DNA of 64,000 bases from Candidatus Pelagisphaera phototrophica (GTDB taxonomy: Bacteria > Verrucomicrobiota > Verrucomicrobiia > Opitutales > Opitutaceae). Where the stretch lies: positions 1,178,001-1,242,000 of the forward strand of contig NZ_CP076039.1 of the NCBI RefSeq assembly GCF_014529625.1. The letters are read 5' to 3'. The translations under genes were made by a program, and so were the position numbers. Below the pieces are notes generated by a model. The model was not told the DNA's origin. It did no database searches and saw nothing but the letters and a program-made list of their open reading frames with translations. Below, one piece after another: positions 1 to 64,000 of the stretch (the stretch's first letter is position 1; every line of letters starts with the position of its first letter).

Positions 1-312
1 GGGGGGTAGCGGAGACGGAGAAGACGCCCCTCCCGTTCCTTTGCCTAAGAATACCATTTTTCGGTCTTCTCGGACATCTACGGGTTGAGGTAAGGATAGT
101 TGGATTTTTTGAGGGACTTTGTAATCGAAATCAGTGAGAAAGCAATCGCACTTCTTGCCGCCATTGAAGGGGCGATAGGGGTTTGTGTGGTAAGGGAAGA
201 GTTCTTTTCGTTGAATTAAGACCAGTAGACGAATTGATCGAATGTTGACGCCTGTGCGGTGGCGAGCCAGATAGGTATTGGATTTAAGAAACCTCGTCTC
301 GTCTAATTGGAT
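1..312 (-). CDS. Unidentified open frame running off the left edge (partial)
   Basis: On the minus strand one frame stays open for more than 100 codons from about position 312 to the window edge, so the stop codon lies outside. The translation looks protein-like: it has [15 protein letters not shown], then [18 protein letters not shown], then a basic and proline-rich tail. I do not recognise the family. The frame also stays open antisense into the start of the dehydratase at 343, so its own 5' end cannot be set. It could be the 3' part of a real convergent or overlapping gene, or a remnant. Confidence 0.28.
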
Positions 313-342
313 TCTATATTGGGAACGTGGCAAAAGTCGGAA

Positions 343-1458
343 ATGAGCAAAGTCGATCGAATTGAAACTAAGCTTTTCAAGGTGCCCCTTGCTGAAATGC
401 TGACGGACGCAACGCATGGGGACCACTTGCATTTTGATCTGGTAACGGTGACTATTGCTCTAGACGATGGGTATGAAGGAACTGGCTACACCTACACCGG
501 TGGTAGAGGGGGATGCGCGATCAAGGCATTGCTCGATCATGATTTGGTTCCTTTTCTGATGGGAAGAGATGGCTCGGAGGTCGAATCGATTAACGAGCTT
601 TGCGAATCACATATTCACTATGTGGGGAGGGGAGGCATTGCGTCTTTTGCGATCTCCGCGATCGATATCGCCTTGTGGGACGCCCGCTGCAAAAGGCTGA
701 AAAAGCCATTGTGGCAGGTTGCTGGGGGAGCCAGGAAAAGCTGCAAGGTGTATGCTGGTGGGATCGATTTGGAATTTCCGCTTCCCAAATTGCTCAAGAG
801 TATTGAGGGCTATCTAGAGGAAGGCTTCAACGCGGTGAAAATCAAAGTAGGGCGTCTCGATTTGAGTGAGGATATAGCTCGTGCCCGAGCGGTAAGAGAA
901 TTGGTGGGGCCGGATGTATTTTTCATGGTCGACGCGAACTATTCCTTGAGCGTGGACAAGGCGATCGAGGCTGCCAATCGATTCAAGGAGTTTGACGTCT
1001 CGTGGTTTGAAGAGCCCACCTTGCCTGATGACTACCAGGGTTATGCGACAATAGCGGAATCGACCGGCTTACCTTTGGCGATGGGCGAAAACTTGCACAC
1101 GATGCACGAGTTTGGATACGCCTTTGAACAAGCAAATCTTTCCTATATTCAGCCCGATGCGTCGAACTGCTTAGGCATTACGGGATGGCTTAAGGTGGCG
1201 TATCAATCTGATAATTACGGCATTCCCATTTGTTCACATGGCATGCACGAGCTCCATGTGAGCCTCGTTTCATCGCAGTCTCACGGCGGCTGGCTGGAGC
1301 GTCACAGTTTCCCTATTGATTATTACACGGCTAGGCCCTTAGTTCTGGATGACAATCTAGCGGTAGCACCGGATTCCCTAGGAATTGGAGTCGAATTCGA
1401 TTGGGAGAAGTTGAAGCCTCACATGGTTGCCGAGAACGAGATTTCCAAGATTAGCTAA
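343..1458 (+). CDS. Enolase-superfamily acid-sugar dehydratase (mandelate racemase/muconate lactonizing type)
   Basis: A 371-residue enzyme expected to abstract the proton alpha to a sugar-acid carboxylate and eliminate water, giving a 2-keto-3-deoxy acid in the cytoplasm. The barrel carries the usual residues: the KxK pair at 166/168 (VKIKVG), metal ligands D197 (MVDAN), E223 (WFEEP) and E249 (GEN), and a histidine pair at 299/302 (CSHGMHE). I chose ATG 343 over an in-frame TTG at 307 because homologous sequence starts with [10 protein letters not shown] and the earlier start would lengthen an antisense overlap. The sulfatase gene begins 12 bases downstream, so the two are probably co-transcribed. 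Substrate (galactonate, fuconate, rhamnonate or similar) cannot be read from sequence. Confidence 0.88.
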
Positions 1459-1470
1459 TCCACTTATAAA

Positions 1471-3585
1471 ATGAAAAAAGCGTCTCTCATAACCCTTGTA
1501 ACGTTCGCCCTTTGTGCAGTTGCGACCATTGCATCTGCTCAGGTTCTAAAACAACCCAATATTATCGTCATGATGGCTGACGATATGGGGATGGGCGATA
1601 CGAGTGCTTACCAGGATTTCACCGGCAACGCGGATGAGAACCAAGTTTATACGCCACAAATGGAACGACTGGCTAGAATGGGAATGCGATTTACGGATGC
1701 CCATACGCCTTCATCACGGTGTTCGCCCACTCGATACGGCTTGTTGACAGGGCGATACTCCTGGCGTAATCGACTCAAACATTGGGTGCTCTTCGGCTCA
1801 CAAGGTGATCCTATGATCGAAAGCGATCGGCCGACGATTGCGTCTCTGCTCAAAGATCACGATTATCGAACGGCGATGTTTGGAAAATGGCACGTGGGGC
1901 TTCGGTATAGGCGGTCGGATGGCGACCCGGCGGCAGGTTGGGAAGATGCGGATCTCTCCAAACCTTTGCATACCTCACCCCTGGACCATGGATTCGACGT
2001 GGCGCACTTTACCAGCAGGTCGCACCTCTCATCAGGCCCAACCATCAAAGACGGTAAGATCACCCTTCTCAGAGGGCCGGGGCATATTGACGGCCGTTTT
2101 GTCACCGGAACGACGGGTTCTAAAAAGGGCCTGGTCGTGGCGGGTCCGAGTGCCTACATCCTTGAAGAACTTGGCAGTCGGCATTCGGACAACGCGATTG
2201 GTTTCATGACGAATCATGTGGGCGACCCGCAATTCCGCTGGCAGCCATTTTTTCTCTACTATCCAGCCAATTCGAATCATGGTCCCCATACGCCGGATAC
2301 GTCTATCGGAGGAATACCTGTTGATGGTGCTGCTCGCACGGAGTCAGGAGAAAAGACAACGATTCGCAATGACTATATTTACGAAAACGATGTGGCCTTG
2401 GGCAGAATGATCGACTGGCTTGAGTCGACCCAAGATCCTCGCAACCCAGGTAGTAAGCTGATCGAAAACACAATCGTCCTATTTACCAGTGACAATGGAG
2501 CCGAGGTTGACAGCGATATCGCAACGGGGCCTTTCCGTAGCCACAAGGGCTCTGTGTACGAAGGGGGTCATCGTGTCCCATTTATCGTTGCCTGGCCGGC
2601 TGGGGATGTTGGGGACGGTGATGCGGGGAGTCCAGGGTTGAGCAACGAGGCTCCGATCGGACTACAGGATCTTTACGCGACCTTTGCCGAAGTAGTCGGA
2701 ACAAAAATGCCCGACCATCGTGCGGGGGAAAAAGGTGGCGAGGATAGCTTTAGTATACTGAGCGCTTTCCGTGGCCAATCGCTTCCGGACCGCCCACCAT
2801 TGTTTTTTAACGACCACAAGGAAGCGAAAGAGGACCCGGCCGTTATGGCGATGCGCTTGGATTCACCTCGGATTGGAGGTCTTTTGGAAACGGGCAAGTG
2901 GAAGCTGTTTTTCGATGCCTCCCTTATCCGATCTGGATTAGCTAGACCCTACGAACTATATGATCTAGCTGAGGACCAGTGGGAAAAAGAGAACTTAATC
3001 GATCGACCGGATTTGAAACCACTCATCGCATACATGACCGAAAAGGCGTTGCTTCATCGGAATTCGGGCGGGCATCTTTTAGCGGAGTTTGCTCCGTCGG
3101 AACGCATTGTGTTCGATTGGACTAAAGACCATTCCCTCGAGGGTAGGCCGGTTGGCGCGAGTATAATGGTTCCCGACTCAGACTTAACTCTCAATATGGA
3201 CGTATCCTATATTTCTGGGGCTCTGATACGCGCTACTTTTGATTTGAACGAAAGGGGTCTTGGAATCCAGCATGGACAATCTGGCGATGTGGATTCGGGT
3301 GAAGGGCTGCGGATCTCTTTCAACCGGGACGTGATTGTCGACTCTTTGGGCATTGTCGCAGGCGATGGTATTTGCGGCGGCTTTTATCAGGTAGGGAAAG
3401 GAGCCCGCCTTTCGATTTACTGTGTAGATGCAGATATCGATGATAAGGATCAGAGTGGCGTGCTAAGCGACATTGGCGTTTTAAGGGCAGGTGAATCTCT
3501 CTGGCTATCCAGCCAGGGACGGTTTGGTTCGGAAGACGAGGGTCAGTGGAGACTGCGAACCTTGGCGGTGCGCCTCCTAGAGTGA
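1471..3585 (+). CDS. Exported formylglycine-dependent sulfatase with C-terminal extension
   Basis: A 704-residue arylsulfatase-type enzyme (sulfatase family S1). Residues 1-23 form a signal peptide ending ASA, so it acts in the periplasm or outside the cell. The metal-binding ADDMG motif lies at 36-40. The sulfatase signature is CSPTR at 84-88, where C84 would be converted to formylglycine by a maturase not seen in this window. Ordinary S1 enzymes have about 450-560 residues. Here about 150 residues follow the catalytic domain, with beta-rich character that resembles a small carbohydrate-facing module. It follows the dehydratase after 12 bases. Likely role: removing sulfate from a marine polysaccharide. 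The exact substrate is unknown. Confidence 0.88.
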   Translation: MKKASLITLVTFALCAVATIASAQVLKQPNIIVMMADDMGMGDTSAYQDFTGNADENQVYTPQMERLARMGMRFTDAHTPSSRCSPTRYGLLTGRYSWRNRLKHWVLFGSQGDPMIESDRPTIASLLKDHDYRTAMFGKWHVGLRYRRSDGDPAAGWEDADLSKPLHTSPLDHGFDVAHFTSRSHLSSGPTIKDGKITLLRGPGHIDGRFVTGTTGSKKGLVVAGPSAYILEELGSRHSDNAIGFMTNHVGDPQFRWQPFFLYYPANSNHGPHTPDTSIGGIPVDGAARTESGEKTTIRNDYIYENDVALGRMIDWLESTQDPRNPGSKLIENTIVLFTSDNGAEVDSDIATGPFRSHKGSVYEGGHRVPFIVAWPAGDVGDGDAGSPGLSNEAPIGLQDLYATFAEVVGTKMPDHRAGEKGGEDSFSILSAFRGQSLPDRPPLFFNDHKEAKEDPAVMAMRLDSPRIGGLLETGKWKLFFDASLIRSGLARPYELYDLAEDQWEKENLIDRPDLKPLIAYMTEKALLHRNSGGHLLAEFAPSERIVFDWTKDHSLEGRPVGASIMVPDSDLTLNMDVSYISGALIRATFDLNERGLGIQHGQSGDVDSGEGLRISFNRDVIVDSLGIVAGDGICGGFYQVGKGARLSIYCVDADIDDKDQSGVLSDIGVLRAGESLWLSSQGRFGSEDEGQWRLRTLAVRLLE

Positions 3586-3670
3586 CGCCTCACTTCCAGC
3601 GCGGCAAACACTTGTGATTTGCCAGGTTAGCCTTCAGTCTCGTTTCTGATCTTTTAGTCCCTTCATTAAG

Positions 3671-5029
3671 ATGAAATTTGTCTCCTTATTATTAGCGTTT
3701 CTGGTAGTGATTCCTTGCCTCAATGGAGAGGAGTTACCTCCTAACCTTGTGGTGTTTCTGTCCGATGATATGGGCCGGGCGGAGAGCTCGGTTTACGGGT
3801 CCAAGGAGGTCCTCACACCCACGATGGATATGCTGGCTTCCAACGGCATGGTGTTCGACGAGGCGTACGTGGCGTCTCCTTCCTGTTGCCCGAACCGATT
3901 CTCACTCCTTACAGGTCTAATGCCTGCCCGGCATGGGGCGCACCCGAATCATAGTCAGGTGAAAGAAGGAACCGAGTTCCTATTCCCGCTTTTGAAAGCG
4001 AAGGGTTACACGATCGCGTCCTTTGGGAAAGTCGCGCATGGAGCTCGTGAGTTCGAAGGATTGGACTTTAACTCGAAATCTCCCAGAAATATGTCGGTCG
4101 CGGTTCGTGAATGGTTTGCGTCGAATGAGGTACGGGAACCTATCTGCCTGCTTGTAGGAGACCGCCGTCCGCATGTGCCTTGGGTGGAAGAGTCGACTTA
4201 CGATCCCTCCCAAATTTCTCTTCCAGACTATTTGGTCGATACCCCTGAGACACGCGATCACTGGGCTCGTTACCTTACGGATATTACGGGGATGGACGAG
4301 GAAATGGGGCGTATCCACAAGATCGCTCAGAAGGAGTTTGGTGAGAACTTTCTATTTCTCTTCACAAGCGACCACGGTGGGCAATGGCCTCGTGGCAAAT
4401 GGAATTTGTATGAGACGGGGGTTCAGATTCCGTTGATTGTTTCCTGGCCGGGTCACGTTGCCAATGGCGTGCGGACGGATGCCATGGTGAGCTGGGTCGA
4501 TCTCGTTCCTACATTGATTGATTTAGCAGGTGGTGAGATACCATTCGACATCGATGGAAAGCCCTTCACTGGGGTATTGAGAGGAGAAGCGAGGGTGCAT
4601 CGTGACCGTATCTTCACGACGCATACGGGTGATGGGGTTATGAATATCTTTCCGATTCGAAGTGTCCGTATCGGAAAATACAAATACATCGAGAATTTGC
4701 GTCCGGATGGATATTTTACAAACCATTCAGATCGTTTGCGAAAAGACGGCGCCGGTGCCTTCTGGGACTCTTGGGACGAGGTTGCTAAGTTAGACCCGAT
4801 GGCCGCTGCCATCATTCGGAATTACTACACGAGGGACCCGCTCGAGTTGTTCGACTTAGAGGCGGATCCTATGGAGTATGATAACCTGGCCCGTAATTCA
4901 GAGTATCGAGATGTGATGGCCCAAATGAAAAAGGAGCTCACTGAGTGGACAGAATCCCAAGGGGACGAGTTGCTGCCGCACAAGGAACCCTATTTGCTTA
5001 CTGAGCCCATCCCCGATTTGAGAAAGTAG
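3671..5029 (+). CDS. Exported sulfatase, iduronate-2-sulfatase-like
   Basis: A 452-residue S1 sulfatase with a hydrophobic signal peptide (about residues 1-19). SDDMG near residue 31 provides metal-binding aspartates. CCPNR at 72-76 is the formylglycine signature, with C72 as the catalytic residue. The stretch GDRRPHVPW resembles the conserved region of iduronate-2-sulfatase-like enzymes (KPHLPF in relatives), which is the basis for the subfamily guess. Length fits a bare catalytic domain. It lies 85 bases after the first sulfatase and is probably part of the same desulfation set. Confidence 0.85.
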   Translation: MKFVSLLLAFLVVIPCLNGEELPPNLVVFLSDDMGRAESSVYGSKEVLTPTMDMLASNGMVFDEAYVASPSCCPNRFSLLTGLMPARHGAHPNHSQVKEGTEFLFPLLKAKGYTIASFGKVAHGAREFEGLDFNSKSPRNMSVAVREWFASNEVREPICLLVGDRRPHVPWVEESTYDPSQISLPDYLVDTPETRDHWARYLTDITGMDEEMGRIHKIAQKEFGENFLFLFTSDHGGQWPRGKWNLYETGVQIPLIVSWPGHVANGVRTDAMVSWVDLVPTLIDLAGGEIPFDIDGKPFTGVLRGEARVHRDRIFTTHTGDGVMNIFPIRSVRIGKYKYIENLRPDGYFTNHSDRLRKDGAGAFWDSWDEVAKLDPMAAAIIRNYYTRDPLELFDLEADPMEYDNLARNSEYRDVMAQMKKELTEWTESQGDELLPHKEPYLLTEPIPDLRK

Positions 5030-5070
5030 AATTCGATATCTTTTCGGAGCGATTCATCTTCATTGGAATT

Positions 5071-5340
5071 TATGAAACATCTATTTGCATTCAGCATTTT
5101 ACTTTTGTTTTACTAGGCTTCTACTGATTGGCTTAAAGGAGGGGGATGCGCTGGCGACTTTGAGACGATCCATGAGGCGCCAACGCATTGGAGCGTGATA
5201 GGGGAAGAAAATATTGGATGGCGGATCACGCATCTAGAAACGGGTCAGAGCGCACCCGTCATCTCTTGGGGAAAAGTGTTTTTCTCGACGGGCAAAGAAG
5301 TCGAAAGCGACGCGGAACTAGCGAATGAGATCGGATAGAG
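5071..5340 (+). pseudogene. Remnant of a PQQ-like beta-propeller protein N-terminus
   Basis: A start and signal peptide (MKHLFAFSILLLFY) are followed at once by a TAG stop. The same frame then continues with WSVIGEENIGWRIT and GQSAPVISWGKVFFSTG. These match the first blade of the PQQ-like protein at 16301, which has WSTEKNIVWKSEIPG and GWSSPLLIDGKIVLTT. A second stop ends the match at 5338. What follows up to 5767 holds only short, unrelated frames and looks like further decay. The remnant probably records a second copy of that gene. Confidence 0.6.
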
Positions 5341-5767
5341 TCGCGGAAGAGAGGAAGATCTTCAATTCGGGTCCGTTTTGGCTTTGAAGTTTTCGGGCAG
5401 AAGGATGATGCGAGATTGTCCGCCGTTTCAATGCTCCAATTCCCGCTGATGGATTTTTGATTTTAGACCAACGCCCGATTCGTGGTGGCATCGTCAGCAT
5501 ATCCCAAGAAACTTGTTAAAGCGGTTAGGTCGTCGATGCGACCTAAAGACTGCGAATGGGTGTTATGGATTGGTTTTGGAGAACCTAACAATCCGTTAGA
5601 CGAAATTATTGTGTTTTCGCTTGGCTCCGATTCAACCTCCACTCATATGAATGAGAAAATCCGATGTTGCTCGTTGGCCAGTGTGAAAATCAGCGGGATT
5701 AGATTCGGGATCTGGTTGTGTGGGGAAAATTTTAGAGAGGGAATAACCTAATTACATTCCAAATATC
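5341..5767. other. Non-coding or decayed stretch
   Basis: No convincing gene is seen here. The longest open frame (5482-5751, plus strand) has no recognisable motif and starts with a valine codon inside degenerate sequence. It probably belongs to the decayed PQQ gene upstream and contains the promoter for the efflux operon that starts at 5768. Confidence 0.4.
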
Positions 5768-6868
5768 ATGTGGAAAACGTTCTTAGTCGTCTTCGGGCTC
5801 ATAGTTGCGATTCTTTTAGGGATCTTCTTTATTAAAGGACCTCAGTTCGCTCCACCTCCGCTCTTTGTCATGCCTCCTGAGTCAGTTTCTTCAGGGATCG
5901 CTGAGGAGATGGTTTGGGAGAACTCGGTGAGCGCCGTCGGAACGTTGCGGGCTTCGCAGGGGGTAACGCTTTCTGCCGAGGTTTCAGGTACCATATCCGA
6001 AATTCACTTTGAATCGGGTCAAAACGCGCAGAAGGGAGATTTGCTTTTCGAACTCGATACCTCGGCGGAACGAGCTCAATTGGAGTCTGCAGTGGCGTCA
6101 GCAGAACTGGCCGAAGTCAATTTGAAGCGGACGAAGGAACTAAGGGCCAGTCGTTCGGTGGCCCAGTCAGAGTTGGATACTGCGGAAGCACGGGCTAAGG
6201 AAGCGAAAGCGGCGCTCTCGCAGATTCAGGCGCAGCTTGAAAAGAAGGTGATCCGGGCTCCGTTCTCTGGCCGGCTTGGTATTAGGCAGATTGACTTGGG
6301 TGAGTATATCAACCCCGGCGCTCCCGTAGTCTCGCTCCAGTCCGTCGACCCTATGTTCGTGGATTTTTCATTGCCTCAGCAGCAGTTGAGCAAGGTTAAA
6401 AGTGGCTATGAATTCCGATTGACCGTAGACACTTACACTAGCAAAACCTTCGACGGTACGGTGAAGGCAATCGATCCTGAGCTGAACTTGACCAATCGGA
6501 TGTTCCGAGTCCGAGGGGTTATAAGGAACGAAGACGGTGCGCTGGTTCCAGGAATGTTTGCCAATGTGGATGTCGTGCAACCGGACTCGACTACGGTGGT
6601 CGCTGTACCCGGAACAGCGGTGTACTATCAAGCCTTCGGTAATACTGTTTTTGTGATAAGGGATTCCGATGAGGGAAAGATTGTTGAACAACGCTTTGTT
6701 AAAGTAGGCCGGACCAAAGGTGACTTCGTCTCCATTGTCGAGGGAATCGCTGCGGGTGAGGAAATCGTCACGGCAGGAACATTCAAGCTCTCCGACGGCC
6801 GTTCTGTAGTGGTCAATAACTCCAGTTCCCTGCCTGTCTCGCTTAATCCAACCCCCGCTGACGCTTAG
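5768..6868 (+). CDS. RND efflux periplasmic adaptor (membrane fusion protein)
   Basis: A 366-residue adaptor that links an inner-membrane RND pump to an outer-membrane channel. An N-terminal membrane anchor or signal (residues 4-24) is followed by a lipoyl-like half motif (GTISEIHFESGQNAQKGD), an alpha-hairpin rich in A, E and L (about 110-165), the second lipoyl half (IRAPFSGRLGIRQIDLGEY) and beta-barrel and membrane-proximal domains. It is the first gene of a three-gene operon with the pump 23 bases downstream and the TolC-like gene overlapping the pump. Cargo is not evident. Confidence 0.92.
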   Translation: MWKTFLVVFGLIVAILLGIFFIKGPQFAPPPLFVMPPESVSSGIAEEMVWENSVSAVGTLRASQGVTLSAEVSGTISEIHFESGQNAQKGDLLFELDTSAERAQLESAVASAELAEVNLKRTKELRASRSVAQSELDTAEARAKEAKAALSQIQAQLEKKVIRAPFSGRLGIRQIDLGEYINPGAPVVSLQSVDPMFVDFSLPQQQLSKVKSGYEFRLTVDTYTSKTFDGTVKAIDPELNLTNRMFRVRGVIRNEDGALVPGMFANVDVVQPDSTTVVAVPGTAVYYQAFGNTVFVIRDSDEGKIVEQRFVKVGRTKGDFVSIVEGIAAGEEIVTAGTFKLSDGRSVVVNNSSSLPVSLNPTPADA

Positions 6869-6891
6869 TTTCGAATTAGCGAATAACTGGA

Positions 6892-9800
6892 ATGAGCGAG
6901 ATTATCAAATCCATTACGGACATCTTTATCCGGCGGCCGGTACTGGCTATTGTCGTGAACCTTGTCATTGTTATCGCGGGAGGCCAGGCAATCTACAATG
7001 CGACATCGGGATCGGGTGGGTTTACGGTGCGCCAATATCCGCAGAGCGAGAATGCCCTCGTTACGGTGACGACTTTCTACATTGGAGCTGATGCGGATCT
7101 CGTGAAGGGATTTGTTACGACACCGTTAGAGCGAGTCATCGCTGCAGCGGACGGAATCGATTATATCGAATCTAGCAGTGTTCAAAGCCTTTCGACAATC
7201 TCCATCCGGTTGAAGCTGAACGTCGATGCCATTAAAGTGCTGGCGGAAATCTCCTCTAAAGTGGATCAAGTGAGGGGGGATCTGCCGCCGGAAGCTGAGG
7301 TGCCGATAATAAATGTTGAAACGGCGGATACGAGAGTCGCTTCGATGTATTTGAGTTTCAAGTCTTCCAATCTGGAGCGAAATGAAGTGACCGACTACTT
7401 GACTCGTGCCGTGCAGCCAGCGTTGACAGCGGTCAAAGGTGTGCAGCGAGCGGACATATTAGGAGCCCGCGCCCTCGCCGTCCGCGTTTGGCTCAAACCG
7501 GAAAAGCTAGCGGCCTTCAATATCAGTGCAACGGAAGTTCGGTTGGCGCTCGCATCCAACAATGTTCTTGCGGCGGTGGGGAAAACTAAGGGGAGCTATG
7601 AGCAGATCAGCCTGAGTTCCAACGCGAATCTCACCTCGGTGGAAGAGTTTCAGGAACTGATATTGCGCGAGGAAAGGGATCAGGTAATTCATTTGGCCGA
7701 TGTAGCCGATGTTGAGTTGGGAGCGGAGAGCTATGATGCCGATGTGCGTTTTGGCGGCGAACAAGCGGTTTTTATGGGTATTTGGGTGATGCCATCCGCA
7801 AACTCGCTCGATGTAATCAAGCGGGTTCGGGCCGAGGTTGAGGCGATGCAGGACCGTTTTCCGGTTGGATTTGAAGGAGGTGTTGGGTATGATGCCACCG
7901 AATACATCGACAATGCCCTTAAGGAAGTAGTGGTTACCCTTTCTGAGACTCTATTGATTGTTGTCGTGGTGATTTTTCTTTTCCTCGGGTCTGTCCGTTC
8001 CGTTCTAGTGCCTTTAGTCGCGATACCGGTCTCATTGATTGGGGGGATTTTCCTCATGCAGATTTTTGGTTTCAGTATCAATCTTTTGACACTGCTAGCC
8101 ATCGTTCTAGCAGTGGGACTAGTTGTCGATGATGCAATCGTTGTTGTAGAAAATGTCGAACGCTACCTGCGTGATGGAAACTCTCCTAAGGACGCCGCTC
8201 TGAAAGGAGCCCGAGAGCTGGTAGGGCCCATTATTGCAACGACAATTACCCTTGCTACCGTTTATGCTCCGATCGCCTTTCAGGGCGGATTGACCGGCTC
8301 GCTGTTTAGGGAATTCACAGTTACATTGGCCGGGGCAGTCATTGTATCTAGTGTGGTAGCGCTGACATTATCCCCGATGATGGCCTCTAAAGTGCTAAAG
8401 GCGAACAGCGAGGAGAAAGGGTTTCGAGGCGTGGTAAACCGGTTTTTCGATCGGTTGCGTGAGCGTTACCGAAAGATGATCGAAGGTACATTGAAGGCTC
8501 GCCCAGCTGTTTATACACTTTGGGGGTTTCTGACTTTTCTGGTAATACCGCTATATGTCCTGTCCTCGATGTCTACCGAGTTGGCACCTACCGAAGACAA
8601 GGGTATTATATTTGGGCTACTGAGCACTTCATCCAATTCTACCATCGAGCAATCCAGTCACTTTTCAAAACAAGTGCAGGACGTTTTTGCGTCGACTCCA
8701 GAATACGACTACTCCTTCCAGATTACATCCCCCACAGGGGGCTTTGGAGGGATGATCGTTAAGCCATGGGGTGAACGAGAACGGCACATCATCGATATTC
8801 GTCAAAGTATGATACCTCAGTTAGGAAGCGTTCCAGGTATTAAACTTTTGCCCGTCCTTCCACCCGCACTTCCGGGAGGTAGCAACTTTCCTGTAGAATA
8901 CATCATTTCATCCACCGCCGAAACCGAGCAAATTGCTGCTCTAGCTCGTCAAGTAGCCAACAACGCAGCTGCAACTGGACTATTTGCATTTCCGCCAGAG
9001 CTGGATGTGAAGATAGACGAGCCACAGTCGAAGATCATTTTCGATCGTGATAAAGTAGCAGCATTGGGAATGAATCTTTCCGACGTCGGAAATGATCTGA
9101 GCGTTTTGCTCGGAGGGAACTACGTGAATCGGTTTTCGATAGATGGTCGTAGCTATAAGGTAATCCCTCAAGTGAAGCGCACGAGTCGGCTTGCCCCTGA
9201 AGATCTCGCCGACATGTACGTGAGGGGGCCGAATGGGAATTTAGTGCCGCTCTCTAGCTTCGCGACGATTGAGAATTCAGTTAAACCGCGGAGCCTGAAT
9301 CGGTTTAACCAGCTGAATTCTGTTAAGATTTCCGGCATAGCGATGGCTCCTTTGGATGCGGCGCTAAAAGTTTTGGAGGAAGAGTCTGCGAAGATTTTGC
9401 CGAATGGTTACGCGATCGACTATGCGGGAGAGTCGCGTCAATTGAGGAAAGAAGGGAGCAGTTTTTTCCCTATGCTGATGTTAGCATTGGTATTGGTATT
9501 TCTGGTTCTTGCGGCGCAGTTTAACTCTTTCAGGGATCCTTTGATCATCATTCTAGGCTCTGTGCCCTTGGGGATGTTTGGGGCTTTGCTTTTCACCGCA
9601 ATGCGAGCTCCTGGCGATCCTTGGACGCCTCATTGGTCTTGGGGGTGGACCTCCTCTTGGAATATATACTCGCAGGTGGGAATGATTACTTTATTGGGAC
9701 TAGTCACTAAGAATAGTATCCTCATCGTCCAGTTTGCCAATGTATTGCAAGAACGGGGACGCAGTAAGCTAAAGGCGGCCAGTGAAGCGGCTGCGACACG

Positions 9801-10017
9801 ACTGAGACCTATTTTAATGACCTCAGCAGCCACTATCTTCGGGCATATGATGCTCGTGTTCGTTTCAGGTGCGGGTGCTGCCGCTCGAAACTCGATTGGT
9901 CTCGTATTGGTTGGGGGGATGGCGATCGGGACGCTCTTCACTATCTTTATCGTTCCCTCGCTTTACATGCTACTGGCCAAGAATCATCAGAATGACATTG
10001 CGGAGGTGTCGGCATGA
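6892..10017 (+). CDS. RND-family inner-membrane efflux transporter
   Basis: A 1041-residue proton-driven transporter, the normal size for HAE-1/AcrB-like pumps. The protein opens with the typical FIRRPVLAIVVNLVIVIAGG helix. The GLVVDDAIVVVENVER segment of TM4 carries two adjacent aspartates for proton coupling, and paired large periplasmic loops follow TM1 and TM7. The second half repeats the fold (FLVLAAQFNSFRDPLIIIL, then TKNSILIVQFANVLQERG). One small oddity is a W-rich loop at about 885-900 (PWTPHWSWGWTSSWNIYS) between TM segments, which is longer than in typical pumps. It works with the adaptor before it and the TolC-like protein after it. Confidence 0.95.
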   Translation: MSEIIKSITDIFIRRPVLAIVVNLVIVIAGGQAIYNATSGSGGFTVRQYPQSENALVTVTTFYIGADADLVKGFVTTPLERVIAAADGIDYIESSSVQSLSTISIRLKLNVDAIKVLAEISSKVDQVRGDLPPEAEVPIINVETADTRVASMYLSFKSSNLERNEVTDYLTRAVQPALTAVKGVQRADILGARALAVRVWLKPEKLAAFNISATEVRLALASNNVLAAVGKTKGSYEQISLSSNANLTSVEEFQELILREERDQVIHLADVADVELGAESYDADVRFGGEQAVFMGIWVMPSANSLDVIKRVRAEVEAMQDRFPVGFEGGVGYDATEYIDNALKEVVVTLSETLLIVVVVIFLFLGSVRSVLVPLVAIPVSLIGGIFLMQIFGFSINLLTLLAIVLAVGLVVDDAIVVVENVERYLRDGNSPKDAALKGARELVGPIIATTITLATVYAPIAFQGGLTGSLFREFTVTLAGAVIVSSVVALTLSPMMASKVLKANSEEKGFRGVVNRFFDRLRERYRKMIEGTLKARPAVYTLWGFLTFLVIPLYVLSSMSTELAPTEDKGIIFGLLSTSSNSTIEQSSHFSKQVQDVFASTPEYDYSFQITSPTGGFGGMIVKPWGERERHIIDIRQSMIPQLGSVPGIKLLPVLPPALPGGSNFPVEYIISSTAETEQIAALARQVANNAAATGLFAFPPELDVKIDEPQSKIIFDRDKVAALGMNLSDVGNDLSVLLGGNYVNRFSIDGRSYKVIPQVKRTSRLAPEDLADMYVRGPNGNLVPLSSFATIENSVKPRSLNRFNQLNSVKISGIAMAPLDAALKVLEEESAKILPNGYAIDYAGESRQLRKEGSSFFPMLMLALVLVFLVLAAQFNSFRDPLIIILGSVPLGMFGALLFTAMRAPGDPWTPHWSWGWTSSWNIYSQVGMITLLGLVTKNSILIVQFANVLQERGRSKLKAASEAAATRLRPILMTSAATIFGHMMLVFVSGAGAAARNSIGLVLVGGMAIGTLFTIFIVPSLYMLLAKNHQNDIAEVSA

Positions 10018-11456
10018 GTTGGATGATGCTACTTAGTTTTAGGAGTTCTAGGGCCGGTGCTTGCACTGTTTCTCGGTGGAGAGATACGAGGGGAAAATGG
10101 GGCACAGCCCAGGCACTGGCCCTAAAATTGGGGATCTTTGTATCCGCGATTACCACGAGTTTTGGGCAGGATGAACGGCCGCCTGAAGAGCCGGATACGT
10201 TCGATCTCAAAACGGCACTCAGTTATGCTCTGGATAACAACTTCAACATTCGTCGAGCGATCGAGCAAATTGAGGAGCAGGAAGGGATAATCGTGGAAGT
10301 AAAAGCTCGGACGCGTCCCAGCTTGTCCTTGGATGCGAATTATCAAAAACTTGATGGGGGTCTGAGTGAGGTGGTTGAAGGATTCGGTATTGCGACGGAC
10401 AATACCTGGGGAATCAGCCTCAACCTGCGCCAGGCTCTCTACCAAGGGGGCGGCATTAAGGCGGCGTTGAAAGCTCAGGACCTGACGAGGGAATCAGTGA
10501 GGCTCTTTCTTGAAAGTACGATTATGGACGCCATGCTGGAAGTTACGACGCGGTACTACGGCACATTGCTGGCTCGTGACCAGATTGAAGTTGAAGAGCA
10601 AAATGTCGAGTTGCTTGAGGAAACCTTGGAAGATGCTCAGAATAGACTTAGAGCCGGGTCCGTTTCCGATTTTGAGGTTCTGCGAGCAGAAGTTTTATTG
10701 GCTAATGCGAAACCCGCCTTGATTCGTCGTCGTAGCGCATTTCGTGTCGCCATCGATCAACTACGCCGAAGTATCGGATATGGAAACTATCGCCGTGATT
10801 CGAATAATCTGGAGAAGGTTCCCGAGTTCTTGGGAGAGCTAAAATACGAACTGGTCGCCTACGACTTGGCGATTTGCCTAGATTTGGCCTTATCGAATCG
10901 CTCCGAACTGGAACGACTTCGCCTGATTGAAGAAGCCCGAGATGCCGGTTTGGAAATTGCCCGCTCAGACTACCGTCCCAGTGTTGATTTGATTGGAAGC
11001 TACGGAAAACGTAAGAGCAATTTTTCTGAATCTTTCGATGACGGGCCCGAAGGTTGGACCGTGGGCGTGGTGGCGACTTGGGACATCTTCGACGGGGCGG
11101 CTCGTAAAGGACGGGTGCGTCAAGCCCGCTCACAGTTGGAGCAATCTCGGATCGAGCGGGATTCTCTCCGCTTGGCGATCGAGGTTGAAGTGCGCCAGGC
11201 GATGTCAGAGTTCCGAGAGGCGGAGGAATTGGTGAACGCCGCCGCCAAGGCAGTCGAGCAAGCCGAGGAAGCGCTTCGTCTGGCGGATAGTCGCTATAAT
11301 GCGGGAGCGATAAACCAGCTTGATGTGTTTGAAGCCCGGTTTGCCTTAACCGATTCTAGAACGAATCGCCTCGAGGCTTATTACCGACATATTGTCGCGG
11401 TTGCGAATCTTAAGCGTGCCATGGGTGAAGATAAACCTGCACTCGATTCAAACTGA
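10014..11456 (+). CDS. TolC-family outer-membrane channel protein
   Basis: Up to 480 residues, starting in a 4-base overlap with the pump (ATGA), which implies translational coupling. The hydrophobic export segment sits late (about residues 34-50, ending SFGQ), so the true start may be further in. The mature part has the TolC layout: two repeats of long coiled-coil helices with alternating A, E, L and R and the motifs TFDLKTALSYALDNN, LRQALYQGG, WDIFDGAARKGRVRQARSQ and SRYNAGAINQLDVFEA. It would form the exit duct of the RND pump. Confidence 0.9.
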   Translation: MSWMMLLSFRSSRAGACTVSRWRDTRGKWGTAQALALKLGIFVSAITTSFGQDERPPEEPDTFDLKTALSYALDNNFNIRRAIEQIEEQEGIIVEVKARTRPSLSLDANYQKLDGGLSEVVEGFGIATDNTWGISLNLRQALYQGGGIKAALKAQDLTRESVRLFLESTIMDAMLEVTTRYYGTLLARDQIEVEEQNVELLEETLEDAQNRLRAGSVSDFEVLRAEVLLANAKPALIRRRSAFRVAIDQLRRSIGYGNYRRDSNNLEKVPEFLGELKYELVAYDLAICLDLALSNRSELERLRLIEEARDAGLEIARSDYRPSVDLIGSYGKRKSNFSESFDDGPEGWTVGVVATWDIFDGAARKGRVRQARSQLEQSRIERDSLRLAIEVEVRQAMSEFREAEELVNAAAKAVEQAEEALRLADSRYNAGAINQLDVFEARFALTDSRTNRLEAYYRHIVAVANLKRAMGEDKPALDSN

Positions 11457-11751
11457 AACCCGTACATTAATCTGATAGGATTAGTTACGAAAAAACCGTG
11501 ATTTTTCCTGTTTGTGCTTCTTCTCAAAGTTGGATGGATTCAGTCCTTTGCTAACATTTGAATGGCTCTCGAGCTCTCGCGCTTGACTTAAAGGGAGAGC
11601 TTACCTTGTTCGAGGCATCCCCGCTCTATTTCGATATTATTGATGAACGAACGATCGGCGACGAGCCCACTTGGGCTCGTTTGGCGATATCAGTGTACCG
11701 GTTGTTTGTACGATCATTGAAGGGACTGACTGCGTACAGTCAGACTCGGTC

Positions 11752-12237
11752 TTAGAATCTTTTCGATTGGTGTGCCCTCAACGCTTTCCTGGCAGCTCGA
11801 TCCACGAAGGTGAAGATTTTGTCGTTAGCATCTTTCTCTGAATTTCGTTTATGCCCCTTAACCTTCACCAACCGGCAATCGAGCCGGTCCATCCCTTTGA
11901 AGAATTCGCGATAAAGTTCGTGGTTACGGAGCTGTGAGCCCTTTTTAGATTTGAAGTTGTTCTCTTCGAGAGCCGATCGCCGCACTGGTAGTTGGACTAA
12001 GTTCTGAGAGTCCGTATATACTACTAAACTACCTCCAGAGGCTCCAATCTGGCTCAAAGCCCATAGTATATTTTGCAGCTCGAGTTTGGTTGAGGATGTG
12101 AAATCGAACTGTTTGACCTCGATCCTATTTTGGTAGTCTGTATTGGGAGCGGTGGCATCGATAAGCAAATAGGCTCCGAAACCGGTTTTCGATTTCGTGT
12201 CCACGCTGCCATCAATATAGAGTGCCCATTCTTTCAT
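11752..12237 (-). CDS. Ribonuclease HI-like protein
   Basis: Starting at ATG 12237 the protein has 161 residues and the RNase H fold. It has YIDGS with D9, TKLELQNILWAL with E53, VVYTDSQNL with D76, and VKGHK followed by DRAARKALR with H129 and D146. These are the four acidic residues plus histidine of two-metal RNA/DNA-hybrid cleavage. The upstream in-frame start at 12285 adds a tail without similarity and is rejected. Spacing between motifs resembles reverse-transcriptase-free bacterial RNase H relatives with a short insertion (FKSKKGSQLRNHELY). It stands alone between the efflux operon and a DUF1501 remnant. Confidence 0.82.
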   Translation of the reverse strand: MKEWALYIDGSVDTKSKTGFGAYLLIDATAPNTDYQNRIEVKQFDFTSSTKLELQNILWALSQIGASGGSLVVYTDSQNLVQLPVRRSALEENNFKSKKGSQLRNHELYREFFKGMDRLDCRLVKVKGHKRNSEKDANDKIFTFVDRAARKALRAHQSKRF

Positions 12238-12344
12238 TCTCAATCTTGTTGTGCCATTGAACCTGTGGAGGCAACTTATTCGCAACTGGGATTTTTACAG
12301 AAGAGCTTTGATAGCGTGATGGTAATGATGAGGATTCCGGGAAG

Positions 12345-12569
12345 GGTGGCGGCGGAAAAGGTGGAACCAGTTATGTGGCGACCGATGACTTTGGGCGGCG
12401 AGCGGAAGTGAATTCGATTTCGATTTGGGAGTTCCATTCAACGGTTCTGCATATTCTGGACCTCGACTGCAATCAGCTGTCTTGGTATAACAACGGCCTT
12501 GATCGGCGTCTGACCGATGTGCATGGACATAAGATTAAGGATGTTTCGGCGGGATTTACGGGAACTTAG
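12345..12569 (+). pseudogene. C-terminal fragment of a DUF1501 protein
   Basis: Seventy-four codons in one frame read a glycine-rich GGKGGTSYVATDDFG, then EFHSTVLHILDLDCNQLSW, then GLDRRLTDVHGHKIKDVSAG before the stop at 12569. This is the C-terminal signature of DUF1501 secreted proteins, which are abundant in Planctomycetota and Verrucomicrobiota. No upstream part of the family is present: the preceding sequence is the start of the RNase H gene on the other strand. Only the last fifth of the gene survives. Confidence 0.72.
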
Positions 12570-12666
12570 TGCGGTCAATGGCAACTTATGTATTGATTCG
12601 TCTGTTTGAAAATTCGTATTACAAACTACAGTGCGGCACGACGCTGCGATAAAATAGATAAGATTA

Positions 12667-12691
12667 ATCGCGGCGTAAAACCGCTCCTACA
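12667..12691 (-). repeat. REP-like element
   Basis: Read on the minus strand this is TGTAGGAGCGGTTTTACGCC followed by GCGAT. It closely matches two further copies at 20037-20062 and 20092-20119. The form, with a GGAGCGG core and a short complementary arm, is that of bacterial REP palindromes. It lies just upstream of the lipoprotein gene at 12710. Confidence 0.6.
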
Positions 12692-12709
12692 AGAAACCGG
12701 TTCAACTTT

Positions 12710-13912
12710 TTGATGAAAAACGTATTCTATGTCCCGATGGTCTTAATCGTTACGTCACTCTTGAGCGGCTGCTATAGTACATCGGAAAATTTGAGCGAAG
12801 CGGACTACGGTTCAAGAGCAACGACTTCGGGAAAGGAGACAGTTGCGGATTTATCGATCCCCTCTTCGACTTACGTGTTTGGCTGGGGAAGTCTTCCCGT
12901 TGGACTGGCTAGTCCGCGAGGGGGGACGACGCAAGGAACACCTGTAGAACTCGCACTCGCTAGAAAACTGCCCTTAGTTGAAATTGCTGCCGCAGCGAGT
13001 TCATTCGAAAAGGATAGGGCAGCCATTTTGTCACTGGCAGGCGACTACAAGACCAGTTTTCATTTTATGGAAACGCTGGGTCTCTATCCGGAGCACGAAC
13101 CCACGCGGCCCTATCATTCTTGGGCTACAGAGGAAATTCGCGTTTTGGAGGATAGGAGGGATTTCATTAGTCTGCAGCACACACTGGTCATGCATTTCGA
13201 GATGGACGATGGCTCTATAATGGCACCGATGGTGATGAAACATTGGAGACAAGACTGGACGTACGAAGATACGGATCTCCACACATTCAGAGGAAGTGCA
13301 TCATGGAGCCGTGAAAGCCGAGAACCGGAATCGGTCTCCGGCGGATGGTCGCAAGCGGTTTGGCAGGTGGACGATTCTCCCCGCTACGAAGTCATCGGAC
13401 GATGGACACACGATGGGAATCGATCGATTTGGACGGGTGAAAATTCATGGCGACCCCTGCCGCGACGCGAATATTCGGTTCGTGACGACTATGATGTGAT
13501 GGAAGGCTTTCATCGTATTGTCATTGTACCGACGGGCTGGATTCATGAGCAGAATAACTGGAAGCGGGTCGCTGGGGACGCTTCGGAGGCACCGGAATAC
13601 CGGGGACACGAATTAGGAATCGACCGATACGAGCGAATCGTTAGCCCAAGCCTGGATCGCTCGGATAGTTATTGGGAAAAAACCGGCCCCTATTGGCGCG
13701 AGGTTCGGGAAGCGTGGAAAGCCGTTTATGAAAAATGGGACCACTTCTCGCTGAAAAGTAAAGTCGAGAACCGCAGTCAATTTGAATACCATTTTGAATA
13801 CGCAGCCAAGCTGGAAGGGGGCGAGCCCTACGATCCTGCCAAGGGGGCGGCGTTTGCGCGGGAGACGATTGAATCCTTTCTCACAGAAGCGAAAGAGAAG
13901 GCACAGTATTAG
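12710..13912 (+). CDS. Lipoprotein of the DUF6607 type
   Basis: A 400-residue protein with a lipobox (LLSGC, cysteine near residue 21) and so probably lipid-anchored. The mature part is rich in W, R, D and E and holds the stretches MVMKHWRQDWTYE, VWQVDDSPRYEVIGRW, WRPLPRREYSVRDDYDV and PTGWIHEQNNWK. I recall these as conserved in the DUF6607 family, but no biochemical role is known to me. It stands alone between remnant DUF1501 sequence and the sulfatase-DUF1080 gene, with no tight operon partner. Confidence 0.7.
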   Translation: MMKNVFYVPMVLIVTSLLSGCYSTSENLSEADYGSRATTSGKETVADLSIPSSTYVFGWGSLPVGLASPRGGTTQGTPVELALARKLPLVEIAAAASSFEKDRAAILSLAGDYKTSFHFMETLGLYPEHEPTRPYHSWATEEIRVLEDRRDFISLQHTLVMHFEMDDGSIMAPMVMKHWRQDWTYEDTDLHTFRGSASWSRESREPESVSGGWSQAVWQVDDSPRYEVIGRWTHDGNRSIWTGENSWRPLPRREYSVRDDYDVMEGFHRIVIVPTGWIHEQNNWKRVAGDASEAPEYRGHELGIDRYERIVSPSLDRSDSYWEKTGPYWREVREAWKAVYEKWDHFSLKSKVENRSQFEYHFEYAAKLEGGEPYDPAKGAAFARETIESFLTEAKEKAQY

Positions 13913-14063
13913 CTCGATTTTGGATCCCAGGACTCCTTTTTTCCAATACGATGCGGGAAATACTTCTATGGGGCTTGTTTTACAGATTGCCAATGAGGTG
14001 ACCTCAATGGATCGTCACACTAGTAATTCCGCCTGACCTTAGTCTGTCTAGAAATTCAATAAC

Positions 14064-16256
14064 GTGATGAATCGAGCTATTTTTTATCTTAGCCTAACGC
14101 TTACTTTTTCGGCCTGCCTGTGGGGTGCGGACAAGCCGAATATTGTCTTCTTTTTTGCGGATGATCAAACGACTGATACCTTGGGTTGCTACGGGAACGA
14201 CATCATTCAAACCCCGAATATCGACTCGCTCGCGGAGCAGGGTACTCTTTTTAGGAATGCCTTTGTGAGCCAGTCGATTTGCTGGGTTAGCCGCACGACG
14301 ATTCTAACGGGATTGACAGGTCGCAGTTATGGAGAACCGGGAAATCCGGATTTAGCACGAGCCAGTGCGGTTGAAACTTTGGTATCAGATATCCTTCGAG
14401 AAGAAGGTTATCGCACAGGGTATTTTGGCAAGTGGCACGCGAAGATGCCGAAAGGCTACAAGCCTGAGGATCATTTCGACGAAATGGAGATCATTTTCCG
14501 AAATCCATTTTACAAGAAGATGCCTGATGGAAGCCTTCGGCATGAAACGGAGGTAATCGTTGACCGTGGTATCGATTTCATCAAGCGCCAGCCAAAAGAC
14601 CAGCCTTTCGCTCTGAACCTCTGGTTTAGCGCTGCCCATGCGGAAGACAGTGACCGCCGCCCAGGAATCGGGCAGTTCCCCTGGCCGCGAGCAATGGACG
14701 GAACATATGATGATGTTGAATTCAAAGCGCCTCGGTTAAGTGATCCGGCCATATTCGAAGCTCAGCCGGATTTTCTCAAAACGACAATTAATCGAGAGCG
14801 CTATTTCTGGAGATGGAACACTCCGGAAAAGTACGAGTTGAACATGCGTGCCTACTACCGGATGATCAGTGGAATCGACGGGGCAATCGGGCGTTTCATG
14901 GAAGCTCTTGAGGAAGCCGGTTTGGCGGACAATACGATTATCGTGTATTCCGCGGATAATGGATACCATATGGGTAATAGAGGATTCGCTGGTAAATGGT
15001 TGCATTACGAAGAGTCTCTACGAGTACCTTTAATCATATTTGATCCACGTGTATCCCAAAAAGAGAAAGGCCAGGTGACGGATTCACTGGCTCTTAATTT
15101 AGACTTTCCCTCAACCTTTCTCGATTGGGCCGGAGCGGAGATTCCCGATCGATATCAGGGGAGAAGTCTCGAGCCGATCGTGTCAAAGGGAACGCCCAAA
15201 GACTGGCGCAAGGAAACGTTCCATGAGCACTTTGCGGTAAGGCATAGGAGTCCGGCGTTTGAAGGGATCCGCAATGAGCAGTTTAAGTACGCACGGTACT
15301 TTGATCACGGAAATTACGAATTTCTACACGACCTGAAAAGCGATCCCGATGAGCTCGTTAACCTAGCAAGCCACCCCGAATACGCGGATATCTTGAAAAC
15401 CATGCGCCAACGTACTGATAGGCGAGTGGAAGAGTTGGGTGGTCCTCTCGTCGCCCCGGCTAGTAAATTCACCCATTCGACGCCACCCTATCCCTATGCC
15501 TCAGCCGCCGTTACGAATAAGCCGGGAGGAGATGGTTACCAAAATCTCCTCGAGGGCTCGATAGGTAGGAATTGGACAGGTAACTTGGAGTACTGGTCTC
15601 TAGATAATGGCATTCTCAAGGGGACGACCAATGGGAGCCTGAAAGCAAACAGCTTTCTCAGTTGGAAGGGATCGACGGTTCGCAATTTCGACCTAAAGGT
15701 GAAGGTGAGAGTCAGTAAGGGGGGCAACAGTGGGATTCAGTATCGCGGTCAGTCGCGTCCCTATTTGGGTTTGGATGTTGTATCCGGATATCAATGCGAT
15801 GTGGTTGCAAACATTTCGAAGTATAATGGAATGCTCTACGAAGAGAAGGGGCGTCGTATCCTTTCGCACACGGGCGAGAAAGTGATTGTTGATGAAGATG
15901 GGCGGCCATGGGTTACGGAAATGATGCCAGTAATGGAATTTCCTCCCCGCGAATGGCACGAGTACCGGGTTCGAGTAATTGGAAATCACCACCAACATTG
16001 GATCAATGGTCACAAGACCGCAGACTTGCTAGACTTTGATGTTGCGGGACGTTCGCTCGATGGTGTGCTCGCCGTGCAAGTGCATGTGGGTCCGGCAATG
16101 ACCATCGAATACAAGGATTTCAAAATTAAGCACTTGCCTGACAATTTGCCATTGAAGTCTGCGAAGAATCATCCCATTCCAGCGACTGCTCATGGAGTAC
16201 GTCCGCAAGGAAAGCTGCCCCCCGACTGGAAAGCGCCGATATATGGCGAGCTTTAG
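14064..16256 (+). CDS. Sulfatase fused to a DUF1080 (3-keto-disaccharide hydrolase) domain
   Basis: A 730-residue exported protein with two domains. After the signal peptide (about 1-21), residues 22-465 are an S1 sulfatase: FADDQ at 31-35 binds metal, and the active-site motif is CWVSR at 73-77. In that motif the usual proline or alanine is replaced by valine, a form seen in other PVC and Bacteroidota sulfatases. Residues about 485-690 form a concanavalin-like DUF1080 domain (NGILKGTTNGSL, KGGNSGIQYRGQSRPY, EWHEYRVRVIGNHHQHWING, IEYKDFKIKHL). One chain would thus join desulfation with binding or cleavage of the glycan. The PQQ-like gene follows closely. Confidence 0.88.
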   Translation: MMNRAIFYLSLTLTFSACLWGADKPNIVFFFADDQTTDTLGCYGNDIIQTPNIDSLAEQGTLFRNAFVSQSICWVSRTTILTGLTGRSYGEPGNPDLARASAVETLVSDILREEGYRTGYFGKWHAKMPKGYKPEDHFDEMEIIFRNPFYKKMPDGSLRHETEVIVDRGIDFIKRQPKDQPFALNLWFSAAHAEDSDRRPGIGQFPWPRAMDGTYDDVEFKAPRLSDPAIFEAQPDFLKTTINRERYFWRWNTPEKYELNMRAYYRMISGIDGAIGRFMEALEEAGLADNTIIVYSADNGYHMGNRGFAGKWLHYEESLRVPLIIFDPRVSQKEKGQVTDSLALNLDFPSTFLDWAGAEIPDRYQGRSLEPIVSKGTPKDWRKETFHEHFAVRHRSPAFEGIRNEQFKYARYFDHGNYEFLHDLKSDPDELVNLASHPEYADILKTMRQRTDRRVEELGGPLVAPASKFTHSTPPYPYASAAVTNKPGGDGYQNLLEGSIGRNWTGNLEYWSLDNGILKGTTNGSLKANSFLSWKGSTVRNFDLKVKVRVSKGGNSGIQYRGQSRPYLGLDVVSGYQCDVVANISKYNGMLYEEKGRRILSHTGEKVIVDEDGRPWVTEMMPVMEFPPREWHEYRVRVIGNHHQHWINGHKTADLLDFDVAGRSLDGVLAVQVHVGPAMTIEYKDFKIKHLPDNLPLKSAKNHPIPATAHGVRPQGKLPPDWKAPIYGEL

Positions 16257-16300
16257 TTTGAAGAGTGACGCAATCTGAATTTGGAACTGAACTACCCATT

Positions 16301-17572
16301 ATGAGCACACGATTTTTTATCTCTTTGCTATCGATCATTAGCCTTATTTCCGTGTCGCAATCCTCTTATGGAAAGCTGGACGAGTGGCCAAAATACCGGG
16401 GACCGGCTGAGCAAGGTGTCTCGGAGGCCGTGAATGTTCCTATCGAGTGGTCAACTGAGAAAAATATTGTATGGAAAAGCGAAATACCGGGAAGAGGATG
16501 GTCATCCCCATTGTTGATTGACGGGAAGATCGTACTAACAACGGCAATGGAGGAAACGGTTAATGACTTGCACGATCTGAAGGTACTGCAAGTAGATGCA
16601 AAAACCGGTGAAATCCTTTGGTTAAAGACAGTATTGCACGCCACCATAGAGGAGGGTCAGGATCGACATCCTAAAAACAGTTTGGCCAGTCCTACTCCAG
16701 CGATGGAGGATGGGGTGATATATGCTCATTTTGGCCATATGGGGACCGTAGCTCTCGATTTTGATACGGGAGAAACATTGTGGAAACAGAAAATTTCCTA
16801 CACCGCTAAAAACGGAGCAGGGGGCAGCCCTGTAGTGGTAGACGACCTACTTGTCTTTACGACAGACAGCTTTGAGGAACCGGTGGTTACGGCTCTTTAC
16901 AAAGAAACGGGCAAGATTGCGTGGCGCACAACGCGAAGTCATCAGGTTAAGAACAATTTTTCACATGGCACGCCATTGGTGATTGAGAATGGTGGTCGTA
17001 CCGAAATTATAAGCCCAGGCAGTGGCATGGTGGGCGCCTATCGTCCGGAAGACGGAAAGGAAACCTGGCTCGTACGTTACCCGATGGGATTCTCGATGTC
17101 GACCCGCCCCATATACGTCGATGGCGTTCTCTACATGGGTACCGGTTTTTCGCGCCCCAGCTTCTATGCCATTCGAGTCGATGGAGCAACGGGCGACTTA
17201 ACCGATACCCACGTGAAATGGATGTACCACAAAAGCATGCCTAAGACGCCATCCCCAAATTTCGTCAACGGTAGCGTGATTACTCTAGAGGATGACGGTC
17301 GGCTTCAGAGTCTCGACGCAGAGACGGGTGAGTTGCGGTGGATGGAGCCGCTTAGAGGCAAGTTTTCCGCGTCGCCGGTTCAAGTGGGCGATCTTCTGTA
17401 TATTGTCAGCGAAGAGGGGCTTTGCTTGGTTATTCGTTTGCGGGATGATGGCTGTGAGATAATTTCTGAAATGGAAATGGGAGAAGAGACACTGGCCTCA
17501 CCGGCTGTCGTGGATAACACGATCTATCTCCGGACAAGGCACCATTTGTGGAAGATTTCTGGGGACAGCTAG
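16301..17572 (+). CDS. Exported PQQ-like beta-propeller protein
   Basis: From ATG 16301 the product has 423 residues and a signal peptide (residues 1-24). An in-frame ATG at 16265 would add residues in front of the signal and is rejected. The chain has repeated propeller blades with the pattern DxxTGExxW: DAKTGEILWLKT, DFDTGETLWKQKI, YKETGKIAWRTTR and DAETGELRWMEPL. It belongs to the PQQ-like family that includes BamB-like and dehydrogenase-like proteins. No quinone-binding residues stand out, so it may be structural or carbohydrate-binding. It follows the sulfatase-DUF1080 gene by 44 bases. Confidence 0.82.
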   Translation: MSTRFFISLLSIISLISVSQSSYGKLDEWPKYRGPAEQGVSEAVNVPIEWSTEKNIVWKSEIPGRGWSSPLLIDGKIVLTTAMEETVNDLHDLKVLQVDAKTGEILWLKTVLHATIEEGQDRHPKNSLASPTPAMEDGVIYAHFGHMGTVALDFDTGETLWKQKISYTAKNGAGGSPVVVDDLLVFTTDSFEEPVVTALYKETGKIAWRTTRSHQVKNNFSHGTPLVIENGGRTEIISPGSGMVGAYRPEDGKETWLVRYPMGFSMSTRPIYVDGVLYMGTGFSRPSFYAIRVDGATGDLTDTHVKWMYHKSMPKTPSPNFVNGSVITLEDDGRLQSLDAETGELRWMEPLRGKFSASPVQVGDLLYIVSEEGLCLVIRLRDDGCEIISEMEMGEETLASPAVVDNTIYLRTRHHLWKISGDS

Positions 17573-17574
17573 AC

Positions 17575-17685
17575 GAGTGGATTAAAGAGCACGATGACCC
17601 TTTTTATTCCATGTCAACGACGCCATTAGATCCGGGCGAAGCGAAGACTATTTTGAAAGGCTACGACCCAACCAAAGGGTCTTGA
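17575..17685 (+). pseudogene. Short coding remnant, sulfatase C-terminus-like
   Basis: After the PQQ stop one frame reads DEWIKEHDDPFYSMSTT and then PGEAKTILKGYDPTKGS before TGA. The beginning resembles sulfatase tails, such as LTEWTESQGDELL in the enzyme at 3671. The match is short, so this is a weak call. It may instead be chance reading of spacer. Confidence 0.28.
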
Positions 17686-17730
17686 ATCGGTGCTCTCCAG
17701 CCTGCATTAAACTAAGCTTCCCCAATCCTC

Positions 17731-19254
17731 ATGAATCCCACCATTATCCAAATCGACCCGGTAGACAATGTGGCGATAGTCGCCAATGACGAGGGTCTTC
17801 CATCTGGGACCTTGATCGCTGGAGGGATCACGCTGAGGGAGTTTGTGCCTCAGGGGCATAAAGTAGCTCTGTCGTTCATTCAAAAGGACAGCCCTATTAT
17901 CCGCTTTGGCGAAGTGATTGGCTGGGCGCTTGAAGACCGGCTAGAGGGATCGTGGCTCAATGAACGCAACATTCGTATGCCGGAGTCGCCCGGATTGTAC
18001 GATTTGTCCTGGGGCGGCCGCGAACGGGAGACGCTGCTTCCTTTGGAAAGGTTGACCTTTGAGGGATATCGTAATGCGGATGGATCTGTCGGGACAAAAA
18101 ACGTGCTGGGTATTGTGACCAGCGTGCAGTGTGTCACCGGGGTTGCGGATCATGTCGTCGCGAAGGCCAAGCGGGAATTGCTTCCGAAGTATCCGAATGT
18201 CGATGACATCGTAGCGATTACGCATGCCTTTGGCTGCGGGGTGGCCATCCAGGCTCCCGATGCGGCGATTCCGACTCGCACGCTTATGAATCTAGCGAAG
18301 AACCCGAATCTCGGAGGTGAAGTACTGGTTTTGGGGCTGGGGTGCGAGAAGCTTCAGCCCGCCAAGCTCGTTCCAGAAGGACATGACCAAAAGGATGATA
18401 TGGTCTGCTTGCAGGAGGTTCAGGAGGAAGGTTTCGGGGGCATGGTAAATCGGCTCATGACGATGGTCGAAACCAGGCTCGCTAAACTGGACCAAAGGCG
18501 TCGGGAGACCTGTCCGGTCAGCGATTTGGTTGTGGGACTTCAGTGTGGAGGAAGCGATGCGTTTTCCGGAGTTACAGCCAATCCAGCAGTTGGCTACGCG
18601 GCCGATTGCATCGTTCGGGCAGGAGGGACGGTATTGTTTTCCGAGGTCACGGAAGTGAGAGATGCCATCCATCTTCTCACGGCCCGGGCGTCGAATGAGG
18701 ACGTTGCTGAGGCTTTGATTCGAGAAATGTCATGGTACGACAATTACCTGGAAAGAGGGAGTTCAGATCGGTCGGCTAACACCTCACCGGGAAATAAGAT
18801 CGGCGGCCTTTCGAACATCGTTGAAAAAGCACTCGGCTCTATAATCAAATCTGGGAGGAGTCCGATAGCGGACGTTCTGGGACATGGTGAAAGGGTGAAG
18901 AAAAAGGGGCTGGTTTTCGCCGCAACACCCGCAAGCGACTTCGTGTGTGGGACGCAACAACTAGCTTCGGGGATCGCTCTCCAGGTATTTACAACAGGGA
19001 GAGGAACTCCCTACAGTTTGGCGATGGCGCCGGTGATTAAAGTTTCAAGCCGGACGACCTTGAGCCAGCGCTGGTTTGATTTGATCGACCTGGATGCCGG
19101 CACAATTGCGACAGGAGATGCGACAATCGAAGAAGTGGGGGAAGCCCTTTTCCACAAAATTCTCGATGTAGCTAGTGGAAGGGCGAAGACGGCCGCTGAC
19201 ACTTTAGGTTTGGCAAATGACATGGTCGTCTTCAATCCGGCTCCAATTACCTGA
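17731..19254 (+). CDS. uxaA: UxaA-family altronate/galactarate dehydratase
   Basis: A 507-residue protein with both parts of the family. An N-terminal SAF-like domain (about 1-95, with [16 protein letters not shown]) is followed by the catalytic domain starting [19 protein letters not shown]. Iron-binding cysteines are plausible in [18 protein letters not shown] and [12 protein letters not shown]. The family dehydrates altronate or galactarate to a 2-keto-3-deoxy acid, and some members act on related acid sugars. It complements the two enolase-type dehydratases in this window. It stands alone on the plus strand. Confidence 0.9.
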
Positions 19255-19399
19255 GGCGCCATTGAATCAGGAAGGAACGAATGCGGCTGACTAGGGATAG
19301 TCAACCCTACCTTTTTGACCTGTAGGACACATTTTCAGAATTAGCTTTCGAGAAAGGCTCCAGCTCTGCCTCAGCCCAGGGTACGGTTGGACCCTGGGC

Positions 19400-19800
19400 T
19401 TAGATTCGCAGCTGACTGATAGCTTTCGACTCTATGGGTTCCGTGTCATTGGCCCATTCTCGTCGGACATAAGTTAATACTGAGGCAGTGTCGGAGTTGC
19501 TCAGGTTTGCAAGTGGTGGCATGATTGGTTGCGCATCCGGAGCCGCAACCCTCTTGCCGCTGACCGTGATGGGACCGGTAAGTCCATGGAAAAGAACACG
19601 GGCGAGGGGTTCTGGATTACCCACGGCCCAATCGGAACCTGCTAGTGGAGGGACCAGTAGTTTCATGCCTTGACATTAACCTCCATGACAGGCGACACAG
19701 GAATTGAGGTATATCTGCCTTCCTCTTGCGAAAGGGGCCTGTTCTTTGGGCGTTAGGGGACGAATGCCTGCTTTATCCAAATACGCAGGTTTGTGTCTTT
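19400..19800 (-). pseudogene. Decayed cytochrome c domain of a PVC-type dehydrogenase
   Basis: Read on the minus strand, one frame gives RPLTPKEQAPFARGRQIY, the haem site CVACHGG, then a TAA stop. The same frame continues with CQGMKLLVPPLAGSDW and VLTYVRREWANDTEPIES. This is the class I cytochrome c domain that ends many PVC sugar dehydrogenases, complete with a methionine-ligand region. The in-frame stop directly after the haem motif and the lack of an upstream dehydrogenase mark it as a relic. Confidence 0.72.
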
Positions 19801-20036
19801 TCGATGCCCTTGAGGCTGGGTGTAGAACCGTCCTGTCACTTTTGTTCAAGGATCAAGGGGCTAGACAGTCTTAGGTTGAAAAATAGGGATAGCCTATTTG
19901 GCAGCAGGTGATCTCCGAGTACCCATTATACTCATCCCTACCGTGGCGGCCTAGGGAGCTGTGTGGTGGAAATGCATTAGTTGGGATTCGGATACGTTAG
20001 GCTTAATCTATGGGGCAGCAGACTACAACGAGTCAG

Positions 20037-20119
20037 TGTAGGAGCGGCTTTACCCTACGATCACTCTTACAGACAATGGTCACATGCATTGGATGTCGCG
20101 GTGTAAAACTGCTCCTATA
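20037..20119. repeat. Inverted pair of REP-like elements (REPIN-like)
   Basis: Positions 20037-20062 read TGTAGGAGCGGCTTTACCCT and onward. Positions 20092-20119 carry the reverse complement of the same element with a few changes (TCGCGGTGTAAAACTGCTCC). The two face each other across about 30 bases. A single relative is at 12667-12691. Inverted REP pairs are mobilised in trans by RAYT transposases in other bacteria, but none is encoded here. Confidence 0.6.
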
Positions 20120-20164
20120 ATTATTGAACAAGAGGTTGCAGTATAACAGACTGCGACTTGGGGT

Positions 20165-21046
20165 CTACACGTCGCAGATATGTACGGCTGCTTCGAGTGA
20201 CGCCATTGGATTGGGACCGGCAGGAATAAACTCTTGGGCGACGTAGCCGTCGAAGCCAGTTTCCAGTATGGCCTCCATGATGGCGGGATAGTAGAGCTCT
20301 TGGGTCGTATCGATTTCGGCCCGTCCGGGAACGCCGCCTGTATGGTAGTGAGAGTAGTACTCGTGGTTCTTGCGGATCGTAGCGATGACGTCGCCTTCCA
20401 TGATCTGCATGTGGTAGATATCGTAAAGAAGTTTGAATGCGTCTGAGCCCACCGTGTCGCACAAGGCAACCCCCCAGTTGCTGAGGTCCGCCATGTAGTC
20501 CGCATGGTTTACCTTGGAGTTGAGTAGCTCCATCACTACGGTGACGCCGTGTTTTTCCGCGATGGGGACAATCTGGTTGAGCCCTTTGGCGCAGTTGGCG
20601 AGACCTTGAATATCGCTCATGCCGTCCCGGTTTCCGGAAAAGCAAACAACTTGCTTGTATCCCGCAGCGCTGATCTGTGGGCACACTTCTTCAAACCAAG
20701 CAATCAGGGTTTCGTGGTTTTCCTCGCGGTTTAGACCCTTCTTGATGCCCCCGGGAACTCCAGTGACTAAGGAGCAACTCAGACCGTGTTTTTGAAGGGT
20801 GGGAAAGTCCTCAATGGCAATCAAGTCGACTGCGTTCAACCCCATTCCCTTGACCGCTTCGCAGAACGGGTCCAGCTCAATGCCTTTGTAGCACCATTTA
20901 CAAACCGATTGATTGATGTTTTCCTTGAGTTTACTGCTGTGATGGGCGGCGCTGGCCGGGCTGGTAATAGCTTGGGTTGCTGCGACGGCGGCGGCCCCTG
21001 TGGCTAAAGATTTGATAGCAGTTCTACGTGGTATGGATTGGTTCAT
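20165..21046 (-). CDS. Tat-exported hydroxypyruvate isomerase-like TIM barrel (xylose isomerase-like)
   Basis: A 293-residue protein starting at ATG 21046, with a twin-arginine leader (PRRTAIKSLATGAAAVAAT) and then an AP-endonuclease-2/xylose-isomerase-like barrel related to Hyi. Conserved pieces include VVCFSGNRDGM, GVTVVMELLNSKVNH with a metal-ligand glutamate, LLYDIYHMQIMEGD, and HYHTGGVPGRAEI. Longer in-frame starts up to 21220 read through a PIG-L remnant and are rejected. The Tat signal implies folding with cofactor before export. The likely reaction is an aldose-ketose or hydroxypyruvate type isomerisation; substrate is unknown. A DUF1080 lipoprotein gene lies upstream on the same strand. 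Confidence 0.85.
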   Translation of the reverse strand: MNQSIPRRTAIKSLATGAAAVAATQAITSPASAAHHSSKLKENINQSVCKWCYKGIELDPFCEAVKGMGLNAVDLIAIEDFPTLQKHGLSCSLVTGVPGGIKKGLNREENHETLIAWFEEVCPQISAAGYKQVVCFSGNRDGMSDIQGLANCAKGLNQIVPIAEKHGVTVVMELLNSKVNHADYMADLSNWGVALCDTVGSDAFKLLYDIYHMQIMEGDVIATIRKNHEYYSHYHTGGVPGRAEIDTTQELYYPAIMEAILETGFDGYVAQEFIPAGPNPMASLEAAVHICDV

Positions 21047-21162
21047 GAGTTCGGTTGGTGATATATAATTTAAAGGTAGCCTAATAGTGTCGTCAGCTTT
21101 GTAAATGGCCCATTTGGGCTTTTTCAAGCTTAGTGGCAATTTTCGGGCTCCCATTATCGTAT

Positions 21163-21315
21163 CTATTGGATGGGTGCTCGGAGATCGCCGGATGAAAGAT
21201 TCAAGTAATGCGCAGCCCAACCATGCTGGGAAAGTAAAAGCAGCGTTCCTGCCGCGCAGAACTCAATGTCGTCCGGATGGGCGAAAATCGCTAGGATCGT
21301 CTTTTCCTCGGACAT
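21163..21315 (-). pseudogene. N-terminal fragment of a PIG-L (LmbE) deacetylase
   Basis: A 50-codon frame begins [20 protein letters not shown] and continues [18 protein letters not shown] before TAG. AHPDD is the zinc-binding motif of PIG-L deacetylases, normally about 230-290 residues long. The rest of the enzyme is absent. The fragment sits between the isomerase-like and DUF1080 genes on the same strand, as if a gene of that operon was lost by deletion. Confidence 0.7.
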
Positions 21316-21327
21316 GGATTGATGTGT

Positions 21328-22125
21328 CTAGAGCTCTTTGATGTGGATATTGCGGAACTGTACGAGGCTGGAAGCTCCATTCCATTCCTGCTTAACCGAA
21401 TCGTAGCCACCATGGTGTTGCAGGACGATAGGACCGCTCTCTGGAATGCCAGGCAGTTGAGCGTTGTCGAGGACCCGTTTCCCGTTCAGGTCCACTGTGA
21501 GTCTATCGCCCTTGAGGGTGACGTGAAAGGTATTCCATTCACCGACCGGATTGTCGGCGTTCACTTTGGGGGTGACGCCTGCTCGGATCAAGGGGTCCTT
21601 TTGATTGTTACGGTAGCCGTAGACTTCTCCGGATCCGATGGGCCAGGTCCAGATGTTGAGCTGAGCCTTGGAAGATCCACGAAGATAAATACCGGAGTCG
21701 GCTCCGGGAGAAGGGGTTGTCACTTTTTCCCCATCTGAATCCAAAAGGTAACTACCGTCCGGAAGCACGGTGGGGGTGTTGTATATTCCTTCGGTCCGCT
21801 TGAGTCGCCACTCCGCGTGAAGCGTAAAGTCCTTGAGCTCTTTGCTGGACCAAATATTCTTATCACCTTCCATCTTTAGGATCGGCTCGCAATCGATGAC
21901 CCCGTCTTTGACGCTCCAAATCTCTTTGGCTCCCTCAATTTTGAACCCCCAACCGGTCAAGTCCTTGCCATTGAACAGAGAGACCCAGCCTTCGGATTCC
22001 GGAAAGGCCTCGTTATCGGAGGAAGTACAGCCGAGAATTAGTATTAGGGAAAGGGAAGCGATGCAGAGGAGTGCCCTGTTGAGGATGATACTGCGGCTTT
22101 TTGATTGATGGGATATGTGTTTCAT
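21328..22125 (-). CDS. DUF1080 lipoprotein
   Basis: A 265-residue protein with a lipobox ending LILGC near residue 33, so anchored to a membrane. It is a single DUF1080 domain (concanavalin-like fold, 3-keto-disaccharide hydrolase family): WVSLFNGKDLTGWGF, VKDGVIDCEP, FTLHAEWRLKR, GADSGIYLRGSSKAQL, EWNTFHVTLKGDRL and VQFRNIHIKEL. The next gene upstream on the same strand, the dipeptidase at 22147, ends 22 bases before this one starts, so the pair is probably co-transcribed. Confidence 0.88.
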   Translation of the reverse strand: MKHISHQSKSRSIILNRALLCIASLSLILILGCTSSDNEAFPESEGWVSLFNGKDLTGWGFKIEGAKEIWSVKDGVIDCEPILKMEGDKNIWSSKELKDFTLHAEWRLKRTEGIYNTPTVLPDGSYLLDSDGEKVTTPSPGADSGIYLRGSSKAQLNIWTWPIGSGEVYGYRNNQKDPLIRAGVTPKVNADNPVGEWNTFHVTLKGDRLTVDLNGKRVLDNAQLPGIPESGPIVLQHHGGYDSVKQEWNGASSLVQFRNIHIKEL

Positions 22126-22146
22126 GATTCGTTTGACTAGCTAAAT

Positions 22147-23211
22147 TTACTTCCAGGTTTCCAATAGAAAACGTATCCAATTGTTGCTTAAAACATTGGT
22201 GACGTCGGTTTCGCTGTAGCCACGTGCGGTAAGAATTCCGGAAAGCTTCTGAATGTCGGAGATGGTATCCAGGTCGATGGGACTTTGCTCGGTGCCAAAA
22301 CCACCATCTAGATCGGTTCCTATGGCTGCGTGGAGGGAGTTCCCCGCTAGCTGGCAAACGTGGTCAATGTTGTCAGCCATGTGCTCGAGGGTGGGCTTGA
22401 GTTCCTCCGGTTTCGTCACTCGCTTTGTCCAGCCCGGAACGAGCATCCAGGCATCTAACACCGCGCCGATAACCGCTCCGCGACTGACCAACTCGCGAAT
22501 CTGTTCGTCGGTGAACTGGCGTCCGTTGGGTACGAGGGCACGGCAATTCGAATGGCTGGCCCAAACGCGGCCACTAAAGATATCCATGGCTTCCCAGAAG
22601 CTGGTATCGGAAAGATGGGTGGCGTCGAGTATGAGTTCGAGCCGTTCGATTTCTTTGATCAATTGGCGTCCTTTTTCGCCGAGGGGTCCGTCCGAGTCTG
22701 TTCCATAGGCATAGGTTCCCGGGCCGTAATGGGCGGGACCGATTGCGCGTAGGCCTTGCTCCCGGCACTGCTCCAGGTGATCAAAGCTGAGAATAGAGTC
22801 GGCGCCTTCCAGACTGAGGATGTAGCCGATAGGGGTTTTCTCCGGATCATTCTCCCAGGCGTCAATATGGGCGAGCAGTCCTTCGCGATCCGTGATCTGA
22901 ACCATTTTTTCGGCGAACTCCATCGCTCGGTACCAGGCGAGTTGCCCTTGCGTCTGAGCCCAGGCCTGCTCGGGGGAGTTCCAGCCGGGTAGAGGATTCT
23001 CCCGTTTGACATAGCGGGCGATTTGCGTTGCGACACAAAGGCCAATTCCGCCCTCGCGCATCGCGGGCAGCGATACAGTGCCGTTGCCCCGGTCTTTCTT
23101 GTCGGTCATGCCCTTCTCGGATCTACGAATTTCAGGAATCGGCCAGCAGAGGTCGCGATTCCATTCGAGAGCGTTCATGGCTAGGTCAAGGTGGGCGTCG
23201 AAGATCAGCAT
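22147..23211 (-). CDS. Membrane dipeptidase (peptidase M19, renal dipeptidase-like)
   Basis: A 354-residue zinc hydrolase of the amidohydrolase superfamily without an obvious signal peptide. FDAHLDLAMNALEWNRD near the N-terminus carries the HxD metal pair. LSLEGADSIL supplies the bridging glutamate, and LDATHLSDTSFWEA and ASHSNCRALVPNGRQF carry further histidines. The family cleaves dipeptides, often with a D-residue at the C-terminal side. Here it lies with exported sugar enzymes, so a role on an amide-bearing sugar cannot be excluded. Confidence 0.88.
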   Translation of the reverse strand: MLIFDAHLDLAMNALEWNRDLCWPIPEIRRSEKGMTDKKDRGNGTVSLPAMREGGIGLCVATQIARYVKRENPLPGWNSPEQAWAQTQGQLAWYRAMEFAEKMVQITDREGLLAHIDAWENDPEKTPIGYILSLEGADSILSFDHLEQCREQGLRAIGPAHYGPGTYAYGTDSDGPLGEKGRQLIKEIERLELILDATHLSDTSFWEAMDIFSGRVWASHSNCRALVPNGRQFTDEQIRELVSRGAVIGAVLDAWMLVPGWTKRVTKPEELKPTLEHMADNIDHVCQLAGNSLHAAIGTDLDGGFGTEQSPIDLDTISDIQKLSGILTARGYSETDVTNVLSNNWIRFLLETWK

Positions 23212-23410
23212 AACGATTGGTCTACTAAAAGAAAACGTTGTTTAGGGTGGAGGGAAATTAGATTCAGATGACAATGAGGCACGTTTGGACGAGGTCTATT
23301 GATTTCGTTTGGTTTGGGACTGTCTCTCTTAGTTTAGTGCCCTAGCGGTTGGCTTCGACGCAGGTTAATCTTGGAGATTGCCAAGGCTCGTGGTAGTGTA
23401 ACCGTTGAAG

Positions 23411-23560
23411 ATGACGGCGAAGAAGGATAAGGTTCCAAAGGGCTGCGAGGACTTTTGGAAAGACTTTTTCACCCGGATTAGCCTGCTGGGCCTAGCCGTT
23501 GGAGGACTCTTCTTACTAGCGAATCTTGACTCCTTGTGGTGCCATGATAAATATGCGTAG
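23411..23560 (+). CDS. Possible small single-span membrane protein
   Basis: A 49-codon frame from ATG 23411 gives a charged N-terminus (MTAKKDKVPKGCEDFWKD) and one hydrophobic span (ISLLGLAVGGLFLLANL) followed by SLWCHDKYA. It fills much of the gap between divergent dipeptidase and dehydrogenase genes. No clear ribosome-binding site is seen and I know no homologue, so it may be chance or the start of a lost gene. Confidence 0.3.
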   Translation: MTAKKDKVPKGCEDFWKDFFTRISLLGLAVGGLFLLANLDSLWCHDKYA

Positions 23561-23582
23561 TCAACTTCCACCACTTTGCCAC

Positions 23583-26462
23583 ATGAAAGACTTTTTAAGA
23601 GCTATTGGACTTCTTTGTTCCTGTTCCCTCTCCCTTTTTGGATCCGATCGGTACATCCCTTTTAATACACAGGAACTGGGTCGCGAGCCGCTAGCGCCCG
23701 AGGAAGCGGCCGCTATGATGCAATTGCCGGAAGGATTTTCTGCTACTTTGTTCGCGGGTGAGCCCGATGTGCGGCAACCGATTGCCTTGAAGCTGGACGA
23801 CAGAGGGCGTGTCTGGGTGGCCGAGTCCTATTCTTACAAAGAGTGGGAGATGAAGGGGGAGGATCGAATTCTGGTACTCGAGGACTCCGACAATGATGGG
23901 AAGTTCGATTCGCGAAAGATCTTCTACGATAAGGCGACTCATTTATCTGGGATGGTAGTAGGCTTTGGTGGAGTCTGGATATGCGACTCGCCAAACCTTG
24001 AGTTCATCCCAGATCGCGACGGTGACGACGTACCGGATGGCCCTCCCGAGGTTGTTTTGGACGGGTTTTCCACGGCGGCCAATCACAACTTTTTCAATGG
24101 TTTAACCTGGGGGCTCGATGGATGGCTTTACGGCAGGCATGGTATCACGGCGGCGTCCTTGGTCGGAAAACCGGGTACTCCCGCTAAAGAGCGGATTGAT
24201 ATTAGCTGCGGAATCTGGCGTCTCCATCCGGTTACCCACGAGGTGGAAATCGTGGCTCGTGGAACCACCAATCCCTGGGGTCTCGACTGGAATGATATGG
24301 GTGAGATGTTTATGACGGGCAACGTGAACGGTCACTTGTGGCATGTCATTCCCGGCGCTTACTATCCTCGAATGCACGGTCAAGGTTCGGCGGCACACGT
24401 TTATGACCGAATTCCTATGACCGCTGATCATTTGCATCACGAAGGCGAGTGGACGGATCGCAGGCAGTTCCGCGACAATGCGGAAGGACTCACCAACCTC
24501 TTGGGAGGCGGTCATTCGCATTGCGGAGCGATGATCTATCTAGGCGATAACTGGCCGGAGAAATACCGCGACACCCTCTTTCTAAGCAACACTCACGGTC
24601 GACGCATCAATAATGAGATTCTACAAAGGTCGGGCTCTGGATACGTGGCGACTCACGGCAATGATTTCATGATTGCCAATCACCCCTGGTACAAGGGAGT
24701 GACTCAAATCTACGGACCGGATGGCGGGGTCTATCTGTCTGATTGGACGGATTTCGGAGAATGCCACGACAACGATGGGGTTCATCGCACGAGTGGACGC
24801 ATTTACAAGGTGGTATACGGAGGCGCGAACCATTCCGGTCCGTTCGATCTGGAGATGGGCTCCAATCTGGAGCTAGCCTCCTATCAGTTGCATCGCAATG
24901 ATTATTATGTCCGTCATGCCCGCCGGCTCTTGCAGGAGCGTTTCCACGCTGGAATCGATATTGAAGATGCCCGAAGGGAACTGTTTCGCATGCTCGATTC
25001 GGGGGAACACGCCGTCGATCGGCAACTGCGATTTATGTGGGCCCTGCATAGTTCTGGTGGAGTGGGAGAAAAGCGACTCACCGCGTTGCTGAATCATGGC
25101 GATGAGCATGTTCGAAGTTGGGCGATACGGCTTATCGGAGAGGATGGGCATCCGACTAAGGATCAGTTTCGAAAGATCAGTGATCTAGCGAGGGATGGAG
25201 TTTCTCGGTTGGTTCGCCTTTACGTGGCCTCCACGTTTCCTCGCTTTTCAGAGGATCAGCAGTGGGCGTTGGCGGAAGAATTGGTAACGGATTTTGGATA
25301 CGTATCCGACCAGAATTTACCGTATATGATTTGGTATGCCTTGCTTCCCCTCGTAGAATCGAACCCCGCCCGAGCACTTGGGCTTCTATCCAACTGCTCG
25401 GATTCACAGGTCTACAAGAACATCGTGCGTCGCATTGCATCTGACTTTGATTTGAATGCCGATTTGATGCCTCGGTTGGTGAAGGAAATAACCGCTACTT
25501 TGGATCGGGGCGACCAGTTGCAGGCACGAGCAGGGGTGAAGGGGATTGCAGAAGCTCTCAACGGTTTGAAGGGAATCGAGGCACCAGCGAACTGGGAATT
25601 GTTAGCGTCGTCATTAGATGCTGGCGTTCGTGCCATTGCCGCGGAACTGGAGGAGGTCTTTGATCAAAGCGTGCCCATGACGGAGCGGGACTGGTTGAGT
25701 CTTTTGGGGAATCAGTCTCGTCGCAATCAGGCCATAGTTGAACTTGCCGCTTTCGACGATCCTGCAATAGCGGCTGCGATTTTGAGACCCTATCGCCGCT
25801 ATCTGACTGATGACCGTCAAGCAACTATGGCCACTCTGAGTTCTAGAGTTTCCTTTGCGGGAACACTCCTAAGGGCCATCAAGAACGGCATGGTTCCTCG
25901 GTCTGACCTGTCTGCCTTTCATGCCCGCCAGATCTACAATTTAAGTGACGACGGGCTGAACGCTCTCCTCGAACAGGTTTGGGGGCAGTTGCGTCAAAGT
26001 CCAGAGAACAAGCAAGCGCAGATAAAGAGTTGGCAGGCAAATCTGACTCCCGATCGGTTGGGGGATGGGAACATCGTTAATGGAAAGTCCCTATTTCAAC
26101 GAAGCTGCGCGTCATGCCATACCCTTTTTGGAGAAGGAGGCAGCTTAGGCCCACCGCTCGACGGTGGTGATCGCCAGAACCTGTACTACTTGCTGGAGAA
26201 CCTTATCGATCCAGGCGCGGTATTGCCGCAGGACTACCGCATGAATGTGCTCACGCTAAAAGATGGACGAGTGTTGAGCGGTAACATTACCGCTCAATCT
26301 AGACACACTATAACGATCGCCGGTCCGAATTCCGCAGAGGTGATACCGGTATCCGAAATAATAGAACAAAGTCAGACTGAGCAATCGACGATGCCGGAAG
26401 GGTTGTTGCAGACTATGGATGAACGAGAGGTGGTAGACTTGATCGCCTACCTCCAGCAGTAG
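23583..26462 (+). CDS. PVC-type exported dehydrogenase with cytochrome c domain
   Basis: From ATG 23583 the product has 959 residues and a signal peptide (MKDFLRAIGLLCSCSLSLFG). Residues about 40-430 form a six-blade propeller of the PVC membrane-bound dehydrogenase type (LDDRGRVWVAESYSY, GLTWGLDGWLYGRHG, GTTNPWGLDWNDMG, DGGVYLSDWTDFGECHD). The middle is helical and HEAT-like. The C-terminus is a class I cytochrome c domain with haem site CASCH near residue 841 and LGPPLDGGDR and ILPQDYRMN-like features. It probably oxidises a sugar or glycan end in the periplasm and passes electrons to its haem. In-frame starts before 23583 precede the signal and are rejected. Confidence 0.88.
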   Translation: MKDFLRAIGLLCSCSLSLFGSDRYIPFNTQELGREPLAPEEAAAMMQLPEGFSATLFAGEPDVRQPIALKLDDRGRVWVAESYSYKEWEMKGEDRILVLEDSDNDGKFDSRKIFYDKATHLSGMVVGFGGVWICDSPNLEFIPDRDGDDVPDGPPEVVLDGFSTAANHNFFNGLTWGLDGWLYGRHGITAASLVGKPGTPAKERIDISCGIWRLHPVTHEVEIVARGTTNPWGLDWNDMGEMFMTGNVNGHLWHVIPGAYYPRMHGQGSAAHVYDRIPMTADHLHHEGEWTDRRQFRDNAEGLTNLLGGGHSHCGAMIYLGDNWPEKYRDTLFLSNTHGRRINNEILQRSGSGYVATHGNDFMIANHPWYKGVTQIYGPDGGVYLSDWTDFGECHDNDGVHRTSGRIYKVVYGGANHSGPFDLEMGSNLELASYQLHRNDYYVRHARRLLQERFHAGIDIEDARRELFRMLDSGEHAVDRQLRFMWALHSSGGVGEKRLTALLNHGDEHVRSWAIRLIGEDGHPTKDQFRKISDLARDGVSRLVRLYVASTFPRFSEDQQWALAEELVTDFGYVSDQNLPYMIWYALLPLVESNPARALGLLSNCSDSQVYKNIVRRIASDFDLNADLMPRLVKEITATLDRGDQLQARAGVKGIAEALNGLKGIEAPANWELLASSLDAGVRAIAAELEEVFDQSVPMTERDWLSLLGNQSRRNQAIVELAAFDDPAIAAAILRPYRRYLTDDRQATMATLSSRVSFAGTLLRAIKNGMVPRSDLSAFHARQIYNLSDDGLNALLEQVWGQLRQSPENKQAQIKSWQANLTPDRLGDGNIVNGKSLFQRSCASCHTLFGEGGSLGPPLDGGDRQNLYYLLENLIDPGAVLPQDYRMNVLTLKDGRVLSGNITAQSRHTITIAGPNSAEVIPVSEIIEQSQTEQSTMPEGLLQTMDEREVVDLIAYLQQ

Positions 26463-26628
26463 TCAACTCAAGGGCAACTCCCCACTTTGTGTATCGGGAT
26501 AGGCGATTTGTACTCTTCGTTGCGGAAGGAATTAGTTAAAAGACTCGCGAACTCAATCGAAGATTGCCTGAAAGGATTTCCATCTCTAGCGGAATCTACC
26601 ATATTAAAACTCTAACGTCCTGATTCGA

Positions 26629-27675
26629 ATGAACCTTACCTCTGTTAAAAACCTCTTCACTCTCGTATTTTCAGTTCTGTTGTGGATGAATAGTGTGTCT
26701 GTTTCCCAAGCCAACATAGAACCCATCCCGCCGTTTATGGGAGACTGGGAAGGCGGCTGGGTTGACGCTCCTCAGAAAGACGGCAACGCTAGGAACAATC
26801 CCGGCCTCGTGGCCCGTGTTATAGGTCTAGGCAACAATCGATACGAAATTCAGATCCTGGAGGAGTTCGACAAGCGGGCGGACTTTAAGGTCAAAACCGA
26901 AGCAGTTTGGAAGAACGGCAAGATGACATTCGATCAGAATGGATACTCCGGCAAAATTACCAACGACAGTTTCACCGGCAATAAGGCCGGCGGCGCCTTC
27001 GATACTCCATTTTCCTTAAAACGCGTGCATCGCGCCTCACCCACTATGGGTAAAAAGGCTCCTGAAAACGCAGTGGTGCTTTTTGATGGATCCGACCTCG
27101 ATGCCTGGGAGCGCCAAGGGGGTGGAAATCCAACCTGGTTGACTAAAGACGGCTATTTTGAAGTGCTGCCTAAAAAGGATAACAACAATGTCGGTGGATC
27201 CATCAATACGCGCCAGAGTTTTGGCGACGTGAAGGTACACCTTGAATTCCGATTGCCCTACGAGCCCGAGCATCGGGGACAAAAGCGAGCCAACAGCGGT
27301 TTCTTCCTGCCGGGTGGTTACGAGGTTCAGATTCTAGACAGTTATGGCCTGGACGGTATGTGGAACGAGTGTGGCGCGCTTTACAAACAATCACCCCCGC
27401 GAGTGAACATGTGCTGGGCGCCTGGTGTGTGGCAGACCTTCGATGTGGAATTCAAACGTCTCCGTCGCGATTCGGAGGGCAACAAAGTTGATCACGCGGA
27501 ATTTACCGTCTGGCACAACGGAGTGAAGATCCACAACAGCTTCCAGATTAAAGGAGCGACCTCCAACACTCAAAAAGGGCGCGAGCTAGGGGAGAGTGGC
27601 AAAAATGGGGGTCTTTCCCTTCAGGATCACAGCAACAAGATTCAGTTCAGAAACATCTGGGTAGTGGAGCGTTAG
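26629..27675 (+). CDS. Exported DUF1080 protein
   Basis: A 348-residue protein with a signal peptide ending SQA near residue 28. Residues 30-125 form a small beta-rich domain (FMGDWEGGWVD, KMTFDQNGYSGKI). Residues about 135-348 are a DUF1080 domain: VVLFDGSDLDAWERQG, KVHLEFRLPY, RANSGFFLPGGYEVQILDS, VWQTFDVEFKRLR and IQFRNIWVVER. The two-domain layout is shared with the protein at 33935, suggesting paralogues. It follows the dehydrogenase by about 170 bases. Confidence 0.88.
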   Translation: MNLTSVKNLFTLVFSVLLWMNSVSVSQANIEPIPPFMGDWEGGWVDAPQKDGNARNNPGLVARVIGLGNNRYEIQILEEFDKRADFKVKTEAVWKNGKMTFDQNGYSGKITNDSFTGNKAGGAFDTPFSLKRVHRASPTMGKKAPENAVVLFDGSDLDAWERQGGGNPTWLTKDGYFEVLPKKDNNNVGGSINTRQSFGDVKVHLEFRLPYEPEHRGQKRANSGFFLPGGYEVQILDSYGLDGMWNECGALYKQSPPRVNMCWAPGVWQTFDVEFKRLRRDSEGNKVDHAEFTVWHNGVKIHNSFQIKGATSNTQKGRELGESGKNGGLSLQDHSNKIQFRNIWVVER

Positions 27676-27812
27676 GAGTTCATTTTTAAAGCGAAGTCTC
27701 CCCCTAATATGTAAACATAATACGGATACAACATTTGAGGACCGTTGTCGCAGTCATAAAAGAGTAGAGTGCAAGGGTGGTTAGGCAAGTCATTAAGATT
27801 AAAAGTAGGTAA

Positions 27813-28277
27813 ATGAAAGTGGCGATAAGACTCATCGCATTTCTAGTATTGAATTTCCTGGCCTTGGGGGTTGGGGGATTACTGATGGGCAATGGACCCT
27901 CATCTGACTGGTACCTCCAGCTAAATAAAGCGCCCTGGACGCCTCCGGGTTGGGTGTTTGGGGTAGCCTGGACAACAGTCATGCTGTGCTTTGCCGCTTA
28001 CATGGCTCTCGGATGGAGCGAATTATCTGACAAGAAGCGGTGGATCACTCTTTACACGATTCAATGGGTTTTGAATGTATCCTGGAATCCATTGTTCTTT
28101 CGCTATCACCAAGTGGGAGCTGCCTTGGTAGTGATCATTCTGCTGACCATTCTGATCGCCTGGTTTCTATTCGGCTACTGCTCACGATTCCGGATGAAAT
28201 CGGTTTTTATTCTGCCTTACTTTCTCTGGCTCATGGTAGCCACCTCTCTCAATGCCTATATTCGATTTATGAACTAG
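27813..28277 (+). CDS. tspO: TspO/MBR-family tryptophan-rich sensory protein
   Basis: A 154-residue membrane protein with five predicted spans, the standard TspO size. It has WYLQLNKAPWTPPGWVFG near residues 34-51, which is the family signature, and many tryptophans (VLNVSWNPLFFR). TspO proteins bind porphyrins and related ligands and modulate stress or pigment responses. It is a single gene, followed by a stem-loop. Confidence 0.93.
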   Translation: MKVAIRLIAFLVLNFLALGVGGLLMGNGPSSDWYLQLNKAPWTPPGWVFGVAWTTVMLCFAAYMALGWSELSDKKRWITLYTIQWVLNVSWNPLFFRYHQVGAALVVIILLTILIAWFLFGYCSRFRMKSVFILPYFLWLMVATSLNAYIRFMN

Positions 28278-28310
28278 CTTTTCCAGTTAACACTTCCCCT
28301 CGGGCAAATA

Positions 28311-28330
28311 CCTAGGGGACTGGCCCTAGG
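28311..28330 (+). terminator. Stem-loop downstream of tspO
   Basis: CCTAGGG at 28311-28317 and CCCTAGG at 28324-28330 form a 7-base-pair stem with a six-base loop, 34 bases after the tspO stop. There is no T-run after it, so a role as an intrinsic terminator is only possible. Confidence 0.4.
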
Positions 28331-29063
28331 GATGCGTTTATCGAATTGCCTTATCCGTTTTTTGGGATATGGTTCGCGATGTAAGTATCCCGAATTGCTT
28401 AAACCCCAAGGCTATTAATCGCTTCTGTTGCCGGCGAGTGCCGTAAAGGTTGGAAACAAATCAAGAAGAGTCGCGGGATAATCGCATTGAGAGTTGGCGG
28501 GAAAAACGCTTGGTAAGCGGGCGATCATGGGAACGCGGCAGGATGCTTCGAGCATCCATCTCTCTCCTTAGCTTCCAAAGTTTCTTAGCAACTCTCCATG
28601 GTCCGAGGAGAACACGATCAATGTATTGGCTAGTTCATCACCCTATGTAATCGAAACGCCATTATTAAGCCCGTTCATGGATGGCTAACATGTCAGAATC
28701 AAGTTCCCACATTCTTGCGTTTCTACGGTTTCATTCAATTGAAGAAATCGAGCTATTAGAAACCATCAGGGAGCGGTGATAAAAAGGTGCTGGTATTGTT
28801 GCATTGACTGTCTGGGTGTTGCCGGTGTCATCTTGTACGTAATCTGAAATGACCTCACTTGTTCACGAACCAGCTTGGAGGTCCTCGGACTTATTCATTA
28901 AGGCGTAATCAACCGGCCATCCGGACCGAGGTAGGCTTTCTCACATGGGCGAATGCATTTGTCCATTGGCATGGGTAAATGATTATTGCTATCCTAGCTA
29001 GATTATAGAGAAATATCTCTAGTCCTTTTCAGCTCCCTACTGATACTCCCTGGATACTCCCTG
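28331..29063. other. Long gene-free stretch
   Basis: About 730 bases without a supported gene on either strand. The frames present are short and lack motifs. It presumably holds the promoter of the symporter at 29064. I see no repeats or RNA gene here. Confidence 0.5.
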
Positions 29064-30698
29064 ATGAATATTTCCCTAATCGATCTATCGATCGTCATTG
29101 GCTACTTCGTAATCATCCTCTGGATCACAGTACGTTTGAGTAGTGGTGTGAGGGACACCCAAGACTACTTCCTGGCAGGGCGTAAGATGAGGTGGCCCAT
29201 GATTGGAGCTTCGCTTTTCGCTACTAATATTTCCGCAGAGCAGTTTGTGGGGCAAGCAGGTTTGGCCGTCGTGATTGGTGTAGCGGTGGCCAACTACCAG
29301 TTGGCGGGCGTTTTGGGATTCGCCTTGATGGGGATCATTTTTCTGCCGGTCTACATTCGACTCGGTATCGTCACAACCCCTCAGTATCTGGGAGTGCGTT
29401 ACGGGAAGGAGTCTCTGCGGTTCGCCTCGATCTTCCAGATTCTGTTTCTCGCCCTAAACGTCGTGCCTCTCTCGCTCTATGCGGGGGGACAGGTGATGAT
29501 GGACCTCTTTGGTTGGAGCTCGATTGTGCCTGGAATTTTGATACTCGCAGCGACAACCGGCGTTTATGCGGTACTAGGAGGCTTGAAGGCGGTTGTCGTG
29601 ACGGATTATATCCAGATGTTCATTTTGGTCTTGGGAGGAATCCTAGTCCTTATTTTTGGGCTATATGCAGTGGGAGGAATCGACGCGTTCATGACCAAAG
29701 TGAATATCTACCAAAAGACAGAAGGAGTCGAGTTGATGTCGCTCGTTCGAGGAACGGACGATAGCTATGTTCCTTGGACAGGAGTGGTATTTGGTCTAAC
29801 GGTACATTCGCTATTCTATTGTTCTATGAACCATTCGGTCGTCCAGAGAGCTTTGGCGGCACAGAGCATTCACCAAGGGCGAATGGGCGGTTTGTTCGCG
29901 GCTCTGTTGAAATCATTGACACTCTTCATCATCGTCATTCCGGGTGTGATTGGCCTGATGCTGATACAGGATGGCTTTTTTGCGACAGCTCCGTCTTCGC
30001 CAGACCAAATCTATTCGACGATGGTCCGGACACTGCTGCCGACGGGGCTAATCGGATTAACCTTGGCCGGGCTAGTGGCGGCTTTGATGAGTTCGGTCGA
30101 TTCAAGCATCTGTTCAGCCTCAAGCCTCATCACTATGGATTGGTACATAAAGGCCAAGCCGCATGCCAGCGAGCGGGAGCTCGTGATTGCTGGTAGAGTG
30201 GCCGGAGCGCTGATCATTTTTTCAGGCATACTCTGGGCCATTTGGGTGATCCCGAATTTCAAGTTTCTCTTCGACTACCTAGCCAAGTTCAACTCGTATT
30301 CAGTGGGTGGAGTCCTTGCCTGTTTTATGGGCGGCCTGCTCTCGCCGATACCCAATCGGAAAGCCGGTTTCTGGACTTTGGTAATTGGGTCATTAATGGG
30401 AGTGGTCATGTGGCTCGCAGCGGACAACGCGATGGTGGGGGCCTGGGTGGACCAGATCGGACTGGGCTTCCTCAAGATGCACTTCCTCCACGCTGCCGCC
30501 TTTCTAGCGGTGTTTAGTTTATGCTTGCTATTTGGAATCTCGCTTCTGACCAAAGAAAGCGGCAGGGAGTTGTTCGAATCATCCCGGAAACGAGTTCTGT
30601 CCGACATGGAGCCCACCTCCAAGGAGAACAAGCAGTTCCTGATTTGGGTGATTATTGTGGCAGTGGTATATTTCGGAACCTACGCGCTTTTCTGGTAG
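29064..30698 (+). CDS. Sodium:solute symporter (SSS/SLC5 family), probable sugar importer
   Basis: A 544-residue inner-membrane protein with 13-14 predicted spans. The family start is IGYFVIILWITVRLSSG and YFLAGRKMRWPMIGASLFATNISAEQFVG, which includes sodium-site residues. Later signatures are GGLKAVVVTDYIQMFIL and GLTLAGLVAALMSSVDSSIC. It is of the SGLT-like branch used for sugars and sugar acids by Verrucomicrobiota and Bacteroidota. It lies among acid-sugar dehydratase genes and is the only complete uptake system in the catabolic part of the window. Confidence 0.92.
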   Translation: MNISLIDLSIVIGYFVIILWITVRLSSGVRDTQDYFLAGRKMRWPMIGASLFATNISAEQFVGQAGLAVVIGVAVANYQLAGVLGFALMGIIFLPVYIRLGIVTTPQYLGVRYGKESLRFASIFQILFLALNVVPLSLYAGGQVMMDLFGWSSIVPGILILAATTGVYAVLGGLKAVVVTDYIQMFILVLGGILVLIFGLYAVGGIDAFMTKVNIYQKTEGVELMSLVRGTDDSYVPWTGVVFGLTVHSLFYCSMNHSVVQRALAAQSIHQGRMGGLFAALLKSLTLFIIVIPGVIGLMLIQDGFFATAPSSPDQIYSTMVRTLLPTGLIGLTLAGLVAALMSSVDSSICSASSLITMDWYIKAKPHASERELVIAGRVAGALIIFSGILWAIWVIPNFKFLFDYLAKFNSYSVGGVLACFMGGLLSPIPNRKAGFWTLVIGSLMGVVMWLAADNAMVGAWVDQIGLGFLKMHFLHAAAFLAVFSLCLLFGISLLTKESGRELFESSRKRVLSDMEPTSKENKQFLIWVIIVAVVYFGTYALFW

Positions 30699-30975
30699 CT
30701 TTCTCCCGCTTAGATTGAAGAATTGTTCAGATCGCAGCATCTCTAGTCCAAACGCTGGTCCTGCGAAAGGTTGCAGTCGTCACGTTAAGCGATTCCCCGA
30801 AAGAAGAGAATCCGGTTAGCCTGAAAGGGGGTCGTCTTTGTGATTGGAGGAGAATTTGGTAGGCTGAAGCTGGTTAGTTTTTGGCATTTCATCGGAGAAG
30901 CGCTTGCCTTCGAGCAGGGATAAACCATCAATCAAAGGGGGACAATCTCCGTATAAAACCAACAGAGCATAAATC

Positions 30976-32160
30976 ATGGCTAGTGATAAAAATTCGAGAA
31001 GAACCTTTGTTCGCAGTGTGGTGACTACTTCGGTAGGACTGAGTGTCGCCCCCGCTGCGATCGGAAGGGAAAATAAATCGGCAACTAAGGCGGCAAAAGC
31101 GGACGCGAGCAGCCCCGAGTGGAGAAACCATCAATCAGGGATGTCATACCGGATGTTTGGCGATACGGGAATGATGGTTTCTGAAATTGTGATGGGAACA
31201 ACCCCTTGGAAAGATGATGGTTATGTTAAAATTATCGAGGCGTGCCGAGAAAGCGGAATCAATTATATTGATACGGCTCCCGCCTATAGCAAAGGAAACG
31301 CAGAGAAAGTAATTGGAAAGTATCTCAAAGAGTCTGGAAACCGCGATAATCTTTTTCTTTCCACGAAGATTAGCTTTTATGACGAATTTATGCGAACGCT
31401 TGTGGAAGATGTTTTGAGTGGGTTGCCGTTCGAAAAAAAGGCGGATCTGGAAAAGCGGGCGGTTTCCATGATTGAGGAGCGGGGAGTGCTCAAGCCGGGT
31501 TATCACTTCAAGTACTTTAAGGGGCAGGACAATAAGTTCAAGACAGCCTATATGCGACACTTGGTGTTGAAGGAATATGGCGTTCGGAAGGAATGGAAAC
31601 CCAAGATAAAGGCCCGAATGCACGAGCTGGTGGAAAACTCGCTCAGAGCTCTGCAAACCGATCACCTCGATGTGCTTCACTGTCCTCACGGGGTTGCCAT
31701 GCCGGAAATGCTCGACGATGAAAATATTCGCGAAGTCTTCGATGACCTGAAAAAGAAAGGTTCTGTGCGGTTTGCCGCGTTGTCCATGCACAACGACGTG
31801 GCGGCCAATCTGGATAAGGCGATCGAGCTCGGTCATTACGACGGAGCGATGGTTGCCTACAATGTTGGAAACCACGCTGCACTCGAGCGTTCCCTTCTCA
31901 AGGCCAAGCAAGCAGGTATGGGAATCGTAGCTATGAAAGTAGCTCGTGCGGTAAGCAATCCAGGGATGGAAACTCCGCAATGGTGTATCCAAAAACTGAA
32001 CGAAGCTATTCCAGAGAAAATGTCGATCCATTCGAAAGCCTATCTTTGGGCCCTGCAGAACCAGAACATTTCCTGTTGTGTCTCGGAAATGCCGACACCT
32101 GAAGCCGTCGCCGACAACGTGGCAGCCACCGGTCGAAAGGTTTCGACTGGAATGGTGTAG
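30976..32160 (+). CDS. Tat-exported aldo/keto reductase
   Basis: A 394-residue protein with a twin-arginine leader (NSRRTFVRSVVTTSVGLS) followed by an aldo/keto reductase barrel. It has MVSEIVMGTTPWKDD, GINYIDTAPAYSKGNAEKV with D and Y of the catalytic set, NLFLSTKISF with the lysine, and HLDVLHCPHGVAMP with the histidine position. A helical insert sits at about 140-190. Export by Tat suggests that NADP is loaded before transport. Likely role: redox change of a sugar carbonyl. The next gene is more than 400 bases away. Confidence 0.88.
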   Translation: MASDKNSRRTFVRSVVTTSVGLSVAPAAIGRENKSATKAAKADASSPEWRNHQSGMSYRMFGDTGMMVSEIVMGTTPWKDDGYVKIIEACRESGINYIDTAPAYSKGNAEKVIGKYLKESGNRDNLFLSTKISFYDEFMRTLVEDVLSGLPFEKKADLEKRAVSMIEERGVLKPGYHFKYFKGQDNKFKTAYMRHLVLKEYGVRKEWKPKIKARMHELVENSLRALQTDHLDVLHCPHGVAMPEMLDDENIREVFDDLKKKGSVRFAALSMHNDVAANLDKAIELGHYDGAMVAYNVGNHAALERSLLKAKQAGMGIVAMKVARAVSNPGMETPQWCIQKLNEAIPEKMSIHSKAYLWALQNQNISCCVSEMPTPEAVADNVAATGRKVSTGMV

Positions 32161-32601
32161 ATGGTGAAGTTCTTACTTCAATTGCTCGCGGACCGTTTCT
32201 GGTGCTTTTAACAGAGCCTCTCGGCCCACCTTTGTGATTGTTGAGCATTACAATATAATCAAATTAATATAAAGGTAACCTTTTCTGTGGCGAATTAGCA
32301 TCTCCAAGGGAATGCTGCCTATTCTATTTTTATATAATACTTAACGTTAGCAATGGGCCTGCTGAAGCAACAGCCTTGGCTTCCCTTAAAATTCATCCAT
32401 GGATTTCGCTTGCCCGTTCGAGAGCCTCAGAGCTATGAGCTCGTCGTATAGTGAAGTGCCGCGTTAGTTAGTTCTGATTTGCCCAAGTGGCATGGTGCGA
32501 GAGCGAGTCGCACTTTTTGAATGTTGGGAGGTCCGGTACTTTTTGTTTTCGGTATTTCCTTATTGTTGATTTTCAGAATTTATATCCTATTTAATAGAGC
32601 A
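32161..32601. other. Gene-free stretch before the TRAP solute-binding gene
   Basis: No supported gene here. An in-frame start at 32521 would extend the following protein with a hydrophobic segment but lies before the true lipoprotein signal, so it is treated as leader sequence. AT-rich tracts around 32250-32345 may hold the promoter. Confidence 0.5.
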
Positions 32602-33606
32602 ATGAAACCACTTGAAAGACGTTTTCTTCTCCCCGCCTTCCTATCGATAGTCACGGCTTTGTTGTTCGTCGCCTGTTCTAATCGCGACGGAACGATAACA
32701 CTTCGAGGAGCGTCCCAGTTTGATGGAGACCACTCCTACACTCAGACTCTAGAAAAATTTCAAGAATTGGTGCAGGAGTACTACGGGAAGCCGATCAATT
32801 TCGAGCTTTATGAAAATAGCGAACTAGGATTGGAGAAAGACTATTTCGCTTATATGAGCCAAGGTCTCTCAGTAGACTACGCCATCGTTTCTCCTTCACA
32901 TATGTCGACCTTTTCGAAGGCGGCTCCGTTGATGGATATGCCTTTTCTTTTTCGCGATTCGGATCATTGGAAAAAAGTGCTCAATGGAGACGCCCTGAAA
33001 CCGATCGTAGAGGAGATAAATGAAAAGGCTGATGTCAGGATTGTCGGCTATGCGGGCGGCGGAAAGCGGCATCTTATTGTGAATAAGCCCGTGAGGAACA
33101 TGGCGGAATTGAAAGGGCTCAATATTCGAGTCATGGGGGCACCGATACAAACCAAGATATTTCAGGCAATCTCAGCTGCTCCGACCGTAATCGCCTACAA
33201 CGAAATTTATAACGCGATCCAAACAGGCGTTATCGAAGCGGCCGAAAATGAAGCGACAGGGATTCAGCAAATGAAGTTCTACGAAGTCGGTCCTGAAATC
33301 TCACTTACACAGCATGCTATCACGATCCGCCCCTTCTGTTTTAGTGGAAAAACGTTTCGACGACTTCCTGAGGATTTACAGGCTGCTATTTTAAAGGCAG
33401 GTAGGGAAGCGGGAGCCCATGGGAGACGGATCGAGTCGGATCTGGATGCGACCTTAATGGCCCAAATGGAAGCCGAGGGAAAGCTCAAGACGCATACTTT
33501 TGAAGAACGGGATACCTTGCTGCGTTTGGCGGAACCTGTAAAAGAGGCTTACGCGGCTGAGGTCGGGGCCTCCGATGTGCTGGCTCAGGTAAACAGTGTA
33601 AAGTAG
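32602..33606 (+). CDS. dctP: TRAP transporter solute-binding lipoprotein (DctP family)
   Basis: From ATG 32602 the product has 334 residues with a lipobox (LLFVACSN). It belongs to the DctP family of TRAP transporters for organic acids: DYAIVSPSHMSTFSKAAPLMDMP, KPVRNMAELKGLNIRVM with the substrate-clamping arginine, and EIYNAIQTGVIEAAENEAT are the classic blocks. No DctQ or DctM membrane genes follow, so it is an orphan here. A substrate such as a sugar acid would fit the neighbours. I chose the internal start because it begins a proper lipoprotein signal. Confidence 0.9.
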   Translation: MKPLERRFLLPAFLSIVTALLFVACSNRDGTITLRGASQFDGDHSYTQTLEKFQELVQEYYGKPINFELYENSELGLEKDYFAYMSQGLSVDYAIVSPSHMSTFSKAAPLMDMPFLFRDSDHWKKVLNGDALKPIVEEINEKADVRIVGYAGGGKRHLIVNKPVRNMAELKGLNIRVMGAPIQTKIFQAISAAPTVIAYNEIYNAIQTGVIEAAENEATGIQQMKFYEVGPEISLTQHAITIRPFCFSGKTFRRLPEDLQAAILKAGREAGAHGRRIESDLDATLMAQMEAEGKLKTHTFEERDTLLRLAEPVKEAYAAEVGASDVLAQVNSVK

Positions 33607-33934
33607 GTTTGGCTCAACCATTTCGTAAACTTGGATTCCGTATTGACAAAGCCTCTACAAAGCCGCTGGACAGAAATCGCTCTCGATTTGGGCTTGGCAA
33701 CCGAACAACTCCCTCAAGCCAACGGAGCGACTACCGGTGGAGATTGGATTTGGACAGCGTTCGAACTCAGAAACCGCAAATAGGCTCTTAGCTTCGTATC
33801 GAGTCCAATCCACCAGTGACATATCTATTACGGCGATGTGGATGTGTTTCTGTTGACCTCGAATGCTCACAAAGTTGCAAATGATATTTTTTAGGCCCCG
33901 ACAGTAATGATATTTCTTAAACCCAATCTCTAAA
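33607..33934. other. Stretch with possible decayed coding sequence
   Basis: Interrupted frames read ALDLGLATEQLPQANGAT and YGDVDVFLLTSNAHKVAN with stops between them. They suggest an eroded gene but I cannot name the family. No DctQ or DctM similarity is visible. Confidence 0.3.
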
Positions 33935-34960
33935 ATGGCAAATCTAAAAGGATCGCACATCTATGGCACTAAGGGTTTTCTTATTTGCTTGTTCTTTGCT
34001 GTCACCGCAAGTGCTTCTGCTTTCGGCAAAGAATCGGTTCCCAAAGGCCTTATCGGTGACTGGTCTTTAGATCTCTCGACTAACGAGCCCGCTTGGTTGA
34101 AGATCGAGGAAGTTGGAGGCGAGCCAGCAATTCACATGCGAGTGCACGTTCAATCTGCAGGTCCGCACAAGATTACCGAATTTAAAGACAAGCGGTTCAC
34201 GTTTCCTATTAAGATTAAGCGAGAAGGAAAGAATGGCCCTGAAGTCACGACAAATACAGTGAATGTCGGTCTGAAAAACGGAAAGCTGGATGGTCTGATC
34301 TTGAATGACGATTTGGAAAAGCCGTATGACCGCATCACTTTTACGGGGAAGAAATTCGCTCCTATACCCAAGCGACCCGATCTGTCGAAGGTACAGTTTG
34401 GTCACCCGATCTCGCTCTTCAACGGAAAAGACCTAGCGGGTTGGCACCTTTACAATCCCAACAAGAAAAATGGATGGCAGGTTGAAGACGGGGTTATGGT
34501 GAACAATACACCCAAGACGGATTTCGGCTCAACAGGATCGTATGGGAATTTGCAAACAGAGGCGCTCTTTGAAGATTTCTGGTTGCACATCGAGTTTCTA
34601 GTCGAGGGCGGTCGCAATAGCGGGGTCTATCTGCGGGGGATGTATGAGGCTCAAGTTGTGGATCGGGATAGCCGTATGCAGGGCCTGCAAGGTGTCGGTT
34701 CCATTTTCGGAAGAATTGCTCCATCGGTAAATGCCGGTAAGGAGCCTGGAGAGTGGCAAACTTACGACCTTACTTTGGTGGACCGCCATGTGACGGTTGT
34801 TCTCAACGGTATAAAGGTAATTGACAATCAACCGGTAGAGGGCCCGACAGGGGGTGCCATTCACACGGATCCAACGAAACCGGGTCCTATCCATTTGCAG
34901 GGCGACCATACGGCGGTCAGGTATAAGAACATTTACTTGGCCCCAGTGATGAAAAAATGA
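33935..34960 (+). CDS. Exported DUF1080 protein
   Basis: A 341-residue protein with a signal peptide (residues about 10-31, ending AFG). A beta-rich N-terminal domain (LIGDWSLDLSTNEPAWLKI) precedes the DUF1080 domain, which begins ISLFNGKDLAGWHLYN at about residue 155. It continues with FWLHIEFLVEGGRNSGVYL, EWQTYDLTLVDRHVTVVLNG and VRYKNIYLAPVM. The layout resembles the protein at 26629. DUF1080 members include 3-keto-glycoside hydrolases that act after a glycoside 3-dehydrogenase. None of the dehydrogenases here can be assigned to that step with certainty. Confidence 0.88.
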   Translation: MANLKGSHIYGTKGFLICLFFAVTASASAFGKESVPKGLIGDWSLDLSTNEPAWLKIEEVGGEPAIHMRVHVQSAGPHKITEFKDKRFTFPIKIKREGKNGPEVTTNTVNVGLKNGKLDGLILNDDLEKPYDRITFTGKKFAPIPKRPDLSKVQFGHPISLFNGKDLAGWHLYNPNKKNGWQVEDGVMVNNTPKTDFGSTGSYGNLQTEALFEDFWLHIEFLVEGGRNSGVYLRGMYEAQVVDRDSRMQGLQGVGSIFGRIAPSVNAGKEPGEWQTYDLTLVDRHVTVVLNGIKVIDNQPVEGPTGGAIHTDPTKPGPIHLQGDHTAVRYKNIYLAPVMKK

Positions 34961-35105
34961 GGTTAGGTTTTTCCCGAAGCGTTGTGAGAGTTTACACTTT
35001 TCGAATGGCGTAACTGCCGTCGTTTAGCTGTTTAGAAATGTATTTTAACAGGTCGGTTTCTAAACTCTGATTTTCCGTCGTGCTAGATCTATAAAATACG
35101 GGACT

Positions 35106-35474
35106 GTGGACTTTGGTGCCAGGAGATATCTAATGCATTTGCCTAAAAAATACGAAGAAAAGGATAACCAGACATTTCCTTTGCTACTTTTTCTTCATGG
35201 AGGGGGTGAGAGTGGCAATGACATAAACAAGGTTAAGAAGCGCGGTCCGCCGGTCCAAATCGCTTCGGATCGCGGGTTCCCAATTATGTTGCTCGCCCCA
35301 CAGAATCCTCACAAGAAGCGTCTTCGGGACGATACGGTTGTCATGTTGTTGCTAGATTAAATAGTAGAGCGATACAGGTTAGATCGCAAACGTGTCTACT
35401 TGTCAGGATTGAGTCGTGGGGCTGGGCACTCCCAAGCTTCCAGGCGCCAGTGTTACAAGGAAATAGTTCGATAG
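35106..35474 (+). pseudogene. Broken alpha/beta-hydrolase (prolyl-oligopeptidase-like or depolymerase-like esterase)
   Basis: One frame reads YLMHLPKKYEEK and FPLLLFLHGGGESGNDI, the oxyanion region of small exported esterases. A TAA stop at 35358 follows, and the same frame continues with RYRLDRKRVYLSGLSRGAG, which carries the nucleophile elbow GLSRG. A second stop comes at 35472. The remaining third of the domain with the acid and histidine is missing, and no signal peptide precedes it. Confidence 0.72.
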
Positions 35475-35547
35475 AAGTGAGATTCTGAAATAGCTTTTGT
35501 CGAGGCTTGCAAGGGGTTCTTTGGAGGTGCAATTTCAATGTTAGAAG

Positions 35548-36561
35548 ATGAAAGCGGCAAACTATCAAGGAGGTAAGCAAATCGAAGTTGGCGAGAGTGC
35601 TGCTATTCCACCTGGACCTGGAGAGGTCCGTTTGGATGTAGCCTATTGTGGTATTTGTGGAACGGATATGCACATCTATCACGGCCATATGGATCAACGC
35701 GTTAGTCTTCCTCAGACGATTGGGCACGAGGTATCTGCCGTAGTGGCTGAGCTGGGCGAAGGAGTCGAGACGGCCCAAGTAGGAGACCAAGTAGCGGTGC
35801 GGCCTCTGTTGTTTGGTGAAGCGGCGTCCTTTGACAAAGGCTTTCCCCACGTCGGCAAGAATATGAAGTTCATCGGAATCGATCGTCCGGGAGGAATGCA
35901 GTCCTCGTGGACGGTTCCTGCCTATGCGCTGCACAAATTGCCGGAAGGTATGTCTTTGTGCCATGGAGCGCTAGTTGAACCGGCTGCGGTTGCGGTTCAT
36001 GATGTCCGACTTGGGAAAGTGAAGTCAGGAGAAACCTGCGTGGTAATTGGGGGAGGGCCCATCGGGTTGCTGGTTGCGCTAGTCGCTAAAGTGAAAGGTG
36101 CGCGAGTCATACTCTCGGAGGTCAACGAATCCCGTTTGAGTTTTGCTAAGGAGTTGGGTGTCGAAGGGATCAACCCGCTTACCCAGAATGTTGTTGAGGT
36201 TGTCAGTGAAATGACCAATGGCGATATGGCGGATTGTGTATTCGAAGTATCAGGATCTGGGCCAGGGGCAGAGCTCATGACCGAGCTTCCCAATGTGCGG
36301 GGTCGAATTGTCATGGTGGCGATTCATCCGGAGCAGCGCCCAGTAGATCTATTCAAGTTCTTTTGGTCTGAGATTCAGTTGATCGGGGTGCGCTTGTATG
36401 AGGAATGTGACTTTGACGAAGCAATCGAGCTTATGGGAGAAGGAAAGCTCCCCATTGACTCGCTTATCACGGAGATCGCCCCGATAGAAGAGGTACAGGG
36501 AACCTTCGAGAAAATAGATGCGAACCCCGACGGGATCAAGTACTTGATTCATTGCGGATGA
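35548..36561 (+). CDS. Zinc-type medium-chain alcohol/polyol dehydrogenase without structural zinc lobe
   Basis: A 337-residue NAD(P)-dependent dehydrogenase. Catalytic zinc ligands are C37 (GICGTD) and H60-E61 (IGHE). The cofactor loop is VIGGGPIGLLVAL. The loop after VRPL lacks the four cysteines of the structural zinc site, which makes the protein slightly shorter than sorbitol or threonine dehydrogenases (about 345 residues). It starts a tight cluster with the SDR (38 bases) and an enolase-type dehydratase. The order dehydrogenase-SDR-dehydratase fits oxidation of a sugar, dehydration of its acid and further oxidation of the keto-deoxy acid. Confidence 0.9.
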   Translation: MKAANYQGGKQIEVGESAAIPPGPGEVRLDVAYCGICGTDMHIYHGHMDQRVSLPQTIGHEVSAVVAELGEGVETAQVGDQVAVRPLLFGEAASFDKGFPHVGKNMKFIGIDRPGGMQSSWTVPAYALHKLPEGMSLCHGALVEPAAVAVHDVRLGKVKSGETCVVIGGGPIGLLVALVAKVKGARVILSEVNESRLSFAKELGVEGINPLTQNVVEVVSEMTNGDMADCVFEVSGSGPGAELMTELPNVRGRIVMVAIHPEQRPVDLFKFFWSEIQLIGVRLYEECDFDEAIELMGEGKLPIDSLITEIAPIEEVQGTFEKIDANPDGIKYLIHCG

Positions 36562-36599
36562 TATATTGAAGGGTAGTGGCCTAAAGAAATAGTTTGTAT

Positions 36600-37370
36600 A
36601 TGAAATCTTTAGACAGGTTCAACTTGGAAGGAAAAACAGCTCTCGTGACGGGCTGCAAGCGTGGTATTGGCAAATCGATGGCCGTTGGATTGGCGGAAGC
36701 GGGAGCGGACATCGCGGGGGTTTCCGCGACATTGGAACGTTCTGGGAGCGATGTGGAGACAGAGGTACTTGCTATGGGACGCTCATTTTCTGGATACGCT
36801 TGTGATTTCTCTGATCGGGAAGCGCTTTATCGATTTATTAAAGAAGTGAAATCCGACCATCCTAAGATAGATATCCTTGTCAACAATGCGGGAACGATCT
36901 TGCGCAAGTCAGCCGTGGATCATCCCGATGAGTACTGGGACAAGGTGATCGAGGTGAATCTGAATGCCCAATTCGTTCTCAGCCGGGAGATCGGCAAGGG
37001 GATGATCGAGCGAGGAAGTGGAAAAATTATATTTACGGCATCTCTTTTAGCCTATCAAGGGGGAATCACAGTTCCCGGATACGCGGCCAGCAAGGGGGGA
37101 ATTGGGCAGCTTACGATGGCCTTAGCGAATGAATGGGCTTCCAAAGGGATCAACGTCAATGCGATCGCCCCGGGCTATATTGCAACCGATAATACTGAGG
37201 CCTTAAGGAATGACCCGGAACGTAGCGCTTCGATTCTTCCACGGATCCCAGCTGGAAGGTGGGGCCAAGTCGATGACTTTAAGGGACCCGTAGTGTTTTT
37301 GGCCTCCCAGGCATCTGACTACATGCACGGAACGACCATGCTAGTCGATGGAGGCTGGATGGGTCGGTAG
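36600..37370 (+). CDS. Short-chain dehydrogenase, gluconate 5-/2-deoxy-gluconate 3-dehydrogenase-like
   Basis: A 256-residue Rossmann enzyme from ATG 36600. It has TGCKRGIG as cofactor motif, NNAGTI, an active-site serine in FTASLLAYQGG and the YAASKGG pair. The C-terminal stretch MHGTTMLVDGGWMGR is typical of the KduD/IdnO-like group. It is flanked closely by the zinc dehydrogenase before and the dehydratase after. It probably oxidises or reduces a hydroxyl of a sugar acid or keto-deoxy acid. Confidence 0.92.
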   Translation: MKSLDRFNLEGKTALVTGCKRGIGKSMAVGLAEAGADIAGVSATLERSGSDVETEVLAMGRSFSGYACDFSDREALYRFIKEVKSDHPKIDILVNNAGTILRKSAVDHPDEYWDKVIEVNLNAQFVLSREIGKGMIERGSGKIIFTASLLAYQGGITVPGYAASKGGIGQLTMALANEWASKGINVNAIAPGYIATDNTEALRNDPERSASILPRIPAGRWGQVDDFKGPVVFLASQASDYMHGTTMLVDGGWMGR

Positions 37371-37436
37371 GGTCCTTTTTTCATTGGGAAAATAGAAGAT
37401 CAATCGCTGTCATTAAGGTTCAATGACAGATTACAG

Positions 37437-38597
37437 ATGAAAATAAAATCAATTGAGACCTTCCTTTTAGAGTGCGCGATTGAGGAGCCTTTCTCTTGGT
37501 CGCAAGGTATCGCCGGAAAGCGGACTGCCCTGATTTGTAAAATTACCACGGACGAAGGCGTCGCAGGATGGGGCGAAGGAGGTGACTCGCCCTCGCAGAC
37601 GGTTATCCACGACCTTTTTGCGCCACAATTGATCGGAGAGGATCCGCGCACGATCAACAAGCTATGGAACCGAATGTTTGGCACGATTTATAATGACAAC
37701 CAGACAAGTGGCTTTGGTGGAGGAGCTCTCAGCTGTATTGATATCGCTCTGTGGGATATTCTGGGGAAGTCGTCAGGAAAGAGTATATCGGAGCTGCTGG
37801 GTGGACCTATAAGAAACAAGGTCCCTGTCTATGCGACCGGACTGTACTATCGAGATGACGATGATTATTCTAAGCTTTTAAAGGAGGCTGTGTCGTATGT
37901 AGAAGCTGGCTACATTGGAATGAAAACCAAGATTGGAGGATTGAGTGTCGCTGAAGATGTCGAGCGAGTGAGATCCATTCGAAATGCGATTGGCGACGAC
38001 CTCTTTCTCATGGTCGACGCGAATAAAGCCTACAATGCGTCAATGGCCATTGATATAGGTAATCGTCTGGCCGGGTTGGATATTCACTGGTTCGAAGAAC
38101 CCGTGGTTGCGAACGATGTGGAAGGTTATTTGGAAGTGAAAGTCGGGCAGCCCTTGACAGTTGCGGGAGGGGAAGTTTGGTACAATCGTTATGAGGCTAG
38201 GGACTTTCTCGCTCAAAGGGCACTCGGGATTGCCCAGCCAGATGTTCGGTTCATTGGGGGCATCACAGAGTTTAGAAATGTTGCCGCCATGGCCAATACC
38301 ATGGGAATCCAAGTGAATCCACACGTGTGGGGCTCCGCTATTATGATTTCCGCCAGTATCAGTCTCGCCTCCACCTTCCCGCCCTGTCCTCGTGTTGGGA
38401 ATCCAAGGCCTTACGAGCAGACGCCAGTAATGGAATTCGACCAGACGCCCAACCCGATTCGTAACGAGCTCGCATCGATTGCCTTTGAGCAAACGGATGG
38501 CTTCGTCGACGTGCCGCACAAGCCTGGATTGGGTCTTGAGATCGACGAGTCTGCGGTTGAGCGATTCTGTGTTCGCCGAATGATAAGCGAGTTGTAG
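37437..38597 (+). CDS. Enolase-superfamily sugar-acid dehydratase
   Basis: A 386-residue barrel enzyme of the mandelate racemase group. Visible motifs are GMKTKIGG (KxK), MVDANKAYN (first metal aspartate), HWFEEPV (glutamate), VAGGEVWYNR (third acidic ligand) and NPHVWGS (histidine). This pattern resembles galactonate dehydratase-like members. The cluster with zinc dehydrogenase and SDR suggests a non-phosphorylative pathway for a monosaccharide released from the sulfated glycan, such as L-fucose, L-rhamnose or galactose. It is paralogous in fold, not closely similar, to the enzyme at 343. Confidence 0.9.
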   Translation: MKIKSIETFLLECAIEEPFSWSQGIAGKRTALICKITTDEGVAGWGEGGDSPSQTVIHDLFAPQLIGEDPRTINKLWNRMFGTIYNDNQTSGFGGGALSCIDIALWDILGKSSGKSISELLGGPIRNKVPVYATGLYYRDDDDYSKLLKEAVSYVEAGYIGMKTKIGGLSVAEDVERVRSIRNAIGDDLFLMVDANKAYNASMAIDIGNRLAGLDIHWFEEPVVANDVEGYLEVKVGQPLTVAGGEVWYNRYEARDFLAQRALGIAQPDVRFIGGITEFRNVAAMANTMGIQVNPHVWGSAIMISASISLASTFPPCPRVGNPRPYEQTPVMEFDQTPNPIRNELASIAFEQTDGFVDVPHKPGLGLEIDESAVERFCVRRMISEL

Positions 38598-38639
38598 AGA
38601 TTGAGCTGTCGATTTACTGTAGCTACGTTGGGGTATCGA

Positions 38640-39235
38640 ACCCGATTCAGGAATACGAAGGCTTGGGACAGGACGGGGTGGTTCTGACGGTCTACGATGA
38701 AAATGACATCTCTACGTTTTCGAAGGTTTGGAACGTGAGCTCTAATCACGAAACGCTGTGTGAGCTGGTCGAATGGTATGGCATCCCTTACCATCATGTG
38801 CCGGTGCCGAAGGAACCCGAGGCGAAACAGGCAGCCTTCGAGAAGACAGCGGAACTCATCGAACAGGCGGAGCCGGATACGATTGTGCTGGTACGCTACA
38901 TACAAATATTTCCCGCTTGGCTCTGCAAAAAATACCGTCATAAAGTCATTAATATTCATCACAGCTTTCTCCCGTCATTCATCGGTGCGAAGCCTTATCA
39001 TCAGGCGGATGAGCGCGAAGTTGATCGGCGCAACCTGCCACTACGTCTCACGGAAAACCTCGATGCTGGCCCGATTATCGAGTAGGATGTCGTGCGTGTC
39101 AGGCACAGCGATAGCATAGAAGATATGATGCGTCAGGGCAAGGATGTTGAAAATACGGTGCTGGCCCGAGGCTTACGATACCACCTGGAAGACCGCGTGT
39201 TGGTGCGCGGCAACAAAACCATTCTGTTTAGCTAG
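38640..39235 (+). pseudogene. purU: Decayed formyltetrahydrofolate deformylase
   Basis: One frame reads SSNHETLCELVEWYGIPYHH, INIHHSFLPSFIGAKPYHQA and ENLDAGPIIE. A TAG stop at 39083 replaces the expected glutamine, and the frame resumes DVVRVRHSDSIEDMMRQG up to TAG at 39233. This is the catalytic domain of PurU. Between HQA and ENLD the normal KLIGATCHYVS is found in another frame, so two compensating indels occurred. The N-terminal ACT domain is mostly absent. The gene has an interior deletion, frameshifts and a stop, and is dead. Confidence 0.85.
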
Positions 39236-39456
39236 AGCATGAAACCCGTTTCGCAGTTTCCCAGCCACTTTTGCTCTTAGTCTTGTTCTCTGGTTGTTGG
39301 GGAGGGAAATAAGATTCAGTTAGTCAGGTTAGATTGGCAGCTTTAAGTTTAACAACAATGGGGCTCCGAAGAATGCGAAACAGTAGGGTACCTAATGGAG
39401 ATCGCAGAGGTCTTCGAGGATACGCACGAGCTTGTGATTGCGATTCTGCGAATTGT

Positions 39457-41040
39457 TTAAGCAGTATGGATATTGGGTCGGCCAGATTCTACGGTAAACT
39501 TGGCGAGCGAAGTCGTCTTGCCGCCTACGCTAGTGACTTTGTCGATGACTTTGTAGTCCGAGGAGTAGGTATAGGGAGTGACATCGCACATTATGTAGCC
39601 ACGTTGGCGGTTGTGAAATTTAGTGCAGGGATTGCGGCCGAGGAATTCGTCTAGTCCTTCGAATTGCGATGATCCATCGCCGCTGCTAGAAAGGGAGGTC
39701 GTGACGAATTCGGAGGCCACGATAGCTTGGTCGGGCTTGAAGTCGTCAACGCGGAGCTCGTTGGCCCAGTTCGAATGGATGTCGCCGGTGAGGACAACGG
39801 GGTTGTTGATTTTGTGGTTCCGTAGGTGCTTGAGGAGAACTTTTCGTTCGTGAGCGTAGCCGGGCCATTGGTCCATGGAGTAGGCGGCTGGTGAGTTGGC
39901 CTTCGAGCGATCGACGAGAGCCATCATGACTTGTTGGGCTAGGATGTTCCAACTGCCTTTGGAGCGGGATAGGGAATCGAATAGCCACCTCCGTTGGGTT
40001 TTGCCGAGGAGCGTTTGTCTTGGGTTAGTGGCGGCGGTATTGAGGGGACTATGTCGGTCACCGTTCGGTTGGTCACTGCGGTATTGGCGGGTGTCGAGAA
40101 TGAAGAATTCGGCGAGAGTGCCGAAGCTCCCCTTTCGATAGAGAGTCATGTTGGGGCCGACGGGAAGCGAAGAGGTGCGCAGAGGCATCATCTCATAGTA
40201 GGCTTGATAGGCGTTGGCGCGGCGGATGAGGAATTTGGCGGTATCGATTCCCTCTTGTTCGGAAATGTCGTTGGCGCAGTTGTTGTCGAATTCGTGATCG
40301 TCCCAGGTTACGAACCATGGACAGGCGGCGTGCATAGCCTGGAGATCCTTGTCGCCTTTGTATTGGGCGTAGCGGATGCGGTATTGGTCCAGGGATTCGA
40401 TTTCGGGCCCTTGGTGGGTACGGACTTTGCCGTTTATTCCGGCATATTCGTAGATGTAGTCGCCAAGGTGAAAGACAAAATCGGGCCTGTCGGCGGCCAT
40501 TTGTTGGTAGGCGGTAAAGAGGCCTTGTTCGAAGTTCTGGCAGGAGGTGACGGCAAAGCGGAGTTTGTCCGGTGAGGCGTCGGGTGCGGGGAGCGTCCGG
40601 GTGCGGCCGACGGGACTGATGGCGTCGCCGGACTTGAAACGATAAGAATACCAATGATCTGGCTTGAGGTTTCGGGGCTCGATGTGGAGGGAGTGACCGA
40701 GTTCAGGCGTGGCGTTGACCTTGCCCGACTGGACGATTTTTTTGAAGGAGTTGTCTTCGGCGATCTCCCAATGAACCTCGATCGGAGTCTTGGGCATGCC
40801 GCCGCCCGGTTCTAGGGGCTTGGGCGCGAGGCGAGTCCAGAGGATGACACTTTCGTGATCGGGGTCACCGGACGCTACGCCGAGGGTGAAGGGATCGTTG
40901 GTAAAGTCGTGAGCCGGATTGGCGGAGCCGTAGTGGCTTAGGAGAGGGATCGATGAAAGGGAAGCAGCGTAGGCCAGGAAGAGACGGCGGGTGAGTCCAC
41001 CTTCGTGGCGAAGGGCGTTGGGAAGGTCATAGATGTTCAT
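39457..41040 (-). CDS. phoD: Alkaline phosphatase D family phosphodiesterase/phosphatase
   Basis: A 527-residue Tat-exported metallophosphatase. The leader has TRRLFLAYAASLSS. The N-terminal beta domain begins FTLGVASGDPDHESVILWTR. The catalytic part has FAVTSCQNFEQGLF, FVFHLGDYIYEYAG, FVTWDDHEFDNNCAND and VLTGDIHSNWANEL. These carry the calcium/iron ligands of PhoD enzymes, which release phosphate from phosphodiesters or lipoteichoic-like substrates. It is a single gene divergent from the rhaM remnant. Confidence 0.93.
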   Translation of the reverse strand: MNIYDLPNALRHEGGLTRRLFLAYAASLSSIPLLSHYGSANPAHDFTNDPFTLGVASGDPDHESVILWTRLAPKPLEPGGGMPKTPIEVHWEIAEDNSFKKIVQSGKVNATPELGHSLHIEPRNLKPDHWYSYRFKSGDAISPVGRTRTLPAPDASPDKLRFAVTSCQNFEQGLFTAYQQMAADRPDFVFHLGDYIYEYAGINGKVRTHQGPEIESLDQYRIRYAQYKGDKDLQAMHAACPWFVTWDDHEFDNNCANDISEQEGIDTAKFLIRRANAYQAYYEMMPLRTSSLPVGPNMTLYRKGSFGTLAEFFILDTRQYRSDQPNGDRHSPLNTAATNPRQTLLGKTQRRWLFDSLSRSKGSWNILAQQVMMALVDRSKANSPAAYSMDQWPGYAHERKVLLKHLRNHKINNPVVLTGDIHSNWANELRVDDFKPDQAIVASEFVTTSLSSSGDGSSQFEGLDEFLGRNPCTKFHNRQRGYIMCDVTPYTYSSDYKVIDKVTSVGGKTTSLAKFTVESGRPNIHTA

Positions 41041-41045
41041 AGTGA

Positions 41046-41471
41046 ATGAAATTTACCATGGGAGCGTGGTGTGTCAATTTGCGAACAGGCAATTTGATCC
41101 CTGCGATCGAGGACATGATTCCTGATCGTCACAACCGAGAAACTTACGAAAAGATATATCTAGGAATGCACCCGCCAACGGGAATTGTTGCTGGCTTCGA
41201 GGGTGAATATAAAAAGCGACACGATGAGATTTGGCCCGAATTGTCGTCGGAGCTCTCGGCGGCGGGTATATCCGATTACTCGATATTTCTGGATTAAGAG
41301 ACTCTGACGCTTTTCGCGGTGCAGAAGTTGTCGGACGACCATACGGTGGATCAGCCGCCAGAGAAGGAAATCGTCAAGAAGTGGTGGGCTTTCATGGCCG
41401 ATTTAATGGATACGAATTCTGATAACTCGCCGGTGTGCGTTTCGCTGAAAAAAGTGTTCCATACAGATTGA
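41046..41471 (+). pseudogene. rhaM: Broken L-rhamnose mutarotase gene
   Basis: From about 41195 the frame reads [17 protein letters not shown] and [10 protein letters not shown], the RhaM core. A TAA stop at 41295 interrupts it, and the same frame continues with TLTLFAVQKLSDDHTVD, KWWAFMADLMDTN and CVSLKKVFHTD, a perfect family ending at 41471. The N-terminal beta strand is replaced by unrelated sequence (ACVNLRTG-like, then [15 protein letters not shown]), which may be the tail of another protein. The gene is a chimera with a nonsense codon. A functional copy may exist elsewhere. Confidence 0.8.
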
Positions 41472-41632
41472 AGAAGGAATTCTGGATCGTGAGGGCAATC
41501 GTTATTGGCATAATTGTGGATGTGGCAGTGAGTTGTTCGCTTTGGGGAACTCGCTCCGTTGCGTTTTCAGGTGAAGTTAATAGGGGTGCCTGCCGTCTTC
41601 GATTTCCAAGCCAGCAAGATTCGGCCGACGAT

Positions 41633-42157
41633 TCAGGTGAGCGTTTCCAGAACGGTGTTTAATCGTTTTTCTGGTGATCCCTTTAGAGTGATGTAAGGGA
41701 TTCTAAAGCGCTCAAGAATCGATTCGAACTGCTTGTGCAGTCTCTCGCGTTCTTGCGGGCTGGCGCGCTGGCCTGGATCCGCTTTCCAGGGAATGTCGGG
41801 CTGGCAGAAGTAGTATCGATCGTAGATGCGGCTAAGGAACCGTTCATCGACCCAATGAATAGACGTGTTGAAATAATGCTCTGCGTAGAGGATCGATGAG
41901 AGGAGATTAGTATCGTGGAAAACGTATCGAGCCGCTTTTGCATAGGCGTCATCTTCAAGGCGAATCTGTCCCTGAGCGATGGGTTCGAGGTCGGATTCGT
42001 CGAGGGGCCGATCGAGCTGTTCGACATGCTGGCGCACGTATTCATTCGAGCAGGGGTCGCCAAAATGTTCTGCGACGGCCCGAGCGATGGTGCTCTTCCC
42101 CGTACATTCCGCCCCTAAAAAAACGATGCGGCGGACCTTATTTAAGGGGGTTGGCAT
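41633..42157 (-). CDS. NadR-like P-loop kinase
   Basis: A 174-residue protein matching the C-terminal ribosylnicotinamide kinase domain of NadR. Walker A is FLGAECTGKST, followed by SNEYVRQHVEQ, FHDTNLLSSILYAEHYF and YDRYYFCQPDIPW. There is no adenylyltransferase domain. Its start overlaps the end of the pnuC-like gene by 20 bases, so the two are coupled: a permease that admits a vitamin and a kinase that traps it. The divergent TPP riboswitch makes thiamin a possible substrate besides nicotinamide riboside. Confidence 0.88.
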   Translation of the reverse strand: MPTPLNKVRRIVFLGAECTGKSTIARAVAEHFGDPCSNEYVRQHVEQLDRPLDESDLEPIAQGQIRLEDDAYAKAARYVFHDTNLLSSILYAEHYFNTSIHWVDERFLSRIYDRYYFCQPDIPWKADPGQRASPQERERLHKQFESILERFRIPYITLKGSPEKRLNTVLETLT

Positions 42158-42764
42158 GTTTAGAGAGTTCCTTCCTCCAGCTCAAGAATCCTAATGCCGC
42201 CATTACCGTGAAAACGGTAAACATTGCGACCGCGATCCAGTAGCCCTGGATCGCCCAAAGAACGATAAAAGCCGTGTCTGCAATGAACCAAGCGATCCAA
42301 TTCTCGATAAGCTTCCGACTCAGCAGCAATTGTGCAAGAAAGGAGATTGAGGTAGCGAAAGCGTCGAGATAGGGAAGAATGCATTCCGTGTATCGATCTA
42401 GAATCGTTCCGATCCCTATCGTAGCGAGCAGACTGATCCCGCCTATCGCCATCCTCTGTTTCAAGGTCAGTCGGGTAATGGCGAGCGATTTGCTGGTGGG
42501 AGTGCTTTCGTTTTTTCCCCGAGAGGCCACTCCCCATTTCCACCAGCCGTAGGCCGATATCGGAATGAAGCACGCGTTCAACGTCATCGCCGCATAGAGC
42601 GACGCGCCGTAGCTCAGATAGGCGTAGAGTCCGTAGCAAAACAGGAAAAAGGGCCAGGCGAGGACTTTTTCTTTGATGCTCAGGTAGACTCCGATGAGCC
42701 CGGCTGCCGTCCCGAGCCACTCCACCATTGAGGTTTGTTGAATCTGAGTAATGATTGCTTCCAT
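42138..42764 (-). CDS. PnuC-family vitamin permease
   Basis: A 208-residue inner-membrane protein with about seven spans, starting at ATG 42764. An in-frame start at 42905 adds a charged tail and is rejected. Family features are VEWLGTAAGLIGVYLSIKEK, FFLFCYGLYAYLSYG, AYGWWKWG and ENWIAWFIADTAFIVLW. PnuC-type transporters move nicotinamide riboside (PnuC), riboflavin (PnuX) or thiamin (PnuT) by facilitated diffusion and rely on a kinase to trap the substrate. Here that kinase is the overlapping NadR-like gene. Thiamin is favoured by the adjacent TPP riboswitch and receptor. Confidence 0.88.
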   Translation of the reverse strand: MEAIITQIQQTSMVEWLGTAAGLIGVYLSIKEKVLAWPFFLFCYGLYAYLSYGASLYAAMTLNACFIPISAYGWWKWGVASRGKNESTPTSKSLAITRLTLKQRMAIGGISLLATIGIGTILDRYTECILPYLDAFATSISFLAQLLLSRKLIENWIAWFIADTAFIVLWAIQGYWIAVAMFTVFTVMAALGFLSWRKELSKHANPLK

Positions 42765-42923
42765 AGAACGCGATCTCTTCGAAAGAGGAAATCGTCGGAA
42801 CTGTCCATTCTCGAAATCAAATGCGGGCTTCGCCGGGTAATCATGCAATTGTTTTTTCGAGGTCTTGCGAGAGGAGAGCGGGTTGGTTCGGCTAAAATCG
42901 GTCAACGCGTGTTCAAGTCGCTA

Positions 42924-42951
42924 TTGACAAAACCAGTAAGGGGCTTACGTA
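42924..42951 (+). promoter_or_regulatory. Candidate sigma-70 promoter for the TPP riboswitch
   Basis: TTGACA at 42924-42929 is a perfect -35 box. A weak -10 (TACGTA, 42946-42951) follows after 16 bases. Transcription would begin just before the riboswitch at 42961. Confidence 0.45.
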
Positions 42952-42960
42952 ATTTGAGAA

Positions 42961-43077
42961 TCCTTAGGGGCGACCTGGAATGGGTCTGAGATAGCTTCCT
43001 TGCTGATCGGAATGACGAGCAGTGCAGACGCGGTCCCTTTGAACCTGATCCGGTTGATACCGGCGTAGGAAAAGGAA
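42961..43077 (+). ncRNA. TPP riboswitch (THI element)
   Basis: The conserved landmarks are in order: a closing stem TCCTT at 42961-42965 with AAGGA near 43071-43076, GGGTCTGAGATAGC for the pyrimidine-sensing arm, and CCCTTTGAACCTGATCCGG then TACCGGCGTAGGA for the pyrophosphate-sensing arm. A variable hairpin (about 42992-43024) sits between them. The element lies 82 bases before the TonB-dependent receptor and should switch it off when thiamin pyrophosphate is plentiful. Confidence 0.92.
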
Positions 43078-43158
43078 TGAGTCCTGTTCTTGTTTTGGAG
43101 CGGATTCACCTTTCTTCGCTCAACACCGGATCTCAAACCGCAAATATTGAGATCCTAA

Positions 43159-45282
43159 ATGAAGAATAGAAACACCTTGAAGGCCATCGCGGCAGGCAGC
43201 GTCATTGCGCTGGCGGCGATCGGACCGATTAATGCCCAGGAAGTTGCCAATGCAAAGGGCGACGCTATCGACTTGCCCTCCGTTTTCGTGACGGGTGATT
43301 TATGGCAGACCGAGCGCGGCAAAACGACGGCGAGCATCAGCTTGCTTGATCGAAAAGAGCTGGAAAGCCCTGAAAGGGGTCACTTCGATGACCTTTCAGC
43401 CTACCTGCCAAATCTCACCACGACCGGTGGCACCGCTCGCTCCCGCTACATCCAAATCCGGGGTATCGGTGAAAACTCGCAGTTCGAAGGCGAAACGCCT
43501 GACTCCGCCGTCGCATTCCTCATAGACGACATGGACTTTACCGGGCTTGGGTCCGCAGGGAGTCTTTTCGACGTCAAGCAGGTCGAAGTCCTCCGCGGGC
43601 CGCAAGCCGGCGCCTTCGGAGCCAACGCGGCGGGAGGATTGATTCGCATCGTCAGCGCGGAACCCACTCCTTACTGGACGGGGACTGCCCAGACGAGCAT
43701 GGGCGAGGACTCGATGTATGGCGGCGAGATTGCGATCGGCGGACCGTTGTCTGAAAACGATCCGGAAAGACTGACAATGCGCTTCGCATTAAAGAGCCAG
43801 CAAAGCGACGGGTTTTACAGGAACGAATTCCTGGGTCGCGATGATACCAATGAGCGCAATGAAACCGCCGCTCGTTTCAAACTTCGTTTGAAGGAAGACC
43901 GCTACCAATGGGACGGGGCCTTGTTATACGTGGATATGAATGACGGGTACGACCAGTTCTCCATGGGCAACGATGCTCTTAGAAGCTTCTCCAACGAGCC
44001 CGGAAGAGACGAGGAAGAATCCCTTGGCGTAAGCTTGAAGGGTCAATTCGATACCGGGGAAGGCATCAGAGTCACTTCGAAAACGTCCGCCATGAAAACC
44101 GACTCCTTCTATAGTTATGATGCGGACTGGACCGACGCATCTTACGCCGGCTATCTTTCCACCTTGCGCGATAGAGAAGTATTCAATCAGGAGATACGGA
44201 TCGATAGCGACAGCAGTAACCTTAGCCGTTGGACAGTCGGGTTGTATTATCAGAATCTCCGGGAAGACTCCGACGTGCACTACCGCGACGGCGATCCCAG
44301 TCAGGGCGAGTTCAGTTTTGGCCAGGCGGATGTCGATTCGATATACGAAACGGAGACAATCGCCGCCTTCGGTCAAATGGCGTTCGAACTTAATGAAGGA
44401 ACCCGCCTCATCGCGGGATTACGATATGAGATACACGAGGTTGACTTTGACTCGGTATCCAACGAGCTGGGCTATTACCAAGGCTTCCTCTATGATGGGA
44501 AAAACGGGAACAACGATGATGTCTTCGGTGGCAAGCTCACTCTGCAGCACAACTTGAATACGGGCGTGATGGCCTTTGCGAGCATCGCCCGTGGCTATAA
44601 GGCCGGCGGCGCCAATAGCGGCACCTTCACAAGCCCTGAGTATCCGAGCGAATATGGCGAAGAAACGCTCTGGAACCTCGAAGCAGGTGTCAAAGGAAGT
44701 TGGGTGGATAACCGATTGACCGGTCAGTTAACCGCTTTCTGTCTCAGTCGTGACGATGCCCAACTCCGCGACTCCGTAGGTGCCGGCGGCTTCTTCCGCT
44801 ACTTGACGGTGAATGGAGAGGATGCGACGCATCTTGGAGCGGAGGCAGAACTGCAGTGGCAACTCAGCGAAGACTGGAGAATCGAAGCCGGTATCGGATT
44901 CCTGAATGCAGAGCGAGATTCCTATACGGATCCAGGAGGACTTGTGCCTGAACGCGAACTAGCGAACGCTCCTAGCTACAACTACAATTTTCGGCTCAAC
45001 TACAGTGCGGAATCCGGAGTCTTCGGATCCATCGCCCTGGCTGGGAGGGACGCTTACTTTGAATCGAACAGCCATCTCCAACAGCGCGATGCGGTCGCCA
45101 CCGTAAATGCATCCGCAGGTTACCAGTTCGAAAACTGGCGCATCTCGGTGTGGTCGAAGAATCTGCTCGACGAGAAGTATGCGAGCCGCGTGTTCTTCTT
45201 CGATAACGGAGACGGCGAGCGCCGCTACGAAGCCCTCGCTAACCCAAGACAAATCGGAGCAACGCTTTCCTACGAGTTCTAG
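43159..45282 (+). CDS. TonB-dependent outer-membrane receptor under TPP riboswitch control
   Basis: A 707-residue receptor with a signal peptide ending NAQ near residue 27. The TonB-box region is followed by a plug domain (ISLLDRKELES, RSRYIQIRGIGENSQ, VKQVEVLRGPQAGAFG, AAGGLIRIVSA) and a 22-strand barrel ending in phenylalanine (ATLSYEF). The upstream TPP riboswitch indicates that it imports thiamin or a thiamin precursor or complex across the outer membrane. The divergent PnuC-like permease and NadR-like kinase could complete uptake. Confidence 0.93.
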   Translation: MKNRNTLKAIAAGSVIALAAIGPINAQEVANAKGDAIDLPSVFVTGDLWQTERGKTTASISLLDRKELESPERGHFDDLSAYLPNLTTTGGTARSRYIQIRGIGENSQFEGETPDSAVAFLIDDMDFTGLGSAGSLFDVKQVEVLRGPQAGAFGANAAGGLIRIVSAEPTPYWTGTAQTSMGEDSMYGGEIAIGGPLSENDPERLTMRFALKSQQSDGFYRNEFLGRDDTNERNETAARFKLRLKEDRYQWDGALLYVDMNDGYDQFSMGNDALRSFSNEPGRDEEESLGVSLKGQFDTGEGIRVTSKTSAMKTDSFYSYDADWTDASYAGYLSTLRDREVFNQEIRIDSDSSNLSRWTVGLYYQNLREDSDVHYRDGDPSQGEFSFGQADVDSIYETETIAAFGQMAFELNEGTRLIAGLRYEIHEVDFDSVSNELGYYQGFLYDGKNGNNDDVFGGKLTLQHNLNTGVMAFASIARGYKAGGANSGTFTSPEYPSEYGEETLWNLEAGVKGSWVDNRLTGQLTAFCLSRDDAQLRDSVGAGGFFRYLTVNGEDATHLGAEAELQWQLSEDWRIEAGIGFLNAERDSYTDPGGLVPERELANAPSYNYNFRLNYSAESGVFGSIALAGRDAYFESNSHLQQRDAVATVNASAGYQFENWRISVWSKNLLDEKYASRVFFFDNGDGERRYEALANPRQIGATLSYEF

Positions 45283-45594
45283 CTTCCCTGTTGCTACGTT
45301 TGAACGAGTATTAGGTCTCCTTGCAAGGTGCCCTTTTGTATGGCTGTGCTCGGAAATTGACCTATCGTCTGACCGCAAAATAGGACCACAGGATTCTCGG
45401 GGAATAGGCCACTTCATCCATAGTCTGAGGAGAGGGGGCAGCCCGCCCGCCGCTCTTCGAGTAATTGAGGGCATCCTTCGCGACCGTTCGTTTTAAGAGC
45501 GGTACGAATAGCTCTTACACCAAAATGCGATTACAGAGAGTTATTGCTGGCGGCCACCATAGCGATTGAGCCGTTGCCTACATCGAGCAGGATT
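45283..45594. other. Gene-free stretch after the receptor
   Basis: About 310 bases with no supported gene on either strand; the frames are shadows of the receptor. It ends at the first copy of the module-boundary repeat, and base composition changes beyond it. Confidence 0.45.
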
Positions 45595-45683
45595 GTTGAT
45601 AGGAAATTCAATTGAACGAGAGTTACCTTCCAAGGGCCGCTTCACTGTCCGACGATCACCCTGTTCTCTCCCGCGAGCCCCTT
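45595..45683 (+). repeat. Boundary repeat copy a (long form)
   Basis: Starts with the core GTTGATAGGAAATTCAATTG and continues GAACGAGAGTTACCTTCCAA for about 88 bases in total, ending CCCGCGAGCCCC. A second copy at 48972-49060 is the same except for a few substitutions. The two lie in direct orientation and enclose a GC-rich block of three genes. Shorter relatives occur at five more places to 61.3 kb. Confidence 0.85.
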
Positions 45684-45873
45684 AACCATCCCGCCTTCGA
45701 TAGCTCCCACCAAGGTGGCCTATCCCGTCAATTGATCGACTGTATGGAGATTACGTCAGCATTGATCGCTCGGCCGCGTTGACCCCACACTCCCCGCGCA
45801 CCGGCGCTTGACCCAAACCAAGGTGCATCGATTCGGGGGCGGGGTGATAGGCCGCCAATCTGTTGGTGAAAGT

Positions 45874-46926
45874 CTAACCGATGAGAAATAAAACTAGCGC
45901 GCCACCGACGAGCGCGCCGAATTGCGTTCGAGGATTTAAACGGCGAAAGGGAATCTCTACCGCGAGGTAGGTCACTGTACCCAGAAACACGCTTAAAATC
46001 AGGGCACCCCCGGCGACCACCGGGCGCAGCGGATCCCCGAACGTGAAGCGCGCGTAAACGAGCAGTGGCCAGTGCCACAGGTAGAGTGGGTAACTGATCG
46101 CGCCGATGGCCGGGAGCACCGATCCACCCAAGATTTGGCGACCCACGCGCGAGTCATCACCGAGCCAAATCAGAATCATCGTGCCCAGGATCACCGCGAC
46201 CGCGCCCAGGTTCGGGTGATTTTGATCCTCGATGGTGATCACCACCGAGGCCACGATCAAGGCCAGACCCATCACTCCCGTGACGTCCCGTGCGCGGCGT
46301 GGGGGTGCGGGCATCCAGACCACCAAACTGCCCGCTAGTATTTCCCAGAACCGCACGAGCGGATTATAAAACAACGTCGGCGAATGAGCGCGCCAAAGAT
46401 AGATGTTCAACGCCACCGAGACGATCGTCACCGCCACCGTGAACTAGCGCGCCCGGATGCGCGCGCACCACAGCAGCAGCGGAAACACGAGGTAAAATTG
46501 CTCCTCGACCGCCAAGGACCACAAGTGAAGGAGTGGCTTTAAGTTTGAGGACCCGTCGAAATATCCGCGCTCCCCCATGAGCGTCAGGTTCGACGCGAAA
46601 CGAAGGGCGCTCAAGAGGTGTTTACCTAGGGTGCGTCTCTCCGGTGCAAACAGAAAAAATATGGCCGCGGCCGCGGTGGCGAAGAGGACCGTGAATAGCG
46701 CCGGCAACAGCCGCCCCTCCCGCCGCAGGTAAAATCGAGTGATTGAAAATGCGTCGCGCTCGAAGTCGAGCACCAAGCTGCGGGTGATGAGGTATCCCGA
46801 GATAACGAAGAAGACGTCCACCCCGATGAAGCCGCGCGGCAGCACCGCCGGGAAGCAATGAAAAACGAGCACAAGCAGGATGGCGATCGCGTGCAACCCG
46901 TCGATGTCGCGACGCCGGCTCGCCAC
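45874..46926 (-). pseudogene. Acyltransferase-3 (OafA/YrhL type) interrupted by an amber codon
   Basis: A GTG start gives RRRDIDGLHAIAILLVLVFH and GFIGVDVFFVISGYLITRSL, then WSLAVEEQFYLVFPLLLW. This is the classic O-acetyltransferase membrane domain with its catalytic histidine. A TAG stop at codon 161 (46446-46444) interrupts it, and the same frame continues through LFYNPLVRFWEILAGSLVVW and further spans to 45874. The total length of about 350 codons fits an OafA membrane domain without the SGNH tail. Unless the stop is suppressed or a sequencing error, the gene is dead. Intended role: acetylating a surface polysaccharide. Confidence 0.8.
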
Positions 46927-46930
46927 CGTC

Positions 46931-47989
46931 CTACCTGTCTTCGATCGCCAGCAGTTTTTTGGCCACGCTACGTAAATAGGGCTCGACCCATTTGATCAGG
47001 CGACGCGCACCCGACGGCAACGCCGAGACGCCCGGATGCCGACGATCGGCGTGAAACATCAAACAACACTCCGGTGGGGTGGCCTTGCTGATGGCTTGCC
47101 GGTACTGTTCGTTGCGCGTGAACGGCACCCACGGGGGGTTCAACGCTTTCAACACGGTTTCGTTGTGGGCTTGATTGCCGGTGAAGTAGAGGTATAGATT
47201 TTCGGTTTGCGGTTTGGGTCGCGGCGTAATCCCCGCCGCGGTCAGGCGCTCGTCCATGTCGACGAACTGGATCTTGCGGTGCATCTCGAGGTGACGCCAG
47301 GCCTGGTAAGCAATCCAGTCGAACCCGAAGCCGCGAAACTTTTGGGTGGCGCGCAGGATTTGCCGGTCATCACCCTCCCCGCCGAGGAAGGCCATGAAGC
47401 CTTCAAAATCTTCGCGCTCGAAGCAACACAAGTTGTCGTACCAGCCGTACGCGCGTGCAAACACGTCCTGATTATCGTAGGTGCGAAACACCGTCCGCAG
47501 CGAATCGTGCAGCACTTTGGTGGTCCACGGTCCCCGGTACGCCGCCACGCTGAAGCGGTGCTCACCTCGATTGACCTCGGCCGCGAGCGAGTCACTCAGA
47601 CTCGCGGTACGAAACTGAATCACCTCGCTGTCCAGGATGACCACGTGATCAAGTCCCAGTTTGAATACACGCGCGAGGCCTAAGAATTTTTTGAAGGTGA
47701 TGAAACCGATGATGCCGTAGGCGAAGCCTGAATCCACGTCGCTCGTGAAGCCCGGCGCGGTCAACGCCGCCAATTCACGGTGGAGCGAGACCACGGTGAC
47801 CTTCGTCCGCACGTCCTCGGGCAACGTTTGGCAAAACGCCTCGAGTTCGATGCGCTCGGATTCGTCACTGGTGGTGAAGTGTATATCTGGAATCGCGGCC
47901 TCGGTCCGGTGCTGGACCACGCTGCACAGAAACTCAATGTTGTGCTTGAGGTGGGGCCGGTACGTCGGGATCGAAATGGCGATGCGCAT
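46931..47989 (-). CDS. Putative glycosyltransferase of unassigned family
   Basis: A 352-residue protein that begins like a GT-A glycosyltransferase (MRIAISIPTYRPHLKHNIEF) but then diverges. A possible DxD-like site is LDHVVILDSEV near residue 120. Other stretches include SVAAYRGPWTTKVLHDSL, AYGWYDNLCCFERED and YLYFTGNQAHNETVLKALNP. I cannot assign a family. It ends 4 bases after the acyltransferase start, so the two are one transcription unit. GC is high, in common with the block. Likely role: adding or handling a sugar in surface glycan synthesis. Confidence 0.6.
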   Translation of the reverse strand: MRIAISIPTYRPHLKHNIEFLCSVVQHRTEAAIPDIHFTTSDESERIELEAFCQTLPEDVRTKVTVVSLHRELAALTAPGFTSDVDSGFAYGIIGFITFKKFLGLARVFKLGLDHVVILDSEVIQFRTASLSDSLAAEVNRGEHRFSVAAYRGPWTTKVLHDSLRTVFRTYDNQDVFARAYGWYDNLCCFEREDFEGFMAFLGGEGDDRQILRATQKFRGFGFDWIAYQAWRHLEMHRKIQFVDMDERLTAAGITPRPKPQTENLYLYFTGNQAHNETVLKALNPPWVPFTRNEQYRQAISKATPPECCLMFHADRRHPGVSALPSGARRLIKWVEPYLRSVAKKLLAIEDR

Positions 47990-48071
47990 GAGACGCCTAA
48001 TAAAGCTGGTGATGGCCAGGAATCAAGACCGTTATTTGACTCACTGAGTAAACCTTTCTAACAATCTATAC

Positions 48072-48992
48072 ATGAAGGTTATCGACATCAGCGAAGCCGC
48101 GCGCGGACCTACCTTTTCGGTCGAGATTATTCCGCCCGCCCGCGGCCGCAGCGTGCGCTAACTCATCGACGTGGTCGAGGGCTTAGCGCCGGTCGATCCG
48201 AAGTGGATCGACGTGACCTCGCACTGCTCGACGCTGCAGGTGGAAGAGGGTGAGGACGGCACGGTTCGCCGGGCGGTGTTTAAAAAATGTCCCGGCACCA
48301 TCGGCATCTGCGGCATCATCCAGAATCGATTCAAGATCGACACCGTGGCCCACATGCTGTCCGACGGCTTCACGCGCGAAGAGACCGAAGACGCGCTGAT
48401 CGAGCTCAATTTCCTCGGCGTCGAAAATATCTTGGCGTTGCGCGGCGATGGGTCCAATTACGAAAAACCCCCTCTCAATGGACGCTCAACCAACGCGTTC
48501 GCGGTCGATCTGGTCAAACAGGCCGCCGAATTGCGCCGCGGTGAATTTATCGAATCGATGAGCAAATGCGCCTCGCTCGATTTCTGCGTGGGCGTGGCGG
48601 GCTACCCCGAAAAACACTTCGAAGCCGCCAATCTCGATCTCGACGTGCGCCGCCTCAAGGAAAAGGTCGACGCCGGCGCGGCCTACGTGGTGACCCAGAT
48701 GTTTTTCGACAATCAGAAATTTTACGCCTTCGTGGCCCGCTGCCGCACCGCCGGGATCACCGTGCCCATCATCCCCGGCCTCAAGATCCTACGTTCGGTG
48801 AATCAATTGAAATCGGTGCCACGCGCGTTTTACGTCGAGCTGCCGAGCGCACTCACCGACGAAATTCACGAAAGCCCCGAGCACGTGGTCGAGATCGCCC
48901 AGCGTTGGGCCGAGACTCAGACCAAGGATCTTCTCAATAACGGCTATCACAACGTTCACTTTTACGTGATGGTTGATAGGAAATTCAATTGA
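48072..48992 (+). pseudogene. metF: Methylenetetrahydrofolate reductase with nonsense codon and repeat-derived end
   Basis: ATG 48072 gives FSVEIIPPARGRS, the catalytic first strand, but codon 30 (48159-48161) is TAA. The same frame goes on with KWIDVTSHCSTLQVEEG, VENILALRGDGSNYEKP, AGAAYVVTQMFFDNQKF and IPIIPGLKILRSVNQLK, all typical of MetF. The last genuine residues are NVHFYVM. The frame then runs into boundary repeat b and stops after VDRKFN, losing the final helix. An internal start cannot restore the catalytic strand. Two lesions make it nonfunctional unless the stop is an artefact. Confidence 0.85.
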
Positions 48993-49060
48993 ACGAGAGT
49001 TACCTTCCAAGGACCGTGTCACGGTCCGACGATCACTCTGTTCTTTCCCGCGAGCCCCTT
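48972..49060 (+). repeat. Boundary repeat copy b (long form)
   Basis: Nearly identical to copy a over about 88 bases, in the same orientation. It contains a perfect palindrome: GGACCGTG (49011-49018), one base, CACGGTCC (49020-49027). A T-run follows its end at 49058. It cuts off the 3' end of the metF reading frame and separates the GC-rich block from the AT-rich GT10 gene. Confidence 0.85.
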
Positions 49061-49065
49061 TTTTT
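49011..49065. terminator. Palindrome and T-run at the end of repeat b
   Basis: An 8-base-pair stem at 49011-49027 lies in repeat b. A CCCC-T tract follows about 27 bases further on (49054-49064). The distance is long for a classical terminator. In copy a the stem is eroded. Confidence 0.3.
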
Positions 49066-49197
49066 ATTTTTTCGGGCTAAGAAAGAAATTGAATACCTTT
49101 TCCACGCACCAACTTCAACTGGCGTTCGACATTTCATTTAATTGATGAATCTATAAGATATTGGTAGACAGACTAGCACTCTGGTTTTAATCCCTAT

Positions 49198-50112
49198 TTA
49201 ATTACCATTTTCTATCTCATTAATTTTATTATTTATTATTTCCCATATATTATATTTTTCTAATATTAATCTCCTAGCTTTACGTAATGCTTCTATCTCC
49301 ATTTCAGTTAGTGGTTTATTAATGATATCGTTAATATCAAGTAATGGGTCTTCGCTCTCAATATCAATCAATCTAAAACTATTCTTTGGAAAGTAGTCGG
49401 ATATATTGGGGCATCCCCAATATATCGGCATACACCATGACAAATACGCATCTGCTAATTTTTCAGTCCAGTAATTTTTCTGTTTTGAGTTTTCCAAGAC
49501 AATTGAAAATTCATAATCAACCAAACCCTTAAACTTACAAAAACTATCATAATTTAACTCTCCTTTATAAGCGTCACCGTAGTAATTTCTATCATGGCCT
49601 CTACCGTACAAATCTATATCTGGTTCAGTTTCAAATAACCTCTTAATGTAATTATTCCTATGATTGTGTTTTGTTGATGCCACACAGCTGATTTTTTTAC
49701 TTTTGTTCGGATATTCTAAGTTTAACAAATAATCATAAGCCTTATTCAAACGATGCATGGAACCCGTATGAGTTGAATTGAAATCTATTATATTTTTATA
49801 TGGAGAACTATAATTTAACAAACAATCATAAGCTTTGTTTAACCAATGCTTGACACTGTTTTTATTTGGACAATGATGTACCCTTTGCTTATGTCTTATG
49901 TAATAAGGTTCTAACCTAATGAATATTGTTTTTTCAATTGGTGTATTTGTTTTATTTATTTCTAACGCTATAAAATAGTCAGCTTCCTTTGGGTTGATTG
50001 TTCCAATTAAATCTTTCCACACTCCATCATTATTTGGCGTGTTAATAGACAAACGATTTAGTAACGATTCATCGCTTGCACCCCACCCATTTAAAAAGAA
50101 AATCTTCTTCAT
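49198..50112 (-). CDS. GT10-family fucosyltransferase-like glycosyltransferase
   Basis: A 304-residue protein with the GT10 donor-binding signature: YEFSIVLENSKQKNYWTEK followed by ADAYLSWCMPIYWG and YFPKNSFRLIDIE. The family transfers L-fucose from GDP-fucose to glycans such as LPS O-antigens. Residues 91-131 contain a tandem duplication: LNKAYDCLLN at 91-100 and LNKAYDYLLN at 122-131, a 31-residue period. Very AT-rich codon use (about 30 percent GC) contrasts with the block on its right-hand neighbour at 45.7-49 kb and marks separate acquisition. It stands alone between repeats b and c. Confidence 0.88.
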   Translation of the reverse strand: MKKIFFLNGWGASDESLLNRLSINTPNNDGVWKDLIGTINPKEADYFIALEINKTNTPIEKTIFIRLEPYYIRHKQRVHHCPNKNSVKHWLNKAYDCLLNYSSPYKNIIDFNSTHTGSMHRLNKAYDYLLNLEYPNKSKKISCVASTKHNHRNNYIKRLFETEPDIDLYGRGHDRNYYGDAYKGELNYDSFCKFKGLVDYEFSIVLENSKQKNYWTEKLADAYLSWCMPIYWGCPNISDYFPKNSFRLIDIESEDPLLDINDIINKPLTEMEIEALRKARRLILEKYNIWEIINNKINEIENGN

Positions 50113-50329
50113 TATAATTAATATTTATAAATTTCGCACCTTCAGCATATATCTTACCAAAAATTCAGTAGTTTCATCGTCATAATCTCTGGAGCTTTTG
50201 TGCTATGTATCAATATAGAATTCATAGTTAAAATTAGGAAAAGGTTTTTTAAAAAAAAGTCAATAACTTTAATTTTATATGATCTAAAAAGATTGTCTAA
50301 AATTGGAATAAAATTTATATCAAAAAATA

Positions 50330-50352
50330 GTTGATGGGGAATTCAATTGTTC
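50330..50352 (+). repeat. Boundary repeat copy c (core)
   Basis: GTTGATGGGGAATTCAATTG plus TTC matches the core with two changes in the GATAGG part. It lies 31 bases before the split tRNA-Ser gene. Confidence 0.7.
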
Positions 50353-50383
50353 AAAGAGTCCCTTTGATCCCAGCTTTTCTGAA

Positions 50384-50460
50384 GGAGAAGTGCCAGAGTT
50401 GTCCAATGGGACTGACTCGAAAACAGTAGTTTACGGGTTCGAATCCCATTACCGGCTCCA
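50384..50460 (+). tRNA. Chimeric tRNA: tRNA-Ser(CGA) 5' half joined to a foreign 3' half
   Basis: Positions 50384-50420 give a serine tRNA 5' half: acceptor GGAGAAG, a three-pair D stem (CCA with TGG) and the start of the anticodon arm ACTGACTCGA. The rest supplies a T arm and CCA end (GGGTTCGAATCCC, ACCGGCTCCA). This 3' half has a short variable loop, and its acceptor does not pair with GGAGAAG. The proper partner CTTCTCC is found at 51984. The 3' half resembles a class I tRNA such as tRNA-Thr. As it stands it should not fold as a functional tRNA. Confidence 0.65.
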
Positions 50461-50769
50461 ATCAAGAAACTAAATAAAAGCTGTATATGGCGGGATTGAC
50501 GATTTCTATTCTATCCCATTCCAAATAATTCGGTTCGGCTTAAAATACATGGTTTATAGGGTAACATTAGGGAGTCGACGTTCATGAGCCCTGAGCTAAA
50601 ATCCACAATATTGCTTAACGGGAACTAGCAATTAAACGTTCTTGCGGGCCCCTCAGCGACGGGTTCAAGAACACCTTTAGAGTTCGATTCTATGTAGAAG
50701 GCATCTGTTTACGCTAAGAGGCAATTGGTGCAAGTAAACAAGTATGGAGCTCCAGTACTCGGTTGACAA
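50461..50769. other. Gene-free stretch of the tRNA insertion
   Basis: No supported coding frame. It is the left part of the 1.5-kb segment that splits tRNA-Ser. Confidence 0.4.
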
Positions 50770-51540
50770 CTGCGGCGGCAGTAGACGCCAGAACGGCTCT
50801 TAAAATGCTTGGAAAAACCAAGCTTGGCGAGGGTAATGAGCGTGCGTTAAAAGTGGCAATGAAGCATTAATTGGAACATCTCGAACGGGAGGCACAGTCT
50901 CACTCTTTCGAGGAAGTCTATCAGCTCTCAATCGAGTCCAGAAAAGGTAGAAGAGGTTAGTGGACCAACCACGAACAAGAAAGGACAGCTTCTATGGGCG
51001 ACCCTCTGCCTCGTACGCCTGCTTCCGGTAATCAGCGGATCAATGAGAGGGGATTTCTCAATTACTTTGGGTCAAGTGGAATCGATGCTATATCTTAAGG
51101 CCAGATACTGAACTTCCTGTATCAGCACTACAGCTAAAATGCGTCCAACTTCAATCGGGCGTTGTAGACCATAAAGCCTGTGTTCAAGCATGCTCATGAC
51201 AGGGGTTGGTTACAGCATGATCCGACTAGTGGTATTTATCTCAAAGATAATTAGAAGGCGACGGAGGTTTTTAGGATCGATGAATTTAATCGAGTGGTTC
51301 AACTTATCCAGACCGGTGAATTCAGGGATCTGGGGCTGGCGTAACTTTCCTTATGTTCGCCGGACTGAGGCCATCTGAATTGATGGGGAATAGGGACAAG
51401 AAGCCTCTCGACTGGAATAAGATTATTCTAAGGCCCAAGGGCGCCCACACGAAGCCGTACATCGATGAGCCTCCTGAAAGCGATAAGCTCAAGGAGGGGA
51501 GCTCAGTGGATAGGGAGCCGAACCTCATCTAGTTACCGCC
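50770..51540 (+). pseudogene. Decayed tyrosine recombinase (phage/island integrase)
   Basis: Between the tRNA halves, broken frames give integrase-like pieces in the right order. One frame (about 50770-51100, two stops) contains LEREAQSHSFEEVYQLSIES and WTNHEQERTASMG, resembling the arm and core-binding region. Another frame (about 51345-51530) reads TFLMFAGLRPSELMGNRD and LDWNKIILRPKGAHTKP, the catalytic core with the first active-site arginine in GLRPSE. The His-x-x-Arg and tyrosine boxes are not recognisable. The element is dead. Confidence 0.6.
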
Positions 51541-51817
51541 GCCTGGACTGGCTTCGTCCAAGACGTAGAAACGCTCAGCTAAAGCAACAGGCAGCAGCGA
51601 GCAAACTACCAGGGGAATGCGAACAAAGGAGTGGATGTTACAATCTTCGAGAAAGCGTTCCTCGGTATCAATGAACAGGGGTAATCTTTATGTCAGTCGG
51701 ACCAAGTGAAAAGCGGGTCCATGAGGCCTTTTTTTGGCGATGAATGCATAACGATACTTCCTGCAACCGTGCCCCCCTGATGGGTAGTTTGAAAACTTGT
51801 AATTAACACGATTTAGA

Positions 51818-51840
51818 TCCCTCAAGGCGGTCTTGAGGGA
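51818..51840. repeat. Perfect nine-base-pair hairpin
   Basis: TCCCTCAAG (51818-51826) and CTTGAGGGA (51832-51840) form a stem with loop GCGGT. No T-run follows. It lies between the integrase relic and the tRNA-Ser 3' half and may be a terminator or a protein-binding arm of the inserted element. Confidence 0.5.
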
Positions 51841-51933
51841 GTTAAAATATTCTATCTCCTCTGAAGTGGCTACAGAATTTACTTAACTTACTAAAAAGCA
51901 GTACGATATGATATTGTAGGATAAAGATACAAA

Positions 51934-51996
51934 ACTGACTCGACATCAGTTGTAGGGGCAGCTCTATCTGGGGTTCGATTCCCTCCTTCTCCGCCA
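51934..51996 (+). tRNA. 3' half of tRNA-Ser(CGA)
   Basis: Starts with ACTGACTCGA, the same ten bases that end the 5' half at 50411-50420. It then completes the anticodon stem (TCAGT), a long class II variable arm (TAGGGGCAGCTCTA), a T loop (GGGTTCGATTCCC) and the acceptor CTTCTCC with GCCA. The acceptor pairs perfectly with GGAGAAG at 50384. Joined at the shared ten bases, the two halves make a normal serine tRNA with anticodon CGA. Position 37 is C instead of the usual A, consistent with decay. Confidence 0.75.
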
Positions 51997-52038
51997 TTTC
52001 ATAATTTATTCTAGATCGAAAGAGCGGAATCAACCTTT

Positions 52039-52087
52039 AGTTTCCCCTCTCAATCAAATCTGAACAATTGAATTTCCTATCAATAAC
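52039..52087 (-). repeat. Boundary repeat copy d (inverted)
   Basis: On the minus strand it reads ATTGATAGGAAATTCAATTG then TTCAGATTTGATTGAGAGGG. It shares about 60 bases with copy e at 55545, including the GATTTG, AGAGGGG and AGGTTGAT blocks. It is the only inverted copy and, with e, brackets the epimerase and ABC exporter. Confidence 0.8.
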
Positions 52088-52097
52088 GCATATTCTT

Positions 52098-52322
52098 ATG
52101 AAGAAGCTCCATATCAGACAATATGAATGGAGCGCTGTAACAATAGGAAAAATTAGTGAGAATTCATTCACAGAGAAGGATTCTGATGAATTTTATAATA
52201 ATATTTTAACAGATGATGAAACTTGTTACAGAATAGGTATTATTGACTTTAGGTCTCTCTGTGAAGCAGATGCTCATGAAGAGAGACGTCAGTGGTATAC
52301 CTGGAATATTCTTGGCAATTAA
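52098..52322 (+). CDS. Small acidic protein of unknown function
   Basis: A 74-residue product from ATG 52098, ending 6 bases before the epimerase start, so it is probably co-translated with it. It is acidic and rich in aromatic residues (HIRQYEWSAVTIGKI, SEADAHEERRQWYTWN-like ending). I recognise no domain. An earlier in-frame start at 52068 lies inside boundary repeat d and is rejected. AT-rich like the epimerase. Confidence 0.5.
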   Translation: MKKLHIRQYEWSAVTIGKISENSFTEKDSDEFYNNILTDDETCYRIGIIDFRSLCEADAHEERRQWYTWNILGN

Positions 52323-52328
52323 AATTTT

Positions 52329-53219
52329 ATGAAATCGTTAGTAACGGGTGGTGCGGGATTTATCGGTTCTAACTTGGTAGAGACTCTACTGGGTGTCGGA
52401 CATACTGTTATATGTGTCGATAATGAAAGTTCTAATGTACAAGATAAACCCTACTGGAATAACGATTCAATTAATATCCGCGGAGACATCAGAGATCACA
52501 CTCTGATTTCTTCTGCCATGAAAGATGTTGATTATGTTTTTCACTTGGCAGCAGAAGCACGTATTCAACCTGCAATTGAGAATCCTATTAACGCAGTTAG
52601 TGTTAATGATCTTGGAACTACAACGGTTCTTCAGTGTGCAATAGAGCATCAGGTGAAAAAGTTTATTTTTTCTTCCACGTCTGCTGTATATGGAAGAAAT
52701 AAATCTCCCAATGTTGAAACTCAATCTCCAGATCCTCTCAATCCATATTCAGTAACTAAACTGAATGGTGAAAATCTCTGTAAGATGTACACGGAATTGT
52801 TTGGTCTTCCCACAATCATCTTTAGATATTTCAATGTTTATGGTCCTAGACAACCTGTGAGGGGTCATTATGCACCTGTTCTTGGCATTTTTGAGCGACA
52901 GAAGGGTGCTGGTGAACCTCTAACTATTGTTGGTGATGGTAATCAAAGGCGTGACTTTGTTCATGTTGAGGACGTCGCTCGCGCTAATGTAATGGCAGCT
53001 CTCGCAGATCTAGGACAAGATGCTTATGGTGAAGTGTACAACATTGGCTCAGGGCAGAGCTTCTCTGTAAATGAAATTGCAGAAATGTTTATACATGAGA
53101 AGACTTATATCGCTCCTAGACTTGGTGAGGCAAGAGTCAGTCTTGCTAATAATCAGAAGATGAGAAAAACTTTTGCGTGGACACCCGCTCACGATCTTGA
53201 GAAATGGGTGCGTGGGTAA
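52329..53219 (+). CDS. NAD-dependent sugar-nucleotide epimerase/dehydratase
   Basis: A 296-residue extended SDR of the UDP-glucose 4-epimerase type. It has VTGGAGFIGSN for NAD binding, FHLAAEARIQPAIENP, the active-site pair in NPYSVTKLNGE and FRYFNVYGPRQ. It is shorter than the usual 310-330 residues at the C-terminus. It acts in the cytoplasm on a nucleotide sugar to provide a surface-glycan precursor. It forms a unit with the small gene before it. The ABC exporter starts 129 bases later. Confidence 0.88.
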   Translation: MKSLVTGGAGFIGSNLVETLLGVGHTVICVDNESSNVQDKPYWNNDSINIRGDIRDHTLISSAMKDVDYVFHLAAEARIQPAIENPINAVSVNDLGTTTVLQCAIEHQVKKFIFSSTSAVYGRNKSPNVETQSPDPLNPYSVTKLNGENLCKMYTELFGLPTIIFRYFNVYGPRQPVRGHYAPVLGIFERQKGAGEPLTIVGDGNQRRDFVHVEDVARANVMAALADLGQDAYGEVYNIGSGQSFSVNEIAEMFIHEKTYIAPRLGEARVSLANNQKMRKTFAWTPAHDLEKWVRG

Positions 53220-53348
53220 CTATGATTCAAATCTTTACCTCCGTAGTTAAATGAAACCCCGTGCAGTTGCTGATGATTTGAACTAAAACTCAGGTTCTAA
53301 CAATAATCGAACTTCCTCAATCCACTGGAAAAAACAGTCATTTATAGT

Positions 53349-55124
53349 ATGAAGGCCGAAAAAACCTCTCCTCCCAAGTTCAGTGTTCTGGGCATTTTTA
53401 AGCGCGTTTGGTTGCTTATGACGCTGCGTGAGCAACGACGTGCAGGATTCGTTTTCTTCGGTATATTCATCAATAGTTTTGCGGAAATCTTGGGGTTAGC
53501 AGCGGTCGTGCCGGTGATTGGACTGGTCATTGATCCGGGTCTCATTCACGAAAATGACCACTTAGCCCGTGCGTTTGAAATAACCAGCAGTATCGGAATT
53601 GATACCGAGCGCAAATTCCTGATGTTCGCTTCGATCGGATTGGTCGCGGCGTTTTTATCCAAGGCCTTTCTCAATCTCGGACTGAATCTCATTCAAACAC
53701 GCTTCTCCTATGCCATCGGCCATCGAATCTCCGGGACGATGTGGAAGTATCACTTCTCCCAAAGTTTGGAACGCATGCGATCCACCGAATCAGGAAAGGT
53801 ACTTACAGAAATCGGTTCCTGGCCCTTAGGGCTCGCCAATACATACATCGTTGGGAGCATGCGCCTTCTCAATGAGCTCATCGTGATTTTCCTGATTGCG
53901 GTGGGACTGTTCGCCTACAATCCCATCGTTTTATTCAGTGTCTCTTGCCTCGTTGCAATCGGGGCAATCATCATTCGTAAATTCACGAAGCGACGACTTG
54001 AAAGGTACAGTGAAATCCGCAGAGCCCTCGAGCCACAAACGGGCACATTAATCAATAGTGCAGTGCGTGGATTCTTGGATGTCATGAGTTTTCGAGCTTC
54101 TAACGCCATAAGATCCGATTATTTAAGAAAAACTAAAATAATTTATCGAATTGCGGGCAATTCACAAATCATGGCCGCAGCACCGGCCAAACTTTATGAG
54201 GTTCTGGCTGTGACGGGCTTAAGTGGGGCCATCTTGATCAGCCTCTTGCTGTTGGAACGCAATGAGGCATTTCTGAATCTCCTGATTCTGATGGCGTTGA
54301 GCGCTTACCGCGTAATGCCTTCTATGTCCCGAATGAATGGACAAATCATGTCTATGAGAGGGTCGATGTTTATACTTAACACCATCGAAAAAGCCTTGCA
54401 AGAATGGGAATTAATTAAGGACCTGCATCAGGAAACTCAGTCACCCGTTTGGAAATCCGCTGTGATCCGCTTGAACGATGTCACCATAGGGTATGAGAAT
54501 TTATCCCAACCTGTGATCGCAAATCTCACCCATGACTTTCAACCGGGTCAAATCCATGCCATTGTCGGACCTTCGGGATCTGGCAAAAGCACCTTGGTAA
54601 ATACCATTCTCGGTCTCCATTCGTTTTCTGCTGGATCGATTTCTGTGGGAGAAACAACGGATTCGACTCAGACCCTGGGCGGTGAAATTAAAATCAAAGA
54701 TTGGCTCTCTCAAATCGGATACCTCAGCCAACAGCCGTTCCTATTCAATGGAAGCGTCCGAGATGTTTTGACCATGCGTGTACAAACGGATCGCATCAAC
54801 GAGGAACGAGTTCAACAATTGATCAATGTATTGGAATTGAACGATTGCCTCGGTGAAAATCCACTCGATTTCGAATTGCTTGAAAGCGGGAATAACTTGA
54901 GTGGCGGACAACAACAACGTTTGGCAATTCTCAGAGCCCTGCGCATTGACCGACCTGTATTGTTGCTAGATGAAGCCACAAGTGCCTTGGATGAGGCCAA
55001 GCGCGACGCCGTTTTTGGCTTGCTACGGGAGCGCGCCGCTATCGGAGTCAATGTGTTACTTATAACCCACGACATGAGTATCGCAGTGCAATGTGATACC
55101 ATTTTAAATTTGAGTGAAGGGTAG
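53349..55124 (+). CDS. ABC exporter, lipid-linked glycan flippase-like
   Basis: A 591-residue half transporter: six spans (about 25-330) fused to a nucleotide-binding domain. It has Walker A GPSGSGKST near 407, signature LSGGQQQR near 517, Walker B VLLLDEATSALDE near 537 and the H-loop LLITHDMS. This is the MsbA/PglK layout that flips lipid-linked oligosaccharides across the inner membrane. As last gene of the cassette between repeats d and e it would export the product of the local glycan enzymes. Confidence 0.9.
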   Translation: MKAEKTSPPKFSVLGIFKRVWLLMTLREQRRAGFVFFGIFINSFAEILGLAAVVPVIGLVIDPGLIHENDHLARAFEITSSIGIDTERKFLMFASIGLVAAFLSKAFLNLGLNLIQTRFSYAIGHRISGTMWKYHFSQSLERMRSTESGKVLTEIGSWPLGLANTYIVGSMRLLNELIVIFLIAVGLFAYNPIVLFSVSCLVAIGAIIIRKFTKRRLERYSEIRRALEPQTGTLINSAVRGFLDVMSFRASNAIRSDYLRKTKIIYRIAGNSQIMAAAPAKLYEVLAVTGLSGAILISLLLLERNEAFLNLLILMALSAYRVMPSMSRMNGQIMSMRGSMFILNTIEKALQEWELIKDLHQETQSPVWKSAVIRLNDVTIGYENLSQPVIANLTHDFQPGQIHAIVGPSGSGKSTLVNTILGLHSFSAGSISVGETTDSTQTLGGEIKIKDWLSQIGYLSQQPFLFNGSVRDVLTMRVQTDRINEERVQQLINVLELNDCLGENPLDFELLESGNNLSGGQQQRLAILRALRIDRPVLLLDEATSALDEAKRDAVFGLLRERAAIGVNVLLITHDMSIAVQCDTILNLSEG

Positions 55125-55544
55125 CTGCCATGCCGAATACACTTGATGTTGACAGTCGTTGAAAGGAAATAAGTGCCATCTTTGTTACTGTGATTTCGAT
55201 TTCACTTTAACCAAAAGACAGTCAGTACCTTGTGGGTCTTCCTAATAAGCGTTGCAATTCGGCTTTCCCATTGAACTGTAAGGTATTCGGACTATCCAGA
55301 GGTGTTCTTGGCTTAAATAACCCTTCAGTCTTAGATCTACCATAGGTTACGTTTAGCTAACGCATTCCTTATGAGATCCTGACGCTAACATCTTCTCGTT
55401 TCTAGCAATTCCAAGTGATTGAAGCATCAAACCTAACCGTTACGCACAGATCGGCGGTGCCGTTGGACCCGCGCGGTTGTGGCTACATGAATAAAACGAA
55501 AGAAACACCCCGAAAGGTTACCCCAAAAGTTTAAGACCTTGGTT
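55125..55544. other. Gene-free stretch after the ABC exporter
   Basis: No supported gene or remnant is seen in these 420 bases. They end at boundary repeat e. Confidence 0.45.
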
Positions 55545-55640
55545 GTTGATAGGAAATTCAATTGTTCCGATTTGGTTCAGAGGGGAGGATTAAGGTTGAT
55601 ATCGGGCGATCATGTTAGAAAGTCCGTGGATTGGTGTGGA
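55545..55640 (+). repeat. Boundary repeat copy e (extended form)
   Basis: Core GTTGATAGGAAATTCAATTG followed by TTCCGATTTGGTTCAGAGGG and then GTTAGAAAGTCCGTGGATT. The distal part, GTTAGAAA-TCCGTGGATT, recurs in copy g at 61284-61302. With d it shares the GATTTG and AGAGGGG blocks in inverted orientation. Confidence 0.82.
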
Positions 55641-55675
55641 TTAAAAGGCTCTATTGGTACTATTGGTCGATTTCA

Positions 55676-55846
55676 ATGGATACGTTGGACACCGCTCTTG
55701 CCGCCTTGGAAAACATAAGAATATCCAGCCGCACCATCGGAATCATCCCTCACGTCGATGCCCTCAAGCAACTAATCAACGCTCAATGCGGGTCGAAAAA
55801 GGCAGTAACGGATACGGAACGCTCCCCTTCGTCACTGGTGCGTTAA
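55676..55846 (+). pseudogene. sbcC: C-terminal fragment of exonuclease SbcC
   Basis: Right after repeat e, one frame reads MDTLDTALAALENIRISSRT and then IGIIPHVDALKQLINAQ. This is the D-loop and signalling region of SbcC/Rad50 ATPases (LDxALxALE, GIISHV in intact proteins). A frameshift near 55790 moves the expected RVEKGSNGYGTL into the next frame. The rest of the gene is absent. Only a chopped tail remains at the repeat. Confidence 0.65.
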
Positions 55847-55904
55847 CAGTCGTTGAGGTCCAAGTATTCGGAGACATTTTTTCAGACATAACACGAATAC
55901 CAAC

Positions 55905-57698
55905 TCATTGCTCCGCCCGCATCGCGTTCCACAACATCATCCCACAGATAAATCTATGCCCTCCACTTGCTTTGATACCAGTCGTCACGGATGGTTTTGG
56001 CAGATAGGTATCAAGTTCAGCGGAATCAAAAAACTGATGCAGTGATTCGCGATGTGGCTCGGCGTATTCGCGCACCTTTCGCCAAGCCGGTTGGTCTAAA
56101 TTCATGGCTCTATGAAACCGATGATACTCGTCCCGACGCGAACCCCTAATCTTTGCGCGCAGACTAAGATATTTCCGCTGCAAAGTCGCCGTAATATTCG
56201 GAGTGATCGGTTCCGGAGAATGCGAAAAAGCGGCCAATGGAATTCGGGCCAATTCAGGCGCAATCCGCTGCAAAGTCAGCCTCTGCAATTTCCGGTTTAT
56301 GAAATGTCTATCCGCTATACTGCGGATCGACTCCGCCATGGGTAAATCTACGCTCGGCAGCACAGGCCACGTGTAAAACGATTGCTTCCATGCGTGGGTT
56401 CCTAAGTGCGGACGGGCGCGAAAATGCATGAGCATCTTCCAGGTTCGGTCGAATCCTGTGCCCTCAAATGCATCCCATTCCTCGCGTATTTCACCCATCG
56501 CCACTTCTAGTGCATCACGCATGCTTGAGTTTACACACATTCGCCGCAGTGTTTGTGGATCGATTCCAGCTTGGTTGATCCATTTCTTAAGAGCGAAATC
56601 GAAATTATTCAAATTACGGCCTACGCGAAACGAGCCGGCCGGACTGTAATGATTATCCAGAACCAGCCCACCCAAGGAGCGTTTCCCGAGTCGTCGACTT
56701 AGGGCAGCCCCGGCGTTCAGGCTGACAGTACTGAAACCGCCTCCCAGCCAGTGCAGCCGCAACTCGTTTCTGATACCCTCTTCGAGCGCTTCCACGGAAT
56801 CCTCTTGGTAACACCATTCCAGTCCCAATCGCTTGGCGACCGAAGACGCGAACATTGATTCGTAGTCGGACTTGATGCCCCCCGTCCCACATAGCGGCCG
56901 GATCCCCGCCTCGTGTGCAAGAGCCAGCATGTGACGCGAATCCAGCCCTCCGGAGAGTAGGGCGTGATCCGGTGGCCGCTGCACATGACGCTCCACAGCC
57001 CGGCGAGTCGCCTCGATGGATTGCAAGATTGCCTTCTCCTCGGGTTGAGTCTTCTTACCTGCCCGAGGACCGGGCAGGCGATGCTTATTCAGGTCAAAGC
57101 GTTTGTTTTGTGAGTCATATCTAATCGAGCAAGCCGTTGCTAACCGTCGCCCGGAGTGCTCCAAGGTCCGCGTGCCGGTCGATCCGTTTTGGATCGCATA
57201 ACGGAGTATCCCAACTGGATCGACATCCGAGCAGTATTCCGGATGCTGCCGGAGAGCGGTCAGGCTCGTAGCGATTCCAAACGCCTCGCCTTCTTGGAAA
57301 TAATAAAGCGGAAAAAATCCGAACGAATCGACCCCGGCGATCAGGCAGCCATCACGGGAAAGAAAGATCCACGCAAACAGGCCGCTGTATCTGGACAACG
57401 CCTCTTCACCCTCCGTTGTGGCTTGCCCGGCGATCAGTCGATGCACCTCAGCAGCGGTTAGATACGAGTCATTGTCATAGGCAATCGCATCGCCCCAAAG
57501 CAATACCGTCCCGGCTTCCCCATCGTAGTGCTCGAACGGTGCCACCTCTCCATGATGCCAGGCAATCTTGCCAGCTGGGCCGGAGCACTCGCCTTGGATC
57601 TCACGAAAACCCTCTGGCGCCAATCGCTCGATAGCGGCGGACATTTCAGGGACAACGCGATCGTTTCCCTGAGTCGCAAAAAAAACAAATCCGGCCAT
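55905..57698 (-). CDS. Asparagine-synthetase-like amidotransferase lacking the glutaminase cysteine
   Basis: A 597-residue protein with AsnB architecture. The N-terminal Ntn domain begins MAGFVFFATQ, where true glutaminases have cysteine as residue 2, so it should not use glutamine by the usual route. The C-terminal domain has the PP-loop LSGGLDSR at about 248-255 and CGTGGIKSDYESMFASSVAK. Such homologues make amides, lactams or activated acyl adenylates in surface-glycan and natural-product loci. It lies upstream of the SAM methyltransferase on the same strand by 38 bases, so the pair is probably one unit. GC is higher than on either side. Confidence 0.86.
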   Translation of the reverse strand: MAGFVFFATQGNDRVVPEMSAAIERLAPEGFREIQGECSGPAGKIAWHHGEVAPFEHYDGEAGTVLLWGDAIAYDNDSYLTAAEVHRLIAGQATTEGEEALSRYSGLFAWIFLSRDGCLIAGVDSFGFFPLYYFQEGEAFGIATSLTALRQHPEYCSDVDPVGILRYAIQNGSTGTRTLEHSGRRLATACSIRYDSQNKRFDLNKHRLPGPRAGKKTQPEEKAILQSIEATRRAVERHVQRPPDHALLSGGLDSRHMLALAHEAGIRPLCGTGGIKSDYESMFASSVAKRLGLEWCYQEDSVEALEEGIRNELRLHWLGGGFSTVSLNAGAALSRRLGKRSLGGLVLDNHYSPAGSFRVGRNLNNFDFALKKWINQAGIDPQTLRRMCVNSSMRDALEVAMGEIREEWDAFEGTGFDRTWKMLMHFRARPHLGTHAWKQSFYTWPVLPSVDLPMAESIRSIADRHFINRKLQRLTLQRIAPELARIPLAAFSHSPEPITPNITATLQRKYLSLRAKIRGSRRDEYHRFHRAMNLDQPAWRKVREYAEPHRESLHQFFDSAELDTYLPKPSVTTGIKASGGHRFICGMMLWNAMRAEQ

Positions 57699-57736
57699 AT
57701 TTCAGTGTAAGTGGAAGTTATGAAAGTGCTCGGAGG

Positions 57737-58489
57737 TCAGGGCTTCACCGCACGAATGAAGTTCAAAGCCCAATTGAGTTCACAAGACCCATCCAGCTCC
57801 TTGAAGCCAACAGTTTGCTCAATTGCCTGGAGTAGGTCTTCGTCACTGGGATTGCTATCCATGCAGAACAAGGTCCGGCAATACTCAAACATCTGGCTTC
57901 GATCTTCAAACTGCCAACCGTACGACTTGATTGCCGCAAATGTAACAGTGAATCCAATTGCTCCGAGCATCTCCAGCTGCTCCGCACGCAGATATTTCCC
58001 CTGATGTCCCATTGAATTGAAACGCCCGACCACTCCATCAAGAAATTCTGCCGTAGCGGAGCCCTCCTCCGCGTCCCCGATCGTCAACGCCCCACCGGAC
58101 CGCAACAGCCGAAACCATTCCTGGAAAACACCTACCTGATCATCAATGTGATGCATGCCGGCCAGACTTAAAATGGCATCGGCCGAACCATCCGGTAGCG
58201 GGATCGCCTCATGAGGCGCACAAATCACCTGGTGATCGCTCTCATGAGTTCCTGATTCTAAAAAGTTGGGCGCTGGATCGATCGAAACCAATTTCGCCCC
58301 CTCAGGCAGGTAGGCGGCCAGATATCCCCCACCCGAAGGCACATCCAAAATCAAAGGGCGGCCCTTCTCAATTCGAGCCGTTTCAACCAATGCCTCGAAT
58401 TCGCGTTTCCTAGCATCGGGCCACCGATCCATGGCTTCATGATACATAGCTCCTCGCCTGTCATAAATATCCGAATAGGACTTAAACAT
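57737..58489 (-). CDS. Class I SAM-dependent methyltransferase
   Basis: A 250-residue Rossmann methyltransferase. LILDVPSGGGYLAAYLP at about 46-62 is motif I, with PSGGG in place of the usual GCGTG type. VSIDPAPNFL follows as motif II, then DAILSLAGMHHIDDQ and FRLLRSGGALTIGD. Target unknown. It precedes the amidotransferase gene in transcription and probably modifies the same product. Confidence 0.85.
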   Translation of the reverse strand: MFKSYSDIYDRRGAMYHEAMDRWPDARKREFEALVETARIEKGRPLILDVPSGGGYLAAYLPEGAKLVSIDPAPNFLESGTHESDHQVICAPHEAIPLPDGSADAILSLAGMHHIDDQVGVFQEWFRLLRSGGALTIGDAEEGSATAEFLDGVVGRFNSMGHQGKYLRAEQLEMLGAIGFTVTFAAIKSYGWQFEDRSQMFEYCRTLFCMDSNPSDEDLLQAIEQTVGFKELDGSCELNWALNFIRAVKP

Positions 58490-58564
58490 ATGCTAAATAT
58501 CGGCGGGGTGGGGGGGATCTTTATACGGCTTTAATGGTAAACCTCAAAACGTAATGAGAATATA

Positions 58565-59305
58565 TGACAAAGAAGCTCGCGTTACTTGTCGCATAGAGAA
58601 CCTTGCCATCCGGATCGTAAGCCAAGCCCGAGACAATTGAGAAGCTCACGCCGAGAGCCCCCGGTCGTCGTTTTGATCGTAAGCAGCGAATCTGTCGTAC
58701 TGTCGATCCCGTAAAGAATTCCGGATTCTACATCGATGGCCAGCCCGCTGAGATCCGCCACATCGGTCGCTCCGTATGCGCCGCCTGCACCCGTTAGCGG
58801 GGAAATCCCCAGCAACTGACCCGAATTGGAATCCGCCCCAAAGAGTCCTTCCTCTGGCAGATTTTAAACCGGTGGTTCGGGCGGATCGGGAGCATCCGGC
58901 GGTGCGACCGGCTCACGGACCGCTACCACGAATGTCTGCTGCAGGATTTGCATCTCGGACGCCGAAAAAACTTCGAATAGTTCGGTCGCCTGGGTCATCC
59001 GGCGCACCGCCGCCTGCTCCCAGTTTACGAGGTCCACAGACACGCGAAGGTAAATCGGCTGCCCCACAGGCCCCGACATCTCCACCGTGAGCCCCCCTGA
59101 ACTAGAAACAACAGCTAGGGGCTGAGGTTCGACGACGGCTGAGATAAACGATTCGATGAATGCCAGGTTGCCCGCCTCCGCGACTCGAGCATCCCGCGAA
59201 AACTGTCCCCAGGTCCCGTTCACGGTATCATCCACGTCAGCATTTGGCGTCCCGCTAAAACGCGCCCCTCCGCTCACCGTCCCGGCAATGTCCCTGATGT
59301 AATGG
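58565..59305 (-). pseudogene. Decayed secreted protein fragment
   Basis: One minus-strand frame runs from about 59305 with IRDIAGTVSGGARFSGTP and DLVNWEQAAVRRMTQATE. It reaches a TAA at 58866, then goes on LPEEGLFGADSNSGQLLGIS and LAIDVESGILYGIDSTTDS. A frameshift near 58660 moves the end (YDPDGKVLYATSNAS) to another frame. The second part resembles repeats of secreted beta-propeller proteins. The family is not certain. Confidence 0.55.
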
Positions 59306-59306
59306 G

Positions 59307-59570
59307 AATCCAGTGATTAACTAGGTTGTAAAGGAGACGGGCGGACATAGAGCCTCGGACTTCAATATCTTCACCCTCGTGCATTGCACGCAGGACGGCA
59401 GCAACCACGAATGCATCTAGGCGATCTACTTTTATTCCGCTTGAAAACTGGTCCTCGACGGAAAACTGAAGATTATGGCGACCACCTCGCCATTCGATAA
59501 ATGCTCGGGCACTAACACCATTTTTATTGCCCTCGGTGTAGGGTACGATTTCGAGCGGGTGTATAATCAC
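59307..59570 (-). pseudogene. N-terminal fragment of a PP-loop protein homologue
   Basis: The stretch FSVEDQFSSGIKVDRLDAF and VLRAMHEGEDIEVRGSMSAR parallels TRHSNAFVTALLFLAMRHND and VEVEGVLSVKFFNGVNK of the intact gene at 59679. The similarity ends at about 59307, where the frame runs into unrelated sequence. It is a second, truncated copy beside the intact gene, from duplication or from loss of an older copy. Confidence 0.6.
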
Positions 59571-59678
59571 AGATAATAAGATGTTTTTTCAATTTTAAAA
59601 TAATTTAATGGTGACGACAACAGATCTCCGATATTATTTCCTCTATTCCGATAAACAGTAAGTATCACTGATATTTCC

Positions 59679-60914
59679 TTAAAACTTTAGAACTATTTTA
59701 CGCAACCTGATAGTCCACAATTTACACTGATTAAATGCTTTTTTAATTACACCCGAGGTTTTTTGAAAATACCTACCGATTTTTATCGGTGTACTTTTTG
59801 ACCGTTTTAAAGCTATACGTAAACACTCTGCTATATCATCTCTTTTGTGCCGAACCGCTTCTTCAAGCACTCCTTCAGCTAGAGAGCGCAAAAATTCGTC
59901 CGGCAAATCCCATTTTCTAATATCTGAAAAATTAAGTGTTTTAGGAAACATCTGATATTTGTTTAACTTATTCTTTAATTCTAAAAAAATCATAGTTCTC
60001 ATGCACTTAAAGCATTTTCCACAATTCTGCATATCGTCTGTTCGCCCTAAGCAAACATTTAATAGAGGATAAGTTGCTTCCCATCCAGATATAGCAAAAG
60101 TTTTCTCTGCGCGTGACGCTTCAAAACCATCATGGGCAAACTCTATATTTTCGGTAGAAAACAAATAATCAGTTTCAATATTAGTTCCTATCTTAAAGTT
60201 AAGCCATTGCCCTTGCTGAAAACTTGAGGGAATTAAAAACCTTGAAAAAAATTTCTCTAATAAAAGAACAGTAGAGATAGTAGCCGGTCCGTGCCCATAG
60301 AGCCAATCCCATTCACGGAGAAAGTCAAATACATTACTTTTCGCTGATGTTAAATTAATACCAAATTTTTCTAACTCAATTTCGTTCTTTTTAAAATATC
60401 TATCATATAATTCAGGTTTTTTCCAACTAAATGGTGGCCCAATAAGCGCAAATAATCCATGGCTAATTCTTGCTCTCGAATCAGGTTCTCGCTCTCCAAA
60501 ATGTCGATATAAAGTATAGAAAGAATCAACACCGCCAGAAAAACAACAACCAACCTCCTGAGGATGATTCTTTATTCTTTCGGTAGTCAACTTCTGCGGT
60601 ATTATCTCGGTCTCTCCAAACCAATGGGGCCACCATTTTATAAAAATATCCTTAGCTTTGTTGACCCCGTTAAAAAATTTAACAGATAAAACACCTTCAA
60701 CTTCAACCTTATCGTTGTGACGCATGGCAAGAAATAAAAGAGCTGTCACAAAGGCATTACTATGTCTTGTTATATAGCACTCATACTCAGCAGGAAATTC
60801 ATACCACAACTCTTGAGGATACTTTCTCCTATTATAAAGTTCCGACAAAACTATCTTAGCCGATATCCTGACCGATTCATTGATCCGTACAATTGTCGGT
60901 TCCTTAATAAGCAT
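59679..60914 (-). CDS. PP-loop ATP pyrophosphatase-like protein with cysteine cluster
   Basis: A 411-residue protein. SGGVDS at 126-131 is the PP-loop of QueC, ExsB and asparagine-synthetase-like enzymes that adenylate a substrate. NCGKCFKCMRTM near 296-306 supplies a CxxCxxC cluster that could bind zinc. The N-terminal 110 residues are a separate beta-rich domain with no family I can name. I do not know its reaction. The PP-loop and the nearby asparagine-synthetase-like gene suggest ATP-driven activation in glycan or peptide modification. It is AT-rich and lies just before repeat f. Confidence 0.7.
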   Translation of the reverse strand: MLIKEPTIVRINESVRISAKIVLSELYNRRKYPQELWYEFPAEYECYITRHSNAFVTALLFLAMRHNDKVEVEGVLSVKFFNGVNKAKDIFIKWWPHWFGETEIIPQKLTTERIKNHPQEVGCCFSGGVDSFYTLYRHFGEREPDSRARISHGLFALIGPPFSWKKPELYDRYFKKNEIELEKFGINLTSAKSNVFDFLREWDWLYGHGPATISTVLLLEKFFSRFLIPSSFQQGQWLNFKIGTNIETDYLFSTENIEFAHDGFEASRAEKTFAISGWEATYPLLNVCLGRTDDMQNCGKCFKCMRTMIFLELKNKLNKYQMFPKTLNFSDIRKWDLPDEFLRSLAEGVLEEAVRHKRDDIAECLRIALKRSKSTPIKIGRYFQKTSGVIKKAFNQCKLWTIRLRKIVLKF

Positions 60915-60967
60915 ACTAATACAAAATACGTGCCAAAGATAACGTCAAGTAAGAAAAAGCAGTTGAG

Positions 60968-60991
60968 GTTGATAGGAAGTTCAATTATTCC
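60968..60991 (+). repeat. Boundary repeat copy f (core)
   Basis: GTTGATAGGAAGTTCAATTA followed by TTCC, with two changes from the core. It is 54 bases upstream of the PP-loop gene start and has the same orientation as a, b, c and e. Confidence 0.72.
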
Positions 60992-61211
60992 TACTCTATT
61001 TAAAGGGTAGCTGGTTGATAAACTATAAAAAATGAATATTGTCATTTAATAAAACTATAGCAGAGTTTATTCTGTTTTAAAAGGTATTACGTTTAAAGCC
61101 AGCATGTAATTTTATTCCCGAGCCTTCTACACTATAAAGTTTATTTTAAAAATTGGTTAGGATTTATCAAAGACTTAGATTAATATTTTTATGTATGACG
61201 ATTTGCGTTTT

Positions 61212-61305
61212 CGTGATAAGAAATTCAATTGTTCCGGCTAGATAAGAAGGGGAGGTTGAAGGCTTGTTTTAGCCTTATCGAGTTAGAAAATCCGTGGATT
61301 ACTGG
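61212..61305 (+). repeat. Boundary repeat copy g (extended form)
   Basis: CGTGATAAGAAATTCAATTG with TTCCGGC, then AAGAAGGGGAGG and GTTAGAAAATCCGTGGATT. The last block matches copy e over 18 bases. It lies just downstream of the sulfotransferase gene. Confidence 0.78.
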
Positions 61306-61360
61306 GGCCGTAGGCCGATTCAAGAATTGGTAGCTGACCCTTATTCTAACCCGAAAATGC

Positions 61361-62230
61361 CTAATAATCCCACTTCGAGCTTAAATTTTGACCAACTGTT
61401 TCAGACAGCATTCTTACGTCTTCCCGAAACTGATTTTTCAAATGTATAAAATTTTCTTCATTTTCGACAATTTGGTTGTAGTAATTCACTTTATTAGTAA
61501 GAGCCCGTGCAACAATTTGTTTTATAGTTTCTGGATTATAAAATTTCGTTTTCTTCAAAAGATTACGAATGGTCTTTGAAATAACGGCATTATGAAGAAA
61601 TTGGTTTATAGACCCATGAAATTTCGTTTTCGCCTTTCGACTGAGATTGTTATTTATTACGTTAAAAACGCTTGGCTCTTCAAGGTCTAAGAAGGTAAGT
61701 ATTTCGGTCGTTAATCGCCTTGCTGAAGTCAAGAAAGAATCAAATGTATAAACGATCACATTTTCTTTGCCAAATTCTTCATGGTACGAGCATACAGCCT
61801 CATAGAATCTCGGTTTAGTGTAAGAGAGTCCTAGTTTTATATCTTCATTAATATCCCGTTCGCGCTTGGTATTTTTTTCAATCTGAAAGCAAAGAGAAGC
61901 TATGTAGGAGATGGGTTCTCGTATTCCGATGACAATTTTGGCATTCCCATTAAAGCCTTTTAGAGTCTTGGCTGAACTTAAATTCAACGAATAGCGGGTG
62001 GTACCCTCCATTAAGTAGCGTTGATCTTCGGCTTCTTCGAAATTCTTCATATACTCTGCGTAACAAAAATTATTAGCTTTATTTAAGTGGTGCAGATTCT
62101 CCCAATCACCTGGTTCCTTTCTTTTGGAGGGGAAGATATCTGGATGCTGAGCCAGAGTGTCAAAAAGGGTCGTGGTTCCGGTTTTAGGAAATCCGACAAT
62201 AAATAAATTGGGTAGTCGATTCTGTTGCAT
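61361..62230 (-). CDS. Sulfotransferase
   Basis: A 289-residue enzyme of the PAPS-dependent sulfotransferase family. The 5'-phosphosulfate-binding loop IVGFPKTGTTTLF is at about 11-23, and AKIVIGIREPISYIAS is the 3'-phosphate-binding helix. It would transfer sulfate from PAPS to a glycan hydroxyl. This is notable beside sulfatases elsewhere in the window: the cell may sulfate its own surface polysaccharide. It is transcribed in the same direction as, and 35 bases after, the glycosyltransferase at 62266. Confidence 0.9.
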   Translation of the reverse strand: MQQNRLPNLFIVGFPKTGTTTLFDTLAQHPDIFPSKRKEPGDWENLHHLNKANNFCYAEYMKNFEEAEDQRYLMEGTTRYSLNLSSAKTLKGFNGNAKIVIGIREPISYIASLCFQIEKNTKRERDINEDIKLGLSYTKPRFYEAVCSYHEEFGKENVIVYTFDSFLTSARRLTTEILTFLDLEEPSVFNVINNNLSRKAKTKFHGSINQFLHNAVISKTIRNLLKKTKFYNPETIKQIVARALTNKVNYYNQIVENEENFIHLKNQFREDVRMLSETVGQNLSSKWDY

Positions 62231-62265
62231 TGGCTATTAAAGTTACGTTAAAAGAATTAGCTTAT

Positions 62266-63444
62266 TTATGAACGTCTCTTGTCGTTAATTAATTTTTGGT
62301 AAAGTTGATCTGTATTTTTGGACATGACTAAATAGTCGTAATTATTTTTAAATGTTTCTCGTGCAGCATGCCTCATTGTATTAAGCAAGACCCGATCATT
62401 AATTAGACTGATAACACATTTAGTAATTTGTTTACAGTCATTTATTCCGATTGTAAAGCCATCTACACCATTGGTAATAACTTCTGGAATTCCTCCCGCT
62501 ACAGTGGCAACTGAAGGAACCCCATACATCATAGCCTCCACATAAATTAAACCAAATGATTCATAAACTGATGGCACAACCAAAATATCAGCCTCCTTAT
62601 AAAAAAGATCGAGCATTAGATCGTCAACAAAGCCATGAAAAGTTACCGCTTCTGAATAGTCGCTTAAGTTTTCATTAAAGAATTGTTGAAATTTAATGTC
62701 GCCTGGGGCGTGCGCTCTATCTGTGCCAATAATATCAACCTGAATATTTTGATATTGCTTATGTATGTAAGAAATAGATTTTAGGAAAGCCAGTGTGCCT
62801 TTTCGGTGTTCAAGCCGACTCACATACAATATTTTAAAGAGATTACACTGGGACTTTAATACTTTATCATTGGGATTCTTATCGATGATACCCAAGCTCA
62901 AAATACGAATATCACTTATATTAATATTATATTTATCAGAGATAGTTTTAGCATGAAAACGGGTTGAAGTTACTAATTGCTTTGCCTTCCTACAAGACCA
63001 TTCCTCAAATCTACAAGCCATTTTGTCGCCAAAACCTATTTCTTTACCATTTATGCGTAAGATTTCAAAAAGAGGAGTATGTGCTCGCACTACAGTAGGA
63101 ATGTCTAGTAATAACTGAGAGACAATTCCTGGGGCTTCCCAATTAGGGAATTCTATTACTTCTATAGGCGAAAATTTGTGAAGCCTTTTAATTAGTTGAT
63201 AAATTTGAGTGCTCCAGCGTAACCCTGGAAAATATGGTTCGACCAAAGGTAAAGTTTTTTTAGGTAAACGATGAATAAGCAACGAGCCCTCTTGTTCGGT
63301 TGTATAAAATTTATGGCTGGTTGCCGTAATAACATGAACTGTATGTCCAAGCGCTACTAAGCCTTTAGAAAGATTAAAAATATAAGTGCCTATTCCACCT
63401 CCATTTTCTGGCGGAAATCGCGTACTAATCAGACATATATTCAC
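62266..63444 (-). CDS. GT4-family glycosyltransferase
   Basis: A 392-residue GT-B fold enzyme. The start MNICLISTRFPPENGGGIG carries the glycine-rich donor loop of GT4. YVSRLEHRKGT opens the C-terminal domain, and VVPSVYESFGLIYVEAMMYG includes the EX7E-like motif. It adds a sugar from a nucleotide donor to the glycan being built. It lies between the pyruvyltransferase and the sulfotransferase on one AT-rich minus-strand unit. Confidence 0.93.
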   Translation of the reverse strand: MNICLISTRFPPENGGGIGTYIFNLSKGLVALGHTVHVITATSHKFYTTEQEGSLLIHRLPKKTLPLVEPYFPGLRWSTQIYQLIKRLHKFSPIEVIEFPNWEAPGIVSQLLLDIPTVVRAHTPLFEILRINGKEIGFGDKMACRFEEWSCRKAKQLVTSTRFHAKTISDKYNINISDIRILSLGIIDKNPNDKVLKSQCNLFKILYVSRLEHRKGTLAFLKSISYIHKQYQNIQVDIIGTDRAHAPGDIKFQQFFNENLSDYSEAVTFHGFVDDLMLDLFYKEADILVVPSVYESFGLIYVEAMMYGVPSVATVAGGIPEVITNGVDGFTIGINDCKQITKCVISLINDRVLLNTMRHAARETFKNNYDYLVMSKNTDQLYQKLINDKRRS

Positions 63445-63468
63445 AAAGAGCCCCTTTAGAAGTTAGAT

Positions 63469-64000
63469 TTATTGATACAAGGTAAGTGTTTTTTTATAGA
63501 ATTCATTATTTAAAAGTCTGCACTCCTCTAAAGCATTATCATAAATGGTGCTCTTTTCAAGTAATTCGGACCATTCTTCAATTCCTCCCATGGGAACATC
63601 ATACGAAAACAAATCGAACTTATTTGAGAATGGCACAGCCACAACTTTTTTCTTTAGAAGTAATGCCCAATACATGCCATGATAACTATTAGTTATTACA
63701 TAGTTTGCTGAACCCAGAAACTTAACTACCTCTTCGAAGTCCTGATTATTATTAGTCATCTTAGGCTTAGTATCTAAGTCGCTAGTGCTTAGAGGTATGT
63801 GCTCATGCTCGTAAATCACAATATCATTCCTTAAACCTAGATTCATACCAAGGGCAGGATGCATACAACTTGAACAAGGTAAGTAGTTCAAGCCTTCTAT
63901 TTTATCCCTAACTCCCCAAAGTTTGGATGCTCGAAGTAAAGCTTTTGAGCTACTATTCAACCTAGAAATATTTTCATTATAATGTTTATTGTGCCCAACA
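63469..64000 (-). CDS. Polysaccharide pyruvyltransferase family protein (partial, cut by right edge)
   Basis: The frame is open to the window edge, so the N-terminal part is missing. The visible 177 residues are the C-terminal half of the family. ANYVITNSYHGMYWALLL and KVVAVPFSNKFD are its well conserved block, and CSSCMHPALG is upstream. Members ketalise pyruvate to glycans or, in divergent forms, act as glycosyltransferase-like enzymes. An apparent start at 63960 is an internal leucine codon. It is first in the minus-strand unit with GT4 and sulfotransferase. Confidence 0.85.
   Translation of the reverse strand, partial: VGHNKHYNENISRLNSSSKALLRASKLWGVRDKIEGLNYLPCSSCMHPALGMNLGLRNDIVIYEHEHIPLSTSDLDTKPKMTNNNQDFEEVVKFLGSANYVITNSYHGMYWALLLKKKVVAVPFSNKFDLFSYDVPMGGIEEWSELLEKSTIYDNALEECRLLNNEFYKKTLTLYQ

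Follow-up and report, generated by a model that had tools for sequence, protein, structure and literature searches.

The window, i.e., the complete 64-kb stretch of DNA that was analyzed, contains seven sites that match a 20-base core with at most 3 mismatches, against a mean of 0.01 in shuffled sequence (100 shuffles). The seven-copy repeat proposed in the initial annotation is thus borne out. All seven copies lie in the left part (45397 to 64000) of a 31.5-kb variable island, which as a whole extends from position 1223397 to 1254895 of the chromosome. Copy a (45595 to 45753, plus strand; core 45595-45614) carries a tail of family 2 (AACGAGAG...), and its 159 nt are common to position 1247918 of the same chromosome and to contig CALJGU010000176. 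Copy b (48972 to 49060, plus strand; core 48972-48991) also has a family 2 tail, and cuts the 3′ end of a broken metF open reading frame. Copy c (50330 to 50352, plus strand; core 50330-50349) has a tail of only about 3 nt. Copy d (52009 to 52084, minus strand; about 76 nt, tail family 1) is the one described as inverted; the copy is real, but its core lies at 52065-52084, and position 52087, given as its start, is the edge of a longer arm. Copy e (55545 to 55679, plus strand; core 55545-55564) measures about 135 nt and belongs to tail family 1. Copy f (60968 to 61018, plus strand; core 60968-60987) is diverged, with both flanks also found in contig PCCK01000021, while copy g (61212 to 61300, plus strand; core 61212-61231) combines a diverged core with a family 1 tail. 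The extended homology claimed between copies was recovered for a and b (93 nt, 92%), d and e (59 nt, 86%), and e and g (49 nt, 78%). A change of base composition, said to accompany each copy, is clear at about 49.0, 50.3-52 and 55.5 kb but absent at 61 kb. By eye, we also recognized a remnant resembling the 3′ half of a tRNA (50391 to 50460, plus strand) and a second one resembling a tRNA 3′ end (51950 to 51998, plus strand), which adjoins copy d; ARAGORN identified no tRNA within the window.

The broken metF (48072 to 48992, plus strand) has an in-frame stop near its 5′ end, and its 3′ end is replaced by copy b, from which the final codons and the stop derive; the terminal residues, VDRKFN*, are encoded by the core. 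This overlap favors the proposal that the repeat is a conserved flank, such as the 3′ end of metF, copied at each insertion. However, the MTHFR match (PF02219) extends only to residue 267 of 273 and includes none of the residues encoded by the repeat; an origin from the metF 3′ end is therefore rejected. The 20 nt of the core occur behind about 150 flanks, most of which are unrelated. Because the flanks differ at almost every copy, we reject the duplicated-flank alternative altogether and regard it as extremely improbable.

The repeat does not form a closed unit: it has one sharp end and one that fades. The sharp end is GTTGATAGG, usually with TT just before it. Among 154 distinct sites, which were picked at no more than 2 mismatches so that the conservation of the core is partly built in, T occupies position -2 in 77% and position -1 in 64%, and the flank beyond -2 has no strong base preference. 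TT precedes 89 of 145 non-tandem copies, compared with 514 of 5559 (9.2%) for any GTTG. At the other end, similarity is lost after anything from 20 to about 490 bases; the first 20 bases are common to several tail families. Right ends range from 20 nt up to the 44-nt limit of the test, with 27 of the 154 sites at that limit and only the lengths 37 and 38 unseen; the longest copies have about 470-495 nt in common. Tandem units that end at 21, 40 or 43 nt were seen repeatedly, the left flank differing between occurrences.

Genome-wide, the core occurs at 49 sites of the 4.09-Mb Opitutales chromosome, and these are clustered rather than scattered at random. So far the family has been found in one little-known bacterial genus, within which G007, G004 and the present genome are rich in the repeat and G003, G009 and G010 have no core at 1 mismatch or fewer. 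None of the 49 sites has its midpoint inside an open reading frame of at least 120 aa (with a 30-nt margin at each end of the frame), though such frames cover 75% of the fetched loci; that is, the observation that no copy interrupts an intact gene extends from the window to the whole genome. A small number of copies reach into the final codons of a reading frame, and repeats within frames occur elsewhere, in 10 of 86 groups from other species and in 1 of 6 from the close relative G006.

In this genome, the orientation of the repeat mostly follows replication. In the two skew halves of the chromosome, the counts are 25 plus to 4 minus and 3 plus to 17 minus (Fisher, 8e-7), i.e., 42 of the 49 sites follow the direction of replication; taken by cluster, the predominant orientation fits in 10 of the 11 clusters without a tie (p 0.012). 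Since local skew in the islands of this genome is weak or reversed (+0.014, +0.014, -0.029), the halves were assigned from the surrounding stretches. Twenty skew stretches hold no copies, but were placed after the sites were known and so are no control. In a second complete genome, G008, three loci in the plus-skew half agree with this pattern and the fourth lies near the skew switch. At 49 contig loci of other species, orientation fits local skew in 26, i.e., does not follow it, and local GC skew was discarded there as an uninformative substitute for the replichore. Neighboring copies at least 200 bp apart are co-oriented in 68 of 78 pairs, and only 6 of the 78 face inward. This rarity of inward pairs and the lack of a regular pair of terminal inverted repeats set the family apart from MITEs, which it resembles in being non-autonomous, short and present in many copies. 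Because one of its two ends is undefined, the MITE-like alternative raised in the initial annotation fits only in part.

Copies usually stand in the order gene, tail, core, gene. In 64 of 88 cases it is the start of the sharp-side gene that lies at the edge, and in 61 of 91 it is the end of the tail-side gene that lies at the tail; these counts cover this genome and other species but leave out G006 (3 of 4 and 1 of 2, respectively). A restriction to glycan cassettes was not confirmed, as copies also flank genes for a molybdopterin oxidoreductase, a metallo-beta-lactamase-fold protein and a conserved DUF7133 protein. Between 1850.9 and 1857.5 kb lies an array of nine sites, arranged in six groups, that all point forward, and all six intervening reading frames of at least 90 aa are on the reverse strand. 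Integrons likewise have co-oriented sites between genes, a consistent gene orientation and a variable middle part. The gene order, the array, and the traveling tails and permuted gene blocks described below all speak for integron-like cassettes without attC, in which tail and core sit at the 3′ end of a gene and a predicted site-specific recombinase moves the cassettes at the sharp end, with orientation kept. In attC sites, RYYYAAC and GTTRRRY bound the site and pair in a hairpin. The repeat, as first noted, is no such site: its edge reads GTTGATA, and in the folds no hairpin joins the edge box to an inverted box at the far end, so that assignment to attC or CALIN was rejected. A CALIN does not need an integron integrase in the genome, and none was recognized among the three PF00589 matches of the host, which comprise two intact Xer-like genes and one broken by a stop. 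Of the 11 genus genomes, 10 contain a gene like one of the two intact ones and all 11 a gene like the other; we read the two as XerC and XerD. Many copies, moreover, are isolated between genes, two of them are shared with G006 and changing there, and same-flank pairs join the repeat at different points. On balance, we consider cassettes of this kind unlikely.

Comparison with relatives shows how the repeats relate to genome rearrangement. The 31.5-kb island is absent from G006; a tRNA-Leu gene is its insertion point, and the island stops at the 3′ end of tRNA-Leu(CAG). Its ends carry no repeat, and the idea that repeats form the island ends was dropped. Of the internal ends of the gene blocks aligned with closely related strains, 5 of 8 lie at repeats, and 3 of 8 breakpoints lie elsewhere. 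Block ends that are contig ends were left out of this count, as were three rows of dispersed transposase-like sequence from the contig of this genome (one at position 3109404 and two at 3108988). The PBTU block (399 bp, 87%), which meets a repeat edge at neither end, was excluded too; including it would give 5 of 10. When repeats were compared between this genome and closely related strains, one flank had been exchanged at the repeat in five of ten pairings, and both flanks were kept in the other five. These ten omit the PCCK copy at the end of the PCCK contig and the pairing of 1853922-1854140 with PCCK 6954-7173 (98% over 218 bp), in which only the repeat is common and both flanks differ. 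In the exchanged pairings the tail travels with the tail-side DNA, and gene blocks are permuted in PCCK01000021 relative to this genome. The view of the repeats as swap sites hence holds in part: they are clustered, intergenic and co-oriented, and coincide with most internal block ends and half of the pairings, but not with the ends of the island. The breakpoints of the strain comparison, likewise, fall partly at repeats and partly elsewhere.

Two repeat sites lie in a stable intergenic region common to G006, which is another species, and bases have changed there; the copies in this one conserved locus are drifting. A 43-bp tandem unit present in this genome is missing at the orthologous site of G006, with both flanks kept, a difference that could also be a deletion. 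This unit aside, no clean empty/filled pair was found for a whole first insertion, and matches from the relatives stop short of spanning the copies at 3970 kb and 2594 kb. In two same-flank pairs, the junctions with the repeat are 3 and 5 nt apart. Breakpoints fall within the homology of the core (20-44 nt and tail), which together with the pairings that kept both flanks, the base changes in orthologous copies and the breakpoints away from repeats is what would be expected of passive remnants, old and MITE- or REP-like, in islands that evolve fast, where RecA recombination makes the breakpoints and nothing repeat-specific acts. This explanation leaves unexplained the TT preference, the single sharp end, the co-orientation of neighbors, the replication-linked orientation, and the 3- and 5-nt junction offsets, and we judge it not very likely.

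The candidate movers that we searched for are missing from the host. Reverse transcriptase (RVT_1), Y1 transposase (Y1_Tnp, PF01797) and Y2 transposase (Y2_Tnp) each gave no match in this genome, and were rejected on that ground; they are present in 4, 8 and 2 of the 11 genus genomes, respectively. Genus-wide, copy number does not track the RVT_1, Y1_Tnp, Y2_Tnp or PF00589 families. The repeat nonetheless shares features with several known systems. Like REP/RAYT (TnpA-REP) and IS200/IS605 HUH elements, it is short, intergenic and multicopy, with clusters and tandems; unlike them, it has one undefined end and a host without Y1 transposase. It also lacks the GT[AG]G foot on a conserved hairpin expected of REP/RAYT. 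The stem columns of its small hairpin are paired in 77-90% of 82 distinct units, but a single compensatory cell was seen among these, the other changes being one-sided or pair-breaking, which lends no support to a structure-recognizing HUH enzyme. In IS91/ISCR one-ended rolling-circle elements, one end is precise and adjoins a short target motif, the other is variable, and neighboring genes are carried along; the repeat is similar in this, but the host has no Y2_Tnp. LINE/SINE-type 5′-truncated retroposons have a fixed end, a short target preference, truncation of the other end, tandems from template jumping, and families with a common end, all of which the repeat parallels, except that the host is without reverse transcriptase and no target duplication was noticed by eye at a few junctions. 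The replication-linked orientation of the repeat, for its part, resembles that described for IS200/IS605 (PMC5371812, PMC6006769).

Our preferred reading, to which we assign a probability of about 0.48, is that of a non-autonomous mobile repeat, inserted one-endedly via a replication-linked step and later serving as a recombination point. Insertion as the origin of the copies is inferred; what is mostly seen in the strain pairs is exchange of flanks rather than insertion, which counts against this model. A trans-acting enzyme would attach the sharp end to the host DNA, in most cases immediately 3′ of TT. From there, copying or strand transfer would proceed into the element for a variable length, leaving the right end cut at 20 to about 490 nt. 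The joining step would be coupled to replication; given that orientation follows replication direction, its substrate is probably either single-stranded DNA or a fork-borne 3′ end. New copies landing at the edge of old ones would yield tandem units. In fast-changing, tRNA-linked islands, co-oriented copies could then become points of exchange for neighboring gene blocks, through the same enzyme or through RecA. If there were an RNA intermediate, its transcript would end in ...CAATTGAATTTCCTATCAAC. A bolder version, which we hold to be decidedly unlikely, is a gene-shuffling system based on the single 20-nt end, where one-ended insertion coupled to the fork, through either reverse transcription or the transfer of a single strand, would spread the repeat together with adjoining genes and give oriented arrays without integron integrase or paired ends. 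If a single-end enzyme is indeed at work, it would build gene arrays in a manner unlike that of integrons and two-ended transposons. Surface-sugar islands differ between close bacterial relatives, often by unknown means of exchange, and in the present case many exchange points are marked by a short repeat that is fixed at one end; its orientation along the direction of replication makes the mechanism testable. Our literature searches returned no paper on interspersed repeats and gene cassettes in Verrucomicrobia, or on repetitive elements and genomic islands in Opitutales, which does not show the family to be unpublished.

The repeats matched no known RNA family (five sources, gathering threshold), and viral contigs held no exact match. 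In the 43-nt fold, the TTGA at the edge forms pairs with a TCAA located within the core. On the reverse strand, the longest tails encode a putative protein (...DPIPPDEEPVFYAD*) with no Pfam match and no convincing parent gene in 61 family genomes (two of this genus) or in the fetched loci; its reading frame has an internal stop codon in at least one copy (L086).

The seven core copies described in the initial annotation are real: the window holds seven matches to the 20-base core at up to three mismatches (shuffled windows, mean 0.01), and the extended homologies reported between copies were also found. The host genome, a single contig of 4,086,264 bases in which the window occupies 1178001-1242000, contains 49 sites at up to two mismatches, 28 forward and 21 reverse; a reversed control pattern gave 0 sites in the same genome-wide scan. 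These sites fall into 12 groups. With tandems counted once, 30 of 43 gaps measure 10 kb or less, against 4.4 on average and at most 13 in 10,000 trials of random placement. At up to one mismatch the core was found in 8 of the 57 genomes searched, host included; all 8 belong to one genus, for which 11 genomes were covered, and carry up to 60 copies each. An exact scan of a genome collection returned 60 stretches, mostly from Verrucomicrobiota/Opitutales MAGs; the remainder lie on contigs filed under Planctomycetota, Porticoccaceae, Gamma- and Alphaproteobacteria. Because NHEC01000068.1 (Planctomycetes), PCCK01000021.1 (Porticoccaceae) and PBZS01000062.1 (Gammaproteobacteria) are 92-99% identical to the host genome over kilobases, these three contigs are probably misbinned. 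The core is probably confined to one genus, but misbinning was shown for three of the off-lineage contigs only, so that this limit is not watertight.

The anatomy of the repeat was assessed on 154 distinct sites among 160 found in 76 loci; since these were picked at up to two mismatches, the selection itself accounts for part of the high conservation of the core. The left end is sharp, and its flank has no strong preference except for TT directly before the edge, which precedes 89 of 145 non-tandem copies, versus 9.2% for any GTTG in the same loci. The right end is variable: relative to the commonest unit, all lengths between 20 and 43 were seen except 37 and 38, and 27 of the 154 sites run to the 44-nt limit of the test. 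The longest copies have about 470-495 nt in common. Several different tails follow the same first 20 bases, namely TTCCGATTTGATTCGG..., a form with TTCCGATGTCTGGCC..., AACGAGAGTTACC... and others, and tandem units cut at 21, 40 or 43 bases occur repeatedly with differing left flanks. A small hairpin of the unit showed one compensatory cell and many broken pairs among 82 distinct units. At L017:7905-7938, a fetched locus, two copies with a common CAATTG make up a perfect palindrome of 34 bp, edged by TT on one side and AA on the other. The reverse strand of the longest tails (L079:4803-5006, L085:5480-5683, L117:1504-1707) encodes a conserved 68-aa C-terminus, ...QWDQTPxYWSDTPLGQWAIEANRWDGVDPIPPDEEPVFYAD followed by a stop; it has no Pfam match, and no parent gene was found, 9 of the 11 genus genomes being covered via fetched loci only. 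A second short repeat, around GCCATCTTCACTCCG, is placed inside copies of the first in L075, L071, L047 and L117; its 15-mer was counted 5 times across the 396 kb of loci L035-L094, versus 0 times in 692 kb of host sequence.

By midpoint, none of the 49 host sites falls inside an ORF of at least 120 aa (30-nt margin), such ORFs making up 75% of the fetched loci; 10 of 86 groups in other species, and 1 of 6 in the congeneric genome G006, lie inside ORFs. For the sharp-side gene, a start at the edge was counted in 25 of 35 host cases, 39 of 53 in other species and 3 of 4 in G006; for the tail-side gene, the corresponding counts of an end at the tail are 22 of 29, 39 of 62 and 1 of 2. Neighbouring copies at least 200 bp apart are co-oriented in 68 of 78 pairs, some of them strain duplicates. 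A metF-like ORF (window 48072-48992) is broken by an in-frame stop close to the 5' end, and copy b (48972-49060, forward) cuts its 3' end. A TPP riboswitch (gathering threshold) lies at window 42956-43088, upstream of an ORF read by eye as a TonB-type receptor.

Copy orientation tracks GC skew, which in sampled stretches of the host genome takes positive values between 0.42 and 2.05 Mb and is negative or close to zero in the rest. The plus-skew half has 25 forward and 4 reverse copies, the other half 3 and 17 (Fisher 8e-7; tandems counted singly), and the majority orientation fits the skew half in 10 of 11 untied clusters (p 0.012), with the exception at 2768 kb. Local skew within the islands is weak or reversed. 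Three loci in the plus-skew half of the complete congeneric genome G008 also fit; a fourth lies near the skew switch. Orientation bore no relation to local skew at 49 short contig loci of other species (26 of 49), so that the link to replication rests on two genomes. According to PMC5371812, the orientation of IS200/IS605 elements mirrors the direction of replication, and a bias of this kind is shown by several IS families.

The single recognised end, the two-base target preference, the freely truncated other end, the tandem truncated units and the replication-tied orientation point to an insertion of the repeat that would be one-ended and linked to the replication fork. Such insertion is known from single-strand HUH transposition, from rolling-circle transposition and from target-primed reverse transcription. 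Searches of the host genome gave no matches to RVT_1, Y1_Tnp or Y2_Tnp; PF00589 gave two intact genes and one broken match. Counterparts of the intact genes are present in 10 and 11 of the 11 genus genomes; we read the two as XerC and XerD. Either the mobilising enzyme has been lost, or the unassembled remainder of the genome (97.87% complete) encodes it, or another enzyme family is responsible. Gene-tail-core-gene order and flank exchange at the repeat are reminiscent of an integron too, but the repeat fails the attC site rule and no integron integrase was recognised in the host genome, and it is therefore not filed as an integron.

Strain comparison bears on the initial proposal that the copies are exchange points. 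At 303 kb, where host and G006 match at 94% over 13 kb, the host carries two tandem units versus one in G006; the difference is exactly one 43-bp unit, with both flanks retained. A second copy nearby is common to both genomes and has two further core bases changed in G006; conservation of the core at this site is thus not strict. Alignable blocks of at least 250 bp on contigs of closely related strains (92-99% identical) have 8 internal ends, 5 of which fall at a repeat; the count leaves out three host rows of a dispersed transposase-like sequence, block ends that coincide with contig ends, and the PBTU block (399 bp at 87%), with which it would be 5 of 10. Of the remaining ends, one is a plain deletion, one a 75-bp local similarity and one the start of an IS3-like transposase, which we take to be IS3-type from its motif. 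Dispersed sequence like this transposase occurs at PBZS01000062.1 5918-6416, CALJGU010000176.1 2393-2891 and host 3108988-3109420. Among ten pairings of nine host copies with strain contigs, both flanks are kept in five. The sharp side is kept and the tail side new in two (host 1061832, 1233545), and the reverse holds in three (1049720, 1247918 and 1239212; at 1239212 another 11 bases are shared). At host 1242271 the strain contig continues without the repeat. Exchange at the copies is supported for half of the comparable pairings, five of ten, and not for the other half. Two copy pairs, each within one genome, have the same sharp-side flank with junctions 3 and 5 nt apart; these offsets suggest that the copies were joined independently rather than recombined inside the repeat, but slippage could account for the 3-nt offset.

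The island that contains all window copies spans host 1223397-1254895. Because its flanks lie 11 bases apart in G006 and its right flank starts at the 3' end of tRNA-Leu(CAG), the glycan locus is a tRNA-linked island whose ends are not repeats. The tie to glycan genes goes no further than the frequency of such genes in these islands; a metallo-beta-lactamase-fold protein, a molybdopterin oxidoreductase and a DUF7133 protein are also encoded between copies (10 proteins scanned, 4 without match). The array at 1850 kb directly follows an intact tRNA-Lys (L015:8769-8844), and a second, partial tRNA-Lys 3' end lies within it (L015:12346-12395). In G006, several partial tRNA-Lys 3' ends lie downstream of that genome's own tRNA-Lys.
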